Shown here piece by piece: positions 1 to 64,000 of a stretch of DNA of 64,000 bases. The translations under genes and the position numbers were made by a program. This stretch comes from Sphingobacteruim zhuxiongii (GTDB taxonomy: Bacteria; Bacteroidota; Bacteroidia; Sphingobacteriales; Sphingobacteriaceae). The DNA is taken from positions 124,001-188,000 of the forward strand of contig NZ_CP045652.1 in the NCBI RefSeq assembly GCF_009557615.1, given 5' to 3'. Position 1 is the first letter of the stretch. Each line of letters opens with the position of its first letter. The notes beneath the pieces are model-generated. The model did not search any database and was not told where the DNA came from. It saw only the letters and a program-made list of their open reading frames with translations.

Positions 1-72
1 TATAATATTTAAGGAAGGAGGATTTAAGCAGAAAAACGTTCAATCAATAAACCGTTTTGCTTAAAAAAAATA

Positions 73-96
73 CCGATAGTGTTCCAGCACTATCGG
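73..96. terminator. Hairpin terminator-like element upstream of the first susC
   Basis: A perfect 9-bp inverted repeat (CCGATAGTG / CACTATCGG) encloses a 6-nt loop. It is followed on the plus strand by CAATGTTTTT and preceded by a run of A, so it could end transcription on either strand. It probably closes a gene lying left of the window and insulates the susC that begins at 174. The T-run is better on the minus strand. The rest of 1-173 shows no reading frame and no clear -7 box. Confidence 0.5.
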
Positions 97-173
97 CAAT
101 GTTTTTACAGCACACACCTAAATCAAGAGGTTCGCGTCTCTTAAATGTTTAACCATTAAACTTTTGCAAAGTT

Positions 174-3100
174 ATGCAAACTGACCAATTAAACAAAACT
201 AATACCTTTAGTTATGCCACTACGAAACAACTTATTTACAAAGTCGAGCAGTGCAAGAATCGCTTAATAGATAAACAAAACTTTTTAAAAGCAGCATTCA
301 TTGTTCCGGCTGTATTATTTAGTCAAATTTCTTTCGGTTACTCCAGTAACGTTGAAAAGAAAAGCGAATTCAATAAACTAACAAAAGAAATTACATCCGG
401 AGCACTTTATAGTGCCGGATTACAGCAAGAAGTAACTGTCAAAGGGGTAGTTACGGATGCTAGCAATGCCCCTATAGCTGGTGTTTCAGTTATGGTAAAG
501 GGGACTTCCATTGCAACCTCCACGGATGCTAAAGGAGCATACGAAATTGAAATGCCTAAGGGACAAACGCTAGTCTTTCGAAACATTGGTTTTACAGACG
601 TAGAGCTTGTTATTTCGGCAAGCGGAACACGTAACGTAACCCTAGAGTCTTCTGAACAGGACATTGGTGAGGTTGTCGTTGTCGGCTACGGTAGCCAACA
701 GAAGAAGGATGTCACGGGATCAATTGCTACAGTTTCGATGAAGAATGTTCGTGGACAAGCGATAATTAGTCCTGATCAAGCGTTGACTGGACAAATCGCA
801 GGTGTACAAGTGAGTACATCGAACGGTACACCAGGGGGAGGACCTAAGATTCAAGTGCGTGGTATCGGTGCTATAGGTGCCGGTAGTCAGCCTTTATATG
901 TAATTGACGGATTTCCAGTTCCAGCCTCGTCTAGTGAAAGAAGTAATCCTTTAGCAACCATTAATCCGAATGATATCGAATCGATGACGGTATTAAAGGA
1001 TGCGTCTGCTACCGCAATTTACGGTTCTCGTGGATCGAATGGTGTCGTATTAATCAACACCAAAAAAGGAGCCGTAGGTAAAATGAAAGTGGATGTGGCG
1101 GCAAGCTCTGGATTACAGCAAGTACCTCAAAAAGGTCGTCCAAATTTAATGAACGCACAAGAATTCGCACAATTCCGAAAAGAAGCGATTGAAGATAAAA
1201 TTCGCTTTGAGGAAGGACGAGAGCCAACGCTGAATGATATCCCAGAAGAATATAGAAATCCAGCTGCTTTAGGAGCGGGAGTGGATTGGTACGATGCGGT
1301 ATTGCGTGTTGCACCGATGTCTGACATCAATGTTAGTCTTAGCGGGGGAAATGAAAATATCCGTTCGTTTGTTTCGGCAGGGTATTTAAATCAAACTGGT
1401 ACTATGTTGAATACTGGTTTCGATCGTTTCTCGGTAAGAGCAAATGTAGACGGTAATATATCGAATAAATTTAAAGTTGGAATCAATCTATCACCAACCT
1501 TATCATATTTGAAAGGTGGAGTTAATGGTCAAGGACGTGATGAGTTCTTTGAAATTACAACTCCGGTTGCAAAAATCTACAACGATGATGGAAGCTATGT
1601 GCCGTACATTCAATCGCCAGGATCTTTTGGTAACCCGAATCCAATGATGTTCTTGGAGCAACGTGTAAACAAGAGTACGGAAATGAAGTTATTAATGAGC
1701 TCATATGCGGAGTATAGCATTTTAAGTAATTTAAAGTTCAAGACAACTTTCAACGTGGATTATCTTGACGAGAGTAGAGAAACGTTTCGCCCTTCCACTA
1801 TTCCGAATCAAAATGCACCAGGATTATCAATTCCAAGTGGTGGATATTACCGCGAGCAATACTTGAACTGGGCTAATGAAAACACATTGAATTACGACTT
1901 GGTCTTAGAAAACGGACATTCCATCAGTGCATTAGCAGGTTATTCAGTGCAGGTTCAAAAAAACAAGGGAGCGAGTTTCAATGGAACACAATTTCCAGAT
2001 GATGACATTCAAACATTGAATGCTGCCGCACGTATTACAGGTGGTACTGCAATAGAAGATTGGGCATTATTGTCTTATTTGGCGCGCGTTAATTATTCAT
2101 ATAAAGACAAATACGTTCTAACGGCATCTTATCGTGCAGATGGTTCATCTCGCTTTGGAAAAGATAACCGCTGGGGATCATTTCCATCGGTGGCAGTTGG
2201 TTGGAGATTATCCGAAGAAGAATTCTTAAAAGACAAGGAGTGGATTAACGAATTGAAATTAAGAGCTTCATTTGGTCGTAGTGGTAACTTTAATATCGCC
2301 AATTATGCTTCCTTAAGTAGTATTGGTACAGGGAACTATGTCTTCGGAGGTGTCTTAGCACCCGGAAGAACGATGAACAGTCTAGGAAACCCAATGCTGG
2401 GATGGGAGCGTATGAAGGAGTTAAACATTGGGCTTGACTTTGCGACATGGAACAATCGTTTAACATTTACAGCGAACTATTATAAACGGAATACATTAGA
2501 CCTTTTATTGAATACGCCAGTTCCGCAGTCCTCGGGATTTGCTAACGTGACGGAGAACCGTGGAGATGTAGAAAATAAAGGATTTGAGTTCTCTGTTAGT
2601 TCAGCGAATATTCAACGTGATCGATTCACTTGGACTACAGACTTTAATATTTCATTTAATAGAAATAAAGTAATTGCATTAGGTAGAAGTACGGATCCAA
2701 TTTATTCTGGGCAGAGTTCCGAAGGGAACTTCACCAACATCACCCGTATCGGCCAACCTGTTGGTATGATTATCGGTTATGTGGTGGAAGGCATCTATCA
2801 AAACCAAGCAGACTTAGACAAGTATCCTAAATTCCCAGGAGCGATCCCAGGAAACTTACGTATGAAAGATGTCGACGGTGACGGTGAGATTACTCCAAAC
2901 GATGACTTTGACGTTATTGGTAATCCATATCCAGACTTTACCTGGGGTATGACAAATAGCTTTACGTTTAAGAATTTCGATCTACGTTTGATGATGGTGG
3001 GAGCGATGGGACAAGAGTTCCTACATGCTACTCGTTTTTATACAGACAATATTGATGGAGTTTTCAATGTGCGCAAAGAAATTGCTGACCGTTGGAGATC

Positions 3101-3443
3101 AGAAGATAACCCAGGTTCAGGTTTAGTGCCTACTACAAATGGATCAGGGCGCGGTCGAGTAATGTATCGCGATACGCACTCGCTATTTATTGAAAAAACG
3201 GACTACCTATGGGTTAGAAATATTACTCTTGGTTATACTTTACCAAAACCAGTTGGAGGGGTAGTTAACAATGTACGTATTTATGCAAACTTACAGAACC
3301 CATTCATGATTTCAGGATACGATGGTAATCCAGAGGGAACAAATATGAATAGAGGGGATACAAGTCCATTGGTACCAGGTATCGATTATGGTGCATATCC
3401 AGTACCGAGAATTTACACATTAGGGTTGAATTTCAATTTTTAG
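174..3443 (+). CDS. SusC/RagA-family TonB-dependent outer-membrane transporter
   Basis: This 1089-residue protein is a SusC-type outer-membrane importer that would pair with the SusD encoded next. An unusual cytoplasmic-like extension of about 35 residues precedes the hydrophobic Sec signal (about residues 36-56). A carboxypeptidase-regulatory-like domain follows (about 85-155, VKGVVTDASNAPIAGVSV). Next come the TonB-box region (EVVVVGYGSQQKKDVTGS), the plug domain with the family motif LKDASATAIYGSRGSNGV, and a long beta-barrel ending in an aromatic C-terminus (LGLNFNF). Length and architecture are standard for SusC. No regulator, glycosidase or operator adjoins the pair, so the substrate cannot be predicted. 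The ATG at 174 is used because upstream frames are closed. SusC assignment is certain; the ligand is unknown. Confidence 0.95.
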   Translation: MQTDQLNKTNTFSYATTKQLIYKVEQCKNRLIDKQNFLKAAFIVPAVLFSQISFGYSSNVEKKSEFNKLTKEITSGALYSAGLQQEVTVKGVVTDASNAPIAGVSVMVKGTSIATSTDAKGAYEIEMPKGQTLVFRNIGFTDVELVISASGTRNVTLESSEQDIGEVVVVGYGSQQKKDVTGSIATVSMKNVRGQAIISPDQALTGQIAGVQVSTSNGTPGGGPKIQVRGIGAIGAGSQPLYVIDGFPVPASSSERSNPLATINPNDIESMTVLKDASATAIYGSRGSNGVVLINTKKGAVGKMKVDVAASSGLQQVPQKGRPNLMNAQEFAQFRKEAIEDKIRFEEGREPTLNDIPEEYRNPAALGAGVDWYDAVLRVAPMSDINVSLSGGNENIRSFVSAGYLNQTGTMLNTGFDRFSVRANVDGNISNKFKVGINLSPTLSYLKGGVNGQGRDEFFEITTPVAKIYNDDGSYVPYIQSPGSFGNPNPMMFLEQRVNKSTEMKLLMSSYAEYSILSNLKFKTTFNVDYLDESRETFRPSTIPNQNAPGLSIPSGGYYREQYLNWANENTLNYDLVLENGHSISALAGYSVQVQKNKGASFNGTQFPDDDIQTLNAAARITGGTAIEDWALLSYLARVNYSYKDKYVLTASYRADGSSRFGKDNRWGSFPSVAVGWRLSEEEFLKDKEWINELKLRASFGRSGNFNIANYASLSSIGTGNYVFGGVLAPGRTMNSLGNPMLGWERMKELNIGLDFATWNNRLTFTANYYKRNTLDLLLNTPVPQSSGFANVTENRGDVENKGFEFSVSSANIQRDRFTWTTDFNISFNRNKVIALGRSTDPIYSGQSSEGNFTNITRIGQPVGMIIGYVVEGIYQNQADLDKYPKFPGAIPGNLRMKDVDGDGEITPNDDFDVIGNPYPDFTWGMTNSFTFKNFDLRLMMVGAMGQEFLHATRFYTDNIDGVFNVRKEIADRWRSEDNPGSGLVPTTNGSGRGRVMYRDTHSLFIEKTDYLWVRNITLGYTLPKPVGGVVNNVRIYANLQNPFMISGYDGNPEGTNMNRGDTSPLVPGIDYGAYPVPRIYTLGLNFNF

Positions 3444-3452
3444 GAGAAGGTT

Positions 3453-4937
3453 ATGAAATTAAAATATATAATATTGAGTTTAGGGCTTTTGAGCTTTACT
3501 TCATGTACACATCTGTTGGAAGTAGATCCTTATACCTTTTCGAGTGGGGATAATTACTATGAGAATGAAAGCCAAGTATTACGTGCTGTAAACGGAGTTT
3601 ACGGTCGTTTGCAAGGGATCTATACCTCAGACTTTAACGCATTGGTGGAGATGCGCGCAGATAATACAAACTATCAGTATAGTGAGTCCGATCGTGGTGC
3701 ACAACAAAGGGAGGAGATTGATGAATTCTTAATAACCTCTTCCAACAATTACGTGAACACCCAATGGGCGAATTTCTACGGAATTGTAGCCCAATCAAAT
3801 GTAATATTAACACGTATTGATCAAGTAAGCTTCGCTGACGCGGAATTGAAAAAAAGATATGTAGGAGAGGTTAAGTTTTTAAGATCCTATGCTTACTTCA
3901 ATTTGGTGCGTTTGTTCGGTTCGATACCCTTGCATACTGTTGAAGTTACTAGTCCTCAAGGAGCGTTTACCGATGGGAAGAAAGCAAGTGTAGAAGAGGT
4001 TTACGCCGTTATCATTCAAGATCTTAAAGATGCAGCGACAGTTTTGCCGGCAAGCTATGATAAAAATAATGCAGGTAGAGCAACAAAAGGTGCGGCCTTA
4101 ACGATGTTAGGGGATGTATATCTAACTAGAAAGCAATATACAGACGCGGCGAGCACGCTACAGCAAGTTACTACTCTAGGCTACTCCTTAATGCCAAACT
4201 ACGCAGATTGTTTTAGCCCAACATCTAAGAATAATGCGGAGTCGGTTTTCGAGGTTCAGTATAACTCTGCTGTCGAAGGGGAGAACAGTAACTTTATTTT
4301 TATGTTCGGACCAAGAGACGCAAAGCTTAAACTAGTAGGTTTCACTGGCAATTTGGGTGCAAGCAATATACCAACCCCAAGCATATACAATGCTTATGAG
4401 ACAGGGGATAAACGTAAAGATGAATCCATTCAATTGTTTGATGATCCTTCAAATGCAAAATATCCAGAAGCCAAAGCATTTGGGGGTAAACTACCGTTCA
4501 TTAAGAAATTCTATCATGCGCCATATGCGGAAGATGGTCGTTCCAATGAAAACTGGCCGGTATACCGTTACGGGCATGTGCTATTAATGCTTGCGGAGGC
4601 CTTAAATGAAGCCGGAACGGGGGATCCATATGTTCATCTAAACGCTGTAAGGAAGCGTGCGGGATTGGCAGTAAAATCAGGACTTTCAAAAGAACTTTTA
4701 CGTAATGCGATTGCCGAAGAGCAGCGTGTCGAAGTCGCTTTTGAAAACCATAGATGGTATCAGCTGTTACGTACTGGCAAAGCAATATCTGTAATGAATG
4801 CACACGGAGTAGAGGAGAAGAAGCGTCTGACACGTTTGAGTTCTGCTTCCTACAATGTGCAAGAATTTATGCTCTTGTATCCGATTCCATCGAGGGAGGT
4901 TCAGATCAATCATATAGAACAAAATCCTGGATATTAA
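3453..4937 (+). CDS. SusD/RagB-family nutrient-binding lipoprotein
   Basis: This 494-residue lipoprotein is the SusD partner of the upstream SusC, with a 9-nt gap between the genes. The signal peptide ends in a lipobox (LLSFTSC, Cys18), so the protein should be lipidated and displayed on the cell surface as the lid of the SusC barrel. SusD hallmarks are the early LEVDPYTF segment, the helical middle with LRSYAYFNLVRLFGSIPL, and the C-terminal RVEVAFENHRWYQLLRTGKA and LYPIPSREVQIN blocks. A strong terminator follows at once, so the pair forms a two-gene transcription unit. The glycan bound is unknown. Confidence 0.95.
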   Translation: MKLKYIILSLGLLSFTSCTHLLEVDPYTFSSGDNYYENESQVLRAVNGVYGRLQGIYTSDFNALVEMRADNTNYQYSESDRGAQQREEIDEFLITSSNNYVNTQWANFYGIVAQSNVILTRIDQVSFADAELKKRYVGEVKFLRSYAYFNLVRLFGSIPLHTVEVTSPQGAFTDGKKASVEEVYAVIIQDLKDAATVLPASYDKNNAGRATKGAALTMLGDVYLTRKQYTDAASTLQQVTTLGYSLMPNYADCFSPTSKNNAESVFEVQYNSAVEGENSNFIFMFGPRDAKLKLVGFTGNLGASNIPTPSIYNAYETGDKRKDESIQLFDDPSNAKYPEAKAFGGKLPFIKKFYHAPYAEDGRSNENWPVYRYGHVLLMLAEALNEAGTGDPYVHLNAVRKRAGLAVKSGLSKELLRNAIAEEQRVEVAFENHRWYQLLRTGKAISVMNAHGVEEKKRLTRLSSASYNVQEFMLLYPIPSREVQINHIEQNPGY

Positions 4938-4950
4938 TCCAAATAAGTAA

Positions 4951-4978
4951 AAAAGCGAATCATTTGATTCGCTTTTTT
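4951..4978 (+). terminator. Rho-independent terminator after the first susCD pair
   Basis: Perfect 12-bp inverted repeat AAAAGCGAATCA / TGATTCGCTTTT with a 2-nt centre, running into TTTTTT. It lies 13 nt after the SusD stop codon. The flanking A and T tracts make it potentially bidirectional, so it can also end the minus-strand acyltransferase gene that stops at 5038. Confidence 0.9.
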
Positions 4979-5037
4979 ACATTAAAGTCTTGTTATTTTG
5001 AGGGCTTATGAACGGATACTGTTAAGCTAAGCATGTG

Positions 5038-6054
5038 CTATCCACTCACATATTTACCATATGGCATCTTTCTTAGTAAGTAAGTAATCATCACCGAAGC
5101 GACGACGGTTCCTGCTGTTGCCAATGGAATTACCCAAACGGTGCTGAAATGTTTGGAGATCAACGGATGCAGGAAATTTAAAGGTATGATATGACTTAGG
5201 TATACGCCAAAGCTATACTTGTCAATAGTTGAAATCCAACGAGGAGTTTTTAGACGTTGGGAAGCCTCTTTTACCCAGAGGAATAGTGCACCAGCGGCAA
5301 TCGCTGTGGTTACAAAGACATAGTTGTAGAAAAAAGTATTCAACTTGCTCGCGTTCTCATTGAGTAGGTTTGTTCCTACCGCACCAATCACAACCATAAG
5401 AAGATATGTCGATGCGAATATGATTTGCTTGTAATTGAAATTAAACGTACGAATACGGATATAGTAGCCCAATACCAAGTAACCAGCATAACCCGAAAAA
5501 AAAGTAAGATCGAACTTAGGCATTGCTTTGTATAGCGGTTTACTTGTGAAACACATGGATAATAACCAGAGAAGCAAGAAGAATTCAATCTCTTTTTGTG
5601 TTGATTGAAGCAGAATCTTACGAAGAAATGGGATCGCTAAATAGAGTCCGATAATCATATAAAGATACCACAAGTGCGCATTGGCACCATGTAGAATCTT
5701 ATCTAAGCTAATTGACCATATCTTTTCGGTAGAAAGAAGATTGAAATTCGTGTAGCGATAGAAGTAATAAATCAGATATATAATGGTCCAAAAAATAAAT
5801 GGATACAGCAATTTTGGAATACGTTTTCTATAGAAAGTCCAAGTATCTTCATCTTTGCTAAACAAAAGACTACCTGAGATAATAACAAAAATCGGTACCG
5901 AACATCTTGTGGCAGCATTTATCCAGTTGGCGTAGTTCCAATCAAATGCGTTTGTGTCAATTTGATACAAAAACCCTGTAGAGGCATGAATTAAGACCAC
6001 AAAGATTGTTGCAATTACACGTAAATAAATGATGTAGTTGTTTTTTTCTGCCAT
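5038..6054 (-). CDS. Acyltransferase family 3 membrane protein
   Basis: This 338-residue integral membrane protein belongs to the acyltransferase-3 (OatA/NodX-like) superfamily, which moves acyl groups, usually acetyl, across the membrane onto extracytoplasmic sugars. It has about ten hydrophobic segments. The N-terminal helix carries the family arrangement YLRVIATIFVVLIHAS with the conserved His23, and a C-terminal FGVYLSHIIPLNFL segment. It lacks the C-terminal SGNH domain of OatA. It is divergently oriented to the lipoprotein with SGNH motifs at 6351, so an O-acetylation/deacetylation partnership is possible but unproven. The acceptor (cell-wall glycan, capsule or lipid) cannot be told from sequence. 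Confidence 0.88.
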   Translation of the reverse strand: MAEKNNYIIYLRVIATIFVVLIHASTGFLYQIDTNAFDWNYANWINAATRCSVPIFVIISGSLLFSKDEDTWTFYRKRIPKLLYPFIFWTIIYLIYYFYRYTNFNLLSTEKIWSISLDKILHGANAHLWYLYMIIGLYLAIPFLRKILLQSTQKEIEFFLLLWLLSMCFTSKPLYKAMPKFDLTFFSGYAGYLVLGYYIRIRTFNFNYKQIIFASTYLLMVVIGAVGTNLLNENASKLNTFFYNYVFVTTAIAAGALFLWVKEASQRLKTPRWISTIDKYSFGVYLSHIIPLNFLHPLISKHFSTVWVIPLATAGTVVASVMITYLLRKMPYGKYVSG

Positions 6055-6147
6055 ACCGTAAAAATATATATTATTGCATGAAGTTTGAATCTATTCTATA
6101 CTTATACATTCCTGAAAGCGATATATTATACGGTAAATCGCTAACAA

Positions 6148-6229
6148 AGGTTTTTTAGCCCCTTGAACCATCAATACTCACTAGAAGAAGCTTTTCGACG
6201 AGTTCATGGTTCCAAGTATCTTAAAACCT
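6148..6229. repeat. Imperfect long inverted repeat in the divergent intergenic region
   Basis: Bases 6148-6171 and 6206-6229 form an imperfect inverted repeat: ATGGTTC and AAAACCT at the ends match exactly, the middle diverges, and 34 nt lie between the arms. A short perfect stem (GCAGAT-TTC-ATCTGC) follows near 6292-6306. They lie in the 296-nt region between two divergent genes. Their function is unknown: relics of a lost gene, a weak terminator or a structured leader are all possible. Confidence 0.3.
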
Positions 6230-6350
6230 CCGAAAAACACATCAAACAACAAACTACTTTAAGTCTTCGGGATTATTTCTAACTTAACGGGCAGATTTCA
6301 TCTGCTGTTTTATCGCTGCATGATTGAATGGTACCCTGACCTAAAATAAA

Positions 6351-7088
6351 ATGAAAAACAGAATCTATCTAATCGGAATATTGTTGTTATGCTTCTTCAC
6401 GTCTTGTCGTTCCAGTTATCAAGTATTAAACAAAGGAATTGCGGGAAACAACTCTAGCGATTTGCTCGCTCGCGTTGATAAGGATGTTGTAGCGAACAAT
6501 CCAGATCTTGTTATTCTAATGGTAGGAAGCAACGACATGATCAATTCTAAAAAGTTTATTAGCATAAATGATTATTTATCGAACTTAGACTCGATTGTTA
6601 ATTTAATAAAAGCAGGAAGACCGAAAGTTAAACTTGTGGTATCCAGTATCCTTCCTGTTGAAGAATCCTATCTTTTTCAGCGTCATGATCCCGAGAAATT
6701 TCCGGTCAAACCGAATACGAAGATTAGTCAGCTTAATAGTGCAATTGAGCAATTTGCGAAGAAGGAGAATTTGATTTTTATTCCTTTATATGATGAGTTT
6801 GTTAAGTATGGAACGAACTATACGAGTCAAGAATCGCTTCTTGTTAACAGCAAAAACAATACTGTTGACGACGGGGTACATCCAACAGCTGATGGCTACA
6901 AAATTATTGGTGATTATTTCTATCGACAATTGAAAGAAAAGAAGCTATTACGCAGGAATATGCTAATTGTTTGCTTTGGAGATAGCATCACATATGGCGC
7001 CTTTATGCTAGGCCGGGGAACGTCTGAAGGGGATACTTATCCGGCGGTATTGCTTAGGAATCTCAATCAAAGTAAAAAGGTAAATTAA
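6351..7088 (+). CDS. Lipoprotein SGNH/GDSL hydrolase with circularly permuted motif order
   Basis: This 245-residue lipoprotein (lipobox ending at Cys19) has all SGNH-hydrolase blocks in an unusual order. The mature protein starts with block II (NKGIAGNN, about residues 27-34). It continues with block III (VGSNDM, Gly59-Asn61) and block V (DDGVHP, Asp174 and His177). Only at the C-terminus does block I appear, GDSITYG with the presumed nucleophile Ser212. Ordinary family members begin with block I. The distance from block I to the C-terminus plus that from the N-terminus to block II (about 43 residues) equals the normal spacing, so the protein reads as a circular permutant. It is probably an esterase or deacylase at the membrane surface. 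Its divergent neighbour is an acyltransferase. The substrate is unknown. Confidence 0.8.
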   Translation: MKNRIYLIGILLLCFFTSCRSSYQVLNKGIAGNNSSDLLARVDKDVVANNPDLVILMVGSNDMINSKKFISINDYLSNLDSIVNLIKAGRPKVKLVVSSILPVEESYLFQRHDPEKFPVKPNTKISQLNSAIEQFAKKENLIFIPLYDEFVKYGTNYTSQESLLVNSKNNTVDDGVHPTADGYKIIGDYFYRQLKEKKLLRRNMLIVCFGDSITYGAFMLGRGTSEGDTYPAVLLRNLNQSKKVN

Positions 7089-7280
7089 TCCATTTTGATG
7101 TTGATAAACGAGAAGATTCTATAGGTTTACTTTTTTTCTTATAACGATTCGCTCGGTGTTTTAAAGGAAAAAAGGGCTTCAATAATTGATGTTTGCAGGT
7201 CATTTTTACTGTTCTATATGTTTAAAACAAATAATGTCAGTATTTTAGTTGGCTAATAGTCAAGCTTTAAAAGTATTGAT

Positions 7281-8441
7281 ATGGATTTCGAGTCATTAAT
7301 TCTCAAAACACAAGAGTATGTCAGTAAGTTAGCCAACGATCAATGTGGTGACTATTGCTTTCATAACGCTCTACATACGCATGATGTTGTCGAAGCCGCG
7401 GAAGAGATGGCAGCATACTATCAGTTAAACTCCCAAGATCGATTTATAGTTATTTGTGCTGCTTATTTTCATGATATCGGCTATCTCTTTGGAGGGGCGA
7501 AAGATCATGAAAACAGAGGGGCAGAATGCGCCGCGCAGTTTCTTAAAGAGCAGGAGGTATCGCAGGATATAATTGAGCAGGTTAAAGGATGTATTATGGC
7601 AACTAAAATGCCACAAGCGCCGAGAAACCTTCTAGAAAGCATTCTTTGCGATGCAGATCTATTTCATCTAGGTGGTGCTTCCTTTGAAGAAAGGAACAAG
7701 CTTATGCACCAAGAAGCTGAACAATACAAGGCAGACAAAATTGACAAAAATGAGTGGCGTACAAGAACCATCGCCTTGTTGCAAAATCATAAGTATCATA
7801 CCGATTATGCTCAAAATAAGCTGAATCAAGGAAAGCAGATCAATCTGGAAAACCAATTGAAAAAACAAAAGAAGAATCTCGCGAAAACGGAAGCCGAGAG
7901 CGATAAACTTAGAAAGCCTGAGCGTGGTATTGAAACGATGTTTCGTATAACATCCTCAAATAGCCAACGTCTCAGCGATATGGCGGATAATAAATCCAAT
8001 ATTCTACTAACCGTCAACTCAATTATACTTTCAATCATCGTTGCGGTTTTACTGAAAGCCTTGGATAGCAATCCACATCTAATTGTACCTACAGTGACGT
8101 TAATGGCTTGCTCTGTAACAACGATGGTATTAGCGATTCTTGCTACTATTCCAAAAATTCCTGATGGTTATTTCAAAGATGAGGACGTGAAAAACAAGTC
8201 TGTTAATCTTTTATTCTTTGGGAATTTCTATAAGACAAAATTCGAAGATTATCAGGGAGCCATGAACAAAGCTATGGATGATAAGGAGTTTTTATATGGC
8301 ATGTTGACAAAAGACGTTTATTCTCAGGGTGTAGTCCTTGGACGCAAATACAAATTACTGCGATACGCATATGGCATTTTTATGCTTGGTTTAATTTTAT
8401 CTGTCGCTGCTTTTTGTGTAGCAATCATTATAGCAAAATAA
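7281..8441 (+). CDS. HD-domain protein fused to a Pycsar-effector-type (PycTM) membrane domain
   Basis: This 386-residue protein begins with an HD phosphohydrolase domain (about 1-190). Metal-ligand candidates are His32/His34, the HD pair His64-Asp65 in AAYFHDIGY, and Asp124/Asp126 in CDADLFHL. A charged, probably helical linker (about 190-215) leads to a C-terminal membrane region. That region opens with ETMFRITSSNSQRLSDMADNK, a signature I associate with Pycsar effector transmembrane domains. It has two hydrophobic helices near 240-290 and a last one at the C-terminus (about 362-384). HD enzymes can hydrolyse cyclic or other nucleotides, so this may sense or degrade a nucleotide signal at the inner membrane. 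No nucleotide cyclase or CD-NTase gene lies next to it. It is the first gene of a five-gene operon; the next starts 1 nt after its stop. Confidence 0.82.
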   Translation: MDFESLILKTQEYVSKLANDQCGDYCFHNALHTHDVVEAAEEMAAYYQLNSQDRFIVICAAYFHDIGYLFGGAKDHENRGAECAAQFLKEQEVSQDIIEQVKGCIMATKMPQAPRNLLESILCDADLFHLGGASFEERNKLMHQEAEQYKADKIDKNEWRTRTIALLQNHKYHTDYAQNKLNQGKQINLENQLKKQKKNLAKTEAESDKLRKPERGIETMFRITSSNSQRLSDMADNKSNILLTVNSIILSIIVAVLLKALDSNPHLIVPTVTLMACSVTTMVLAILATIPKIPDGYFKDEDVKNKSVNLLFFGNFYKTKFEDYQGAMNKAMDDKEFLYGMLTKDVYSQGVVLGRKYKLLRYAYGIFMLGLILSVAAFCVAIIIAK

Positions 8442-8442
8442 T

Positions 8443-9315
8443 ATGAAATTAGAGCTAATACTCAGCATGTTACTCTTCTCTGGTTTGGCATCTTGTCAAC
8501 CTTCGGGAACGAAACAAAATGAAGAAAAAAACAAGGAAAATACGACAGAGGAAGTGTCTGCATTACATGCAGATAAAACTTTTGTACTCCCCAAGCAGTT
8601 GAACGAAATTTCGGGAATCAGCTTTCTAGCAAATGATACGGAACATATTTATGCTGTTCAAGATGAAAGTGGTATAGTCTATTCTTATCATCTAACAAGC
8701 GAGAAAATTGTGTCGGAATATGAGTTTGCACCCGCTGGCGATTATGAGGAAATCACAAACGATGGCAGCTACTTTTATGTTTTGCGTAGCGATGGAACAA
8801 TCTTTAGTTTTCCAGTAGATTTGAAGGCAGCACAAGCAAAGGTTAATGTTTTTGAAGGACAGTTAGGCAAAGGAGAATATGAATCGATGTCATATGATTC
8901 GGATAAGAAAGAGTTGTATGTACTGTGTAAATCTTGTAGTCAAGACAAAGGAAAGGCAAGTGTATCGGGCTATACGGTCCAGGTACAAGCGGATGGCATT
9001 CTAACCCTTGGCGCCCCATTTGAAATTAATTTAGATGCGGTAAATCAGCTTGGCGGGAAAGCGCTAAAGTCTTTGAAACCATCGGCAATTGTAAAGCGCT
9101 CAGCCACTAAAGATTGGTACGTTTTATCGTCGGTTGATAAGCTATTGTTAATTCTCGATGCATCACTAAAGCCTAAAAAACTGATTCGTTTCGATAAAAA
9201 GCAATTTGAACAACCCGAAGGAATTACATTTGACCAAAGCGATCGGATGTTCATTAGTAGCGAAAAGAATAAAGGCGATAATGCTTTACTATTTCAATAT
9301 ACTAAACAGCCTTAA
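8443..9315 (+). CDS. SdiA-regulated-like beta-propeller lipoprotein
   Basis: This 290-residue lipoprotein (lipobox LFSGLASC, Cys19) has a low-complexity Lys/Glu/Asn linker and then a propeller-like region. Repeated segments such as LNEISGISFL, YEEITNDGSYFYVL, YESMSYDSDKKELYVL and PEGITFDQSDRMFISSE resemble the SdiA-regulated/esterase-like propeller family. Such proteins are often found beside phosphatases or phosphoesterases. The gene starts 1 nt after the HD-PycTM stop, and its own stop overlaps the next ATG (TAATG), so it is translationally coupled inside the operon. The biochemical role is unknown; binding or hydrolysis of a small envelope ligand is an inference only. Confidence 0.75.
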   Translation: MKLELILSMLLFSGLASCQPSGTKQNEEKNKENTTEEVSALHADKTFVLPKQLNEISGISFLANDTEHIYAVQDESGIVYSYHLTSEKIVSEYEFAPAGDYEEITNDGSYFYVLRSDGTIFSFPVDLKAAQAKVNVFEGQLGKGEYESMSYDSDKKELYVLCKSCSQDKGKASVSGYTVQVQADGILTLGAPFEINLDAVNQLGGKALKSLKPSAIVKRSATKDWYVLSSVDKLLLILDASLKPKKLIRFDKKQFEQPEGITFDQSDRMFISSEKNKGDNALLFQYTKQP

Positions 9316-10385
9316 TGCGTAGTCTATTCCTCGTCCTATATGTTTTTATTTCTTACTTCAGCTATTCGCAAGAAGTAGAACGAAGACTTATTGTGTTTGG
9401 AGACGCAGGAGAGATTAATACGAAACAGAGTTTTCTGATTCAAAAAGCTCAGGATCTTTTATTGGAACAAAAGACTACCGTATTTTTTGTAGGGGATAAT
9501 ATCTATCCGTTGGGGATGGCATTGACTGCACCAGAAAACGAAGAAACCGCAAATATTTTACGCTCACAATATGAAGGATTCAGAAGATTAGGCGCGCCGG
9601 TATACTTTCTTGCAGGAAATCATGACTGGGACAAATCTAAAGAAGAGGGCTTGGCGAAAGTAAAGGCGCAAGGTCAATTCCTCAAAGATCAAGGAGATTC
9701 CGATTTGCAATTTGTTCCAGAAGCTGGAACCTTAGGCCCGAAGGCGATTCAATTGAGCGAAAATCTAGTTGTTATTACTTATGATAGCGAATTTTGGTTG
9801 TTTCCCCATCATGGACGAAGTATAGATCAGGATAAGATTCAATTCGAACAGGAACTGAAACAATTATTAGATCAATATAAGGACAAGCGTGTGATTATGA
9901 TGTCTCACCATCCGATGTTAACCTTTGGCGAACATGCATTAAAATATAATTGGAGGGATCATGTTTTCCCATTGACGCGTCTTTGGAAGGGAGCTTATGT
10001 TCCTTTGCCAGGCTTGGGGTCATTATATCCACTTTTTCGCTCGACACTTCTTGCATCTCCCGAGGACATCAAGCATCCCGCATATGCTGATTTAAGAAGC
10101 CGAGTCCTTGAAATCTGTAAACATCATCCGAATTTGATTTATGTCTCAGGACATGATCACGGTTTACAATATATTGTTAAGGATAATCTCTATCAAGTCG
10201 TAAGTGGCTCAGGATCTAAAACATCAGAAATCCGAAAAGACAAATCCTTAAAATATCGATACAATAAACAAGGCTTTTGTATACTTGATTGCTTAGATAA
10301 TGGAGCGATAGCGATTCAATTTTATATTGATGAGCCTGAAGACGCCCTGACCAAAAGCTTTGAAACAAAAATAGAATTTCAATAA
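9315..10385 (+). CDS. Exported calcineurin-like metallophosphoesterase
   Basis: This 356-residue enzyme starts with a Sec signal (about 1-18, ending YFSYSQE), so it should act in the periplasm. All metallophosphoesterase motifs are present: FGDAGE, VGDNIYPLG, GNHDWD, MSHHPMLTFGEH and SGHDHG, which supply the two-metal site. The substrate class (nucleotide, phosphoprotein or phospholipid) is not shown. The gene overlaps the preceding lipoprotein gene by one base and precedes the GAF gene by 29 nt. From memory, some Bacteroidota carry this domain joined to a BamA-like barrel; here the barrel protein is separate but in the same operon (12752-15334), which suggests they work together. Confidence 0.88.
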   Translation: MRSLFLVLYVFISYFSYSQEVERRLIVFGDAGEINTKQSFLIQKAQDLLLEQKTTVFFVGDNIYPLGMALTAPENEETANILRSQYEGFRRLGAPVYFLAGNHDWDKSKEEGLAKVKAQGQFLKDQGDSDLQFVPEAGTLGPKAIQLSENLVVITYDSEFWLFPHHGRSIDQDKIQFEQELKQLLDQYKDKRVIMMSHHPMLTFGEHALKYNWRDHVFPLTRLWKGAYVPLPGLGSLYPLFRSTLLASPEDIKHPAYADLRSRVLEICKHHPNLIYVSGHDHGLQYIVKDNLYQVVSGSGSKTSEIRKDKSLKYRYNKQGFCILDCLDNGAIAIQFYIDEPEDALTKSFETKIEFQ

Positions 10386-10414
10386 CACATTAACCGAAGA
10401 ACGCATTTACCTAT

Positions 10415-12745
10415 ATGTTAGTTAAAACCACACCTATTGATAGCCATGTGGTTCCAGTCAACGGATTGGAGCAATCGCTATCCTTGTGGCCATTTTTGAA
10501 TCATTTGCAAAAGACGATAGAAGAACAAGCGGAAGGTATGTTGGTGCCGAAAATCGCGAATGAACTTATTCTAGCGAAGATTCAACAGCATGGAGATTTA
10601 AACTCCGAAAATTTAGGTAGTTATCATGATTTACTCGAGAGCCTTTACCATCTAGCGAAGGGTGTATCCACCGATAGAGAAATTAAATGGGCATTAGGAT
10701 ACCCTATACCCGATCGTGTTTTTTTTGGAACTTCATCCTTTTTTGAGCTTATTGATCATGATTTTCAGCGAGTAGAATCCAATCAAAACAAAAGCTTCTT
10801 GGATGTAGATTTTATGAACAAGCAGCTTTATTTACTAATTTTAGAACGCTTCTATCACATTCCGGCCATTAGTAACAAGCTGCGCTTCAAGAAAACAACA
10901 GGTGAAATTAGCAGGTTCTTTGAGTTAGAAATAGATTATGCTTATGTGGATATTCAACCGAAGGAAGCATTACCCGAGCTGGATCTTAGTAGCTTTAAAA
11001 ATAAAGACACGTTTAATCAAAAGGATATAGAGCCCATTCTCGAAGCCTTCGATCTTTCAAAATTCTCTTTCAGAGGTTTTACCATTTGTACGCTCGTAGA
11101 TTGTCATGATGCCTACGTTACAGAAAAATTGCAGGAGCTCATTAATAATATTAGTATTTATACTGGAGAAGACGGGATAGATAAATTGAATGATATTCTC
11201 GCTAATATAGTCACATACGAAGGTGTAAAATCCTCTTTTTACCCTATTCTCAAACTAAACGGCATACCTGTTTTGTCTCCCGATATGTCAAAAAGTAGTA
11301 TGCTTTTAGGCGATTCGGTATTCTACGATAAGGATATTATGGCGGGAGGATTAATGAAATATCTCGATAATCCATATATCCTCTCCTTTGGCGTGGATGG
11401 CGGAATTGAGTCTCAGTCGTCGGAGCTAAAAAGGAGCTTACAGAAAACCGGGTTGACTTCTTATATCTGTTTTCCCTTGATCCATAATCAAGATTTAGTT
11501 GGCATTTTCGAAATTTATACACGAACAAAACCTGGTTTAAATCGTAATATGTTAATTCAAGTACGCTCTTTTTATACCCTTTTGGCGCAGTTAGCCTATG
11601 ACATCGTACTTTCATTTAAGAGTGAACTCAATAACGTTATTTTACATAAGTATACCTCTCTCCAACCAGCAGTTGAATGGAAGTTTAATCAAGTTGCCGC
11701 AGCATACCTTGGCGAGCTAATTCATTTAAGTGCAGAGCCAGAATTAGAAAAAATAGTGTTTAACGAGGTGTATCCTTTTTACGCAGCAGTTGATGTTAAG
11801 GACTCTAGTTTATTACGAAATAAATCTTATCGCGAGGATATTCTAAAGCGTGTAGATTACATTGGCTCTTTGATCGAACGCATGGACGAACAGAAAGTAA
11901 AGAGCTTGAACGAGAACTTTATAAATCGCTTTAAAGAAGTTGAAGCATGGACAAATGGGGCTAATTTAGAGCATTACTTGCTCGACGTGCTTTCCTTCTT
12001 CCAAGAAGATGTGCCAGCTTTCCTAGATAGCGTAGAAAAGAAAGTCCCTGCTTTGCATGATTCGTTGGCGACTTGCCGACGTAAATTACAATACAGTTAC
12101 GCGGATATGAATGCCAGTAATGAGGCTTTCGAAAGGTCTCTTCAGAAGGTTAATCAGGCCGTGAAAAACGAAATGAACCAATTTAATGCGCAAGTTCAAG
12201 CGATTTTTCCGTCCTATTTTGAAACCTTTAGAACCGATGGAATTGAATATGATCTATATGTCGGGCAATCGATAGCTCCACGTCATAATTTTAAGCTCAG
12301 TATATTGAATCAGATTCGAAAAGAGCAGATTATCAGCATTGCGCGAATAGGACAGCAGACCTTTAACCTGAGAAAGACATTGAGTATTCCATTAGAAACG
12401 ACACAGTTAATCTTTATCCACCCGAATGCAATTGATATTAGCTTTCGAGAAGACGAACGTAGATTCGATGTAGAAGGCTCTTATAACATCAGGTACCAAA
12501 TGATCAAAAAGCGGATTGATAAAGCCTATGTTTTAAATAGTAAGGAACGTTTAGTTCAACCAAATACCATTGCAATTGTTTACAGTAGAAACCAAATTGC
12601 GCGCGATTTGCGGATTTGTCTGAAGCAGGTTTCCGAACTGGGCTTGATTGAGCCAGAAATTGAAGAGCTTCAATTGGAGAATCTGCAAGGGATAAGCGAC
12701 TTGATGGCGATGCGCGTCAAAATTGTACTAACAGAAAGAAATTAA
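10415..12745 (+). CDS. Large soluble GAF-domain protein, function unknown
   Basis: This 776-residue protein has no signal peptide or membrane helix and should be cytoplasmic. The middle (about 250-395) resembles a GAF domain: DGIDKLNDILANIV, then a beta-rich stretch, SLQKTGLTSYICFPL and VGIFEIYTRT. GAF domains bind small molecules, including cyclic nucleotides. The N-terminal 230 residues and the C-terminal 380 residues are not recognised. The C-terminal part includes long helices and ends in a compact alpha/beta-looking segment. Its place in an operon with an HD-PycTM protein, a phosphoesterase and a kinase-motif surface protein suggests a signalling role. It may occur as a lineage-specific family in Sphingobacteria; that is inference. 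Confidence 0.7.
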   Translation: MLVKTTPIDSHVVPVNGLEQSLSLWPFLNHLQKTIEEQAEGMLVPKIANELILAKIQQHGDLNSENLGSYHDLLESLYHLAKGVSTDREIKWALGYPIPDRVFFGTSSFFELIDHDFQRVESNQNKSFLDVDFMNKQLYLLILERFYHIPAISNKLRFKKTTGEISRFFELEIDYAYVDIQPKEALPELDLSSFKNKDTFNQKDIEPILEAFDLSKFSFRGFTICTLVDCHDAYVTEKLQELINNISIYTGEDGIDKLNDILANIVTYEGVKSSFYPILKLNGIPVLSPDMSKSSMLLGDSVFYDKDIMAGGLMKYLDNPYILSFGVDGGIESQSSELKRSLQKTGLTSYICFPLIHNQDLVGIFEIYTRTKPGLNRNMLIQVRSFYTLLAQLAYDIVLSFKSELNNVILHKYTSLQPAVEWKFNQVAAAYLGELIHLSAEPELEKIVFNEVYPFYAAVDVKDSSLLRNKSYREDILKRVDYIGSLIERMDEQKVKSLNENFINRFKEVEAWTNGANLEHYLLDVLSFFQEDVPAFLDSVEKKVPALHDSLATCRRKLQYSYADMNASNEAFERSLQKVNQAVKNEMNQFNAQVQAIFPSYFETFRTDGIEYDLYVGQSIAPRHNFKLSILNQIRKEQIISIARIGQQTFNLRKTLSIPLETTQLIFIHPNAIDISFREDERRFDVEGSYNIRYQMIKKRIDKAYVLNSKERLVQPNTIAIVYSRNQIARDLRICLKQVSELGLIEPEIEELQLENLQGISDLMAMRVKIVLTERN

Positions 12746-12751
12746 GACAGA

Positions 12752-15334
12752 ATGATATCTAGTGCTCGTTTTATGTCGTTGAAGAATATATTGATGCTGG
12801 GTTTACTTTTTGTAATAAGCGAGAGCTTTGCACAGAAACAAGACAGCATAACAACCGTAATTGCGTCTGAATATGATCAAGTCGGCGCGGTACATCGTTT
12901 TTGGCTCGGCGACAGCTATCGAAAACTATATAATACCCCGGTTAAAATGCGCATCATGGATCTGTCGAAGGAAAAGGGCGGATTACATATCGTCAAGCTA
13001 GGTGGAGGCATGCAAACGCAATCATTACGACTTGCCGATTCAAGTGGTGTGGAGTGGGTGTTACGGTCGATTCAAAAATATCCAGAACGCAGTTTACCGG
13101 AAAGCCTTCGGAAGACGATTGCGAAAGATATTGTGCAAGATCAAATAGCGATCGCACATCCCTTCGGTGCGTTAACGGTTCCAACTTTTAATAGCGCCTT
13201 ATCGATTCCACATTCAGCACCTGAACTTGTTTACGTGGCGGATGATCCCCTCTTCGGAGAGTATCGACCGATATTCAAAAATCGGCCGTATATGTTTGAA
13301 GCAAGAATGCCCTTTGAAAATGAAAAAACAGACAATACACTTAAGGTCATTGATAAGCTATTAGAAGATAATGATGCGAAAGTCGACCAAAAATTGACTA
13401 CTCGTGCTCGTTTGCTTGATTTTGTTCTAGGAGATTGGGATCGCCATGAAGATAATTGGCGTTGGGATCCTGAAAAAGAGAAAGGTAAAAAAACCTATAG
13501 TCCAGTTCCTCGGGACCGTGATAAAGTGTACTACAAAACCTCTGGTGTTTTTCCTGTTTTGCTTTCTTATCAATGGCTAAAAGCTAATGTTCAGCCCTTT
13601 AGTCCACATATTAGAAATGTAGCGCACTGGAATTTTAATGCACGACATTTCGATCGTTTCTTTCTTAATCACTTGGACCGAAACGATTGGAAAGAACAAA
13701 TTTCTACCGTGCAGAAGGTTCTGACAGACTCATTGATTCATCAGGCGATGTTGCAAATGCCGGATACGATCGTGAAGCTGAGTGCTGTAGAACTGGAAAC
13801 GAATATTCGGTCGCGTCGTGATGAATTGGACCAATCAGCAGATGAATATTATTTATCATTAGCGCGCGTTGTCGATATCCCGCTTTCTGCTAAGCGTGAA
13901 TTTGTAGAAATTGTATATCAAGAAGATGGAAGTATCCAGGTCGATGTCCATAATAAAAAGAAAGACGGAACGGAGGGGGCACGCATTATGAAGCGTCTTT
14001 TTTTGCCAACTGAGACCAAGGAATTACGAATTTATGGAATCGCAGGTGAAGACGAATATACCATACGAGGAAACGGAAAGTCACCTATAAAACTTCGATT
14101 AATTGGAGGAAAGTCGCACGATCAATTTCTAGCAGATGAAAAACTGCTGTCAGCAAACAAACTGTATGTTTACGACAATAAGGGAGATACGGCGAATACG
14201 TTCAATAATATGGTTGGCGCAAAATTTCGATTGAAAAAAGATAGCACGGTGAATGCGTTTCAATATGATAATTTTGTGTACGATCGCAAAGGTGTTTTGG
14301 TTAATTTGAGCTATGGTGTCGATCGCGGATTAATCTTTGGACTAGGCTATCTGATCGAGAATCAAGGGTTTAGAAAAACTCCCTATGCCTATCGACATGA
14401 ATTTCTTGCCAACTATCTAACCGGCCGTCAATCATTTATCTTAGAATATAAAGGGGAGGTAAAGAAGCTGTTTGGAGAGCAGGATCTAAAAATGCATTTA
14501 CGTGCTTTAGGACCATTCAATCAGAGTAATTTCTTCGGGTATGGGAACAATACGATATTTATAAATGATGAAGAGCATGAAATCTCTTTCTATAGAAATC
14601 GTTACGACCATGTCAATGCAGATATATTCTTAGGTTATGAAGTTTTTAAGAACACATCTGTATTCTATGGATCTACATCTGAACTTTATCATAGTAAGGA
14701 AGATCATAATGAGGAGCGTTTTTTCAACGGTTTTAATCAAGCGTTTCCAAACGAGGAAGTTTTTGGCACCAAGTTCTCAACCGGTCTTGCTCTTGGGTTT
14801 GACTTCGATACAAGAGATAATCATAGTAATCCTAAAGAGGGAATTCGCTTGTTCTCGCGCTTGGACTGGAAAGCTGAGCTTGCTGGTCAAAACCGGAAGT
14901 TCGGGGCGTTAGAGAGCTCCTTAAGCCTCTATAAAACAATTTTCAACGACTATCTTACATTTGCTAATCGAAGTGGGGTTCAAGCGGTCTTTGGAAACCC
15001 TTATTTTTATCAGCATGCACAAATAGGCGGAGAATCAAGCCTAAGAGGCTTTAATTCACAACGTTTTACCGGAAAAACAGCCTTTTATAATAACCTTGAT
15101 GCACGATTGAAGATTGCTAGCTTTAGCTCATACTTACTTCCGGGGACACTGGGCTTGATTGGTTTTTATGATGTAGGAAGGGTTTGGATGAGTCACGAGC
15201 AATCTAATAGTTGGCATATGGGTGCCGGGGGAGGTTTTTACTTTATGCCAGGCGACCTGATGGTTATTCAAGCGACAGTCGGCGCAAGTAAAGAGGCTGT
15301 TCTGCCTTATATTCGTATTGGCCTTTCTTTCTAA
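12752..15334 (+). CDS. BamA/TamA-like outer-membrane barrel with N-terminal kinase-like motifs
   Basis: This 860-residue exported protein has a Sec signal, best formed if translation begins at the second Met (12773, MSLKNILMLG). The periplasmic part contains GDWDRHEDNW (Asp228-Trp236) and, 20 residues on, PRDRDK (Asp255, Asp257). These resemble the catalytic and metal-binding loops of HipA/Fam20-like kinases. A beta-rich linker leads to a C-terminal surface-antigen/BamA-like barrel (about 510-860) with LGFDFDTRDNHSNPKEG, the conserved GGESSLRGF motif and a terminal IGLSF. Typical POTRA repeats are not evident. It is the last gene of the operon, 6 nt after the GAF gene. A kinase reaction is not proven; the motifs could serve lipid or nucleotide binding. 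Confidence 0.8.
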   Translation: MISSARFMSLKNILMLGLLFVISESFAQKQDSITTVIASEYDQVGAVHRFWLGDSYRKLYNTPVKMRIMDLSKEKGGLHIVKLGGGMQTQSLRLADSSGVEWVLRSIQKYPERSLPESLRKTIAKDIVQDQIAIAHPFGALTVPTFNSALSIPHSAPELVYVADDPLFGEYRPIFKNRPYMFEARMPFENEKTDNTLKVIDKLLEDNDAKVDQKLTTRARLLDFVLGDWDRHEDNWRWDPEKEKGKKTYSPVPRDRDKVYYKTSGVFPVLLSYQWLKANVQPFSPHIRNVAHWNFNARHFDRFFLNHLDRNDWKEQISTVQKVLTDSLIHQAMLQMPDTIVKLSAVELETNIRSRRDELDQSADEYYLSLARVVDIPLSAKREFVEIVYQEDGSIQVDVHNKKKDGTEGARIMKRLFLPTETKELRIYGIAGEDEYTIRGNGKSPIKLRLIGGKSHDQFLADEKLLSANKLYVYDNKGDTANTFNNMVGAKFRLKKDSTVNAFQYDNFVYDRKGVLVNLSYGVDRGLIFGLGYLIENQGFRKTPYAYRHEFLANYLTGRQSFILEYKGEVKKLFGEQDLKMHLRALGPFNQSNFFGYGNNTIFINDEEHEISFYRNRYDHVNADIFLGYEVFKNTSVFYGSTSELYHSKEDHNEERFFNGFNQAFPNEEVFGTKFSTGLALGFDFDTRDNHSNPKEGIRLFSRLDWKAELAGQNRKFGALESSLSLYKTIFNDYLTFANRSGVQAVFGNPYFYQHAQIGGESSLRGFNSQRFTGKTAFYNNLDARLKIASFSSYLLPGTLGLIGFYDVGRVWMSHEQSNSWHMGAGGGFYFMPGDLMVIQATVGASKEAVLPYIRIGLSF

Positions 15335-15406
15335 AGTTTGATTATTTAACAGTCGATTCGGTAAAGCCTACCGTTTATCGTGAAATGGACTAAGGTTATA
15401 GATAAA

Positions 15407-15472
15407 CCCTTGTTATGCCCAAATAAAGGGAATAGCAAGGGCTAATGTACGCCTAAGCAAGGCTTAAGGTAC
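15407..15472. terminator. Imperfect hairpins between convergent operons
   Basis: Bases 15407-15420 and 15428-15441 form a stem with 12 of 14 positions paired around AAATAAA. A second weaker hairpin follows at 15447-15472, and AGCAAGG recurs 22 nt apart as an imperfect tandem repeat. The elements lie between the plus-strand operon ending at 15334 and the minus-strand operon ending at 15523. They may act as a bidirectional terminator, although no strong T-run follows either stem. Confidence 0.35.
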
Positions 15473-15522
15473 GGTTAATGTTAAAATGAAATTCTTAGAT
15501 ATTATGATTTTTGTTTCTTGAA

Positions 15523-16551
15523 TTATTGTCGATAACCAAATCGCTCATCCAAATTGAGGCATGCTTCGATATCTAATACGCCATCTGAACAAGTTACATG
15601 CGTTAGACTTGCGGCGGCGGCACAAACCCCAAGCTTCAGATTTTCTTCCATCGTCCACTCTTCGTGTAAACCATAAAGTATAGCTGCTGCTAAGGCATCT
15701 CCAGCACCATTGCTTCCTACAATCTGTTCCGGGTTAAGTTTAACACTCGGTTGAAAAAGCCGAGCACCCGCTCTATGCGCTGCAAAAACTCCCGCAGGAT
15801 AATGAATAATAATCCATTCATTCACCCCCAAGTCGAAAAGATGCGTGAACACTTCTTGGCAGCTTTCGTGCATTAGCTTCGGGTTTTCTTGGTTCATGAG
15901 GTTAATACCTGAAAGCTTGCTGGCTTCAAATTCGTTGAGAAAAAGATAATCAACGTAAGGAAGCGAATTGGGTATTACCGTTTTAAATCGTTCGGAGTCT
16001 TCGCTGACTAAATCGATGGATGTTTTGAAACCTTCGCTTTTTGCTTTTTCCAGCAGTCGAGAAGCGTCAGTACGACCATCCTCTCTCACTTCGTCGAGAC
16101 TATCGAGGAGCAAGAGATAGCCTAAATGAAATATTCGAGCGTTAGATTTTTTGAAATCAAAATGTCCCGGTTTTAATTTGGAACTGGCACCACGATGGTG
16201 AAAGAAGGTACGCTTTCCAGTCGTTTTTACTGAAACAACAGTGGTGTATGAAGTGGCGACATTGGGAATCATGGCGATTTGTTGTGTATCAATGCCAATC
16301 TCCTTACAATGGTCGATGATGCGGATCCCTTGGAAATCATTGCCAACTAGCCCTATTCCCGCTAAGGGGAAATTGGCACCTAGTTGAGTAAGATCCGTTA
16401 GAATATTATAAGCAGATCCTCCATTACTGGTATATTCATCTAATATATTAACAAGGGCTTGTTCTTCGGGGAATTTGTCGATTACTTTAACTTCATCTAA
16501 AATCCAATTTCCCCCGGCTAAGATCCCTGATCGCTTTGTTATCTCCGTCAT
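15523..16551 (-). CDS. PfkB-family carbohydrate kinase
   Basis: This 342-residue cytoplasmic enzyme belongs to the ribokinase/PfkB family. It has the early substrate-binding GGSAYNILTDLTQLGA segment, the HHRGASSKL region, and the signature SNGAGDALAAAILYG with the catalytic Asp in GAGD. It should phosphorylate a sugar or sugar acid using ATP. It is the last gene of the minus-strand operon that starts at 22894, directly downstream of an oxidoreductase and a DhnA-type aldolase. By analogy with LacC/LacD or LsrK/LsrF pairs, the kinase may supply the phosphorylated ketose for the aldolase. The specific sugar is unknown. Confidence 0.88.
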   Translation of the reverse strand: MTEITKRSGILAGGNWILDEVKVIDKFPEEQALVNILDEYTSNGGSAYNILTDLTQLGANFPLAGIGLVGNDFQGIRIIDHCKEIGIDTQQIAMIPNVATSYTTVVSVKTTGKRTFFHHRGASSKLKPGHFDFKKSNARIFHLGYLLLLDSLDEVREDGRTDASRLLEKAKSEGFKTSIDLVSEDSERFKTVIPNSLPYVDYLFLNEFEASKLSGINLMNQENPKLMHESCQEVFTHLFDLGVNEWIIIHYPAGVFAAHRAGARLFQPSVKLNPEQIVGSNGAGDALAAAILYGLHEEWTMEENLKLGVCAAAASLTHVTCSDGVLDIEACLNLDERFGYRQ

Positions 16552-16577
16552 ATATTGCTGCCCTTTTAGGATGTCCT

Positions 16578-17729
16578 TTAGTCTTGTACTACCGTTTCTT
16601 CTAACTGCACGGTTTTATTGTGTTCATGCGATGCTAATGCCGCTGCAAATACTTCGTGGCTGGCAATCGCTTCTTCTAAAGTCACACAGCCAAACCTTCC
16701 TGTCAATTCACCTTCTCGCTCGGCGAAATAGGCGGCAAGCATTTGTTGGAATACATCTGGGAAACCAGGTTCAAAAATACCGCCAGTCACAGTAGGAAAT
16801 GGCACTTCGAATCCTAAATCGGTACGTTGCCAAGACTGCTCTTTACCGCCATTCCAATTGTAAGTCCATAAAGCTTTAATATCCTTTGTACTGTAGCGGA
16901 TTCCACCTTCTGTACCGAGTACTTCAATGTACCAAGTATTGGTTTCTCCGGGTGCGAGACGTTTCATTTCCAAAGACATCGGAACGGTATCGCCGTTTTC
17001 TAAATTCACACGTGTGCTCAATGTCGCATTGTTCCACGTGTCTGCGTTTGCCATCCCGCCTTTTCCGTCAGGACGTTGCGTGATTATTTTCTGTAAATGC
17101 GCATACACCGATTGTGGCTTCCATCCCAATCGTAATGGAATATGTAAGGCATGTATACCGAGGTCTCCCATTACACCAATCTCACCACAGTAGGCAGACT
17201 GGCGCTTCCAGTTTATTGGCTTGGTGGGATTCATATCGCTAGCATGTAAAAAGCCAGCTTTAATTTCGATTATTCGACCTAAACGCCCGGAGTTTACTTC
17301 CGCAACGACGCGTTGTGGGCCAGGAAAGAAAGGCATTTCAGAACTGCATCGAGCAAATCTTCCATTTTCTTTTGCGACTTTAGCAATGCTTTTAGCTGCG
17401 GCAAGGTCAATTCCGAATGGTTTTTCGCCAAGTAGATCCTTACCCGCTTGTAGGATGTCGATGTACATCGATTCATGCATATGATGTGGTACAGCAATAT
17501 AAACTACGTCCACTAGTTCGCTATGAATAAGCTCGTTGTAATCCGTGGTCAATAAACTGACACTGTCAATCTGCTTGTACCAATTTAAGGCCTTTTGATC
17601 AATGTCGCAGACTGCGGTTAATTGAACCTTGACAGGATAGTCTTTCAACGCGAACCATCTTCCAAATGCACTTGCGGCTTCCTTGCCCATAAGGCCGCCG
17701 CCGATTATACCGACATTTACAGTTTTCAT
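16578..17729 (-). CDS. Gfo/Idh/MocA-family oxidoreductase
   Basis: This 383-residue protein starts with the Rossmann motif VGIIGGGLMGKEA for NAD(P) binding. It carries the family EKP motif (GEKPFGIDLAAAK) and, in the second domain, the GDLGIHALHIPL segment with the active-site-type Asp/His pair. No signal peptide is present, so it is cytoplasmic. Family members oxidise or reduce sugar hydroxyls, including C3 of glycosides. Its start overlaps the aldolase stop by 4 nt (ATGA type), so the two are translationally coupled. Together with the other Gfo/Idh gene (20353-21435) and two DUF1080 proteins it points to keto-sugar chemistry. Confidence 0.9.
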   Translation of the reverse strand: MKTVNVGIIGGGLMGKEAASAFGRWFALKDYPVKVQLTAVCDIDQKALNWYKQIDSVSLLTTDYNELIHSELVDVVYIAVPHHMHESMYIDILQAGKDLLGEKPFGIDLAAAKSIAKVAKENGRFARCSSEMPFFPGPQRVVAEVNSGRLGRIIEIKAGFLHASDMNPTKPINWKRQSAYCGEIGVMGDLGIHALHIPLRLGWKPQSVYAHLQKIITQRPDGKGGMANADTWNNATLSTRVNLENGDTVPMSLEMKRLAPGETNTWYIEVLGTEGGIRYSTKDIKALWTYNWNGGKEQSWQRTDLGFEVPFPTVTGGIFEPGFPDVFQQMLAAYFAEREGELTGRFGCVTLEEAIASHEVFAAALASHEHNKTVQLEETVVQD

Positions 17730-18565
17730 ATTCCTCCTTTTAATAATCCAATGACGTCTGCAGGTTTTGCTCCTTTATGTACAATTTCCATTAAAGCACG
17801 TGTCATACCCGCCGGATTTGGATGTTGTATTACATTTCTTCCGTACACAATTCCACGAACACCTTGCTGCATTAACTGGTAAGTGCGTTCTAAAATCTCT
17901 TCATCACTTGCTTTTCCGCCACCGCGAACAAGGACTGGAATATTACCTGCAATTTCAACGATTTTATGGTAAATGGAAACATCGTCGGTAGGGTCAGCTT
18001 TGATAATATCAGCACCTAATTCTACGCCTTGGCGTACAAGGGGGATGATTTTTTCAGGATCACCGTTAACCATGTAACCTCCAGCTTCACTGTTCGGACG
18101 AAAAACCAATGGTTCGACCATTAATGGCATGCCATAACGTTCGGCCTCTGGCTTGATCTTCAGAATGTTTTGGATACATTGATCCGTAATTTCTGGTTCA
18201 TCGGGAATGCTAAATAGGTTTACGACAACACAAGTTGCATCTAGACGCAATGCTTGTTCGACTGGGTTTTCAATCATCCTGCTGAATATGGTTCGAGGAA
18301 GTTGTTTTCCATAGACGTTTGCGACGTCTGTTCGTAAAACTAAGGATGGTTTCTGACGTCCCTGGATGCGTTGAAGGTAATTAGCCTGTCCAACGGTTAG
18401 CTGAATAGCATCCGGAGCGGCATCAACAAGCACATCGACAGCTTTTTCGACGTTTTCGATTCCATTTAAGAAGGAATATTCGTTGAAAAAACCGTGATCA
18501 ATGGCAACGTCAAAGCAGTTGCCCGACTCTTTATTAAATAGTCGATTTAAGCGGTATAATTTCAT
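17726..18565 (-). CDS. DhnA/LsrF-type class I aldolase
   Basis: This 279-residue TIM-barrel enzyme resembles the DhnA/FbaB/LsrF group of class I aldolases. Recognisable parts are the N-terminal FDVAIDHG, the Schiff-base lysine candidate Lys189 in GADIIKADPT, and the phosphate-binding end VLVRGGGKAS and GIVYGRNVIQ. It is expected to cleave a phosphorylated ketose, or thiolyse a keto intermediate as LsrF does, in the cytoplasm. It overlaps the Gfo/Idh gene by 4 nt and shares the operon with a PfkB kinase that could make its substrate. An exact assignment to fructose-bisphosphate or tagatose-bisphosphate is not justified. Confidence 0.87.
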   Translation of the reverse strand: MKLYRLNRLFNKESGNCFDVAIDHGFFNEYSFLNGIENVEKAVDVLVDAAPDAIQLTVGQANYLQRIQGRQKPSLVLRTDVANVYGKQLPRTIFSRMIENPVEQALRLDATCVVVNLFSIPDEPEITDQCIQNILKIKPEAERYGMPLMVEPLVFRPNSEAGGYMVNGDPEKIIPLVRQGVELGADIIKADPTDDVSIYHKIVEIAGNIPVLVRGGGKASDEEILERTYQLMQQGVRGIVYGRNVIQHPNPAGMTRALMEIVHKGAKPADVIGLLKGGI

Positions 18566-18592
18566 GTAAGTAGCTTAATTTAATTCTAATTT

Positions 18593-19360
18593 TTATGAAC
18601 GTTCATGTACGAGTTCCCCAAGTTCTTCTTGTAGAATGTTGTTTTGCGGGTAGGCATGACCGAGATGTTGTCTATAGCCTTCGCCGTAAGCAACACTGAT
18701 TTCCTTTCCGCGCTTTTCGCCAAAACCTCTCATCGCAATGATGTATTCATCCATACCATGATGTTCGCGTAGCCAGTCGCGTTGTGACGCATGTTTTGCC
18801 AGCATTTCTTCTTTGAGATCAATCTTGGAAGAGATGTCAATTATCATCCCCGGCTTTACAGCTTCTCCGAAACGATCTTTTCCTTCCATCGCATCGACGT
18901 AATATAGATGTGGGGTGTAGAAATATGGTTCTACTCCGGGAGTTTCTATATTAACAATCCCTGCGCTAAAACAAGCCGTCTGGATAATTTTGCTAGTCAT
19001 CTCATGATCCACCATATAACATGATGGGCTCATTGTGATAACAACACTCGGTTTTGTTTTCCGAATCAGCTCGATCGCTTTGACAATAGTTTGTTTATCG
19101 TACATTACGAATACATCATCGCATTCCAAACAATAGTATTCCGCATCGAGGAGTGCCGCGGCATCGGCAGCTTCTTGTTTACGGATTTTACTAATCTCTT
19201 CACGCGTATGTACAGTTGATCCGCAATCACCAGGAGTCATGGTGGCCATTACAACAGTCCATCCTTTATCCTTTAAGAGTGCAAGCGTACCTGCGCAGCT
19301 GATTTCTGCATCGTCTGGATGCGCCACAATTGCTAATACAGTTTTATTGGGGTTCGTCAT
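18593..19360 (-). CDS. PIG-L-family (LmbE-like) deacetylase
   Basis: This 255-residue enzyme has the PIG-L zinc motif AHPDDAE (His14, Asp16, Asp17) and the distal SCYMVDHEMTSK histidine, the complete metal and catalytic set. Family members remove N-acetyl groups from GlcNAc conjugates such as GlcNAc-PI, mycothiol or bacillithiol precursors, and chitobiose. No signal peptide is visible, so it acts in the cytoplasm. The NagB-like gene ends 7 nt before its start, and an aldolase follows. The pairing of a deacetylase with a NagB-like isomerase/deaminase is the main evidence that the pathway handles an N-acetylated amino sugar. Confidence 0.9.
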   Translation of the reverse strand: MTNPNKTVLAIVAHPDDAEISCAGTLALLKDKGWTVVMATMTPGDCGSTVHTREEISKIRKQEAADAAALLDAEYYCLECDDVFVMYDKQTIVKAIELIRKTKPSVVITMSPSCYMVDHEMTSKIIQTACFSAGIVNIETPGVEPYFYTPHLYYVDAMEGKDRFGEAVKPGMIIDISSKIDLKEEMLAKHASQRDWLREHHGMDEYIIAMRGFGEKRGKEISVAYGEGYRQHLGHAYPQNNILQEELGELVHERS

Positions 19361-19367
19361 AATAAAT

Positions 19368-20297
19368 TTAGTGCATTTCTGTAGTTACGGACTTAATTGC
19401 CGGACGGTAGTAGTGGAACTCAACGTTCGGGTGATCGGCTAATAGAGACATTGGCACAGCCGTATCAACAAGGCCTTTCGATATCATAAATGGGGTTAAC
19501 CGCATACCGAATGCATTGTCATGGTTGCCCGCTTGCCAGATTGAAACACGTTCTGATTTCCAGGTTTCTACAGGACCTACGGTTAAGGCTTGTTGCGGAA
19601 CTCCAACAACATATCCTCCGCCCGACGTTCTTGCGTTTTGCATTAACGTAATCGGATGTAAATCCACAATCCTAGCGCTTAATTGTCTGTACTCCTCAGG
19701 AGTTGGCGGATTGTCGATGTACTTACCACTTCTTGGAAGCGGATCATTAAACGCCCAGTGTTTTGCATCGCCTTGACCACCTTGCATAGTGACACAACGA
19801 ATTTCATCGAAGCTTTTCGTGTATTCAGCAAGCGTTGAAGCAAGCGGATAATGTATGTTTTCATCCGGCATGCGAAGCTCTGGTTTGATATGATTAAATA
19901 ACAAATCGTTATTTGCTTTTACAAAGGATAGGGGGTGTGTTGCAGGAACTTCTGTTCCGTTTTCGTACCACTCATCCATACCCCAGAAGTGACAGTTTTT
20001 GAGGGAGATATCTAAGCTATTTACTAATTGGGCTACCAAGGGTAACTGTTCAGTAGGTCCAATTGGTCCACATATTCCCGTAGGTGCGGAAGGCGTAGCT
20101 TGTTGCCAAGCATCAATGTATTGTAAGGCCTCCGCTAAATAAAAGGATTCTAAGGTATCATGAAATATAACTTTGAAACCTGGTCTAGAAAGTTGAAGGA
20201 TGTCTTCTGCAGTTAATTTTGCTGCATCGCGCATAATCTGTTCATCAATAGTGGTATAATCCCACCAGCTCTCGGCCAACATGCTCTTTTTTCTCAT
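19368..20297 (-). CDS. NagB-like glucosamine-6-phosphate deaminase homologue with altered active site
   Basis: This 309-residue cytoplasmic protein aligns with the NagB/RpiA fold. WGMDEWY matches NMDEY of NagB, with Asp108 equivalent to the catalytic Asp72. [14 protein letters not shown] matches the GGVGNDGHIAFNEP region. In this alignment His143 is kept (His180), but Asp141 is replaced by Ala or Lys and Glu148 by Asp, so the ring-opening triad of true NagB is changed. The N-terminus also lacks the usual phosphate-loop GLPTGGTP; it has GICGPIGP. It may act on a different, perhaps unphosphorylated or oxidised, amino sugar. It sits between a Gfo/Idh gene and the PIG-L deacetylase. Confidence 0.8.
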
Positions 20298-20352
20298 TGC
20301 TCTACTTTAGATTTAGGATATATTGTTTGATTAGAACTTTTAAAATTGAAAT

Positions 20353-21435
20353 TTATAAACGGACAACCTGTCCTGTTTTCACGGATTCATCCGCGGCAAA
20401 TGCTATTCTTAAACTGTTAACCGCATCTTCCATGTGGTCACGTAGATCGATGTCTTCTTGTATCGCTTTTAAGAAGTAAGCTTGTTCACGATCACATAGT
20501 CCTTGGTGATCGGGTTCGTCGGTTAAGTCTAACCACTCATCAGCCAATGCGAATTTCTCATTGGCGTCCAATGCTGAATGGTGACGTAGGATAGATTCGG
20601 TTTTCGTATGTGCTTCAATAGATCCGGATTTTCCTGTACCTCCAGCTTCTTTTGCTACAATTGATACGGAACCTTTTGGCCCAACGACATCTTTTACGAA
20701 GAAAGCTGTTTCAGATACCATTGGCCCCCAACCCGCTTCATACCAACCCACAGATCCGTCTTCAAAGCGAATTTGTAAGTTTCCATAGTTGTAATTGTCT
20801 TCGGGAATTTCGTCCGTTAAACGAGCGCCTATTGCGTAGACTTGCGTTGGTTTTGATCGCGTCATTTGACACATCACGTCGATATAGTGAACACCACAGT
20901 CAACAATTGGGCTTAAACTAGCCATCAAGTTGCGGTGTAAAGTCCACATCGCGGTGTCGCTTTGCTGATTTAAGTTCATACGCATCACTAGTGGTTTCCC
21001 GAGATCTGACGACATTTCGACAAATTTAATCCAAGAGGGATGATGTCTTAATATATAGCCGACAACAAGTTTTTTTCCGGTTTTCAAGGCCACCTCTTGT
21101 ACATGCTCGGCGCCTTTTACTGAACTTGCAATCGGTTTCTCGACAAATACATGTGCGCCGGCCTCCATTGATTTTACAGCATACTCTTCATGAGTGTCTG
21201 GATAGGTGGAGATACAAACCGCATCAGGCTGACTTGCGGCTAACGCGCTATCAAAATCATCATAAAGGGGATATTTGTTTCCCATTTTTTCATTGAGGAT
21301 TTCTTTACTTTTTCCTCGGGATACAATGCCACATATTTCGAAGCCGTCCATCTTGTGATAAGCCCAAGCATGGGATGCTCCCATATTCCCGCAGCCTACC
21401 ACTAAAACACGAATTTTCTTATTTTCCTTTTCCAT
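20353..21435 (-). CDS. Gfo/Idh/MocA-family oxidoreductase (second copy)
   Basis: This 360-residue NAD(P)-dependent enzyme has the Rossmann motif VLVVGCGNMGASHA, the EKP motif in VFVEKPIASS, and the C-terminal domain signature DCGVHYIDVMCQM. No export signal is present. It differs clearly from the Gfo/Idh protein at 16578-17729, so the two probably perform separate steps, for example oxidation and later reduction at the same or another carbon. It follows the small DUF1080 gene by 13 nt. DUF1080 proteins and Gfo/Idh enzymes cooperate in known 3-keto-glycoside pathways of Bacteroidota; assigning this cluster to such a pathway is inference. Confidence 0.9.
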   Translation of the reverse strand: MEKENKKIRVLVVGCGNMGASHAWAYHKMDGFEICGIVSRGKSKEILNEKMGNKYPLYDDFDSALAASQPDAVCISTYPDTHEEYAVKSMEAGAHVFVEKPIASSVKGAEHVQEVALKTGKKLVVGYILRHHPSWIKFVEMSSDLGKPLVMRMNLNQQSDTAMWTLHRNLMASLSPIVDCGVHYIDVMCQMTRSKPTQVYAIGARLTDEIPEDNYNYGNLQIRFEDGSVGWYEAGWGPMVSETAFFVKDVVGPKGSVSIVAKEAGGTGKSGSIEAHTKTESILRHHSALDANEKFALADEWLDLTDEPDHQGLCDREQAYFLKAIQEDIDLRDHMEDAVNSLRIAFAADESVKTGQVVRL

Positions 21436-21448
21436 AGTTGATCCGCTT

Positions 21449-22048
21449 TTATAGTTCTTTAATACAGATGTTTTTCCATCTTACTTTAATACCGCCACCA
21501 TCGTGAATCTGTAGTGCAATGAAGCCTTTTGCTTGACCAATTTTTTCATCGTCTAGTTGCACCATTTGTTTTCCATTTAGCCAAGTGGTGATTTTATTCC
21601 CTTTGGCGTGAATCTTCATGGTGTTCCAGCCTGTAGGGCTCAATGCTTTCTGAGCCTCCTCGGTAGGTTTAATTAACCAACCGCGACCATAAGATTCGTA
21701 GATACCACCTGTATGTAATCCTGGAGGGGCAACTTCTACTTGCCATCCTTTGATTTTAGTGCCTTCAATATCGGATCGGATGAAAACTCCGGAGTTACCG
21801 TTTGCTTCTAATTTGAATTGTACAGTTAATTCGAAATCCTTATAAGGACTATTGGTTGAAAGATAGCCATAACCTTTATCTGGCCCACTTTCACAGACAA
21901 GTTCTTTCTTGTCTACATACCATTTTTCAGTTCCATGAATGGTCCAGCCAGTTAAGTCTTTACCATTGAATAATTGCTTGCATTGTGCCATTGCATTACT
22001 GCTCATAAGCAGAAGAGCTAGGCCGATGGTTGACAGTATTGTTTTCAT
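21449..22048 (-). CDS. Exported DUF1080 (3-keto-disaccharide hydrolase type) protein, short
   Basis: This 199-residue protein has a Sec signal (about 1-21, ending NAMAQ) and a single DUF1080 concanavalin-like beta-sandwich. Typical segments are QLFNGKDLTGWTIHG, FELTVQFKLEANGNSGVFIRSD, HTGGIYE and the C-terminal KGFIALQIHDGGGIKVRWKNI. DUF1080 members include hydrolases acting on 3-keto-glycosides. Its position directly upstream of a Gfo/Idh gene and downstream of a second DUF1080 gene supports an oxidise-then-cleave scheme, with this step in the periplasm. The exact bond cleaved is not known. Confidence 0.88.
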   Translation of the reverse strand: MKTILSTIGLALLLMSSNAMAQCKQLFNGKDLTGWTIHGTEKWYVDKKELVCESGPDKGYGYLSTNSPYKDFELTVQFKLEANGNSGVFIRSDIEGTKIKGWQVEVAPPGLHTGGIYESYGRGWLIKPTEEAQKALSPTGWNTMKIHAKGNKITTWLNGKQMVQLDDEKIGQAKGFIALQIHDGGGIKVRWKNICIKEL

Positions 22049-22069
22049 AAAAAAGCTTTTATCAGGTTG

Positions 22070-22894
22070 TTATTTACTGTTTTTCAAAGGGATCATGTCT
22101 ATTTTTCGAACAAACATTTCTGCTCCTTCTGATTGGACTTGAATCTTACCTTTTGAAGGTCTTACGTGAATCGCTTGATTGACTAGTTTGCCATTTAGAT
22201 AAATGTCGATAGTATCGCCTTTAATGACACATTTAAGCGTGTTCCACTCACCTACAGGTTTTTCAACATCTTTTGGACCACGGAAGCCTAATACGTCTTT
22301 CCAGTTCGGATCTCTACCCGACCAATTGATACGTCCTTTGTTTGCGGTTACTAATTCACCACCTTTTTTATAAACAGGGGTTGTCCCGTGACGCTCTTTC
22401 GCGATTGGGCTAGTAATGGAAAATTTATCTGTGCCATCACCGACAACAATAAAATCACCGGTACCTCCTTCGATAATATTGCATTCAATAGAGTGCATCC
22501 AAATTCCTGAATAGCCACCATCTTCTCCAATAGAGTGAAAGAGTAAACCATTATCACGTGCTGCCGCTTTACGTTTTCCGTGTGTGATTTCTCCCCATTT
22601 ATATTCCATGATTAAGGTATAGTTTTCATATTCTTCATTGGTGGTGATACACCCCCATTCTTCTCCTGTAATATGTAGAATACCGTCATTTACTGTGAAA
22701 ACACCCTTTGGATCTTGGTTTCTGCCGCGATCTTGAATAAATACATACCAATTGTCTAAATTTTGTTTATTAAACAATGCGATTTTCTTAGGTTTTGGTT
22801 TTTCACCTTCAGGATTGTTTTTAGGGTTTGAATGTGCAAATGCCGTTGAACTAAGCATGATGAATAGGCATACTATTCCGATTAGTTTTTTCAT
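22070..22894 (-). CDS. Exported DUF1080-family protein, long; first gene of the catabolic operon
   Basis: This 274-residue secreted protein (signal about 1-20, ending TAFAH) contains a diverged DUF1080 beta-sandwich. Recognisable parts are IALFNKQNLDNWYVFI, YTLIMEYKWGE, a long insertion carrying RDNGLLFHSIG and SIECNIIEGGTGDF, and the end GKIQVQSEGAEMFVRKI. The insertion and IEGGTGD motif set it apart from the shorter neighbour, so the two may hydrolyse different keto-glycosides or act as a pair. It is the first gene of an eight-gene unit running down to 15523. Its leader contains a 13-bp hairpin, and its promoter carries a GntR/UTRA-type operator. Confidence 0.87.
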   Translation of the reverse strand: MKKLIGIVCLFIMLSSTAFAHSNPKNNPEGEKPKPKKIALFNKQNLDNWYVFIQDRGRNQDPKGVFTVNDGILHITGEEWGCITTNEEYENYTLIMEYKWGEITHGKRKAAARDNGLLFHSIGEDGGYSGIWMHSIECNIIEGGTGDFIVVGDGTDKFSITSPIAKERHGTTPVYKKGGELVTANKGRINWSGRDPNWKDVLGFRGPKDVEKPVGEWNTLKCVIKGDTIDIYLNGKLVNQAIHVRPSKGKIQVQSEGAEMFVRKIDMIPLKNSK

Positions 22895-22940
22895 AATTTA
22901 ACCTCCTTATTTATTATAATTAGTCTCTCGATTTAAGTAT

Positions 22941-22974
22941 GACATCCTGGAGTTCTAATTTACTCCAAGATGTC
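22941..22974 (-). promoter_or_regulatory. Leader hairpin upstream of the DUF1080 operon
   Basis: GACATCCTGGAGT and ACTCCAAGATGTC pair over 13 positions with one mismatch around an 8-nt loop. The hairpin lies between the promoter box at 23014-23021 and the DUF1080 start at 22894, so it is in the transcribed 5' leader. No T-run follows, which argues against a terminator. It may stabilise the mRNA or serve as a regulatory site. Confidence 0.5.
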
Positions 22975-23013
22975 AATAACGAATATTATCGTTGTTGTTT
23001 TAGGTTGTTAATA

Positions 23014-23044
23014 CAAATATATCAATTCTAGTTGTATATACAAG
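23014..23044 (-). promoter_or_regulatory. Promoter with GntR/UTRA-type operator for the DUF1080-to-kinase operon
   Basis: On the minus strand a Bacteroidota-type -7 box TATATTTG (23021 to 23014) follows a perfect 12-bp palindrome TTGTATATACAA (23032-23043). The palindrome starts with CTTG at 23044, 19 bp before the box, so its outer arm doubles as the -33 TTG. The core GT-A-TA-T-AC fits the HutC-subfamily consensus GTnTAnAC. The same palindrome recurs at 35929 and 57669. A bound repressor would cover the -33 element. Confidence 0.75.
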
Positions 23045-23058
23045 TTAAAATTGAATTT

Positions 23059-26001
23059 TTACTTAGAATCCCCCTTTTTGAGGTATTCAATTAAGTTTGC
23101 CATATCTTCTTTGGACATTGTTTTCTCAAGTCCATCGGGCATTAATGACAATCCAGAGTTGGTTAAGGACTCAATATTACTTCTCAGAACGGCTTCATCG
23201 GCACCTGTCGCGGTACGTAAAGTTAAGCCATTGTCGGTCTCTGAAACCACCCATCCAGACTTTGTGCTACCATCTTTTGTTTTCACAATAATCGATTGAT
23301 ATTGTGGATATACTTCATAGTTTGGCACTAATATATGCAATAACAGGGCGTCTGCTGGCTGATTTTTAATGCCAGAGAGGTCTGGTCCGACTTGTCCTCC
23401 TTTACCGCCATAGGTATGACATACAGCACATTGAGCTTGAAACATTGCGGCTCCTTTTGTTGCAATGGGTTTCGCATTTTTCAATACATTTTTATACTCT
23501 TCGTAGACAGCCATGCGGTCTCCGCCTTCCAATTCTTTGAATAGGGTTGTCGCTTTATCTGCAATCGCCTTATCCTTCATTTTCATGAGTCTAGTTCGAT
23601 CAATGGATGATATCTCTGCCGCTGCAATTTGTCCCTTTTCAATAGAGTTGAACAATACGGGCAAGAATGAACTATTTGAAATCAATGCCGCAATTACGGA
23701 TGGTTTTACCTTAGGCGAATAGGCTTTCCATTTGCTCTTCTCTGTTAATAATTCTGCTCCTTTAGGATCTTGTAAGTTGGCCAGGGCATTAATTGCTTGA
23801 ATTTGTACCTGTGGTGAATAATGAGCGTCCAACAATTGTTTTAAGGCATCATTGGACTGCTCATAGTTACTGTAACCTAATAGTGCGATTGCGCGGCTTT
23901 GTTTCTCGGCAGTATCTTTAAGAGCGACCTCTTTCAGTTTGCCGATAAAGCCGTCTAGATTATTGTTTGCTCCAGCTCCGATAGCGTAAAGTAAGCCTTT
24001 ACTGTTGGGCTTCAACTCTTGTTTTCTTCCTTTAATACCTTCGGCTAAGCCAAGCATTGCCGATATTTTCCATTCATCAACCGCCTCCGGCGTTACCAAT
24101 CGATTAAAAAAGCTAGAAGCTTCTGCAATGGTTCCACCATTTCCGAGTAAGCGTCCTAAATCTTGCATAACCGCAGCGTAAGCTTTCGGTTCGGCAGACT
24201 GTATACCGGCAAATGCGGCAATAAATTCCTGTGTACGTCCGGATAAACCGCTCAATACGGCTGCTCTACTCCATTTATCGGCACCATCTTTTGCTGCAAT
24301 TTTCGCTAATGCTTGTACGGATTCGTTGCTGTTAATATTGCCTAGGGCAATTGCCGTGTAGAAACGAACGCGTACCGATGGATCATCTGCTAATTTGAGA
24401 AGAGATGCTTTTGCTGTATCATATTTTGTATTCGTTGTCAAGATTTGAACAGCTTGTTCGCGAATTGGTGCATCAGCACTCGCTAGGGCTTGATTTAATG
24501 TCTCTACATTCAGGAGGCCAAGATTGTGTGCTAACCAAAGGGCGCGAGCTTTGCTTTCTGCATGGGTAGCGTTATTAATCGTTTCCTTCAGTTGTTCTGC
24601 GATATCTGTTGCTCGAGATTCAAGTAATAAGCGAAAAGCTGTTGCTCTTTTCCACTCATCAGCAGAACCTAATGCTTCCACTAGGTCTTTGCTGCTTGAT
24701 CCGGTTTCAACTTTTCCTGTTTTGTCTTCATCATCCTTATCGAAGTCTTCGCGAACTACTCGGTAAATTCTACCATCAGTTTTCCCAGCTTCGAAGTCTA
24801 GCTGACCTCGCATTTCCTCAGGAACATAGGCTGGATGGTCGATAACCTTTCTGTGCATATCAACGATATACAATGCTCCTTCAGGACCATGCTGCGCGTA
24901 AACAGGACGAAACCACTCATCTGTTGAAGCTAGAAATTCTTTGCCGTCGTTAGCAATTGAAGAGCTGAAGCTGGCACCGTTTTCTTTGACAACCTGACGT
25001 TGTACTAAGTTTTGTGCCGATTCACAGATAAAGATGTTTCCTTTATGTTCAGGCTTGAGCGCTGTACCGTTATATACAACTAAACCACTTGCTGCGGTAA
25101 AGGTACCTGTATGCGATTTTCCCATCAAATTGGGGATGTATTCTGCCGTTGTAACAGCCTTACTAATCGGATAGACTACAGCGTTGGCTTCTACGGGCGA
25201 TACATTCTGCACCATATCGTTGAATGTCAGGTGTGGGTTGCGCGATAGATTCCAGGGTTCCATTACGATTTGCATCACAGGATGTCTATTGGATGTTCCA
25301 AATCGGTGTCCGAAAGGATCTATTGTTAAACCAAACTGACTCTTTCCACCGGTGGATTGAAACTCCAAAGTTTCTGGATTAAATCGTCCATCTGCCGCAG
25401 TATAAACCACTGGAGGGCGATCCGGATGCTCGGGAGATGTTATGCTTCCTCCGTTTAATCCGCCAGTAACATAAATCCATCCATCTAAGCCAATGGTTGG
25501 ATGGCTCATTCGTATTTGTGAAGTTTTGGTGTCATTAAAGCCTGTTAGCACAGTCTTTTTAATATCTGCAACACCATCCCCGTCAGAATCTTTATAGTAA
25601 TAGATATGTGGGGCACAGGTGATAAAAACACCACCTTTCCAAGGTAAAATACCATTTGGATAGGTTAGGCCTGATGCAAATTCGTTTCTTTTATCATAAA
25701 CGCCATCCGCATCCGTATCTTCGAGTAAAACAATTCGACCTAAGGTAGTTGCTTCGCCTTCTTCAGCCGGATCTGGATATCCTCGATCCTCCACCACATA
25801 CATCTTTCGATTTTCATCAAAAGCGAATGCAACCGGGTCAATGACCATCGGTTCATAAGCTACAGGCTCAATTCGAAGACCCTCTTCCAGTTGGAAGGCG
25901 TCAAGCGCTTTCTGTATGCGCTCATTTTCATGTTTTTGTTTACAGCCGGCTAGCAATACAATCAGGGACGCGGCTAGGATAGGGTATTTCATTGGATTCA
26001 A
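23059..26001 (-). CDS. Propeller/HEAT/cytochrome c lipoprotein (PVC-type heme-binding family)
   Basis: This 980-residue lipoprotein (lipobox LIVLLAGC, Cys20) has three parts. The first (about 35-420) is a propeller-like membrane-bound-dehydrogenase domain with FAFDENRKMYVVEDRGYPDP and calcium-type loops DTDADGVYD and DSDGDGVAD. The second (about 430-830) is a series of alpha-helical HEAT-like repeats. The third is a C-terminal cytochrome c domain with the heme motif CAVCH (Cys858, Cys861, His862). It should sit in the periplasm or on a membrane and move electrons from a substrate oxidation. It is the last gene of the unit starting at 28972, 29 nt after a ceramidase-fold gene. A link to sugar or amino-sugar oxidation is inferred from context. 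Confidence 0.85.
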   Translation of the reverse strand: MNPMKYPILAASLIVLLAGCKQKHENERIQKALDAFQLEEGLRIEPVAYEPMVIDPVAFAFDENRKMYVVEDRGYPDPAEEGEATTLGRIVLLEDTDADGVYDKRNEFASGLTYPNGILPWKGGVFITCAPHIYYYKDSDGDGVADIKKTVLTGFNDTKTSQIRMSHPTIGLDGWIYVTGGLNGGSITSPEHPDRPPVVYTAADGRFNPETLEFQSTGGKSQFGLTIDPFGHRFGTSNRHPVMQIVMEPWNLSRNPHLTFNDMVQNVSPVEANAVVYPISKAVTTAEYIPNLMGKSHTGTFTAASGLVVYNGTALKPEHKGNIFICESAQNLVQRQVVKENGASFSSSIANDGKEFLASTDEWFRPVYAQHGPEGALYIVDMHRKVIDHPAYVPEEMRGQLDFEAGKTDGRIYRVVREDFDKDDEDKTGKVETGSSSKDLVEALGSADEWKRATAFRLLLESRATDIAEQLKETINNATHAESKARALWLAHNLGLLNVETLNQALASADAPIREQAVQILTTNTKYDTAKASLLKLADDPSVRVRFYTAIALGNINSNESVQALAKIAAKDGADKWSRAAVLSGLSGRTQEFIAAFAGIQSAEPKAYAAVMQDLGRLLGNGGTIAEASSFFNRLVTPEAVDEWKISAMLGLAEGIKGRKQELKPNSKGLLYAIGAGANNNLDGFIGKLKEVALKDTAEKQSRAIALLGYSNYEQSNDALKQLLDAHYSPQVQIQAINALANLQDPKGAELLTEKSKWKAYSPKVKPSVIAALISNSSFLPVLFNSIEKGQIAAAEISSIDRTRLMKMKDKAIADKATTLFKELEGGDRMAVYEEYKNVLKNAKPIATKGAAMFQAQCAVCHTYGGKGGQVGPDLSGIKNQPADALLLHILVPNYEVYPQYQSIIVKTKDGSTKSGWVVSETDNGLTLRTATGADEAVLRSNIESLTNSGLSLMPDGLEKTMSKEDMANLIEYLKKGDSK

Positions 26002-26030
26002 TTGATTATAATTTTTTTGCGGATAACAAA

Positions 26031-27476
26031 CTATTTATTGGCTTTATGATCGTTTAACAATCTCAACAATACTGCTAAAATCTTATCAGCTGCCGTTTCT
26101 TCTAAATAGCTAGAACGCGCTCTCCATGTTTCGTAACCGCCAAGTTTATGATGTTTAGCCGTTGGTAAGTATCCATTGTATCCATTTGCTAATTCAATAT
26201 TGAAGGTCGGCTTGAATGGACTTTTTGCTTTCAGCTCTAAACCGATTTCAACAAATACTTCAGCAGGTATCGCCGTAATTGCTAGGTCTCCAATTTTGAA
26301 TACTTGAAGGATTAAATCGACTTGATCAGGATAATCTTTCATCAGCAATGTTTCACGTGCATAAATTTCCTCCATTGATTGCATGGTTGGACCAGCAGCT
26401 TTCTTTACGATTGCTTCAGCGCGTTTAATCTCTTGAGCATTTGGCTTTCTAACGCCGAGTCTGATTTCTTCTTGTTTTGCCGCGAGTATAATGTTTTTTT
26501 GCTCAGGCGCATCTTTGATTGCTGAATAGGAAGCTTGAGCTACTTTATCTGCTACTTGACGTAACTTCTCATATGGGGCCAAGGATTGTGTTTTTTTTCC
26601 TGGCCAATTCACGTTGTTAATATCACCACTTGTACCGTTACTCATAATACCAACGAAAGGAGGATCGTTCTTTGTTTTTTCATTTACGATTAAGTCACCA
26701 ATACGTTCGGCGAATGCACCGTAATAATCAGCGGATATTTCTCCATTTCCAGTACCACCCACATAGTGTAGGGAGTAATTAGCAAGTACAGCAATTGGTT
26801 TTCCGTCTAAGGTTTTTAAATAAATACTAGGAACCTCTGGATCTATTGGTCCGGCCGGTTTTAACATATTTGGGTTTTCTACACCAGGGTTCATCTTTAC
26901 TTGGTCTTGACCACCGAAAGGGTTAGGCATAGGCGTGCCCGGTTTCATATACCAGCGGCGGTTGAAGACTTCAGTTTCTTCTTTTCCAACTCCCCAAGCA
27001 ATTTCTGCTGGGGCTCTATTTTCATAAGCACGAATTAAGGCGTCAGCAGTTCTTTCAACAAGAAAGTCTAAATAAGCCGGTTCTGGATCGCTCTGAAATA
27101 CTCCGCAGGCTGTTCCTGCGGAGTGAGTATGTGTTGCTGACATCATCATGTTTTGAACTGGAATCCCAGTAAATTCTGATGCTCTTTTTTTTGCTTTATC
27201 CAAAGTTTCTCGAGAAACCATACATAAATCTAAGACAACAAAGCCCAGTTTGGTCTGACCATCATCTAGCACTAATGCTCTCGCATGGATATCATCGTGA
27301 ATATTTCTAATCTTGGTGTCCTGCATGTTTCCATTGATAGAATATCCAATCTTTGGCGTAATATTGCTCGTTGCAGCACCCGCTTGAAACCCTTTCGCTG
27401 TCTTATTGTTTTGAGCGAACGCATGACTAGAGAAGAGGACTAAGATGAGTAGTAGTTTACAGACTGATGTTTTCAT
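26031..27476 (-). CDS. Exported neutral-ceramidase-fold protein (copy 1)
   Basis: This 481-residue protein has a signal peptide (about 1-21, ending HAFAQ) and the neutral/alkaline non-lysosomal ceramidase N-terminal domain. Zinc-ligand candidates are His116 and His118 in SATHTHSA and His237 in LANYSLHYVGG. The C-terminal GYNGYLPTAKHHKLGGYETW matches the region with the Glu and Tyr ligands. The family nucleophile motif GDVSPN is replaced by GDINNV (Asn287 at the Ser position), so classical ceramidase action is doubtful. It is also shorter than full ceramidases, lacking their C-terminal Ig-like domain. It lies between copy 2 and the cytochrome lipoprotein in one unit. The likely role is a metal-dependent periplasmic amidase or hydrolase. 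Confidence 0.82.
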   Translation of the reverse strand: MKTSVCKLLLILVLFSSHAFAQNNKTAKGFQAGAATSNITPKIGYSINGNMQDTKIRNIHDDIHARALVLDDGQTKLGFVVLDLCMVSRETLDKAKKRASEFTGIPVQNMMMSATHTHSAGTACGVFQSDPEPAYLDFLVERTADALIRAYENRAPAEIAWGVGKEETEVFNRRWYMKPGTPMPNPFGGQDQVKMNPGVENPNMLKPAGPIDPEVPSIYLKTLDGKPIAVLANYSLHYVGGTGNGEISADYYGAFAERIGDLIVNEKTKNDPPFVGIMSNGTSGDINNVNWPGKKTQSLAPYEKLRQVADKVAQASYSAIKDAPEQKNIILAAKQEEIRLGVRKPNAQEIKRAEAIVKKAAGPTMQSMEEIYARETLLMKDYPDQVDLILQVFKIGDLAITAIPAEVFVEIGLELKAKSPFKPTFNIELANGYNGYLPTAKHHKLGGYETWRARSSYLEETAADKILAVLLRLLNDHKANK

Positions 27477-27511
27477 AGCTTTATTGGTTTTTATTATTAT
27501 GCTGATTTTGA

Positions 27512-28972
27512 TTAGTTCATCAAGGAGAAGAGATTGGTTAGCGTACCGAATATCTTTCTGGATGCTTCGATCTCTACACGATTTGTGCCCAACCAGGTCT
27601 CATAGCCACCTAATTTATGCTGCTCTGGAGTCGGTAAGTAACCATAGGATCCATTCGCGAAAGTGATAGTGAACGTTTTATTTTTTGGATATTGGGCTTT
27701 CAATGCTAGACCGCTTTCGGCAAATGTCTCAAATGGTATAGCGGCAATTTGAAGGTCTCCAATTCGGAAGGTTTGAAGGACAACAGATATTTCTGATGGC
27801 CATTCATTTTGAAGTTGTGTGATACGATCAGCGTAGGTGCGCTCCAAGGGATGATTGATTGGTTTAGCACCTTCTGGTAAAGCAAAGATTTGTTTTGCTA
27901 AAGCTAGCTGCTTCTCAGTAGGTTTTCTAACTGTGAGTTTTTGTTCCGACTGTTTTGCTTGTAGTTTCAACCAAGGTTGGTATTTCACACCTTGCAAAGA
28001 ACGGTGTACTTTTTCAGCGATATCATTTGCCACAAACTTCATCTTTTGATAAGGCGCGTCTTTAGGTGACTTTCCTTGTACATTGACGTTGTTAATGTCG
28101 CCAGAGGTACCGTTAGTCATGATGCCTACAAATGGCGTTTCTGTATTATCTTTTAACAACAGTTCTTGCATGCGATTCGCGAAAACTGCGAAGTAATCGG
28201 CGGAAATGTCATGTTTCGGAACACCACCAATGTAGTGCAGCGAATAATTTGCAAGAAGTGCTATGGAACGACCATCGAGTGCTTGGATGGATAGAAATGA
28301 AACTTCAGGATCCGTTGGGCCAGCAGGCTTTACAATTTCTGGATTTCCAATTCCGGGATTAAAGCGAACAGGTTCTTTCTCACCAAATGGATTCACGACT
28401 AGTTCTTTCATGTGCCATCTTCTGTTAAATACGTGTTCTGGAATATTAACAGAGCCCCATCCAATTTTTGCAGGCTCTAGTCGGTAGACCGCCATGTCTA
28501 CAGCATCTGCTATTCTAGTCGCGAGCAGGTCTTGATAGCGATCAAGTGGTTCGCCTTGCGACCAACCTCTACGTTTTGGACCTTCTCCTTCAGCGCTTGT
28601 TGCAGAATGGGTGTGAGTTCCAGCAATTAGAATATGATCGGTAGGGATTCCCGTTCTTTCGTTAATCTCTTGCTTGGCAGCATCGCATACTTTGCGCGCT
28701 AATCCAATATTATCACATATGATGAATGCAATTTTACTCTCTCCATCATCTAGGACTAGGCTTCGAGCGTGTAGCTCATCATGAATATTTTTTGCTTCAG
28801 GTGGAATTCCGAAATTTCCAACGATACCACCACCTAGATATGGCGTAATAACGGTTGTTGCAGCACCAGCTTTAAAAGTGCGCTGTTGTCCATAGCTCAT
28901 CGTTGCTGATAGCAAGCAGAGCACGGCAAGTAAGAGTTGACTTACTGTTTGTTTTTCAAGTTTTCTTTCCAT
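27512..28972 (-). CDS. Exported neutral-ceramidase-fold protein (copy 2)
   Basis: This 486-residue paralogue of the next gene carries a signal peptide (about 1-28, ending SYGQQ) and the same ceramidase-fold motifs: AGTHTHSA (His120, His122), ANYSLHYIGG, NGTSGDINNV in place of the Ser-containing GDVSPN, and GSYGYLPTPEQHKLGGYETW. It is the first gene of a three-gene unit with copy 1 (35-nt gap) and the cytochrome lipoprotein. Its own promoter carries a GntR/UTRA-type operator variant. Conservation of the metal ligands with parallel loss of the Ser nucleophile in both copies indicates a distinct reaction rather than decay. Confidence 0.82.
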   Translation of the reverse strand: MERKLEKQTVSQLLLAVLCLLSATMSYGQQRTFKAGAATTVITPYLGGGIVGNFGIPPEAKNIHDELHARSLVLDDGESKIAFIICDNIGLARKVCDAAKQEINERTGIPTDHILIAGTHTHSATSAEGEGPKRRGWSQGEPLDRYQDLLATRIADAVDMAVYRLEPAKIGWGSVNIPEHVFNRRWHMKELVVNPFGEKEPVRFNPGIGNPEIVKPAGPTDPEVSFLSIQALDGRSIALLANYSLHYIGGVPKHDISADYFAVFANRMQELLLKDNTETPFVGIMTNGTSGDINNVNVQGKSPKDAPYQKMKFVANDIAEKVHRSLQGVKYQPWLKLQAKQSEQKLTVRKPTEKQLALAKQIFALPEGAKPINHPLERTYADRITQLQNEWPSEISVVLQTFRIGDLQIAAIPFETFAESGLALKAQYPKNKTFTITFANGSYGYLPTPEQHKLGGYETWLGTNRVEIEASRKIFGTLTNLFSLMN

Positions 28973-29083
28973 AATTATAAGGTTATTGTGTAAGCCTTAC
29001 AGATATGATGTTATGCTTTGTTCAGGTATGAAGTATAATTGGAGTCAAATTTAGGCATGATTGTTTTCAATAGACTCGTATAA

Positions 29084-29114
29084 CAAATATACAACTTGTG
29101 TAGACAAGAACAAG
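29084..29114 (-). promoter_or_regulatory. Promoter with operator variant for the ceramidase-fold/cytochrome unit
   Basis: On the minus strand a -7 box TATATTTG (29091 to 29084) has a TTG 19 bp upstream (29113 to 29111). Between them lies CTTGTGTAGACAAG (29095-29108), a 12-of-14 match to the palindrome CTTGTATATACAAG seen at 23032, 35929 and 57669. Here the operator fills the spacer instead of forming the -33 element, but binding would still block RNA polymerase. Confidence 0.6.
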
Positions 29115-29148
29115 GGTTTCACATCTTTTATCTAATAATTTATTCTAT

Positions 29149-30675
29149 TTATTTATGTTCAGGAGGCACATTGCCATATCCCCATGCTTGTTTGAATGCT
29201 GGAGGAGCAGGTGGGCTTGGTACTTTCCCTGGTGTCATCTGATTTGCTAATTCGATCCCGGTATTTGCGATTTGCCGACCGGCTGAAACCTCTAGGTTTG
29301 AATACGAAGTTAGACGCGTTTCATAACCCCCTCCGTTAGGCCCCATGGCTTCCTCGGTTGGAACATAACCTACGCAACCATTGGCTAGCTCCACGATAAA
29401 GGTAAATGGGAATCGGCTACCCTTTTTTATGTCTAGACCAAATTGAACGAAGTATTCCGCTGGATTGGAAACAAAGGCAACGGGACCGACCTGTATTGCT
29501 TGGACTTCCACCTCAGCTTTGGGTCTTTTTTTGATCATTGCGTCTAATAGAAGCGTTTCCTTTGCAAAAATCCAATCTACGCTTCCCGCCTTTTCGGGGC
29601 CTAGTTTTATTAATTCCCAGGATTTTTTAACTTTTTCTTTTGTTGGTATACGTCGGTTTACCGTCCATACTTTTTGTCTAGAATCTAAAGGAATATCCTT
29701 TCCAGCACCTCGTTTAGCGAGTAACATCGTTTTGTATGCCTCTGCGCCAACGCGTCCGCCCACTAATTCCCACCATTCTTCCGCGGAAGGGTTAGCTGTT
29801 GTCGCTTTGTTATCAACCTGGGTGATATCTCCACAGGCACCTTGCGTGAATACAACAGGTAGTGCAGCATTGCCGGTAACCCCGCGTAGTGTTCTTTCCA
29901 TGGCGCCAATCCAGTTCGCAGATATTCCATCAGGATTGGTGGTCGCGTGGCAAGCGAAGTTGACAACCATGCCCAACAGATTGTCATTCATATCCCAAAC
30001 GCCAATGGTGCCTACATCGGGGTCGATGGGTCCGGCATAATCTAACATATCGGGATTTCCTACACCAGGATGAGTGTACGTTAGCCCGTTTTTCATGCGC
30101 ATTCGTCGATTAAAGGAGACTTTATCCTCGTGGCCTACACCAACTGCGAGTTTCGCATCTTGACGATTTGCATCGGCTTCTACTACCGCAGCAATTATTT
30201 GTTGTTGTAATTTTTGGATAAAGCCGGGGTCTGAAACGATGGACATATTTGTCGCCAAATGTTTAATCGTAGGATCAGCATCATCAAAATCTCCAGGCTC
30301 GGACATCGCGATAGGACCAGAAGAATGCGAGTGTGATGCCCCGATCATGATATCCTTTCCAAGGATACCACAAGCGGCTTCAATTTCAGCACGGCTGATT
30401 TCGACTACCCTACGCGTGACGAACAAGAGATCCAGACCAACAATGGCAACTCTTTTTTTGCCATCGTCGAAAACGACGGCGCGGACTTTACATTGATCAT
30501 GAAACTTTTTATGATAGCTTTTTCCATAGTTTCCAGGTTGTTCCATTCCTATATCTGGGGTAATGTCTTTTTCAGAGAATCCCGCTTTAAAGGTTGGATC
30601 TGCTCCTTCGAACGCGCTTGCGAACATGGGAGATAGCAGCAAGATTGTAAGTAATGAAGTGATTATATTTTTCAT
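29149..30675 (-). CDS. Exported neutral-ceramidase-fold protein (copy 3, divergent)
   Basis: This 508-residue secreted protein (signal about 1-21, ending FASAF) is the most divergent of the three ceramidase-fold proteins. It keeps the metal-site motifs (GASHSHSS and VNFACHATT) and the C-terminal ANGCVGYVPTEEAMG followed by GGYETRL. At the nucleophile position it reads GDITQV, with Thr in place of Ser, so a Thr-based or water-based mechanism is possible. It is the last gene of the susCD unit (35596 to 29149), 23 nt after SusD. Cotranscription with an importer suggests it processes the ligand taken up by that SusCD pair. Confidence 0.82.
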   Translation of the reverse strand: MKNIITSLLTILLLSPMFASAFEGADPTFKAGFSEKDITPDIGMEQPGNYGKSYHKKFHDQCKVRAVVFDDGKKRVAIVGLDLLFVTRRVVEISRAEIEAACGILGKDIMIGASHSHSSGPIAMSEPGDFDDADPTIKHLATNMSIVSDPGFIQKLQQQIIAAVVEADANRQDAKLAVGVGHEDKVSFNRRMRMKNGLTYTHPGVGNPDMLDYAGPIDPDVGTIGVWDMNDNLLGMVVNFACHATTNPDGISANWIGAMERTLRGVTGNAALPVVFTQGACGDITQVDNKATTANPSAEEWWELVGGRVGAEAYKTMLLAKRGAGKDIPLDSRQKVWTVNRRIPTKEKVKKSWELIKLGPEKAGSVDWIFAKETLLLDAMIKKRPKAEVEVQAIQVGPVAFVSNPAEYFVQFGLDIKKGSRFPFTFIVELANGCVGYVPTEEAMGPNGGGYETRLTSYSNLEVSAGRQIANTGIELANQMTPGKVPSPPAPPAFKQAWGYGNVPPEHK

Positions 30676-30698
30676 CTTAATTTCATTTAGTTAAACGG

Positions 30699-32333
30699 CT
30701 ATTGCCATCCTGGATTTTGTTTCAAGTTTGGATTCAATGTGAGCTCTTGTGTAGGAATTGGATATTGATACAATCTGTTATTCCATTTTCTTGCAGTGAA
30801 TCCGGGGTAAATTTCTCTAAGCTTTCCATCGGCTGGATTTCTTGCCCCTAGAATCGTTTTTGGGTTTTCAAGTAGCTTACCAGCTTTCCATCGTACGATA
30901 TCATTCCATCGATCACCCTCTGCAGAGGTTTCGATTCTACGTTCTCGACGTATTTCATTTAAAAGAGGAGAAATTGCTTCTTCCCATTGTGGCCAATTTG
31001 GATCTGTAAAGCCAACATTCACCGTTAAGTGAGGCATCTTTACGCGATCGCGTAAAAGATTGATAGTGCCATCGAGGATAGCTTGTGTACACTCTCCAAG
31101 TTCCGCTTTCGCTTCCGCATAATCGAGCAGTACTTTTCCGTATCGGAAGATAAAATCATCGATGATAGACGTACTAGGGAGACGGTCTTTTTCGTAGGGA
31201 CTGTATCCCTTGATAATAAAATAACTTGTCGGACAATTCGCATTTAAGAATTCAGGCATAATCTTATTATTGACCGTGCCGTTATCATAGATTCTGTAGG
31301 GGCGGGCTTCATGGTAAATAGATTGACGCATCCTAGGGTCACGATTTACAAATTCTGCGGCAAAAGTGGCATCTCCTTGATAAAGGGGGCTGATTCCGAT
31401 TGGCAGACCATCAGCACATAAGTAGGAATCTACGAAGTCCTTACTATAGCCGGTTTGTGGCTCACCTAATTGACGTACATTATTATGCATGCGCTTGTCG
31501 GTAACGAAGCGTTGCACCATGATGCCTTCTGTATTACCTTTCAGTTCATATTGAACAAATAAATCGAAGAAATCATTCTCTGCTTTCCCTGTTTTGTAGA
31601 CTGAGAATAGTTTCGAGTTAATAATCTGTTCTGCGGCACTTGTTGCTAGCTTTAGAAGTGCTTCATGCCCTGTTCCAACTTTATGATATTTGCGGAAGGT
31701 ACCCTCGTATAGGGCAACTTCTGTTTTCAGCGCTAATGCGGCATATTTAGTAACTCGGTCTGTTGCAGAATTCTCTGGAAGATTCGCAATTGCAAAGTCT
31801 AAATCTGCGATTATGTTATTGGTTACCGTTTCGCGGGTATCTCTTGGAGCGGTTAATTCTGCCGACTCGGGTGTTAAAGCGCTATTAATCCAAGGAACTT
31901 CACCAAACATCTTCAGTTTTTCAAAGTAATGGAAGGATTTGAAAAAACGTATTTCTGCTTCGGCGGTCTTTAGAGCAGCATCTGTTATCGTCATTGCCGC
32001 GATGCGGTCTAACGCATAGTTACATCGACGAATTTGAAGCCAGTCTGCTTTTCCCCATCCTCCGTCTGTTGCTGGAACGTTATATTCATTCCAGGTATAT
32101 ATATTTCTGCTACTAGGGACTTGATTGTCACTCGCGTTGTCAATATTAAACCATGCTAATCGAGCGTCATAAAGTGTCGCATAGAATTGATTAGCATACA
32201 TTTCAACGTCTGATGCGCTTTTCCAAAAAGTGGCATCGCTAATTTCATCAAGGGGGTATTTTTCTAAGAAATCATCGTTACAGGACGTGGCTAAGAGTAT
32301 AGCCAACAAACCTATTTTATATATCTTGTTCAT
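30699..32333 (-). CDS. SusD/RagB-family nutrient-binding lipoprotein of the GntR/UTRA regulon
   Basis: This 544-residue lipoprotein starts at the ATG at 32333, which gives MNKIYKIGLLAILLATSC with a lipobox at Cys18. A longer in-frame start at 32459 would overlap the upstream susC and hide the signal. SusD features include EKYPLDEISDATFW, RFFKSFHYFEKLKMFGEVPW, the C-terminal RRERRIETSAEGDRWNDIVRW, and YPIPTQELTLNPNLKQNPGW. It should sit on the SusC encoded 26 nt upstream as a surface lid. The ceramidase-fold protein gene follows. The ligand is unknown; it is likely the conjugate processed by the neighbouring exported enzymes. Confidence 0.94.
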   Translation of the reverse strand: MNKIYKIGLLAILLATSCNDDFLEKYPLDEISDATFWKSASDVEMYANQFYATLYDARLAWFNIDNASDNQVPSSRNIYTWNEYNVPATDGGWGKADWLQIRRCNYALDRIAAMTITDAALKTAEAEIRFFKSFHYFEKLKMFGEVPWINSALTPESAELTAPRDTRETVTNNIIADLDFAIANLPENSATDRVTKYAALALKTEVALYEGTFRKYHKVGTGHEALLKLATSAAEQIINSKLFSVYKTGKAENDFFDLFVQYELKGNTEGIMVQRFVTDKRMHNNVRQLGEPQTGYSKDFVDSYLCADGLPIGISPLYQGDATFAAEFVNRDPRMRQSIYHEARPYRIYDNGTVNNKIMPEFLNANCPTSYFIIKGYSPYEKDRLPSTSIIDDFIFRYGKVLLDYAEAKAELGECTQAILDGTINLLRDRVKMPHLTVNVGFTDPNWPQWEEAISPLLNEIRRERRIETSAEGDRWNDIVRWKAGKLLENPKTILGARNPADGKLREIYPGFTARKWNNRLYQYPIPTQELTLNPNLKQNPGWQ

Positions 32334-32359
32334 TATGTTTGTTTTTAAATGAATCCTGA

Positions 32360-35300
32360 TTAAAAGCTGAAATTTGCACCGAATGAGAACGAACGAAACA
32401 TCGGATACGCACTCGGCCCTGGTAGTTCTGGATCTGAAATTTTGATCATCTTCGTCCATGTAAACAAGTTGCTTCCTGTAAAGAATACCCGAATTCGATC
32501 AGAGCTTATTTTCTGTGTTAACTCTTGAGGAAGGGTATATCCTAAGGTTACTTGTTTTAGGCGGAGATAAGCTGCATTCTGAAGATATCTTGTTTGGACG
32601 GTGGTAATGTCAGCGGCTCCTGCAATAATTGGTCTTGGGTAAAAAGCATTTGGATTTTCTGGAGACCAATAGTCCATGGCTGTTTTAGGAATACCCACCC
32701 ATTCGTTGGAATATTGTGTTAAGTAGTACAGATTCGAAATTACTAAATCACGCTTTCCAACACCTTGAAAAAAGATATCCATATCGAAACCTTTCCAAGC
32801 GAAGTTTGTGCGGAGTCCAAAGCTATAGCGAGGAGTATTATTTCCAATGATGCTCATATCGCCAGGATCACCTAAGGTTTGAGTCCCTCTCGTAATCTTT
32901 CCGTCTCCATTGATGTCAACCATCCACAAATCGCCAGCTTGTCTTTTACGGCCATTAATATTGGATTGATCCAGTGCTAGGGCTTCTTGATCTGTTTGGA
33001 ACAAGCCTCCCGTAGTTAGACCCCAAATATTACCCATTTTTGCTCCAACATAATAGTCTGAAATCAATCCAACAGGGTTGTTGAATCTGGTGATCTCTGC
33101 ATAGTAATCTGATAGAATCCCCGTGATACCATAGCTGAATTCCCCAACTTTATCATTCCAGTTTATGCTTAGGTCAAATCCGGTCGTTCTAAGATCAGCT
33201 GCGTTTGCTTGTGGTTCTGTTTCAGCTATAACAGCCGGTAATGTTTGCGACTTAGTAAGCATGTCTTTTGTATCCCTAGTATAGAAATCAAATGATCCGT
33301 TAAGTCGATTATTTAGTAATCCAAAGTCTACACCGAAGTTCTTCTGAGTTACGGTTTCCCAAGTTAACGTTGAGCTAACGAGGCCTGGAGCATAGACTGA
33401 CATCGGTCTGTCGCCATTCAGTAGATAGTTAACTTCCGCTGCCGACATTGTCGCGATATAAGGGTAATAACCTGTCACATTTTGATTTCCTAGGTTACCG
33501 TATGAAGCTCTAAATTTCAGTTGATTTATGCTTGATTTCAACGGTTCGAAGAATGCCTCATTGTCTATTCTCCAACCAACGGATACCGATGGGAAGAACG
33601 CAAATCGATCACGTTGCGCAAATTTCGACGTCCCGTCATATCGACCATTGAATTCAATTAAATATCGATCTGCATAGCTGTAATTAATACGAGAGAATGC
33701 TCCGCGGATAGCATATTCATCTATACCGTCATACGCAAAGCGGTCTCCAGAGGCAAGATTCATATAAGGGACATTGTTTATGATTAAGTTGCGGCGCTCA
33801 GCGGTTACAGAGTTGTATTGCGCATGCTCTTGGTTGAAACCAACCATGACCTTAAAATTATGTTTTTCAGCGAATGTCTTCGTATAATCCGCATAGGCAT
33901 TGAATACGTAATATCGATCATCATAATTTGAGCGAGAAACGCGACTTGGATTACTTCCTCCATAATAGCCCATTACATCACCTTTTACATTGTAGAAGGG
34001 TTGTTTTGCTAAATAAGACATTTGTTTGGTAGTCTTATTGTTAAAGGAATAATCAACGTTAATTGTTATTTCCTTGATAGGGGTAATCTTGACTAATCCC
34101 GTCATCCACATATCATTGACGTGGCGTGTTTGATATCCACCTTCGCTTAGCATTTGCGCCGGGTTAAAGATGGAACCCTCATGCGCCCAATTTCCATTCG
34201 GATCTTTTACCGGTTGGGTTGAGTATACGTTGGTTTGATATATTGTTCCATCCTCAGGGAATGAGCTTCTAAATTGCGAATCGTTAGGCGGGAAATGCTT
34301 GTTTCCATTGTTGATACTAACCTTTGTGCCGACTGTAATCCACTCTTTAATATGGTAGTTTAAGTTGGTCATGAAGTTGTATCGCTTATAGTATTCATCA
34401 AAAAGGTCTTTGTTGGTTAGGCCATTTTGTTTGATAAATGAAAAAGATGAATAATAGTCGAATTTTTCTGAGCCCCCTGTGATACTCGCGGTATGCTGTT
34501 GCATAGGATAGCTTTTGCTCATCAAAACATCCTCCCAATTCGTATTGGCGACACCGCGCCACTCATCTAATGAGCTTGGATGAATTATTGAGTTTGGTTT
34601 AGATGGATCATTATAATGAGCCATCATGGCTTCCATGGTAATGTCATCGAAGTAATTTCGTCCGTTTACACGCATAGAAGCCTCATTCATGTAGGCGATT
34701 CTATCCTTTGTGTCAATAAAGTCGATTTTACTGGTTGGGGTATTGGTTGAAAATAAAGTTGATAAACTAATAACAGGTTTATCGTTCTTACCTGATTTCG
34801 TTGTGATCAAGATAACGCCATATGCCGCACGAGCTCCATAGATGGCCGCTGAGGCCGCATCTTTTAATATGGTAACACTTTCTACGTCAGACGGACTAAT
34901 GAGGTTAGGATCCATTGGAATACCATTGACGAGGACTAATGGTCCGCCGCCATTGATTGAAGTATTTCCGCGGACGTTGAATGTTGCTGCTTTACCAGGG
35001 GCACCAGAACTTTGAGTCACGTTTAAATTGGGAGCCGTGCCTTGTAAACCTTGGCCTAAGGTTGTGATTGGGCGACTTTCCAATACTTCCGATGTTACGG
35101 TTGATACTGCACCAGTAAGGTTTTCTTTTTTCTGAGTACCATAACCAATGACAACGACGTCACCGATAGAAGTCACATCGGATTGTAGCGTTACATCCGT
35201 TATTCCTGTGCTGGAAATCGGTAATTCTTGGGTGACATAACCAACTGTACTAAATACAAGCGTTTGGTCTGTACCGGAGGATTGAAGGCCATATCCACCT

Positions 35301-35596
35301 TGAGCATCTGTTGATGTGGCGGCGGATGATCCTTTAATCTTTACGCTGACACCTTCAAGCGGTACACCTTCCGCATTTCGGACGGTTCCAGTCAATGTTT
35401 TTTGTTGAAAAATGTTGTTGATTACAACATTTGTTTTCTTGAGCGATTTGCCCTTCATGGAGGACAAGTACGTATCACGATCCGTGTCGGAATAAGCCGA
35501 TAAGGATCCCGTGCACATTACCAAGCCAGCGCTGATAAAGAAAACACGGAGGATTCGCGATAGATGCTCTTGGCTGCTAATCTGTTCCATATGCAT
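32360..35596 (-). CDS. SusC-family TonB-dependent transporter of the GntR/UTRA regulon (copy A)
   Basis: The preferred start is the ATG at 35596 (MHMEQISSQEHLSRILR). It matches the start of the paralogue at 57342, and the longer frame from 35725 runs through the conserved leader. The 1078-residue product has a signal segment (about 15-36), a carboxypeptidase-regulatory-like domain (TLTGTVRNAEGVPLEGVSVKI), the TonB-box/plug start DVVVIGYGTQKKENLTGA, LKDAASAAIYGARAAYGV, and a barrel ending FGANFSF. The N-terminal 40 residues and the leader are strikingly similar to the other SusC of the regulon, while the barrel differs. It therefore likely imports a related but distinct ligand. SusD and a ceramidase-fold protein follow in the same unit. 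Confidence 0.93.
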   Translation of the reverse strand: MHMEQISSQEHLSRILRVFFISAGLVMCTGSLSAYSDTDRDTYLSSMKGKSLKKTNVVINNIFQQKTLTGTVRNAEGVPLEGVSVKIKGSSAATSTDAQGGYGLQSSGTDQTLVFSTVGYVTQELPISSTGITDVTLQSDVTSIGDVVVIGYGTQKKENLTGAVSTVTSEVLESRPITTLGQGLQGTAPNLNVTQSSGAPGKAATFNVRGNTSINGGGPLVLVNGIPMDPNLISPSDVESVTILKDAASAAIYGARAAYGVILITTKSGKNDKPVISLSTLFSTNTPTSKIDFIDTKDRIAYMNEASMRVNGRNYFDDITMEAMMAHYNDPSKPNSIIHPSSLDEWRGVANTNWEDVLMSKSYPMQQHTASITGGSEKFDYYSSFSFIKQNGLTNKDLFDEYYKRYNFMTNLNYHIKEWITVGTKVSINNGNKHFPPNDSQFRSSFPEDGTIYQTNVYSTQPVKDPNGNWAHEGSIFNPAQMLSEGGYQTRHVNDMWMTGLVKITPIKEITINVDYSFNNKTTKQMSYLAKQPFYNVKGDVMGYYGGSNPSRVSRSNYDDRYYVFNAYADYTKTFAEKHNFKVMVGFNQEHAQYNSVTAERRNLIINNVPYMNLASGDRFAYDGIDEYAIRGAFSRINYSYADRYLIEFNGRYDGTSKFAQRDRFAFFPSVSVGWRIDNEAFFEPLKSSINQLKFRASYGNLGNQNVTGYYPYIATMSAAEVNYLLNGDRPMSVYAPGLVSSTLTWETVTQKNFGVDFGLLNNRLNGSFDFYTRDTKDMLTKSQTLPAVIAETEPQANAADLRTTGFDLSINWNDKVGEFSYGITGILSDYYAEITRFNNPVGLISDYYVGAKMGNIWGLTTGGLFQTDQEALALDQSNINGRKRQAGDLWMVDINGDGKITRGTQTLGDPGDMSIIGNNTPRYSFGLRTNFAWKGFDMDIFFQGVGKRDLVISNLYYLTQYSNEWVGIPKTAMDYWSPENPNAFYPRPIIAGAADITTVQTRYLQNAAYLRLKQVTLGYTLPQELTQKISSDRIRVFFTGSNLFTWTKMIKISDPELPGPSAYPMFRSFSFGANFSF

Positions 35597-35905
35597 TGTT
35601 TGAATTAAACTTGACTCAAACTCAGAAACACCGATTTGATGAATCCGAGTTATAGCGAAATTTGTACATAAGAGTTCCATGTCCCTCTTTTTCGCTATCA
35701 AAAAAGGGCTTTTTATTTTGGACAATCTTGTAAGTCTTCGTTCGGTGAATCCAAATGTATCTAATGCACGGTTTAGGGTTCTCTTACGCTAACCATTTGG
35801 ACGCATCATATTAGTTTCAGCAAGTATGGAGAAGGGTTTTCAGTTGTGAAAGTTGTGGTCTTCTCATAATTTTTTTGGATATATAAATATCCATTTTTCA
35901 TAATC
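35597..35905 (-). promoter_or_regulatory. Conserved structured 5' leader of susC copy A
   Basis: This leader between the promoter and the susC start is a close relative of the one at 57343-57645. Both hold four inverted repeats in the same order. In this copy they are GGATAT/ATATCC (35877-35892), GAGAAG/CTTCTC (35829-35865), TCCAAATG/CATTTGGA (35750-35801) and ATAGCGAAA/TTTCGCTAT (35652-35698). The loops of the last three are 25, 36 and 29 nt in both copies. The first stem has changed bases compensatorily between copies. This suggests a regulatory RNA leader rather than accidental similarity. No known riboswitch class was recognised. Confidence 0.65.
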
Positions 35906-35912
35906 AGTTAAG

Positions 35913-35942
35913 TAAATATAATAAAATACTTGTATATACAAG
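35913..35942 (-). promoter_or_regulatory. Promoter with operator for susC copy A
   Basis: On the minus strand the palindrome CTTGTATATACAAG (35929-35942) is followed after 18 bp (counted from its CTTG) by TATATTTA (35920 to 35913), a one-base variant of the -7 box. The outer arm CTTG supplies the -33 TTG. The geometry is identical to the promoter at 57653-57682. Confidence 0.72.
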
Positions 35943-36031
35943 AAAAATATTCATAAAATAGATTTTAATATAATTACACGATTGGTAATCAATGTTTTAA
36001 ATGTAATCTAATTACAATAGTATCAATATTT

Positions 36032-36045
36032 CATGTATATACAAG
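36032..36045 (-). promoter_or_regulatory. Upstream auxiliary operator for susC copy A
   Basis: CATGTATATACAAG differs from the palindrome CTTGTATATACAAG at one base and lies 103 bp upstream of the promoter copy. A similar upstream copy occurs at 57781-57794 in the paralogous region, 112 bp from its promoter site. Paired sites at this distance could support looping or cooperative repression. Confidence 0.6.
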
Positions 36046-36132
36046 GTTGATTAATTATGAATGTTTAGAGATTTAATATACAGGAAATCATGAGGGTTTA
36101 TTTTATAAATCTTCGTCATTCATAAAATAAAA

Positions 36133-36155
36133 AAGCAGCGGGGTTTCCGCTGCTT
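36133..36155 (-). terminator. Rho-independent terminator of the sialic-acid operon
   Basis: Perfect 9-bp stem AAGCAGCGG / CCGCTGCTT with a 5-nt loop, followed on the minus strand by TTTTTATTTTATG. It lies 23 nt beyond the sialidase stop codon and separates the nan operon from the downstream susC copy A promoter region. The rest of 35943-36132 has no reading frame, only the operator at 36032. Confidence 0.9.
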
Positions 36156-36177
36156 CAACACTAAATTACTATTACTA

Positions 36178-37332
36178 CTAAATTTTTTCTGTTAAAAAGA
36201 CGATCTCTTTGTAATTGTCTTTTTCATAAAGCACACCAATCTTCTTCTTGTTAATCAAAACAATATCCGAATAAGCGGAGTATGAACCTTTATACCCATT
36301 AGGTGCCTTTGCTACTAGTTTACTGTAAAACCAAGTTTTTCCTTGATCTTTTGATAAGCGCAACGTTAAATTATTTCGGTCAACTGTATCTGCCGCATTT
36401 ATATGTGCTAGAATAAATTTCTTGCCTTTTTTCCAAGATAAGACAGAACCCTGATTGATAGGGTCAGGAAGATTTGCATCTGGTAGTGAGGAGTCCCATG
36501 TTTCTCCTGAGTTTGAAGATCTAGAAATTATTCTTGTCTTAGGAGTCAATTGTTGATTTCTAGAACTCATGTATACAGCGTTATCTGCAATTTGAGCAGC
36601 GATTGATTCGTTTGTGCCAGGAAACAATACATTTTCACTTAATTTAAACGTTTTCCCATGATCGTCGCTGTAAAAAGCATGGGCTACCCAATCTTTTCCA
36701 TTCTTGTCGGGATTCCCAGCAGAGTGGTTCGCCGCAACGTAAATCCGTCCCTTTTTGGGGCCTGAAACAAATTGAAAGGCATGACCCGGCGTATTGGCAT
36801 ACGTGCGCCAGTCTTCATTAAAGTTATAAGCGGCATTTATTTGAGGTTGTTTCGGACGATGGGTCGACGTCGTGATATTTACCGCTTCGGACCAGCTCTT
36901 ACCGCCATCATTAGATACAATATACCAAGACTCGCGAAGTCCTTTTCCTTTTCGTACTTCACCTTCATGATTATTTCCAGTATTGTAAAACAAAAAGATT
37001 CTGCCTTCTGGATATTGCGGATCCAATAGATCGACTACTGGAGCGGGATTGCCAGCCTGAAGTTTTTCATAATCTACGGCCTTCTGTAATGCGCTCCAAG
37101 TTTTCCCTTCATCTTTTGAGATTTTAAGAACAATGTCGACGTTTCCATAGTCGCCCGCATGGTCAACACGTCCTTCAGCAATCGCTATTAATTCTCCGTT
37201 TTTATTTTTTATGATTGCTGGAATGCGGTAGCTCGCATAGCCTTCTTCTCCGGACTTAAATACTGTTGTTTCTTGTGCGTGTGCGATAGTTAAAGTAGCA
37301 ACGGCACATAAAGCAAAAAATAGTTTTTTCAT
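36178..37332 (-). CDS. nanH: Exported sialidase (exo-alpha-sialidase, GH33)
   Basis: This 384-residue enzyme has a Sec signal (about 1-19, ending AHAQE) and acts in the periplasm or outside the cell to release sialic acid from glycans. It has the YRIP motif with the carboxylate-binding arginine, and five Asp-box repeats of the form SxDxGxTW/F (for example SKDEGKTW, SNDGGKSW, SDDHGKTF, SKDQGKTW) on a six-bladed propeller. It is a compact single-domain form without the extra N-terminal carbohydrate-binding module found in some Bacteroidota NanH proteins. It is the last gene of the nan operon, 12 nt after the hexosaminidase gene. Confidence 0.93.
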   Translation of the reverse strand: MKKLFFALCAVATLTIAHAQETTVFKSGEEGYASYRIPAIIKNKNGELIAIAEGRVDHAGDYGNVDIVLKISKDEGKTWSALQKAVDYEKLQAGNPAPVVDLLDPQYPEGRIFLFYNTGNNHEGEVRKGKGLRESWYIVSNDGGKSWSEAVNITTSTHRPKQPQINAAYNFNEDWRTYANTPGHAFQFVSGPKKGRIYVAANHSAGNPDKNGKDWVAHAFYSDDHGKTFKLSENVLFPGTNESIAAQIADNAVYMSSRNQQLTPKTRIISRSSNSGETWDSSLPDANLPDPINQGSVLSWKKGKKFILAHINAADTVDRNNLTLRLSKDQGKTWFYSKLVAKAPNGYKGSYSAYSDIVLINKKKIGVLYEKDNYKEIVFLTEKI

Positions 37333-37344
37333 AGTATATGTATT

Positions 37345-39279
37345 TTAATAAGTTGGTACAAATGTGAACATCCATTTTGTAGGATTTTGCCAGTCTTTCC
37401 CTTTAAAATCACGAACAGGAAGCTTAATCACAACTTCATTCCATCCCTTTTTAAGGTTTATCATTGTTGGTTTTCGAAAGGAATAACCTTCATCGAGAAG
37501 TGGCTGTTCGATATTTCCTTTTTTTCCTCCTTGTTTCCAATTGGGTGCAGCAATTTGGGTCCCATTGACAAAAACTGCACTTTGCAGTTCATCCCATGCT
37601 CCAATGGGAGGGGAATCGCTAGCGTAAGATCTAGAAAGGTTTGCAAAACCAATCCAAAAAGGGTAATTACCGGCTTTATCGCTATATATTCGTGTTTTAG
37701 CATACCACGTGGTATTTTCTCTTGGGTTCGAAATAGCACCCGGCAACACGTCGGACCACCAATGACGGAGAATGACGGTGCCTCCAATCGCTCTTACGGC
37801 AGCTTTGCTCGATATTTCTTCTTCACTGAAGTTTTTACTCAAATCTCCCTGATTGTCAAAAGGTCCATATAGATTCCATTCTAATCCACTTTGTTTGACA
37901 TAAGGAAAGGGACGATTATGGAAGTATAAATCCTTATGAAGTAATAGGCGAGATTCAAACTCTTTAAATTCGGATAATAGGGTGGGGTCTACTGGAATAT
38001 TTGCCTTCCATTCCGCTTCTCCTTTTCCTCGCCATATCCGTTCTCCAAAACTTAATATACTAGGATAAATCGCATTTTGAATAAACATATCTTCAGGACT
38101 TGATACTGCGCGGTCTGGCCAAGCGCATAAAGTAGCTCCTTTTAGTGCCGCGGACTCCTGATCTTGAAGACTTATTTGCCTAAAGAATAAGGTCGTAACT
38201 GTCTCAAGCGGATCCATATGGTTTATATATAGATGTTTGGAGTCAATATACTTAATCTGAGAATTGGGGGCTATCGCCGTTGCCTTTCCCATCCAGAGCT
38301 GACGAATTGTGGAGTTCTCAAGATTGCTTCCTGGATCCCATCCATAAGTTTGATAACCCAGAGACTCTACAAAACGTGTAATCTCAGGCATAAAGTTTTT
38401 GTTATTTATTTTTACTTCGTCTCCTCCAATATGTAAATGCTTAAGTTCAGGATATGTTTCATGAAATTCTTGAAGAAGCTCTTTTATCTTTTCAATGCCC
38501 TTCTCGGTTTGCATGTTTACTCCGAAATATCGCTCAAATGCTTCACTATGTCCAGGCATGTCAATCTCGGGAAGCAGTAAGATATGGCGCTCTTTACAAT
38601 ACGCGATGAGCTCTCTAAAATCTTCTTCGGAATAGGATCCATTAGGCCACCGGGTGATATTGTCGGGCGCATTTAATTTAGGGTATTTTTTACTTGCTAA
38701 GCGCCAAGCGATATCTTCGGTGAAGTGAAAATGGAGGACATTGAGCTTATATGATGCCATCACATCAATTTGCTCTTTTAACATGCTCATTGGTTGATGA
38801 TTTCTACCAACGTCTACTAAAAATGCTCGCCATGAAAAAGCTGGCTTATCTGTAATGGTTGCCATTTGAATGGATTGCTTGTCTAGAACGAACTGCGATA
38901 ATGTCTGAATTCCATAGAAGATGCCGGTTGTAGTTGCTGCATCTATATGAATTCCTTTTTGATCAATATGGAGTTGATATCCTTCTTTACCAAGTGAAGA
39001 CTGTAAATCTCTATTGAGCTGAAGCGTCAAGGAAATGGAGCTTTGATCGTTTTTTTTGATATTGTTCTTCTCGAAAAAGCGATTTAATAAATCCTTTTCA
39101 TAGGTTAGCCCCTCAGCCATGATTTCAATGCGAAGCCCTTTAGCCAGATTTAACCGATCGGATTTCCAATGACTTTCTATTGGCATTGGAATTAGAGCCT
39201 GTTGAGATCTAACTTCGTTAATAATGAATATCATTATCAACAGTAAGAAGCAATTTAAACTGTTGCTTTGTCTGCGCAT
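37345..39279 (-). CDS. Exported beta-N-acetylhexosaminidase (GH20)
   Basis: This 644-residue enzyme has a signal peptide (about 1-25) and a GH20 catalytic barrel. Key motifs are the RNHQP segment near 159-163, LLLPEIDMPGHSEAF, and HLHIGGDEVKI with the catalytic Asp287-Glu288 pair. A GH20b-like alpha/beta domain precedes the barrel, and a beta-rich extension of about 170 residues follows it. It removes terminal GlcNAc or GalNAc exposed after desialylation. Its start overlaps the end of the epimerase gene by 25 nt, showing tight coupling in the nan operon. Confidence 0.93.
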   Translation of the reverse strand: MRRQSNSLNCFLLLIMIFIINEVRSQQALIPMPIESHWKSDRLNLAKGLRIEIMAEGLTYEKDLLNRFFEKNNIKKNDQSSISLTLQLNRDLQSSLGKEGYQLHIDQKGIHIDAATTTGIFYGIQTLSQFVLDKQSIQMATITDKPAFSWRAFLVDVGRNHQPMSMLKEQIDVMASYKLNVLHFHFTEDIAWRLASKKYPKLNAPDNITRWPNGSYSEEDFRELIAYCKERHILLLPEIDMPGHSEAFERYFGVNMQTEKGIEKIKELLQEFHETYPELKHLHIGGDEVKINNKNFMPEITRFVESLGYQTYGWDPGSNLENSTIRQLWMGKATAIAPNSQIKYIDSKHLYINHMDPLETVTTLFFRQISLQDQESAALKGATLCAWPDRAVSSPEDMFIQNAIYPSILSFGERIWRGKGEAEWKANIPVDPTLLSEFKEFESRLLLHKDLYFHNRPFPYVKQSGLEWNLYGPFDNQGDLSKNFSEEEISSKAAVRAIGGTVILRHWWSDVLPGAISNPRENTTWYAKTRIYSDKAGNYPFWIGFANLSRSYASDSPPIGAWDELQSAVFVNGTQIAAPNWKQGGKKGNIEQPLLDEGYSFRKPTMINLKKGWNEVVIKLPVRDFKGKDWQNPTKWMFTFVPTY

Positions 39280-40475
39280 GTTGCTACTGATTCAAGATTC
39301 TTTAAATGCGTTTGTAAAATACTCCAACAATACCATTCTTGCCTTGGTAAATGGAAAGGGCCTTTGTAGAGATTTCCTTTTGCTGTTTGCGCAATGCTAC
39401 CGTCTCTATGTAAATAGCCAAACCATTCGCCACGTTGTTTATCATGAAACGTACTGTAAGCATATTTGTGAATTTCACTGTGCATTTTTGCATATTGCTC
39501 TTTACCGGTCACTAGGTATGCGAGTAAACAAGCAATAATCGTTTCGTTTTGAGGCCACCAAAACTTCATATCTTGCCAATATTCTTGGACAGGTTTGTTA
39601 TAAACATCACGGAAATACAAGATTCCGCCATGTTCTTTATCCCAGCCACGTTCCCACATATAATCTAACATGCGACAACCCAAATCAATAAGATTCGAAT
39701 CGTAATTTCGATAGACGGCTTCGTGCAAAATAAACCAGGCCCCTTCGATAGCATGTCCCGGATTTAATGTTCTGCCATCAATATGATCAACAATGCTTCC
39801 GTCGAAGGCAACTTGCTCCATGACGCAGCGGATATCGTCTTTTACAAAGTTCTGCTCAATCTCCTTAATCCATTCAAGAATAGCATCATCACAACGAGGG
39901 TCGCCAATGGTTTCACGTAACTGTTGTGCCGTGTTCATCATGATCATAGGAATACCAATTCCTTTTGTTTGTCTTGTTTCTTCAAATTTAGGTGCTATCT
40001 TCTTTTCGCCGGATGCATAAGCTAAGCATTTCCCGAAGAGTTCACGAGCGAGTCCCGCAGCATCTTGGTCTCCCGATGCTTTTGCATAAGCTGCAAATGC
40101 GATGACTGCAAAGGTCTCGGAGAAGAAGTAACGACGCATGCGAATGGGGTTTCCTGCCTGATCGACGTGAAAATACATTTTGCCCTCAGAATTGAAACAT
40201 TTGTCTCTCAAGAACTCATACCCAAGTTTTGCGCCCTCCAGCCATTCCTTTTTTGGCTCTACTGTGTTATACAACGTAGCGAGTAGCCAACATGCTCGGC
40301 CTTGAATCCATACGGCTTTGTCGGTATCGATTAAGCTTCCATCGGCATCGCGCATGAGTAAGTATCCTCCAAATTCTTTGTCATATGATCGAGGAAACCA
40401 AAAAGGGACAGTATCTTCTGTTAGTTGTTTTTTATAAAATGAGGCTAACTCATCGAGGTCATGATTAGTGTACAT
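39255..40475 (-). CDS. N-acylglucosamine 2-epimerase (AGE/renin-binding-protein family)
   Basis: This 406-residue cytoplasmic enzyme has the alpha/alpha-barrel AGE fold. Recognisable segments are GGYLLMRDADGSL, WIQGRACWLLATLY, NPGHAIEGAWFILHEA with a catalytic-type histidine, and WWPQNETIIACLLAYL. It converts ManNAc, released by NanA, to GlcNAc without phosphorylation, as in the sialate pathway described for Bacteroides fragilis and Tannerella. It lies directly after the esterase gene and overlaps the hexosaminidase gene. No kinase for GlcNAc is in the operon, so that step must be encoded elsewhere. Confidence 0.93.
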   Translation of the reverse strand: MYTNHDLDELASFYKKQLTEDTVPFWFPRSYDKEFGGYLLMRDADGSLIDTDKAVWIQGRACWLLATLYNTVEPKKEWLEGAKLGYEFLRDKCFNSEGKMYFHVDQAGNPIRMRRYFFSETFAVIAFAAYAKASGDQDAAGLARELFGKCLAYASGEKKIAPKFEETRQTKGIGIPMIMMNTAQQLRETIGDPRCDDAILEWIKEIEQNFVKDDIRCVMEQVAFDGSIVDHIDGRTLNPGHAIEGAWFILHEAVYRNYDSNLIDLGCRMLDYMWERGWDKEHGGILYFRDVYNKPVQEYWQDMKFWWPQNETIIACLLAYLVTGKEQYAKMHSEIHKYAYSTFHDKQRGEWFGYLHRDGSIAQTAKGNLYKGPFHLPRQEWYCWSILQTHLKNLESVATCADKATV

Positions 40476-40476
40476 A

Positions 40477-42546
40477 TTATTTTTCTAAGGATAAGAGGAA
40501 TGTGCTTACAGGAATCGAGGAATCGCTTTCTAAATTCGCTCGACTAAACGGTTTGTAAGCATAAAGTAGTTTATGAAGAGATTGAGCATTTGAGATAAGG
40601 AGACTATTGCCTTTGATTTCTATGTGATTTATCGGCACAATCCGCCCCAAGGAATCGACACCTTCAAAACCAATGAGTTGCTTTCCGTCGGTTGTTTTTA
40701 ATTGTTTACACTCGGAGAAATCTATTTTTAGTAATCCATCTTTACTCAAGGTATAGGCTATAGGCTGTGGAGAGTCCGCTTGAATTTGTTCATGATATAC
40801 ATGTTTTCTCACCAGGTTTGCTAACCGAATTCCGATTGGAATTTTGTTTGTCGGATGTACATCTAAGGAATCACCCAGATCTGAAGAAACAGCCATGTAG
40901 ACCTGATCTAGTTTATTTGACATCAAGCGTTGGCTATCGCGAAATGCAGGCCATGACGGACGATCAATACTTGATAGTTGGACAATAAAGAAAGGTAGAT
41001 TCTGTTGAAAACTAGTTCTCCATGAATCAACGAGAACAGGAAATAGACGTTCATGAAGCTCTAGATTATGGGTGTTGCTTTCCCCTTGATACCATAAAAC
41101 CGCTTTAATATTTGTGCCTAGCCATTTAGAAACGCCGGCTTCATAGTTATATGCGGGTTGATAAGGATGTCTTTGGTTTTTAAGCGTGCTGTTTTTTGAA
41201 TTTACTGCTGCGCGTTCGCGACAAAACTCTTGGATATAACCAGAAGTTCGCCAGTTGTGAATATAGGTTGCGAATTGGTAATCCGCTTCTAGTGATTGAC
41301 GTGGAATCCAAGACTCTGCGTTAGTACCACCTACAGCAAGCTCGATAATGCCGATTGGCACTTTTGAAGACGATGCAATCTGATCGGCAAAGCTGTATGC
41401 AATTGCAGAAAAGGCAGCAATGTTTTCAGATTGAGGGACTTCCCATTGGCCACTGAAATATTCTAAGCGATTAATTTTATCTAGGTTCGCTTGATCCCAA
41501 CTTGTATTGTTTGTTTGAACAGTCGTTTTATTCTTAAATAATCGTATTGTTTTTCCGGCTGTCGATTTATGGATTAAGTCGTTTGAATTTTGTGCTTGGC
41601 TTAATGTAAAAGCCATATTTGATTGGCCAGAGGCTAGATAGACATCGCCAAAATAAATATCCTCTAGTTCAATATGTTCTTTTTGGGATTCGAAACGTAG
41701 TTTATAGGGCCCTCCCGCAGATTGTTTTGGTAATTCTATTGTCCATCGACCAGTTTGATCAGCAATAGCCTTGATTTTAAGCTTGTTGAATTTTAATAGG
41801 ACGGTTTCATTACTAGATGCGAGCCCCGTTATTTTATTCAGCACACCGCGTTGTAGTACCATATGTGAGCCAATGGTTTCTGAAAGGCTAAGGGCATGAT
41901 TGGTTTTTCCCAAATGTCTGAAAACATTGTTCGCGATGATAGTTGCTCCATCAGCATTTGGGTGTACAAAATCATCAAATAGATCTATTCGCGTATAGAG
42001 TTCGGTGTGGTTGTCGATTAATGGTAAATGATGATTTTCTGCAATCGATATAATTTCAGATTGGATTTGTTGAAACCAATCTCTTGTTCCAGAAAGGAAG
42101 CGTTGATGACCGCTAAAAATGGGCGTCATTTTACAGATGTAAATCTGCACTTTTGGGTTTTGCTGTTTAAAGGATTCAATTAGCGAATCGTAATCGCTTT
42201 TGAAATCTATTTTATAGTTTGGCCAATTTCGAGGGTCAGTATCGTTAAGACCTAAAGCAATGACTACAATATCGGGTTGGAAAAGTAAGGCCTCGCGGTA
42301 CTCTGGAGATGCCATATATGGATTGTGGCCGTTTTTCAACAGCGTTGCACCATTACGACCAAAATTACCAACGAGATAATCTTCCCCTAGTAGTGTTTGC
42401 AAATGTTCCGGATAGGATTTCCCTTTCGCAATACCATAACCTTTTGTGACAGAGTCGCCAATACAGGCTACCTTTTTCGATGCAAACCCCTGTAGGTTTA
42501 TTAATAAAAGAACAAATATGAAATAAGTCTTAATTGCTCGTTTCAT
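40477..42546 (-). CDS. Two-domain sialate O-acetylesterase
   Basis: This 689-residue exported protein (signal about 1-22) joins two SGNH-type esterase domains. The N-terminal one (about 25-215) has ACIGDSVTKGYG, a GRNGAT block, ALGLNDTDP and FVHPNADG. The second (about 220-689) is a sialate O-acetylesterase domain with VYLASGQSNMAFTLS, GTNAESWIPR and WYQGESN, and a late DVHPTNKIPIG segment supplying Asp and His. Together they remove O-acetyl groups from sialic acids so that NanH or NanA can use them. The domain order is like that of sialate esterases of oral and gut Bacteroidota. The start overlaps the transporter gene by 17 nt. Confidence 0.9.
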   Translation of the reverse strand: MKRAIKTYFIFVLLLINLQGFASKKVACIGDSVTKGYGIAKGKSYPEHLQTLLGEDYLVGNFGRNGATLLKNGHNPYMASPEYREALLFQPDIVVIALGLNDTDPRNWPNYKIDFKSDYDSLIESFKQQNPKVQIYICKMTPIFSGHQRFLSGTRDWFQQIQSEIISIAENHHLPLIDNHTELYTRIDLFDDFVHPNADGATIIANNVFRHLGKTNHALSLSETIGSHMVLQRGVLNKITGLASSNETVLLKFNKLKIKAIADQTGRWTIELPKQSAGGPYKLRFESQKEHIELEDIYFGDVYLASGQSNMAFTLSQAQNSNDLIHKSTAGKTIRLFKNKTTVQTNNTSWDQANLDKINRLEYFSGQWEVPQSENIAAFSAIAYSFADQIASSSKVPIGIIELAVGGTNAESWIPRQSLEADYQFATYIHNWRTSGYIQEFCRERAAVNSKNSTLKNQRHPYQPAYNYEAGVSKWLGTNIKAVLWYQGESNTHNLELHERLFPVLVDSWRTSFQQNLPFFIVQLSSIDRPSWPAFRDSQRLMSNKLDQVYMAVSSDLGDSLDVHPTNKIPIGIRLANLVRKHVYHEQIQADSPQPIAYTLSKDGLLKIDFSECKQLKTTDGKQLIGFEGVDSLGRIVPINHIEIKGNSLLISNAQSLHKLLYAYKPFSRANLESDSSIPVSTFLLSLEK

Positions 42547-43753
42547 TAGCTTTAGGTTTTAAAACAATCAATTGAAGGACTAACACGGCAAGTACAATAA
42601 GGGCTAGTAATGCGAAATCACTTCCTAATTTGCCATCGTCTGCAGAAGCTCCCAAATATTTTGTAATGTATGCTCCCGCAAATACACCAACCATGTTCAT
42701 TAAGCCATAGGCAGTTGCGCGGAACTTGGAAGGTACAAACTGACAGAGTATGGGCATATTGTTGGCGTCAAACATTCCGAAGCCAAAGCCAAACATAATA
42801 CCTGCAGATACAATCGCAACGACCGTATGACCGTATCCTATAAGGAACACCGCAGGAATAGTAAGCGCCAGCCCTATAGCACTGGTATAAATGCGACCAC
42901 GAATATTCTTCTGAATCCAACGATCCGAAAGGATGCCGCCGAGTATGACCCCAAAGAATGATGATACAGCAATCGTAATGGTTGCGAGCGGGCCCGCCTG
43001 TTCCATTGGAATATGTAAGTTTTCAGAAAATAAAGTCGGTAACCAGTTCTTCGTTGCCCATCCCGGTAAGCTTGGTATAGCGAAGTATAGTAGGATGACC
43101 CAAAATGAAATATTACTTAATAAGACGGCTAATCCTTTTCCAATATTGGTTTTTTCTTTTACAGTCTCTACCGTCGTACGATGTGTTGTTTCGCGAAGGA
43201 AGAATAATAAAACTAACGAATAGACAACGCCAATAAGACCAAATAAACCAAAGGTATGCTGCCATGAATAAGTGGATGATATGGTTGCTCCGAATCCTCC
43301 TAAGGCTTGCCCGAAGTAGAAACCAGTCATATGTATGCCGATTGCTAATGATCGCGTTTTATCTCCGTGATAATCAGCAATCAACGCTAAAGCAGCAGGT
43401 ATATATAGCGCCTCACTGACCCCCATAACGGCGCGGAGGGCATAAAGCTGTTCATAACTAGTGGCATGGCTCATTAAATATGTTACGCCAGACCACACGA
43501 ATAAACTTCCTACGATTATATTTTTACGGTTCCATTGATCCGCAACGATGCCTGCTACAGGACTCATAAATCCGTATATCCATAAAAATATCGCCATCAG
43601 GTTGCCGAACACTTCTGCGCTCTCTAAAGCTTTAATATCTTGGGCTATAGTCGGACGCATGGTTGATAGAATCTGGCGGTCCATATAGTTTAATAATGCG
43701 ACAAACCAAAGTAAACCGACAACTACCCAAGGATATATTTTGTTGTTTTTCAT
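42530..43753 (-). CDS. nanT: Major-facilitator sialic-acid transporter
   Basis: This 407-residue inner-membrane protein has about twelve hydrophobic helices. It has MFS motifs in the N-terminal half (LNYMDRQILSTMRP and GIVADQWNRKNIIVGSLF) and a second-half copy (LGGILSDRWIQKNIRGR). It resembles the anion:cation symporter branch that includes Bacteroidota NanT. It moves free N-acetylneuraminate from the periplasm into the cytoplasm, where NanA acts. The gene sits between the NanM-like mutarotase (5-nt gap) and the esterase (overlap), in line with the role. Substrate assignment rests mainly on this context. Confidence 0.88.
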   Translation of the reverse strand: MKNNKIYPWVVVGLLWFVALLNYMDRQILSTMRPTIAQDIKALESAEVFGNLMAIFLWIYGFMSPVAGIVADQWNRKNIIVGSLFVWSGVTYLMSHATSYEQLYALRAVMGVSEALYIPAALALIADYHGDKTRSLAIGIHMTGFYFGQALGGFGATISSTYSWQHTFGLFGLIGVVYSLVLLFFLRETTHRTTVETVKEKTNIGKGLAVLLSNISFWVILLYFAIPSLPGWATKNWLPTLFSENLHIPMEQAGPLATITIAVSSFFGVILGGILSDRWIQKNIRGRIYTSAIGLALTIPAVFLIGYGHTVVAIVSAGIMFGFGFGMFDANNMPILCQFVPSKFRATAYGLMNMVGVFAGAYITKYLGASADDGKLGSDFALLALIVLAVLVLQLIVLKPKANETSN

Positions 43754-43758
43754 GGCGT

Positions 43759-44886
43759 TTAGTGTTTTATTGTTCCCATCAATAGTTGGTCAGTTCGAAT
43801 TCCTGCCTTAACTTCCCCAGAGGGGATGATTATTGTTTCATCATGCACTAATGCAGTCGTAGTCACTGGACTTTCACCCTTGATGTTATTCAATTCGCTC
43901 CAAGTAAGGTTCGTTAAATCTAATTTCCAGACTCTCTTGCTAAAACCAGGATGTTGTACTTGTATTTGGTTTTTTTCAACGATTAAGCGTTTCTTCGCTT
44001 CGTTGTCGGTCTCTTGTTGAATCTTCGCCAGGTATTCTTCTACACGGTGAAAGGTCGAAGCGTCATCTCCACCAAGCACTAGCAAGTTGTTCTGCCAGTA
44101 TATTCCGGTTCCGGCAGCTAAGCCATAAGGAAGTTCCGCAATCTCTTCAACGGTTTCCTTAGTTAGGTCAACTTTTAAGACAGCTCTATAGATATCACTC
44201 TTCGCTAATGGATTCTTTTTGCGCCCCCCGACGATAAATAATTTTCCATTTCCATCGCCGGCGACGATAGCATTACTTAGGGGAAAAGGGAGTTCAATTG
44301 CAGCTTCCCATTTAGCATCCGTGTTGTTTAAATTTAATCGATAAACCAAATTCGACACTTCTTTTGCGTCTTCTCCACCTACGAAATACAAGTTGTTGGA
44401 ATCATAAACGAGCCCTCCGTTTGTTAACGCTCTTGGTAAACTTGCCAAGGATTCAATTTGAACTTCTTGATTTTCTGCCAAGTGAATCTTCAGTGCTTTT
44501 GTCCGTGGTCCATTTTTATCTTCTCCACCAACTATATACATGTAATCATCTCTGGAAGCACAGCCTGCGTATGCGAAAGGGTCTTCTAAAGTAAATTCAC
44601 TTTTTAATTGCAAACGGTCAGCGTCTATTTGATAGATAAATCCCTGATTTTGGTAAGTCTTCTGTCCGTTTTCCCAGGGAAGGCCATTTGGAAAATTGGC
44701 TCCGCCAGCTAACACTAAGTAATCACCTAATACCGCAGTAATCGGCCCAGCAACACCTAGATGGGCCTGATTCTGCTGTTTTGGTAAATGTTGATCTGCT
44801 CCCCAAGAAATACTTGATAGACTTCCTTGTTGAGCACATGCTGAAAGTAACATAGAGGATAGTATAATAGCTGTGTGAAAACGCAT
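43759..44886 (-). CDS. nanM: Sialate mutarotase-like Kelch propeller protein (NanM)
   Basis: This 375-residue protein has a signal peptide (with a Cys at about residue 17, so possibly a lipoprotein) and Kelch-type propeller repeats. Examples are VLAGGANFPNGLPWENG, MYIVGGEDKNG, LYFVGGEDAKE, LFIVGGRKKN and LLVLGGDDASTF. NanM proteins speed the conversion of alpha- to beta-N-acetylneuraminate after release by sialidase in the periplasm. The early GGANFPNG-type motif is typical of bacterial NanM. Its start codon overlaps the NanA stop by one base, so the two are coupled. Confidence 0.9.
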   Translation of the reverse strand: MRFHTAIILSSMLLSACAQQGSLSSISWGADQHLPKQQNQAHLGVAGPITAVLGDYLVLAGGANFPNGLPWENGQKTYQNQGFIYQIDADRLQLKSEFTLEDPFAYAGCASRDDYMYIVGGEDKNGPRTKALKIHLAENQEVQIESLASLPRALTNGGLVYDSNNLYFVGGEDAKEVSNLVYRLNLNNTDAKWEAAIELPFPLSNAIVAGDGNGKLFIVGGRKKNPLAKSDIYRAVLKVDLTKETVEEIAELPYGLAAGTGIYWQNNLLVLGGDDASTFHRVEEYLAKIQQETDNEAKKRLIVEKNQIQVQHPGFSKRVWKLDLTNLTWSELNNIKGESPVTTTALVHDETIIIPSGEVKAGIRTDQLLMGTIKH

Positions 44887-45809
44887 TAATTACTTGATTT
44901 AAAACCTTCGAATGCTAACGCATTAACATCCTGTTTGAAGTTTTCGAATTTTTCGGCACTCATATTACTTACAGGTAAACGGAATTCACCGCAATTTAGG
45001 CCGATAAGTTTCATGTAGGCTTTACCTGTTGCGATACCACCGTATTTCCCTAATAATTGAATCATGTCTATCGATTTTTGCTGTAGCTGGTTTGCTAATT
45101 CAAAGTCTCCTTTATTGTAGGCATTGATTAAGTCATGATATAAAGGTGCGGCATAATTGTAAGTACTGCCAACGCCTCCTTTACTACCTAATACCAACGC
45201 GGATAGCATGTTTTCATCACGTCCCCAAAGCATATCGTATTTACGATTTGCGTAATTGGTACAGCTTAAGAAATCCATAAAATCTTCATGGGTATATTTG
45301 ATGCCCTTGAAAGTTGGAATGTTGCCATCCACTTCTTTTAATAGGTCAATCATATTAAAGAAACCTCCAGACAATACTGGAATGTGGTAGTAGTAGAATG
45401 CTGTATTTGGAGCTGCTTCAGCAATCTCCCGACAACATTTCGCCAATTGGACTACGTTTGATGGTTTGAAATAGTAGGGCGAGGTAAAGGATATTGCATC
45501 TGCGCCTTCCGCTTCAGCGATTCTCGCAAGCTCTTTACATTCTTTCACATTGGTTCCGCCCAAGAACATCATTAAAACAAAATCATCGTCTGTTTTCGTT
45601 AGCGATGTCCAAGCGCGTAGGGTTTCCACTTTTTCATTAAAGGTTAAGGCAACTCCTTCTCCTGTAGAACCACAGATAAAAGCGCCTTTAATGCCGTTTT
45701 TCTTTAATGAGGCATAGTATTGAGGAATCAACGATAAGTTTAATTCGCCGTCAGTGTCGAATGGTGTAAAGGGTGCTGCAATTAAACCTTCAATTTTTTT
45801 GTTTAGCAT
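44886..45809 (-). CDS. nanA: N-acetylneuraminate lyase
   Basis: This 307-residue cytoplasmic aldolase of the DapA/NanA family cleaves N-acetylneuraminate to ManNAc and pyruvate. It has APFTPFD, GSTGEGVALT, the Tyr141 motif YYHIPVLSG, and the Schiff-base Lys171 in FKGIKYTHEDF. The active-site Thr-Tyr pattern and the nan context favour NanA over dihydrodipicolinate synthase. It follows the SusD gene by 65 nt and overlaps nanM by one base. The product ManNAc is then handled by the AGE-family epimerase of the operon. Confidence 0.95.
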   Translation of the reverse strand: MLNKKIEGLIAAPFTPFDTDGELNLSLIPQYYASLKKNGIKGAFICGSTGEGVALTFNEKVETLRAWTSLTKTDDDFVLMMFLGGTNVKECKELARIAEAEGADAISFTSPYYFKPSNVVQLAKCCREIAEAAPNTAFYYYHIPVLSGGFFNMIDLLKEVDGNIPTFKGIKYTHEDFMDFLSCTNYANRKYDMLWGRDENMLSALVLGSKGGVGSTYNYAAPLYHDLINAYNKGDFELANQLQQKSIDMIQLLGKYGGIATGKAYMKLIGLNCGEFRLPVSNMSAEKFENFKQDVNALAFEGFKSSN

Positions 45810-45874
45810 GTGATAAAAATTTATGTAGTAAGAGGTCCTACCTTGGTTATGATTGATAGGACCAAATATATTAA

Positions 45875-47449
45875 TTATGTACCAGGATATCCTGGGTTTT
45901 GATCGTTTGTTAATAGTGGGTCGGCAGCAAGGGTCTCTTTGTCAATTGGCCAAAGCAATTTATGACGTTGCGCATCGCTATTTGGCAATACACCAACCAA
46001 TGGTAAGTCTTGGCGAAATACTAATGGATTGCCAGAAGCATCTTGCATGCGGCGCAAATCGTACCAACGCTTTCCTTCTGCAACAAATTCTTTTGTACGC
46101 TCATAAAATATCGCTAACTCATTCGCTTCAAATGAACCATTAACAAATAATGGAGCATTCGTTCCATAAGCTCTATTTCTAATGGTCATAATTTCTTGAG
46201 TAGGATCTTGACCTAGTTTGTTTTTCGCTTCTGCCAGCAATAAATAGGCGTCTGCAAGTCGATAGATAGGGAAATCATCGGAGTAGTTTCGGATGCCTTC
46301 TACAATTGTTCCTAGATATTTACGTAACACGACTGCATGAACGTTGCCTTTGTTGAAGTTCATAAACGTTGCGTTTGCACGTTGATCCTCTTTATCATAT
46401 AATTCATACAAAGCGAATTTATATTCGTTGCGCAGCAAGGTTCCAGAGGAAGCAACCTGTAAGGGGTCTTTACCCACAGCTACACCCTTGTCGTCTACAT
46501 ATCCTGATAAATCATCCGTAGGGGCGTAAAGGAAAGCACTGAACGCAGATGCTGCTTCTCCCTGTTGATATCTTACTGCGAAAATAACCTCATTGTTTCC
46601 CTTTGAAGCGGCAACACTAGCCGTAGAGAATATCTCGTTGAACTTAGGTAGTAGGTTATACTTAGGAATGATAGTTTCTAATGAAGAAATTGCCGTTTGT
46701 AAGTCCGCTGTTGTATTGGTTGGGGCTTGATTGTCTGTTTTTACTTTCGCAGTCCATAAATAAACTTCTGCTTTCAACATATGACTCGCGGCCAATGACC
46801 ACTGCGCCTTTTGAAATAGCGTTGTGTAATCGTTGTTAAAGCTGCCGATAGACTTATCAATATCCGCTTTAATCAAATCAAGCGTTTCTTTTTCTGTTTT
46901 GCTACGTCCGGCAAAAACTTCTTCCGCAGAAGTAGGCGTACTGATCGCTACTTTTGCTTCTGTTATCAATGGAACACGACCATAGGTTCTATATAAGTGG
47001 AAGTAGTAGAAAGCGCGCAATCCATAGGCTTGACCAAGGAAATATGACTTTTTCTCCGGGGTTAGGTAGTCGGCTTTTTCAACTTGAAAAATAAAATTAT
47101 TAATATGGAAAATCTGTCCGTATAAGTTAGCCCATTTTGACATTCCGGGGTTGTTTTCACGGATATCTTGAATTACTTGAGATGCGTAGTTCAAAGATGC
47201 GGTACCTGTAAAACTGGTGCCATCACGGAACGTACCGCCACGAATTTCCCCTAATAAGAATAGGTTATTTTGCGCATTTCTTAATTGTGTATGTAATCCA
47301 ACCATCGCTCCATTGACTTGGTCTGTGTTTTTCCAAAAAGTATTGCTCGAGAAGTAATCTTCTGGAGCTAAGTCCAAGTCCATCTTATCGCAGGAAGCGA
47401 AAAATAGGGAGCTGCTTATGATAGCTAGAGAGATAAATATCTTTTTCAT
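45875..47449 (-). CDS. nanU: SusD-family sialic-acid-binding lipoprotein (NanU-like)
   Basis: This 524-residue lipoprotein (lipobox SLFFASC, Cys20) is a SusD-family member. It has DLDLAPEDYFSSNTFW near the N-terminus, YGLRAFYYFHLYRTYGRVPL, and the C-terminal ERTKEFVAEGKRWYDLRRM and LLWPIDKETL blocks. In the nan operons of Bacteroidota this position is held by NanU, which binds sialic acid and hands it to the SusC partner NanO. Here it follows SusC by 10 nt and precedes nanA, as expected. The specific ligand is inferred from the operon. Confidence 0.92.
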   Translation of the reverse strand: MKKIFISLAIISSSLFFASCDKMDLDLAPEDYFSSNTFWKNTDQVNGAMVGLHTQLRNAQNNLFLLGEIRGGTFRDGTSFTGTASLNYASQVIQDIRENNPGMSKWANLYGQIFHINNFIFQVEKADYLTPEKKSYFLGQAYGLRAFYYFHLYRTYGRVPLITEAKVAISTPTSAEEVFAGRSKTEKETLDLIKADIDKSIGSFNNDYTTLFQKAQWSLAASHMLKAEVYLWTAKVKTDNQAPTNTTADLQTAISSLETIIPKYNLLPKFNEIFSTASVAASKGNNEVIFAVRYQQGEAASAFSAFLYAPTDDLSGYVDDKGVAVGKDPLQVASSGTLLRNEYKFALYELYDKEDQRANATFMNFNKGNVHAVVLRKYLGTIVEGIRNYSDDFPIYRLADAYLLLAEAKNKLGQDPTQEIMTIRNRAYGTNAPLFVNGSFEANELAIFYERTKEFVAEGKRWYDLRRMQDASGNPLVFRQDLPLVGVLPNSDAQRHKLLWPIDKETLAADPLLTNDQNPGYPGT

Positions 47450-47459
47450 TATTCGTCGA

Positions 47460-50400
47460 TTAAAAGGTTAATTGAACACCGAAAATCACTGTGCGTGGTA
47501 AGGGGTATCCACCACTTCCTTGCGCAACACTTCCACTTTCTGCAGAGAATAGTGTGTTTTTCGTCCAGTATTGTAAATTTTGACCGCTTACTGTCAGTTT
47601 TAAATCTTCCATTTTTGCTTTGTTAGCGATCGATTTAGGAAGGCTATAGGCAAGAGCAATTTCACGAAGTGCTAAGTAGTTTCCCTTGTTGAAGAACATA
47701 CTACTACTTCTCGCTACATTGTTCTTAAACAATTGATCTGCCCAATAATATGTAGGATATTTAGCATTAGGATTCTCTGGTGTCCAAGAATCTAATACTT
47801 CAGTTGTCGTGTTAAAAGTTCCTTGCATCATTCCTAAAAACCATGCTCTAGGACCGTCGTACGCGATAAAGCCGAGTGCATAGTCAAAACGAGCACTAAG
47901 AGAGAAATCTTTGTATCTCGTGTTCAGGCCAAAGCCTCCAGTAAAACGAGGGATAGTGTTTCCCATCTTTACTTGGTCATTCGTATTTATTACTCCGTCA
48001 CCATTAACATCACGCCACATGACGTCGCCAATTGCAATAGGAAAATGCTTGTTCTTATCGTCTTGAGACATTGCGTTGAAGACATCGGGGTGTACCAATG
48101 GTCTAGCGCCTGCATAGTCAATTAAGTTGCGCGCATAAGAGTCTAGATCAGCTTGATTACGGATAATACCTAGCGCTTCATATGCATATGCTACGTTTGG
48201 ATCTTGTCCTTCTTGGAATCCACCAACCCATTCCAGTTCTTTGGTGCTTGGATTATAAACTTGTATTGAGTTTTGTCTATTGTTTTCTAATCCATTGCTC
48301 GGAAGTTTTAGGATCTTATTTTGATTGTAAGCGGTGTTCCAATTAAAAGATAGGTCCCAATTATCACTGCGTACAGCTTGGTAATTTAAATCAATCTCAA
48401 CCCCTTGGTTTTGCATATCACCATTATTCGTTCTAATGATATCCCATCCAGCAGATGAAGGAAGTTTTAAGTCTGCAATCTTATCTGAAGTTGTGCGGTG
48501 ATAGTATGCTACTGATAAATCTACACGGTTTAATAAACGTGTCTCTAGTCCAACTTCTTTAGTAATTAAACTTTCCCATTTAAGATTCGGGATATTTAAG
48601 CTGTTCATCAAATAACCAACATTACCATTGTATTTTGACGTTCCGAATGTTCCTTGCAATAAGTAAGATACATCTTTCGTAATGTCGCTGATATTACCAT
48701 TGGCTCCATAAGAAGCTCTAAGTTTTAGTGTATTTACAATATTGTCTTTACCTATGCTATTCGCGAAAAACTCTTCGTTATGCATATTCCAGCCGAAGGA
48801 TACACCAGGGAAATTACCCCATCTGTTATTTAATAAAGCAGAATATCCATCACGGCGAAGCGTTAGTGTCATTAAGTATCGTTGCTTGTAATCATAGTTG
48901 ACGCGTCCGAAAAACGATGTGATTCTTTGGCGGTCGTGCCAGCTATCGATGCTTCTTCTGTTTGCTTCCGAGTTGGTTAGCTGTAAGTCCATGAAGTCAT
49001 CTGTTGGAGCTCCATTTCCTGATGCGCTTAATCCATTTCTATAGGCATCATAGAATTCCCAACCAGCCATGGCGTCGAAGTTATGATCGTCTTGAATAGT
49101 TAAATTATAATTCAATACGGCGTTGTAGGTTTGATTAAAGCGCTTATCGTTTGATGCTGCAGATGATCTACTTCTAACCCAATTGCCAGGACCATTTAAA
49201 TAGTCTTTTGCGAAAGATTCTCTACTGTCTTGATGGATGTACCAGTTAGCACTCGTTCTTAAGCTTAGCTTTTTGGCTAAATTTATGGTAAATGCTTGCG
49301 AGAAGGTGAATTTCTGATCGAGGTTATTTCGAATAAATTTGTCAATATTAACCATCGGGTTTCCATCCCAATTATCGCGACCTAACAATAAATCACCATT
49401 TGCATTGGTTCCACGCATCGTTGGAGGAGCGCCAAGTGCTCTTGAGAAATAAAAGGTTTCATCATTGTTTGCATCTTTCCATTTCGTATGAGCAAAATTT
49501 AACCCCGAGTTTGATGTCAACCAAGGCTTAATCTTATAATCGCCGTTCAACACAAAAGTTAAGCGATCATAATAGGTCTCAATTGGAAGACCATCTTCTT
49601 TATACTTACCAATGCTCGCGTAATACTTACCCTTATCATTACCACCTTGCAAACCTAGATTGTAGTCTTGTGTTACTGCACCGTCGTTCACAGCATAGTC
49701 CGCATAATTAAAATCTTTAAAGATTAGTTCCTTACCAGTTACTGGGTCAATCATCGTCTGCCAACCTTGGCTAAGTAGCTCACGATTCGTGTCATCAAGT
49801 AGCATTGTGCTCCATACCGCAGTATTTACTTGGTTTCCGTCAAGAATATTCCCATTGGCATCTTTATACTTATTCCCGGTACCAAATGGATTGACAGCCG
49901 TTAACTGATTAAGCTGATTCGGTTGGTATATTCCCGATGTTTGAACCGCTTTACGCGACCAATTGATATAGTCTTTTGCACCTAAGAATTCAAAAGGTTG
50001 ATTGATATAATTTAAACCAGTTTTAGAACGAAGCGTAATATTGGATACACCTTCTTTACCGCGTTTAGTCGTTACTAAGATAACCCCGTTAGACGCTCTA
50101 GCACCATAGATCGCTGTTGCTGATGCATCTTTTAAAACATCAATAGATTCAATGTCGTCTTGGCTTAAATCGCTAAAACTTGCACGAATTACGCCATCTA
50201 CGATGATTAATGGTTCGCCTCCACCTCCGTATGTCGTACCACCACGTAGTACAATTTTAGGAACAGCTCCCGGTTTACCAGAAGTTTGTTGAACGCGAAG
50301 TCCAGGAATCGTACCGGCTAGCGCCGACGCAGGATTTGAGCGGACACCCGTCTCTAAAACTCTTTTGTCTAATCGCGATACTGACCCCGTTAAATTAGAT

Positions 50401-50756
50401 TTTTTTATCGAACCGTAGCCTAAAACAACAACCTCTTCTAAGTTTTGATCTTCTGGAGCTAAAGTAATTTGAACATTGGATAGATTAACCACTTTTAGCG
50501 TATAGGATGCATATCCGACATTACTAAATAGTAGTTGGTCTCCAGGATTTGCGCTGATACTAAATGTTCCATCTTCACCTGTACTGCTGGAGGCTTTCGA
50601 GGATTGGTTTTGAACTGTAACAGCTGACAGTGGATTGCCCGCTTGATCTGATACTTTCCCGCGAAGTACAGATTGTGCCCATGCAACGCAGTGCAATAAG
50701 CATAGAAAAAGCAATAGGATAAGCTTCTTCTGGTTTTTAAAGTAATTTTTTGTCAT
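47460..50756 (-). CDS. nanO: SusC-family sialic-acid transporter (NanO-like), first gene of the nan operon
   Basis: This 1098-residue TonB-dependent transporter has a signal peptide (about 1-27, ending AWAQS) and a carboxypeptidase-regulatory-like domain (LRGKVSDQAGNPLSAVTV). It also has the TonB-box/plug start EEVVVLGYGSIKKSNLTGS, LKDASATAIYGARASNGV, and a barrel ending FGVQLTF. It imports sialic acid with the SusD encoded next. It heads a nine-gene unit to the sialidase at 36178. The upstream region holds a FadR-type regulator divergently and two palindromes on and beside its promoter, so the operon is probably repressed by that regulator until inducer appears. Confidence 0.93.
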   Translation of the reverse strand: MTKNYFKNQKKLILLLFLCLLHCVAWAQSVLRGKVSDQAGNPLSAVTVQNQSSKASSSTGEDGTFSISANPGDQLLFSNVGYASYTLKVVNLSNVQITLAPEDQNLEEVVVLGYGSIKKSNLTGSVSRLDKRVLETGVRSNPASALAGTIPGLRVQQTSGKPGAVPKIVLRGGTTYGGGGEPLIIVDGVIRASFSDLSQDDIESIDVLKDASATAIYGARASNGVILVTTKRGKEGVSNITLRSKTGLNYINQPFEFLGAKDYINWSRKAVQTSGIYQPNQLNQLTAVNPFGTGNKYKDANGNILDGNQVNTAVWSTMLLDDTNRELLSQGWQTMIDPVTGKELIFKDFNYADYAVNDGAVTQDYNLGLQGGNDKGKYYASIGKYKEDGLPIETYYDRLTFVLNGDYKIKPWLTSNSGLNFAHTKWKDANNDETFYFSRALGAPPTMRGTNANGDLLLGRDNWDGNPMVNIDKFIRNNLDQKFTFSQAFTINLAKKLSLRTSANWYIHQDSRESFAKDYLNGPGNWVRSRSSAASNDKRFNQTYNAVLNYNLTIQDDHNFDAMAGWEFYDAYRNGLSASGNGAPTDDFMDLQLTNSEANRRSIDSWHDRQRITSFFGRVNYDYKQRYLMTLTLRRDGYSALLNNRWGNFPGVSFGWNMHNEEFFANSIGKDNIVNTLKLRASYGANGNISDITKDVSYLLQGTFGTSKYNGNVGYLMNSLNIPNLKWESLITKEVGLETRLLNRVDLSVAYYHRTTSDKIADLKLPSSAGWDIIRTNNGDMQNQGVEIDLNYQAVRSDNWDLSFNWNTAYNQNKILKLPSNGLENNRQNSIQVYNPSTKELEWVGGFQEGQDPNVAYAYEALGIIRNQADLDSYARNLIDYAGARPLVHPDVFNAMSQDDKNKHFPIAIGDVMWRDVNGDGVINTNDQVKMGNTIPRFTGGFGLNTRYKDFSLSARFDYALGFIAYDGPRAWFLGMMQGTFNTTTEVLDSWTPENPNAKYPTYYWADQLFKNNVARSSSMFFNKGNYLALREIALAYSLPKSIANKAKMEDLKLTVSGQNLQYWTKNTLFSAESGSVAQGSGGYPLPRTVIFGVQLTF

Positions 50757-50771
50757 AATGGATTATATTGG

Positions 50772-50829
50772 ATTATGTATAACATAATATACAATACTCA
50801 AATGTAAGACATAATACTTTATTTCCAAA
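50772..50829 (-). promoter_or_regulatory. nan operon promoter with two FadR-type operators
   Basis: On the minus strand a -7 box TACATTTG (50806 to 50799) has TTTG 19 bp upstream (50829 to 50826). Palindrome ATTATGTATAACATAAT (50772-50788) lies just downstream of the box. A second, weaker copy AATGTAAGACATA (50801-50813) overlaps the box. Both share ATGTnnnACAT and resemble FadR-subfamily sites of the GTnnnAC type. The divergent FadR-type gene at 50898 is the obvious candidate binder. Confidence 0.65.
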
Positions 50830-50897
50830 TTTTTTTTAATATACTTGTCTAAGTTTTAGCAATAATTGAATTGCGTAATTAATTAGTATACTACTAT

Positions 50898-51614
50898 ATG
50901 GAAAGTCTAACCAGTATAGATACGTCGAGCTTAGTAGATAAAGCTGAAGCTAGTATTATCAGTTATATTCAAAAGAATAAATTCAAAGTAGGGGACGTTT
51001 TACCTAAAGAACTTGACTTAGCGGAGAGTTTGGGAGTTAGTAGAACTGTCATTCGCGAAGCCTTATTGCGTTTACGCGCGATAGGTTTATTAGAGTCAAA
51101 AAAGCATAAGGGAGCTGTTCTAACAAATCCTGATGTTCTTGGATCCCTTCGGAAAGTGTTTCACCCATCGATATTGGACGCCGACACATTAAAGGATATG
51201 TTCGAGATGCGTTTGGCATTGGAAGTCGGTATGGCGGATTTCATCGTCAATAATATTACAGACGAGGATATTAATGAGCTAGAAGAAATCTGTAAGGATA
51301 TTGTTTCGGGCGATACAGCCTTTCCTTGGCAGATTGATGATGAAATTAGGTTCCACGGGAAATTATACAAGATCTCGCAAAACAAAATTTTATTAGAGCT
51401 TCAGGAGATGCTGTATCCTATATTTCAGTATGTCCATCAGTCAGGAATTCTGGATCAACCAATCAAGGATGTTGAATTTATTTCTCATAAAGACTTGGTT
51501 GAGGTACTAAAAAGTAGAGATGCAGACGCGTATCGAATTGCTATTCGCAAGCACCTAAACAACCATTTTGCTAGAATCTTATCGATGCGTTCGGAGGCTA
51601 ATTCGAGCCGCTAA
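50898..51614 (+). CDS. FadR-subfamily GntR regulator of the nan operon
   Basis: This 238-residue transcription factor has an N-terminal winged helix (about 12-80: VGDVLPKELDLAESLGVSRTVIREALLRLRAIGLL) and an all-helical FCD ligand domain (about 95-230: MFEMRLALEVGMADFI, then DDEIRFHGKLYKIS with metal-ligand-type residues, and SHKDLVEVLK). It is transcribed divergently from the nan susC with 141 bp between the starts. It plausibly plays the NanR role, releasing DNA when sialic acid or a metabolite binds. It is not the same subfamily as the UTRA-type regulator at 57940. Confidence 0.9.
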   Translation: MESLTSIDTSSLVDKAEASIISYIQKNKFKVGDVLPKELDLAESLGVSRTVIREALLRLRAIGLLESKKHKGAVLTNPDVLGSLRKVFHPSILDADTLKDMFEMRLALEVGMADFIVNNITDEDINELEEICKDIVSGDTAFPWQIDDEIRFHGKLYKISQNKILLELQEMLYPIFQYVHQSGILDQPIKDVEFISHKDLVEVLKSRDADAYRIAIRKHLNNHFARILSMRSEANSSR

Positions 51615-51667
51615 TCATTGAAACCTCAAGGCTGAAGAAGCGACCCTAGATTCTAAAGAGAACTTGC

Positions 51668-51690
51668 AGCAGTTTCTGCTTTATTTTTTT
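51668..51690 (+). terminator. Terminator after the FadR-type regulator
   Basis: Short perfect stem AGCAG-TTT-CTGCT followed by TTATTTTTTT, 53 nt after the regulator's stop codon. The stem is only 5 bp, but the T-run is strong. Confidence 0.6.
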
Positions 51691-51692
51691 AA

Positions 51693-51718
51693 ATGTTGAA
51701 CGTATAGCGTTTCAACAT
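51693..51718. promoter_or_regulatory. Palindrome upstream of the GH16 gene
   Basis: ATGTTGAA and TTCAACAT form a perfect 8-bp inverted repeat around 10 nt whose outer bases can extend the pairing. It sits directly after the terminator at 51690. A weak -7-like box TTCATTTG lies at 51734-51741, before the likely GH16 start. It could be an operator for GH16 control or a second terminator stem. Confidence 0.4.
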
Positions 51719-51764
51719 CATGGCACCGCCATGTTCATTTGTAACCCTATACCTAAACAAAATA

Positions 51765-52649
51765 ATGATGATACGTACTCCATACCTGAAAAAGCGAATC
51801 TTAACAACTATCAGTATTTACTCAATTATACTGCTAGGCTTATTGAATTCTCTGGGCCAAGCATTTATGTTTCAGGCGAATGCCCAGAGTAAAAGCAGCT
51901 TTATTGTAAAACAAGAGAGCACAGAAAACGATAAATATGAACTTATTTGGTCTGACGAGTTTAACACATCAGGAACTTTTGATAGCAGTAAATGGTCTTA
52001 TGCGGATCGAGGTAAAGTTGCGTGGAATAAGTTTTTAACTTCTTCTGAACGTTATGTGTCACTTGATGGGAATAATTTAAATCTGCGAATGGATAATGCT
52101 GTTATTGCAAACGATGCGGTTCCCTATCATAGTGGAGGTATTCAATCCAAAGGAAAATTTAGCCTTAGTTACGGTCGGGTTGAAGTTCGAGCAAAATTTA
52201 CACAAGGTCGCGGCTCATGGCCTGCGATATGGATGATGCCGGATCCTTCGAAATCCTATGGGACTTGGCCGAATTGTGGTGAAATAGACATTATGGAGCA
52301 TGTAAACAATGAATCCGTGATACATCATAGCATTCATAATGCTAAAGTGACGAATGCTAACGGAGGAACGACGGCAACGAAGCAAGTTGCTTATGAAAAA
52401 GATGCTTTTAATGTATATAGTATCGAATGGGAGCCGACTTCGATTCATTTTTTCGTCAATGATGTGCTGCATTATACATACAAGAAAGACGCCGGGGCAA
52501 ACTGGGAACAATGGCCATTCGACGTACCCTTCTATATTATTTTAAACCAATCTGGTGGCGCTGGATGGCCGGGGCCAATTACCGACGCCGACTTACCTTT
52601 CAGTATGCAGGTGGACTACGTTCGTGTGTATAAGAAACCCCATCACTAA
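51765..52649 (+). CDS. Exported GH16 family endo-glucanase/galactanase-like glycosidase
   Basis: The start is best placed at the ATG pair at 51765/51768 (MMIRTPYLKKRIL). The in-frame ATG at 51720 lies inside the upstream palindrome and adds nothing recognisable. The product of about 294 residues has a signal or anchor segment and a GH16 beta-jelly-roll with the retaining catalytic motif GEIDIMEHV (two Glu and one Asp). Other parts are YGRVEVRAKFTQGRGSWPAIWMMP, YSIEWEPTSIHFFVND and a C-terminal MQVDYVRVYK strand. GH16 members cleave beta-1,3- or beta-1,3/1,4-glucans or marine galactans, and sequence alone does not decide which. It is a single-gene insertion between the nan regulator and a susCD pair transcribed toward it. 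Confidence 0.9.
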   Translation: MMIRTPYLKKRILTTISIYSIILLGLLNSLGQAFMFQANAQSKSSFIVKQESTENDKYELIWSDEFNTSGTFDSSKWSYADRGKVAWNKFLTSSERYVSLDGNNLNLRMDNAVIANDAVPYHSGGIQSKGKFSLSYGRVEVRAKFTQGRGSWPAIWMMPDPSKSYGTWPNCGEIDIMEHVNNESVIHHSIHNAKVTNANGGTTATKQVAYEKDAFNVYSIEWEPTSIHFFVNDVLHYTYKKDAGANWEQWPFDVPFYIILNQSGGAGWPGPITDADLPFSMQVDYVRVYKKPHH

Positions 52650-52685
52650 GGATGGGGTTCTGTGGATTGGCCTGAAGGCTTTTTC
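52636..52685 (+). terminator. Tandem hairpins at the end of the GH16 gene
   Basis: A perfect 9-bp stem AACCCCATC / GATGGGGTT (52636-52659) overlaps the GH16 stop codon. A small GCC-TGAA-GGC stem followed by TTTTT comes after it (about 52670-52684). Together they probably end the GH16 transcript, facing the SusD gene that stops at 52724. Confidence 0.55.
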
Positions 52686-52723
52686 CCCTCAATATGCTAT
52701 TTTAAGTCTTATAAATTACACTT

Positions 52724-54208
52724 TTAAAAGCCTGTGTTTTGCTTTAGTTTTCCTTGACTGATGTCGATTTCAGACTGCGGTATTGGGAAGAGTTCATTAA
52801 TACCATCACGAAAATTCTTTCCTTTATTACTATTATATTTTAAAGAATAGGCGCGCATGACAAGACCAGCTCTCTTTTGTCGAATAAGGTCGAAGTAGCG
52901 AATGTTCTCCATGGCATATTCAACCCTTTGCTCTTGCCAGATCGCTTTTTTCAAATCTTCTTTATTTGTTACCGTGACAAGAGGTAATATGTTGTTGTTT
53001 CCCTCTCTCGCACGAACACGAACCTCATTGAGTGACTTTAAAGCATCTTGTGTTTTACCAACTTCGTTGGCCGCTTCAGCATGCCATAATAACAACATAC
53101 CATAACGATAAAGTAGCTCATTCTTTCCAGAATGTCTAGCGTCGCCAGTAACCGGAAATTCCGACTCCAAAAGATATGCTTTCTTGTTCATATATCCCGT
53201 TTCGCTAATTCCAACATCAGCTGTTACACCGTCTGGCATAATATCATTCTGCTTATAAACCGTATGTCCCTTTCGAGGATCTCCTGGTTCGAAGGCATCC
53301 ACAAGGTCTTGTGTAGGATTTGCAAAGCCATAGCCATACATTGCCGTGCTGCCTTGTCTTAGTTGATTCAGATTCGTTGTGTTGTTGAATTGAGCGTCGT
53401 ATACATAATTTACTTCAAATATATTTTCGCGTCCAAAGTCAGATTCTGTACTAAATATATCGTAATACTTAGGGGTCAAGCTATAAGCTTTGGAATCTAT
53501 AACTTTCTTTAGCCATATTTCCGCTTGTGCGAAGTCGCCTTTATAGAGGTAGACTTTCCCTAAATAAGCCTCAGCGGCTCCTTTCGTTGCCCGTGCTTTT
53601 TCACCTGCAGCTAAATTTGCTTTTTCAGGTAGAATTCCGCTAGCGAAAGTTAAGTCTTGAATAATTAAGTCGTATACCAATTCCTTTGAGCTACGCTCAA
53701 AATTTTGTTCAACCTGTTCTGCTTTATCAATCAAAGGAACATCGCCGTATAGGGTCACTAAGTTGAAATAGTAAAAAGCGCGAAGGAAGCGCCCTTCTGC
53801 AAGAATTCTTTGTTTAGCATTGTCATCCATGGCAATTTGGGGCACCTTCTCAATGACAATGTTTGCGCGACGAATTCCCAAAAATGAACTTTTCCAAACT
53901 TGCGACGCGATGGTGTTTGATGAAGTTAAAGTAGAATAAGCAATCTCGTTAAAATAGCCTCCATCACTAGGTCCTTCTCCGCCTTTTTCGGCATTGTCGG
54001 CAGCAATGTCGTAGATAGAATAGCCACTCATTCCATTGTAATTTAACATAGGGTTGTATGCCGCAACAAGGGCTTTATTGGCATCGTTAGCTGTTGAGAA
54101 TGCCGATTCAACCGACATCTCACCTAGGGGTTGCTTATCGAGGAAATCGCCGCAACTTAAGAATAAAGTGCTACTTGCTAATATGATGATCTGATGAAAT
54201 CGTTTCAT
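52724..54208 (-). CDS. SusD/RagB-family lipoprotein (regulon copy B)
   Basis: This 494-residue lipoprotein (lipobox TLFLSC, Cys19) is the SusD partner of the SusC encoded 23 nt upstream. Hallmarks are GDFLDKQPLGEMSVESAF, GRFLRAFYYFNLVTLYGDVPL, RVEYAMENIRYFDLIRQKR and ELFPIPQSEIDIS. The transcription unit seems to contain only these two genes. Control is by the UTRA-type operator set at 57669-57881, which links it to the distant catabolic block at 15.5-35.6 kb. Confidence 0.95.
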   Translation of the reverse strand: MKRFHQIIILASSTLFLSCGDFLDKQPLGEMSVESAFSTANDANKALVAAYNPMLNYNGMSGYSIYDIAADNAEKGGEGPSDGGYFNEIAYSTLTSSNTIASQVWKSSFLGIRRANIVIEKVPQIAMDDNAKQRILAEGRFLRAFYYFNLVTLYGDVPLIDKAEQVEQNFERSSKELVYDLIIQDLTFASGILPEKANLAAGEKARATKGAAEAYLGKVYLYKGDFAQAEIWLKKVIDSKAYSLTPKYYDIFSTESDFGRENIFEVNYVYDAQFNNTTNLNQLRQGSTAMYGYGFANPTQDLVDAFEPGDPRKGHTVYKQNDIMPDGVTADVGISETGYMNKKAYLLESEFPVTGDARHSGKNELLYRYGMLLLWHAEAANEVGKTQDALKSLNEVRVRAREGNNNILPLVTVTNKEDLKKAIWQEQRVEYAMENIRYFDLIRQKRAGLVMRAYSLKYNSNKGKNFRDGINELFPIPQSEIDISQGKLKQNTGF

Positions 54209-54231
54209 GTCTTTTCAATTAATAGTTTTTT

Positions 54232-57200
54232 CTAAAATCCAAATCCAAGACCTAAAGTCACAATTCGGGGTTGTGGGTAAAATCCATTATCCACACCAAG
54301 ACTTAATGGTGTCGATGGTGCACCAATCTCAGGATCATATCCCCGATATTTGGTGAACGTTAATAGATTTTGTCCGGAAGCATATACTCTTAGATTCTTT
54401 ACATGACCTGAAAATGCTGTCGGGAAAGTGTAACCCAATTGTGCATTTTGTAGGCGGAGGTACGAACCATCCTCGACGTAATATGAAGAAGGACGCATGT
54501 TATTGTTTGGATCATTTACATTAAGTCGAGGGTATTCATTAGTCGTTCCGGCTCCTTTCCAAGCGTTGAACATTTCGGTGTCGTAATTATAGAAATTACT
54601 ACCATGGGTGAAGTATTTCCAATGAGCAATCAACTCGTTGCCCCAAACTCCATTGAACGCAAGACTCATGTCAAAATTGTTCCAGCTGACACGTCCATTT
54701 ATTCCGTAATTGAAGTCTGGCCATGGGTTTCCAATAGTTGTACGATCGCTTTGGTTAATGATTCCATCGTTGTTTAAATCTTTGTATCTAATGTCTCCAG
54801 GTGCTGTGCTTGGAGCTTGAGTTGCGTGTGCTTTTACTTCATCTATTGTTTGGAAAATGCCATCCATTACATAGCCATAAAATGAAGCGATAGGTTCTCC
54901 AACAGCCGTTCTCGAGTAGCTTCCACTGAATAAAGCAGCTTGTTGATTACTCAACTTGGTGACTTCATTGATGTTTCTCGCGAGGTTGAATGAAACTTCG
55001 TATCTGATGCCTTCCGAGTTGCCGTTATTGTAACCAATCATAAATTCGAAACCATGATTGCGTACGTCTCCACCATTCACAAAAGGTGCTGTCTGAATAC
55101 CTAGGTAATCGGCCACAGGAACACGTAGGAGCATGTCCATCGTGCGTTTATCATAGTAACCAGCAGCGATATTTATTCGATTGTTGAAACCAGTGAAGTC
55201 AATACCCACCTCTGTTTCTTTGGTTGATTCCCATTTTAGATTTTCATTACCGAGACTTGTTGGAGCGTGTCCTTGCGTTACTCGATCTCCCATGGGATAG
55301 ACTATATTTTGTGCTACGCTATTCGCAAAGGCGTAGTTAGGCAATGAGTTTTGGTTACCTAACATACCCCATCCAGCGCGTAATTTTAAATCATTGATAA
55401 AGCCAACATCTTTTAAGAATTCCTCATCCGATAAGCGCCATCCAACAGAAAATGAAGGGAAAATACCATAGCGGTTATTTTTTCCAAATCTAGAGGACCC
55501 ATCGACTCTCATGTTACCGGTGAATAGGTACGTTCCTTTATAATCGTAGTTTACTCTTCCTAAGAAAGATACCATACTATAGTCGCCAGCTCCCCCAGTA
55601 GCAAGATTGCCACTACGTGCCAAATCTAGGTATCTAAGGTTTTCGTCGAAATTGGCATTTTCAGGAAGCCCCTCACCACGAGCAGTAATGTTCTCTTCTT
55701 GATTTCTGAGTACAGTAAAACCAGCTAAAGCATCGAAATGATGATCGGCAAAGTTTGTATTATAGGTCAATGTATTCTGCCAGTCCCAATTGGTAAATTG
55801 TGTATTGGTTCTACTAATGCTTGATACTAGATTTCTTTGTAATGGAAAGATGTCATAGGTAGGGACAAAAACATAGCCGTTTGAAATACCGAAGTTCAAA
55901 TTGTATTGGCTTCTAAAAACCAATGATGGTAGTAGTTTTACGTCAATAAATGCAGATCCATTTAAAACAGGTCTTTTTATCGTGTTATTATACAACTCGA
56001 GCTCTGCAACAGGGTTTTTCGTGTCTGAAAATTGTGGAAAGCCCCAAGAACCATTTGGGTTCTTAACCGGAGTGTTCGGATCCATTGCCCAAGCATTCGG
56101 AATAGGGTTTCTATCGCCAAATTCTGGTATCACGTTACTCTTTCCCCGACTCAAGGAAATGTTCTCACCAATTTTGACAGCAGGACTTAAATTGTATTCC
56201 GAATTAATACGAAAGGTAATTCGCTCATAATCGGATTTCATGACAATACCCTCTTGATTAAAATAGCTTCCAGAAAGATAAAATTTGCCATTACTGTTGC
56301 CGCCGGAAAGAGATAACTCTCCACTATTGATTTTTGCCGTGCGGAAAATAGCATCTTGCCAATCTGTACCTACACCTAAGCTTTGAACATCAGAGAAAAT
56401 AGGGCTTTTACCTCCGTTAACGAGGGCTTCGTTATAAAGAGTTGCATACTCTTGTCCATTTGCTACGTCTAATTTATTATGAATGGATTGAATCCCGGAA
56501 TAATAACTTACAGAAGCATTAACGCCTTCTTTTCCAGATTTTGTGGTAATGAGAATAACCCCATTTGCACCTTGCGCACCGTAAATCGCCGCCGCTGACG
56601 CACTTTTTAATACTTCGATAGATTCAATATGGTTAGGGTCTAAATCGCGAGGATCAACGCCTATATTGCCGTCCACAACGTAGAGCGGAGAAGCGTTGTT
56701 CACCGTACCGGCACCGCGGATTCGAACCATCAATGAAGCGCCAGGTGAACCTGAGTTTTGAATAATTTGCGCGCCGGGTACTTTTCCTTGAATGGCTTGA
56801 CCAGCTTGTAATACCGGATAATCCTTAATTGTTTTTGCAGATACAGTGGAGATTGAAGAGGTTACATTCCTTTTCTTTTGTGTTCCATATCCGATTACAA
56901 CGACATCTCCTATGGAGGTCACATCAGATTCTAAAACAGCGTCCGTAACGCCTGATGAAGAAATAGTAATTTCTTGAGAAAGGTAACCTACAGCGCTAAA
57001 TACAAGTGTATTGCTGTTGCCTGTAGATTCTAGTTGATACTGTCCAAGTTCATTTGTAGACGTTCCAGTGTTAGATCCTTTAATTTTGACGCTGACACCT
57101 TGAATGGGACCACCATCCGTACTGCGAACAGTTCCAGATAATGATTTCTGCCATCGATGGTCCGAATGGTTATTTGCGTTGAGTTTGAGCACATTGACCT

Positions 57201-57342
57201 TGAATGATGACAAGTGCGCGTCGTTGGAGCTATCGGAGTATGCCGATATATTTTCGCTGCCGAGTAGCAACCCGGCGCTGATGAACATTACTCGTAGAAT
57301 ACGGGATAATGGCTCTTGACTACTAATTTTTTCCATATGCAT
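54232..57342 (-). CDS. SusC-family TonB-dependent transporter of the GntR/UTRA regulon (copy B)
   Basis: This 1036-residue protein begins MHMEKISSQEPLSRILR, almost the same as copy A at 35596. It continues with the signal segment, a carboxypeptidase-regulatory-like domain (SLSGTVRSTDGGPIQGVSVKI), DVVVIGYGTQKKRNVTSS, LKSASAAAIYGAQGANGV, and a barrel ending LGLGFGF. The N-terminal region and the structured leader are shared with copy A, whereas the barrel is clearly different and some 40 residues shorter. It is divergent from the GntR/UTRA gene, with three operators between them. It likely imports another form of the regulon's substrate. Confidence 0.95.
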   Translation of the reverse strand: MHMEKISSQEPLSRILRVMFISAGLLLGSENISAYSDSSNDAHLSSFKVNVLKLNANNHSDHRWQKSLSGTVRSTDGGPIQGVSVKIKGSNTGTSTNELGQYQLESTGNSNTLVFSAVGYLSQEITISSSGVTDAVLESDVTSIGDVVVIGYGTQKKRNVTSSISTVSAKTIKDYPVLQAGQAIQGKVPGAQIIQNSGSPGASLMVRIRGAGTVNNASPLYVVDGNIGVDPRDLDPNHIESIEVLKSASAAAIYGAQGANGVILITTKSGKEGVNASVSYYSGIQSIHNKLDVANGQEYATLYNEALVNGGKSPIFSDVQSLGVGTDWQDAIFRTAKINSGELSLSGGNSNGKFYLSGSYFNQEGIVMKSDYERITFRINSEYNLSPAVKIGENISLSRGKSNVIPEFGDRNPIPNAWAMDPNTPVKNPNGSWGFPQFSDTKNPVAELELYNNTIKRPVLNGSAFIDVKLLPSLVFRSQYNLNFGISNGYVFVPTYDIFPLQRNLVSSISRTNTQFTNWDWQNTLTYNTNFADHHFDALAGFTVLRNQEENITARGEGLPENANFDENLRYLDLARSGNLATGGAGDYSMVSFLGRVNYDYKGTYLFTGNMRVDGSSRFGKNNRYGIFPSFSVGWRLSDEEFLKDVGFINDLKLRAGWGMLGNQNSLPNYAFANSVAQNIVYPMGDRVTQGHAPTSLGNENLKWESTKETEVGIDFTGFNNRINIAAGYYDKRTMDMLLRVPVADYLGIQTAPFVNGGDVRNHGFEFMIGYNNGNSEGIRYEVSFNLARNINEVTKLSNQQAALFSGSYSRTAVGEPIASFYGYVMDGIFQTIDEVKAHATQAPSTAPGDIRYKDLNNDGIINQSDRTTIGNPWPDFNYGINGRVSWNNFDMSLAFNGVWGNELIAHWKYFTHGSNFYNYDTEMFNAWKGAGTTNEYPRLNVNDPNNNMRPSSYYVEDGSYLRLQNAQLGYTFPTAFSGHVKNLRVYASGQNLLTFTKYRGYDPEIGAPSTPLSLGVDNGFYPQPRIVTLGLGFGF

Positions 57343-57645
57343 TGTTTGAATAAAACGTGATTGACACCATCATTGCTCAAATGAACTTAGCGGGTGATAG
57401 CGAAATTATAAACACAAGAATCCCGGGTCCCTTTTTTCGCTATAGAAAATGGACGGTCAAATTCGAAAAATGTGTTAATCATCGTATGGATCCAAATGAA
57501 TCTAATGCACGGTTTAGGTGTATGTCAACTCAGTCATTTGGACGCATATTAAATGCTTCAGCATGTATGGAGAAGGTTTTTCCAATAGTGGATGGTCGGT
57601 CTTCTCATAATTCTTTACGGATCAAAATTATCCGTATTCATAATC
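57343..57645 (-). promoter_or_regulatory. Conserved structured 5' leader of susC copy B
   Basis: This leader matches that of copy A (35597-35905). It keeps four stems in order: TACGGAT/ATCCGTA (57616-57636), GAGAAG/CTTCTC (57570-57606), TCCAAATG/CATTTGGA (57491-57542) and ATAGCGAAA/TTTCGCTAT (57397-57443). Loop lengths of the last three are 25, 36 and 29 nt, as in copy A. The first stem reads CGGAT/ATCCG here and TGGAT/ATCCA there, a compensatory change. The leader is transcribed, because the -7 box lies just upstream. Confidence 0.65.
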
Positions 57646-57652
57646 AGTTAAA

Positions 57653-57682
57653 CAAATATAATAAAATACTTGTATATACAAG
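57653..57682 (-). promoter_or_regulatory. Promoter with perfect operator for susC copy B
   Basis: On the minus strand the perfect palindrome CTTGTATATACAAG (57669-57682) supplies a TTG, which is followed after 18 bp by the -7 box TATATTTG (57660 to 57653). A repressor on this site would mask the -33 element. Site and spacing equal those at 35913-35942. Confidence 0.78.
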
Positions 57683-57780
57683 AGATTGAATAAAAATATT
57701 TTATTTTTATTGCAAATAATGATATAAGTGCAATTAAAGCAATTGTTTAGGTTGGTTTATACAATTAGTTTTAATTTTTA

Positions 57781-57794
57781 TATGTATATACAAG
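57781..57794. promoter_or_regulatory. Auxiliary operator in the susC copy B/GntR intergenic region
   Basis: TATGTATATACAAG keeps the core TGTATATACAAG of the regulon palindrome with two changes in the outer left arm. It lies midway between the promoter-proximal sites at 57669 and 57868 and resembles the upstream site at 36032. Confidence 0.6.
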
Positions 57795-57867
57795 TTTGTA
57801 TTTAATTGTAATTTACGTGAAATCAGAAGCTTAATTCATTGCCGTTGAATCATGTCTGTTACATGGG

Positions 57868-57918
57868 CCTGTATATACAAGAAAAGGCTTGAAAAATCAT
57901 TACAGTTAACTATATTTG
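57868..57918 (+). promoter_or_regulatory. GntR/UTRA gene promoter with operator
   Basis: A -33 TTG (57889-57891) lies 19 bp before the -7 box TATATTTG (57911-57918); the regulator ATG is at 57940. Directly upstream sits CCTGTATATACAAG (57868-57881), a one-base variant of the regulon palindrome. This indicates that the regulator controls its own gene. Confidence 0.72.
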
Positions 57919-57939
57919 TTGTTACTAATTGTTGTGCTT

Positions 57940-58656
57940 ATGCAAAGATCATCGGGGACTCCTCTCTACAAACAGGTATTCGAAGAGTTAAAAAGTAAGA
58001 TAGATTCGGGTCTATATAAGATGGGAGATTTACTTCCGTCGGAGAATGAACTTTGTAAAATGTACTTTACAACGCGTCCAACGGTTCGCCAAGCGCTTAA
58101 TGACCTAAGTAATTTAGGCTACATTGTTAGGCAGCATGGTAAAGGAAGTATCGTTTCGGAACCCAAGAACGGTTTAGGGATTCTTTCCTTAAAAGGGTCT
58201 ACAGCTGGTGTTGGTAAACATAATTTAAAAACAGCAATTATCACTAAGCCTATCAAGCAGCTCTGGCCTGAGGCTTTTGAATTTGAATTAACGCCGGAGG
58301 AAAAAGAAGCTGGAGCTATTTATCTCTCACGTCTTCGCTATGTAGATGGCTTACCTACTTTATTTGAAGAAACGTATATTTCCAATATCGATCTACCGCG
58401 TTTTACATTACATAACTTAGAGAAAAATTCATTGTTCGATACCTTAAAGAATTACCACGATGTGGAAGTGAAAGAAGGTGAGCAAAAAATATGGGCAATT
58501 GAGGCGTCTAAAGAATTAGCTGAGATGTTTGATATCAAAGCGAAAAAGCCGGTCTTACATATGAAAAGGCGCTTGAAAACCAATAAAAAGAACCTTTTTA
58601 TCTATTCTTTCCTGTATTGTAATACACAAGATTTCTTTATTCAGGATTATTTTTAA
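57940..58656 (+). CDS. GntR-family HutC/UTRA transcriptional regulator
   Basis: The start is taken at the ATG at 57940 (MQRSSGTPLYKQ), because the longer frame begins at a TTG inside the -7 box. The 238-residue protein has a winged helix (about 8-72: MGDLLPSENELCKMYFTTRPTVRQALNDL, then IVRQHGKGSIV) and a UTRA ligand domain (about 88-235: AIYLSRLRYVDGLPTLFEETYIS, ending NLFIYSFLYCN). UTRA proteins such as NagR/DasR sense phosphorylated amino sugars or other small metabolites. It is divergent from susC copy B. Its expected operator type (GTnTAnAC) matches the palindromes placed before four target promoters and its own. Confidence 0.92.
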   Translation: MQRSSGTPLYKQVFEELKSKIDSGLYKMGDLLPSENELCKMYFTTRPTVRQALNDLSNLGYIVRQHGKGSIVSEPKNGLGILSLKGSTAGVGKHNLKTAIITKPIKQLWPEAFEFELTPEEKEAGAIYLSRLRYVDGLPTLFEETYISNIDLPRFTLHNLEKNSLFDTLKNYHDVEVKEGEQKIWAIEASKELAEMFDIKAKKPVLHMKRRLKTNKKNLFIYSFLYCNTQDFFIQDYF

Positions 58657-59069
58657 TTCAAACTGCAAAAACGGTTTATTAAATGTTTTGCTTATTGTGA
58701 TAGGTTGAATAAATCGCGTATTTAACCATTTTGCTCATTAACATTTAGGTTTCACATATCGTTATAATCATGCGATCTCATTAAGCATGTTGATAATTAA
58801 TCCTTAATCATTCATCTTCCCCTGTTTTTTATTGTCCGCTAGGGGCATTTTTATTGAGGATTACTTCTTATAGACTATCCTGTTCGGGACAGCCTCAATT
58901 GTAAAAGCTAAGTAAGTCAAAATCAGTATGAAACGTTCGGTCAGGACAGTTCAGGATGGTGATTTCAATCGATGTTGATTTGCGAACAAATACGTTTTAG
59001 CAAAATTCTGTATATCAAATTGTTACAAACTCCTGTTTCTTAATATTTGCAGTTTGTGTTTCTTAAAAG

Positions 59070-59115
59070 GCTTGAATTATGGTCAATAATTCAAGCTAAC
59101 GTTCGCCTATATTTG
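59070..59115 (+). promoter_or_regulatory. Perfect palindrome and -7 box before the last susC
   Basis: GCTTGAATTAT and ATAATTCAAGC form a perfect 11-bp inverted repeat around GGTCA (59070-59096). A -7 box TATATTTG follows at 59108-59115, 44 bp before the start codon. No TTG is present at the -33 position, which the palindrome occupies, so an activator may be needed. The rest of the 503-nt gap (58657-59159) has no reading frame; it contains a few weak repeats of CCTGTTC/CAGGA type. Confidence 0.55.
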
Positions 59116-59159
59116 AGTTGATAAGACCAATATTATTTACTAACCAAAATCTATAAACT

Positions 59160-62100
59160 ATGAGAAGAAGATTACATTTCTTTTTGATGCTGGTTATCCC
59201 TTTATTATCCATGTCGCTAGCGCAAGCACAGCAACGGACATATTCCGGCGTGGTAAGGGATACAGAAGGCAAACCAATTGTGGGAGCTAGTATCCTTGTT
59301 GTTGGTACGACTGTCGGAACCTCCTCTTCGGAGACGGGACAGTACAGTATACAAGCAAATCAAGGAAGTAAAATTAGCTATTCCCTTGTTGGGAAGGAAT
59401 CTGTCATGATTACCACCACGGGCAATGGTACAATTAACGTGACACTGAAGGATGCTGACCAAGAAATCGAAGATGTAGTGGTCATCGCCTACGGTACGGC
59501 GAAGAAAAAAGACTTAACGGGCTCGATCAGTACGGTTGACTCGAAAGTATTAGGCGCACAAGCAAATTCAACCTTAACGAAAGCTCTAGAAGGCGCGGTA
59601 CCGGGAATTCAAGTTTCTTCGGTCGATGGACAGCCAGGCTATGATATGGGGGTTCGCGTGAGAGGTATTGGCTCTTCAAGTCAAAACAACTCAAATGCGT
59701 TAATCGTTATTGACGGAGTCCCTGTAACTGCAGGTTTTAATCCATTAGCGACGATGAATCCGAAAGATATCGAATCAGTTACTATTCTGAAAGATGCAGC
59801 TTCGACAGCGTTATGGGGCTCTCGTGGAGCGAATGGTGTCATTATGGTGACATCCAAAAAAGGAGTTCGCGGTAAAGCGAGAATTGATTTCGAATCTAAA
59901 CTCGGAGCGAATATGATTGCCAATAATCAGCCTAAACTTATTCGTGGCGTAGAAGATAACTACGAAATGATGTGGGAGAGTATCTATAACTCGGTTAGAT
60001 ACGGTAGTACAGAGAAATACAAAACGAACTTTAGTAATCCGAATATGTCGCACGATGAAGCGGCTTTATTCGCGAGTCAACACTTGTTTAATTATACAGG
60101 TAGCAATACAATTTTTGCGGGTCCAAACGGATTATCTAACTGGATGTACTACCGTGTACCTGGTGCACGATATGAATCTACCGGTACCGGAAATACAATA
60201 TCGGCTACAATGTTGGACAATTATTTAATAGATCCTGCAACGGGCAAGATTAATAAAGATGCGGTAAAGTTATATGACGTAGATGACTGGAGGGATATTG
60301 CTTACAAAGATCGTTTTCGTCAGGAATATACCGTTTCGGCAAATGGAGGAAATGAGAAAACCGACTACTTTATTTCTACTGGGTTTTTATCAGATCCATC
60401 ATTTATCGCAAATTCCAATTTTAAACGATATAATGTTCGCTCGAATGTGAATACGCAAATTACAGATTGGTTAAAGGCAGGTTTGAATGCGACGTATTCG
60501 AATCGTGCTACGCGTTTACAAAATGGTCGATTTAGCTCGCGTAATCCAGGAGCTGCCGTAGCGAATGTATTTCGTTGGACGGATGGTTATAGACCTTTAG
60601 CTTCAATCTATCAGCGTGATGAAAATGGACAGATGGTGTATGATGGAAGTGGAAACCCTCAAGTGGTTCGTCTACTGGGACAACAATATTCACCGCTAGG
60701 CCCGGTTACACCAAAGGCAGGTGGCGATCGCACGATGGGTTATGATTTGGAATATCAAATGGAGAACTCACAGTCAGAATATGTTTCCAACGATATCTCC
60801 ACTATTGGATACCTACAAGCTAAGTTTTGGAATGATTTCACGTTTAATGTACAGATGTCAGTTAACCAATCTTACCATATGCGTTATGTTTCCTTACCAA
60901 AAGCCTGGGGTGAATCGTCTAATGCAGAGCAAGGCATGATTGGTCGTTACCATACGCAGTATATGGATCTTAATTCTCAGCAAACCTTGAATTGGGGACA
61001 TGACTACGGTAAACACCATGTTGACGCGATGATTGGTCATGAATTTACTTGGATGAAAACCGAGAATATGAACTATCGTGCTTCACTATCATTGATTGAT
61101 AATTTTACCGGTTCGGGAAACTATTTGTTCTTAAATAATGGCGGTACGTTCTCGGGAGTAGGATTTGGAACCAATAAGGAAGCACTAGAAGGTTATTTCG
61201 CACGTGCAAACTACATCTATGATAACAAGTATATTGCAACCGGATCTGTTCGTCGTGACGGTTCATCGAAGTTCCGTTATAACGAAGACCGCTGGGGAAT
61301 ATTTTGGAGTTTAGGTGGTGCATGGCGTATATCGTCAGAATCTTTTATGGAGCCGACCAATGGATGGCTAAATGACATGAAAATTCGCGCAAGTTATGGA
61401 GTTATTGGTAACCAAAATGGTATAGGTAGATATCAGGGATATCAAATTTGGAATTATTCGGCATCGGGTTATACAACTCCTGGTTCATATGCTCCAAGTG
61501 GCTATACTTTATCAATGGGGTCTGCTGTAAATAAAGCCCTAACATGGGAGAAAAAGAATACAATTGATGCGGGTCTTGATTTGAGAATATTTGATCGTAT
61601 TACCGCAACAATCGACGTGTATAAAACTAATACTACAGATCTTCTTCTAGATGCACCAATCTCATACGCAATGTCAGGACAAACAACTTTATTGCAAAAC
61701 GAGGGTGAAATGGAATCTAAAGGTATTGAAGTCGATTTAAATATTGATTTAATCAAACGTTCGGATTTAAATTGGAGTTTTAATGTTAATGCGGGGAACT
61801 ACGAAGCGAAAATGGTTTCCATGCCAGAAGCGATGATTAACCAACAAGATGCGTTACATAGCCAAAAATGGTGGTATGCGACTGCGGATGCTTGGGGAGC
61901 CGTTGGGAACACAGGTTCAGGTTCGGGTGCCGCTTACCGTCGTTGGTTAGGTGGAGATTATTATAACGTAATCTTTGCTAAATACATGGGTGTCGACAAG
62001 GGCACAGGATTGCCTTTATTTGGTGCGCTTGTAACAGATGCAAACCAAGGTTTATTTCCGAATGCGAAAGTAGGCGAAGTGGTTTCTACGACGGACTATT

Positions 62101-62669
62101 CGCAAGCTTATATGTTTGATTATGGCGATGCTACACCGGATTTAATCGGTGGTTTTGGAACGTCTTTACGTTGGAAAAACTTTGACTTTGCAGCGAACTT
62201 TGCTTACCAATTGGGTGGATTGTTCTTCAGTAATCTAAATGGGAACTTTATTTATAATACATCCGATATAGGTAATCAAATGTTGTCTGAAGACTTATTA
62301 CACAATACCTTCAACGAGTCTAATTTAGATGCGAAGTATCCGATGTTGATGGTTAATTCTCCTAATGGAAGTTCAGTTTATTCAAATGGAACGCGTGTAT
62401 CAACAGGGAATACTTATAGCGATATGTCTGTTTTTGACGCGACTTATCTAAGTGTAAAGAATATTACGGTTGGCTATACTCTTCCAGAGAAGTGGACGAA
62501 TAGAGCAAAGATGTCTAGCGTTCGCGCCTATGTATCACTTGATAATATGTGGGTGTTTGCGAAGAGTGGTATTGATCCGCGAAATTCTATAGTGGGTGGT
62601 CTTGACGTAGGAGCATATACTTATCCAATGATGCGTTCTGCCTCGTTTGGTTTAAAAGTAACCTTTTAA
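59160..62669 (+). CDS. SusC/RagA-family TonB-dependent transporter
   Basis: This 1169-residue protein, the longest SusC here, has a signal peptide (about 1-23, ending LAQAQ) and a carboxypeptidase-regulatory-like domain (YSGVVRDTEGKPIVGASIL). It also has the plug start EDVVVIAYGTAKKKDLTGS, LKDAASTALWGSRGANGV, and a barrel ending FGLKVTF. The barrel is about 80 residues longer than in the other four, so extracellular loops are probably enlarged. It pairs with the SusD that begins 2 nt later. The upstream perfect palindrome is not of the GntR/UTRA type, so this pair belongs to another regulon, probably continuing beyond the window. Confidence 0.95.
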   Translation: MRRRLHFFLMLVIPLLSMSLAQAQQRTYSGVVRDTEGKPIVGASILVVGTTVGTSSSETGQYSIQANQGSKISYSLVGKESVMITTTGNGTINVTLKDADQEIEDVVVIAYGTAKKKDLTGSISTVDSKVLGAQANSTLTKALEGAVPGIQVSSVDGQPGYDMGVRVRGIGSSSQNNSNALIVIDGVPVTAGFNPLATMNPKDIESVTILKDAASTALWGSRGANGVIMVTSKKGVRGKARIDFESKLGANMIANNQPKLIRGVEDNYEMMWESIYNSVRYGSTEKYKTNFSNPNMSHDEAALFASQHLFNYTGSNTIFAGPNGLSNWMYYRVPGARYESTGTGNTISATMLDNYLIDPATGKINKDAVKLYDVDDWRDIAYKDRFRQEYTVSANGGNEKTDYFISTGFLSDPSFIANSNFKRYNVRSNVNTQITDWLKAGLNATYSNRATRLQNGRFSSRNPGAAVANVFRWTDGYRPLASIYQRDENGQMVYDGSGNPQVVRLLGQQYSPLGPVTPKAGGDRTMGYDLEYQMENSQSEYVSNDISTIGYLQAKFWNDFTFNVQMSVNQSYHMRYVSLPKAWGESSNAEQGMIGRYHTQYMDLNSQQTLNWGHDYGKHHVDAMIGHEFTWMKTENMNYRASLSLIDNFTGSGNYLFLNNGGTFSGVGFGTNKEALEGYFARANYIYDNKYIATGSVRRDGSSKFRYNEDRWGIFWSLGGAWRISSESFMEPTNGWLNDMKIRASYGVIGNQNGIGRYQGYQIWNYSASGYTTPGSYAPSGYTLSMGSAVNKALTWEKKNTIDAGLDLRIFDRITATIDVYKTNTTDLLLDAPISYAMSGQTTLLQNEGEMESKGIEVDLNIDLIKRSDLNWSFNVNAGNYEAKMVSMPEAMINQQDALHSQKWWYATADAWGAVGNTGSGSGAAYRRWLGGDYYNVIFAKYMGVDKGTGLPLFGALVTDANQGLFPNAKVGEVVSTTDYSQAYMFDYGDATPDLIGGFGTSLRWKNFDFAANFAYQLGGLFFSNLNGNFIYNTSDIGNQMLSEDLLHNTFNESNLDAKYPMLMVNSPNGSSVYSNGTRVSTGNTYSDMSVFDATYLSVKNITVGYTLPEKWTNRAKMSSVRAYVSLDNMWVFAKSGIDPRNSIVGGLDVGAYTYPMMRSASFGLKVTF

Positions 62670-62671
62670 AA

Positions 62672-64000
62672 ATGAAAACTATGAAATACTTAATAGCACT
62701 AGTAATGTTGGCGATGTTGGCCACCTCGTGTAATAAGAAATTAGATATTACTCCACCAGACAATATAATTGACGAACAGGTTCGTGAATTGTTAAGAACT
62801 GCAGATGAAGAGACTGTGAAAAGCCTTATGAAAGGTATGGCAGATGGATTACCTCCGCATTATCGCGGCAGTGGCTACAATTTTCGATTCTCCAGTATGT
62901 CAGATAATTCTTGGAGCGGTCAGCTTGCTGCACGTATGATGTTAGGCAATGATATAGTGGTTGGAAACTGGAGTATGCCAGCTGAAAATGACTATTATAC
63001 TGGGCAAGACTTAACTTCGGAAAATAGCGCTTCCACGCCTAGTTGGTGGCATCGAGCGTATGGAATGACAAACGCGGCAAATAAGGTTTTGAATATCATT
63101 ACTCCGGAGGTTTTACAAAATAATCCAAGTGTAAGTCTCAAGGAGTATGTAGGCAGAGCCTATTTAACGCGAGCGTTTGGATATTTATATGCGCAACAAA
63201 ATTTCGGAACAAACAAACTGGGTCAATCAATATATGTGAAGTTTGATGTAACTCAACCTTTGCAAGAGCGTTCGTCGGCCTTGGCAACGCTAGACTCAAT
63301 TATTGTTTGGGCGACTTCTGCCGATGAGATGTTTGCGGCAGCCAATGTTGGCTTTAAGGCAACCAATACATCCGATTTAACACGCGGATTAACGAATTAT
63401 GTAATCGCTAAAGCGGCATTACTTGCAGTAGAAGCGGAAGGCGCCACTGCCTCGAAGTATTATACCATTGCACAAAATGCATGCGATCGTGTAATAAATA
63501 GTGGGACTTTAAATTTCATGTCAGAAGATCAATACGTGCAAAAGCAATCAGGTACGGTGACTTTGAATGGGGTAAATTTGCCGATATTCTTAGCAGAGAC
63601 TTCTGGATTTTTAAATTTAGCGAAGAATCCTGAGGCGGCATTCGGCTTTGGTTGGCAATTTGGTGGTAATGGAGTGGCAGCCGAAAGTAATCCTTGGGGT
63701 GGTTCGTTCCGTATAGATGACCGATTGTTTAATAAAATTGACGACAAAGATTACCGTAAAAAGAACTTCCATAAGGAAAGACCAGCTGATTTTCCAGTTA
63801 TTTACAGTGCTGGTTCGGGCAGTTTTATGAACGGTCCACAATATGAAGTTCCGACTTATTGGGTTTCTAAGTTTGCAAATAATGTGGGCTTAGGAAGTGC
63901 CGTCGGTGCGCAAAATACGTCAAACCGTGGACGAGCGGATTACGCAATGGTACGTTTGTCAGAATTTTATTTAATGAAGGCAGAGGTGCAGGCGCGCACA
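62672..64000 (+). CDS. SusD/RagB-family lipoprotein, cut by the window edge
   Basis: An open frame starts at the ATG at 62672 (or 62681), 2 nt after the SusC stop, and runs without a stop to the last base. The signal ends in a lipobox (MLATSC, Cys20 counted from 62672). SusD features seen so far include WWHRAYGMTNAANKVLNII, GRAYLTRAFGYLYAQQNFG and the start of the C-terminal YAMVRLSEFYLMKAEVQA block. About 443 residues are visible; the usual C-terminal part lies outside. It is the partner of the preceding SusC. Confidence 0.93.
   Translation, partial: MKTMKYLIALVMLAMLATSCNKKLDITPPDNIIDEQVRELLRTADEETVKSLMKGMADGLPPHYRGSGYNFRFSSMSDNSWSGQLAARMMLGNDIVVGNWSMPAENDYYTGQDLTSENSASTPSWWHRAYGMTNAANKVLNIITPEVLQNNPSVSLKEYVGRAYLTRAFGYLYAQQNFGTNKLGQSIYVKFDVTQPLQERSSALATLDSIIVWATSADEMFAAANVGFKATNTSDLTRGLTNYVIAKAALLAVEAEGATASKYYTIAQNACDRVINSGTLNFMSEDQYVQKQSGTVTLNGVNLPIFLAETSGFLNLAKNPEAAFGFGWQFGGNGVAAESNPWGGSFRIDDRLFNKIDDKDYRKKNFHKERPADFPVIYSAGSGSFMNGPQYEVPTYWVSKFANNVGLGSAVGAQNTSNRGRADYAMVRLSEFYLMKAEVQART

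Follow-up and report, generated by a model that had tools for sequence, protein, structure and literature searches.

A predicted GntR/UTRA regulon joining SusCD uptake and sugar-breakdown genes in a Sphingobacterium genome

The Sus-type PULs of Bacteroidota are usually regulated by hybrid two-component, ECF-sigma/anti-sigma or SusR-like proteins. Closest to the locus described here are, besides these PULs, NagR (YvoA), the GntR/HutC repressor of GlcNAc use in Bacillus subtilis, the trehalose repressor TreR of Bacillus, and the 3-ketoglycoside systems of B. thetaiotaomicron and Caulobacter. In the available text of a 2015 survey of three GntR subfamilies, one HutC-type regulator is counted from Bacteroidetes, so a UTRA regulon in this phylum, read from sequence together with its operator, the placement in the promoter and a residue pattern that agrees, would fill a gap; HutC operators are described there with a GT/AC spacing of four bases, and those of the FadR subfamily typically with three (PMC4494728).

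We analysed a 64-kb stretch (the window) of a 4.32-Mb Sphingobacterium genome, in which a sequence-only reading had reported seven copies of a palindrome, all in intergenic DNA. Each of the seven was found, the copy placed at 23032 sitting at 23031, and they do lie between genes, in four gaps within 35 kb. The arrangement GT-N4-AC, which is the operator spacing of the HutC subfamily, is kept by 7/7 sites. They are listed here with their mismatches to the perfect palindrome CTTGTATATACAAG in brackets.

23031 to 23044: predicted operator GTTGTATATACAAG (CTTGTATATACAAC on the minus strand), holding the −33 TTG at 23043-23041, with −7 box TATATTTG at 23021-23014 (1)
29095 to 29108: predicted operator CTTGTGTAGACAAG in the −33/−7 spacer, −33 TTG at 29113-29111, −7 box TATATTTG at 29091-29084 (2)
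35929 to 35942: perfect predicted operator in the SusC1 promoter (minus strand), holding the −33 TTG at 35941-35939, −7 box TATATTTA at 35920-35913 (0)
36032 to 36045: auxiliary site CATGTATATACAAG, 103 bp upstream of the SusC1 operator (1)
57669 to 57682: perfect predicted operator in the SusC2-SusD2 promoter (minus strand), holding the −33 TTG at 57681-57679, −7 box TATATTTG at 57660-57653 (0)
57781 to 57794: auxiliary site TATGTATATACAAG, 112 bp upstream of the SusC2 operator (2)
57868 to 57881: predicted operator CCTGTATATACAAG before the regulator gene, −33 TTG at 57889-57891, −7 box TATATTTG at 57911-57918 (1)

The auxiliary sites at 36032 and 57781 are the weaker ones. A mechanical open reading frame without support (57357-57689) overlaps the site at 57669. 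The predicted reader of the palindromes is the following protein.

57940 to 58656, plus strand: GntR/UTRA (HutC-subfamily) regulator of 238 aa, a predicted repressor, by Pfam matches

Its N-terminal winged helix (PF00392 GntR, 65.4 bits) and C-terminal UTRA domain (PF07702, 73.4 bits) both score above cut-off, and this UTRA match is single in the whole genome, which carries the earlier description of a sole UTRA-type regulator beyond the window. The start was set at ATG 57940, most orthologues aligning from about residue 9 of the mechanical open reading frame. The top solved relative is NagR (64 bits). Among 25 aligned regulators (the window, G064, G083 and all 22 loci L017-L038), Thr88, Arg131, Arg133 and Ser164 correspond to Thr90, Arg133, Arg135 and Ser165 of NagR and are invariant (25/25), as are Leu165 and Phe166, which replace Ile and Tyr at NagR residues 166 and 167; four of the six positions of the NagR/DasR phosphate clamp are identical to NagR. 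The aligned DNA-reader positions are also invariant in all 25, with Asn36 standing where NagR has Arg38, and the perfect operator has T at −5. The NagR/DasR signature, an arginine reading G at −5 together with GG at −5/−4 of the operator, is absent from this regulator. The NagR-aligned reader residues appear consistent with the operator, and in the available part of the survey a preference of Asn for A-T at this position is without statistical significance (PMC4494728).

Comparison across the family strongly supports the proposal that about 17 genes (16 plus the regulator) form one GntR/UTRA regulon. A perfect CTTGTATATACAAG lies 14-262 bases upstream of 22/22 orthologous regulators (56-82% identity) from Sphingobacterium, Parapedobacter, Pedobacter and Mucilaginibacter. 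Among 151 sampled genomes, the perfect palindrome occurs in 10/10 family genomes with the regulator versus 1/141 without it, the single exception being a copy inside a protease-like coding sequence, and the reversed-control palindrome occurs in none. In the ten regulator genomes, each of the 24 perfect copies shares a contig with the regulator and is no more than about 45 kb away from it. The proposal is further supported by operators that coincide with the −33 element in several genera and by the NagR-consistent residues described above. Individual sites are conserved as well: the 57868 14-mer recurs before the regulator in G064, G083 and L017, the 29095 14-mer is identical and in the same place in G064 and G083, the 23031 operator is identical in these two genomes, and the letters of 57781 are unchanged in G083; G064 has no counterpart of 57781 at up to 2 mismatches. 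In a scan at up to 1 mismatch of 20 genomes chosen from the 151 (10 with regulator, 10 without), seven copies in G141 lay off the main contig. All seven were followed: three precede likely targets, which by sequence reading are a DUF1549-type cytochrome, a GH92-like and a phosphodiesterase-like gene, one precedes a cytochrome c-like gene, another is close to where a secreted protein starts, and the remaining two lie in or next to genes that look unrelated.

The claim that the palindrome at three sites forms the −33 element held, with TTG-19-TATATTTG at 23031, TTG-18-TATATTTG at 57669 and TTG-18-TATATTTA at 35929, where the box has one mismatch. For a wider view of this geometry we assembled 58 distinct sites (40 perfect, 16 with one mismatch and 2 with two), counting identical core plus flanks once and leaving out seven L loci that duplicate G assemblies; the two-mismatch sites of the window (29095 and 57781) were added by hand, and those of other genomes were left out. 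An exact TAnnTTTG stands 18-20 bp from the operator's own TTG (offset +22 to +24) in 31 of the 58, placing a bound repressor over the −33 element, and at offset +27 to +29 in 8 more, against a background of 0.17 boxes per offset elsewhere. Exact boxes at either favoured distance are absent from 19/58 sites, all 58 coming from related genomes. In the window, the 29095 operator is located between −33 and −7, while 36032, 57781 and 57868 are each clear of any −33 element; 57868 sits 7 bp in front of the −33 of the regulator gene, and the other two overlap no good promoter.

The 16 genes of the predicted regulon, all on the minus strand, are as follows.

54232 to 57342, minus strand: SusC-type TonB-dependent receptor SusC2 (Pfam Plug, TonB_dep_Rec_b-barrel)
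52724 to 54208, minus strand: SusD-type lipoprotein SusD2 (Pfam SusD_RagB, 104.4 bits)
32360 to 35596, minus strand: SusC-type receptor SusC1 (TIGR04056, 881.3 bits)
30699 to 32459, minus strand: SusD-type lipoprotein SusD1 (Pfam SusD_RagB, 142.7 bits)
29149 to 30675, minus strand: secreted neutral-ceramidase-like protein 1 (no Pfam match; 25% and 31% identity to ceramidase-like proteins 2 and 3)
27512 to 28972, minus strand: neutral-ceramidase-like protein 2 (Pfam Ceramidase_alk, 52.3 bits)
26031 to 27476, minus strand: neutral-ceramidase-like protein 3 (Pfam Ceramidase_alk, 48.8 bits)
23059 to 26001, minus strand: PVC-type haem-binding protein with HEAT repeats and a cytochrome c domain (Pfam DUF7133, HEAT_2, Cytochrom_C; TIGR02604 and TIGR02603 above cut-off)
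22070 to 22894, minus strand: 3-keto-disaccharide hydrolase family protein 2 (PF06439, 88.6 bits)
21449 to 22048, minus strand: 3-keto-disaccharide hydrolase family protein 1 (PF06439, 138.7 bits)
20353 to 21435, minus strand: GFO/IDH/MocA oxidoreductase 1 (best NCBIfam similarity UDP-GlcNAc 3-dehydrogenase, below cut-off)
19368 to 20297, minus strand: NagB-like (amino-sugar deaminase-like) protein (no Pfam match; TIGR00502 31.0 bits vs cut-off 236.9)
18593 to 19360, minus strand: PIG-L/BshB1-like sugar N-deacetylase (PF02585, 94.2 bits; TIGR04001 119.8 bits, below cut-off)
17726 to 18565, minus strand: class I DeoC/DhnA-type aldolase, conserved core (PF01791, 126 bits)
16578 to 17729, minus strand: GFO/IDH/MocA oxidoreductase 2, conserved core (nearest solved relatives include scyllo-inositol/L-glucose dehydrogenase)
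15523 to 16551, minus strand: PfkB-family sugar kinase, conserved core (PF00294, 112.2 bits)

Two pairs of adjacent susC and susD genes are present, as in Sus-type PULs. The likely start of SusC1 is ATG 35596, which aligns with the SusC2 start in leader alignments (the mechanical open reading frame begins at 35725). The exact susC leader motif occurs, at zero mismatches in 151 genomes, in G000 (two copies) and G064 only. Read as a hairpin, the leader has nine invariant pairs and little covariation, and the SusC1 leader copy gave no Rfam match over the gathering score; a leader peptide (MRRP...LLHTC) was rejected, its frame being lost in G064, G083 and L017.

The aldolase, GFO/IDH oxidoreductase and PfkB kinase make up the conserved core, and aldolase identity is 80-93% in the nine mapped relatives, which are 9/9 of the other genomes with the regulator (38-60 kb mapped in each). 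A perfect site stands directly before the aldolase operon in G003, G045, G057, G078, G091 and G141; in the window genome, G064, G083 and G099 a site precedes a longer operon whose last genes are the aldolase, oxidoreductase and kinase. In most relatives an isomerase-like protein feeds the core, and in the window genome the deacetylase/NagB-like pair does so. Half of the aldolase-bearing genomes (10/20) are without the regulator, so the pathway does not need it. The predicted role of the 16 genes is import of a sugar-containing compound and its oxidative breakdown. Pfam names no glycoside hydrolase family among them, and GH92 and GH2 genes are present in relatives' clusters. The least certain part of our reading is the substrate, perhaps an N-acetylamino-sugar glycoside opened via a 3-keto intermediate; amino-sugar glycosides are weakly preferred over trehalose, mannosides and inositol.

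We considered whether the palindromes are chance AT-rich sequence with no common regulator. At up to 3 mismatches the window holds 8 sites against 4.0 expected, a count reached by 5/100 shuffles. The genome scan with two mismatches that had been suggested as a check gave 27 places genome-wide vs 23 for the reversed control, which is chance level, so two mismatches do not identify a site elsewhere, and the case for 29095 and 57781 comes from their conservation and position. When at most 1 mismatch is allowed, five of 6 copies are in this 35 kb (reversed control 1), and both perfect copies in the genome are in the window (reversed control 0). From the control density about 0.2 two-mismatch sites would be expected per 35 kb, and seven are seen. 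Perfect copies also adjoin the regulator across genera at a fixed distance to the −7 box, which makes chance scarcely tenable for the set as a whole, while for 29095, 36032 and 57781 alone it could still hold. Outside the window, the one-mismatch copy CTTGTAAATACAAG in G000 (3690004), before what reads as an efflux-type membrane fusion protein gene, is probably chance, and copies at 209928 and 382392 are inside coding sequences. Two two-mismatch sites 143 bp apart in G000 (3923263 and 3923406), near a paralogue of the 23059 protein, were rejected as a far member because they overlie an apparent remnant of a sigma-factor-like coding sequence and because the paralogue locus of G083 has no site at up to 2 mismatches. 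That the protein is instead an activator or dual regulator, aiding RNA polymerase from 36032, 57781 and 57868 while the −33 sites fine-tune, would fit the three of seven sites upstream of a −33 element and the two to four sites before the regulator in Parapedobacter genomes. We consider it unlikely, because 34/40 perfect sites are at one of the two favoured −7 distances, mostly with the operator over the −33 TTG, where occlusion would take place, and because the characterised relative NagR is a repressor in the available text of PMC4333415.

The palindromes might also serve another regulator, such as the FCD-type GntR (NanR-like) protein at 50898 or an unseen global factor, given that this second GntR protein lies in the window and that sites of the family look alike. 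However, the sites have the HutC-like four-base spacing rather than the three typical of the FadR subfamily in the part of PMC4494728 available, palindrome presence tracks the UTRA gene in 151 genomes, the gap 50756-50898 before the sialic-acid operon has no palindrome at up to 3 mismatches, and both the sites and the UTRA gene are present in G064, where the sialic-acid operon and FCD gene are unmatched in the 60 kb mapped, leaving this explanation very improbable. The sialic-acid operon itself (36178-50756), which lies between the regulon blocks, is probably not a regulon member: it has an FCD-type GntR of its own, and its start lacks a site; the earlier count of 17 genes also omits it. A trehalose repressor acting on a cluster for trehalose or a like disaccharide is suggested by the core 12-mer, which is identical to the TreR box of Bacillus licheniformis, TTGTATATACAA or ATGTATATACAA, as given in the available text of PMC11356801 (TTGTATATACAA is contained in 23031, 35929 and 57669), by the rank of TreR (TIGR02404) as second-best NCBIfam model, and by the DUF1080-family protein BT2157, described as a 3-ketotrehalose hydrolase in the text available of PMC9007349. 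Against it, the TreR score is 98.6 bits versus a cut-off of 211.95, the aldolase/oxidoreductase/kinase core with deacetylase and NagB-like genes has no evident need in trehalose breakdown, and the regulator is also present in six mapped relatives that carry a lyxose-isomerase-like gene; we regard this identity as highly doubtful.

We favour the reading in which the seven palindromes, predicted operators from sequence comparison, very probably belong to the 57940 protein. This protein likely represses the gene that encodes it as well as the 16 genes of four transcription units. Arg46 would read G at −4, with Asn36 where −5 is T, and the protein would bind over or beside the −33 element of the predicted promoters and so repress them. 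The inducer may be a phosphorylated sugar made by the pathway, because all 25 orthologues keep the same residues at the six positions that align with the phosphate clamp. In that case a basal level of uptake and phosphorylation would be enough to take the repressor off the DNA, opening the SusCD transporters, secreted proteins and cytosolic aldolase-oxidoreductase-kinase core together. The two extra sites, 103 and 112 bp upstream of the respective susC operators, could strengthen repression via cooperativity or a DNA loop.

More tentatively, and with less than even confidence, we suggest a family of Bacteroidota uptake loci controlled by a UTRA repressor that senses a sugar phosphate and has its operator fused to the −33 element. 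In these loci the aldolase/oxidoreductase/kinase core is fixed and keeps the operator, the entry step is swapped (a lyxose-type isomerase versus a deacetylase-deaminase pair), and further SusCD pairs are recruited when they acquire an operator-promoter-leader cassette. If true, the sugar pathway would be new and undescribed, and the switch that comes with it portable. For SusCD uptake loci the regulon would supply a local repressor and, because the natural inducer should be a pathway intermediate, a way into an aldolase-kinase sugar pathway that has no name yet.

The regulon is new, and its kind is already known. It shares with NagR the GntR plus UTRA architecture, equivalents of Arg48, Gly69, Thr90, Arg133, Arg135 and Ser165, several operators, and deacetylase and deaminase genes under control. 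Unlike NagR, whose Arg38 reads G at −5, the regulator has Asn and its operator T; its palindromes can be perfect, whereas native dre sites are imperfect in the text available of PMC4333415, and it is predicted to control SusCD uptake and an aldolase pathway, with no phosphotransferase transporter among the targets. Bacillus TreR has the same two domains and the operator core TTGTATATACAA, with the ATGTATATACAA variant at 36032 and 57781 (PMC11356801, in the part available), but the regulator scores far under that family's cut-off and has other target genes. As in 3-ketoglycoside systems (BT2157 of B. thetaiotaomicron and CCNA_01705 of Caulobacter, in the available text of PMC9007349), dehydrogenase genes lie beside PF06439 hydrolase genes; by contrast, GFO/IDH protein 1 is far below the family cut-offs of BT_2158 and BT_2159, and deacetylase, NagB-like, kinase and aldolase genes are added. 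No hybrid two-component, ECF-sigma/anti-sigma or SusR-like protein appeared in the Pfam results of the 38 window open reading frames scanned. As in Sus-type PULs of Bacteroidota, a single local switch would govern SusC/SusD pairs together with secreted proteins and catabolic genes, but here it would be a one-component UTRA protein.

The sequence-only reading had placed seven copies of the palindrome CTTGTATATACAAG in intergenic DNA, and all seven were recovered with 0-2 mismatches (23031, 29095, 35929, 36032, 57669, 57781 and 57868) within four intergenic gaps. The genome is a single contig of 4,322,926 bases, the window being its bases 124001-188000, and its only two perfect copies are both in the window, as are five of its six places with at most one mismatch. 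At two mismatches the whole-genome scan gave 27 places versus 23 with the reversed pattern, indicating that the two-mismatch tail outside the 35 kb holding the sites is noise, while the clustering stood, with seven sites (≤2 mismatches) in the 35 kb versus ~0.2 expected at the density of the reversed pattern. The same reading had tied about 17 genes into one regulon; by the sites in front of them, 16 genes plus the regulator are predicted members, and their joining into operons is probable from gene order and strand. These genes, the susC leaders and the neighboring sialic-acid operon are:

downstream of 57669, minus strand: susC2-susD2
57345-57650, minus strand: susC2 leader, estimated at ~305 bases
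downstream of 35929, minus strand: susC1-susD1 and a ceramidase-like gene
35600-35910, minus strand: susC1 leader, estimated at ~305 bases
downstream of 29095, minus strand: two further ceramidase-like genes and a gene for a haem-binding HEAT/cytochrome c protein
downstream of 23031, minus strand: two 3-keto-disaccharide hydrolase family genes, GFO/IDH, NagB-like, PIG-L-type deacetylase, DeoC/DhnA-type aldolase, second GFO/IDH, PfkB kinase
downstream of 57868, plus strand: regulator gene
36178-50756: sialic-acid operon (neuraminidase-like, GH20, epimerase, acetylesterase-like, MFS, NanM-like, NanA-like, SusD, SusC)

The sialic-acid operon was dropped as a regulon member because it has its own FCD-type GntR regulator gene (at 50898) and no palindrome match at up to 3 mismatches in the gap in front of it; operon and FCD-type GntR (36178-51614) are nested between two regulon blocks. 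Elsewhere in the window, the product of 7281-8441 combines HD and PycTM (Pycsar effector-type transmembrane) domains. In another part of the genome, a short remnant (L092:8162-8416, minus strand) whose sequence resembles the beginning of a sigma-factor gene lies in front of a paralogue of the 23059 protein.

A scan of genome contigs found 23 relatives of the regulator. A perfect palindrome lies upstream in 22/22 relatives at 56-82% identity, beginning 14-262 bases before the matched start, and the remaining one, found in a genome bin of Clostridiales at 25% identity, had no palindrome at ≤2 mismatches. Among 151 sampled family genomes, the regulator is present (E ≤ 1e-40) in ten and the perfect palindrome in eleven, namely those ten and G043, where it falls within the coding region of a protease-like gene; the reversed control gave zero perfect matches in all 151. 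The ten regulator genomes hold 24 perfect copies, all on the regulator's contig within ~45 kb, and at ≤1 mismatch they carry 3-9 copies each (reversed control 0-1) versus 0-2 (reversed control 0-2) in ten chosen genomes without the regulator. In G057 and G091, a one-mismatch site also stands in front of a gene read from its sequence as a sugar MFS-type transporter. The Mucilaginibacter genome G141 (same assembly and stretch as locus L023) has one-mismatch sites before genes whose sequences read as GH92-like, DUF1549-type cytochrome and phosphodiesterase-like; these lie on separate contigs (L098, L099, L102), off the main one, and possibly belong to a wider regulon.

For promoter geometry, 58 distinct sites, not independent because the genomes are related, were scanned on both strands for TAnnTTTG. 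At 31/58 sites an exact box begins at offset 22-24, counted in bases from the start of the operator, and at 8 others it begins at 27-29, including the aldolase operons of G003, G045, G057, G078, G091 and G141, compared with 0.17 boxes per offset elsewhere. At offsets 22-24 the operator's own TTG lies 18-20 bases before the box and thus sits where the -33 element is expected. The other 19/58 sites, five of the seven window sites among them, have no exact box at either spacing: at 35929 the box is TATATTTA, at 29095 the operator sits within the spacer, at 57868 it sits upstream of -33, and 36032 and 57781 have no good promoter.

The 57940 gene product carries GntR and UTRA domains and, as had been claimed, is the only UTRA-type regulator, giving the sole UTRA match in the whole genome. 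Its nearest relatives are in Sphingobacterium humi (82%) and in two congeners of the source organism (85% and 94%). All 17 NCBIfam models matched scored below their cut-offs, so it corresponds to no known equivalog; the top solved relative is NagR/YvoA of B. subtilis (64 bits). NagR uses Arg38 and Arg48 to read the G bases at -5 and -4, respectively, and Gly69 to anchor its wing in the minor groove (PMC4333415). The aligned counterparts Asn36, Arg46 and Gly67 are invariant in 25/25 orthologues; the operator bases at -5 and -4 are T and G. In a survey (PMC4494728), Arg at domain position 28, which we map to NagR Arg38, prefers G-C, and Asn there weakly prefers A-T without statistical significance. 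In NagR, Thr90, Arg133, Arg135, Ser165, Ile166 and Tyr167 hold the phosphate of the effector (PMC4333415). Because their equivalents (Thr88, Arg131, Arg133, Ser164, Leu165 and Phe166) are invariant in 25/25, the alignment predicts a phosphorylated sugar as effector.

In 6/9 mapped relatives, the six with aldolase operons named above, a perfect site directly precedes aldolase-GFO/IDH-isomerase-PfkB, the isomerase-like protein giving a Lyx_isomer match of 164.9 bits, and no PIG-L/NagB-like pair lies within the mapped stretch; G078 has a PIG-L homologue (53%) just beyond it. G064, G083 and G099 carry the pair and lack the isomerase, as in the window. Of the 22 regulator loci with 56-82% identity from the contig scan, which include L023, 14 have the aldolase within the 10 kb flank, 13 of these with the isomerase (the contig ends in the other, L028) and none with the pair. 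This distribution suggests alternative entry steps, ketose being supplied to kinase and aldolase by either the isomerase or a deacetylase-deaminase pair. The aldolase (E ≤ 1e-70) occurs in 20/151 genomes: every one of the ten regulator genomes and ten that lack the regulator. In the latter no palindrome precedes it (loci with ~1.5 kb each side; two have a two-mismatch copy inside the oxidoreductase gene), indicating that the pathway can exist without this switch.

In G064, a close relative, susC1 directly adjoins the regulator, and the 60 kb mapped hold neither susC2 nor the sialic-acid operon. SusC1 and SusC2 share only 33% protein identity, while their DNA from operator through leader into the first codons averages 72% (nine 50-column blocks, range 48-92%) versus 55% over the next 20 blocks, a moderate contrast, and the 28 bases from operator to -7 box are nearly identical. 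Together these suggest, as a putative course and direction of events, that a block with the sialic-acid operon and susCD2 was inserted beside the regulator, bringing a copy of the operator-promoter-leader cassette. Despite the SusC divergence, a nine-pair hairpin (TATGAGAAG/CTTCTCCATA) is common to both leaders, as is a second pairing (TCCAAAT/ATTTGGA). For the susC1 copy, no Rfam family exceeded its gathering score, and the exact leader motif occurs in this genome and G064 only, of 151.

In the mechanism we propose, the regulator would repress by occluding the -33 element, repression would be lifted by a phosphorylated sugar made in the pathway, and the auxiliary sites, which lie upstream of the susC operators by 103 and 112 bases, would add repression strength. 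The 3-keto-disaccharide hydrolases, together with the PIG-L/NagB-like pair, lead us to suggest tentatively, with low confidence, an N-acetylamino-sugar glycoside opened via a 3-keto route as substrate. Literature searches found no paper joining 'polysaccharide utilization', GntR and UTRA, nor one joining GntR, UTRA, Bacteroidetes, regulon and operator, which does not prove absence from print. Taken together, a predicted regulon of HutC/UTRA type is well supported as real; as far as the literature was searched it is new in its targets and lineage, while its principle is ordinary and its operator resembles the TreR box.
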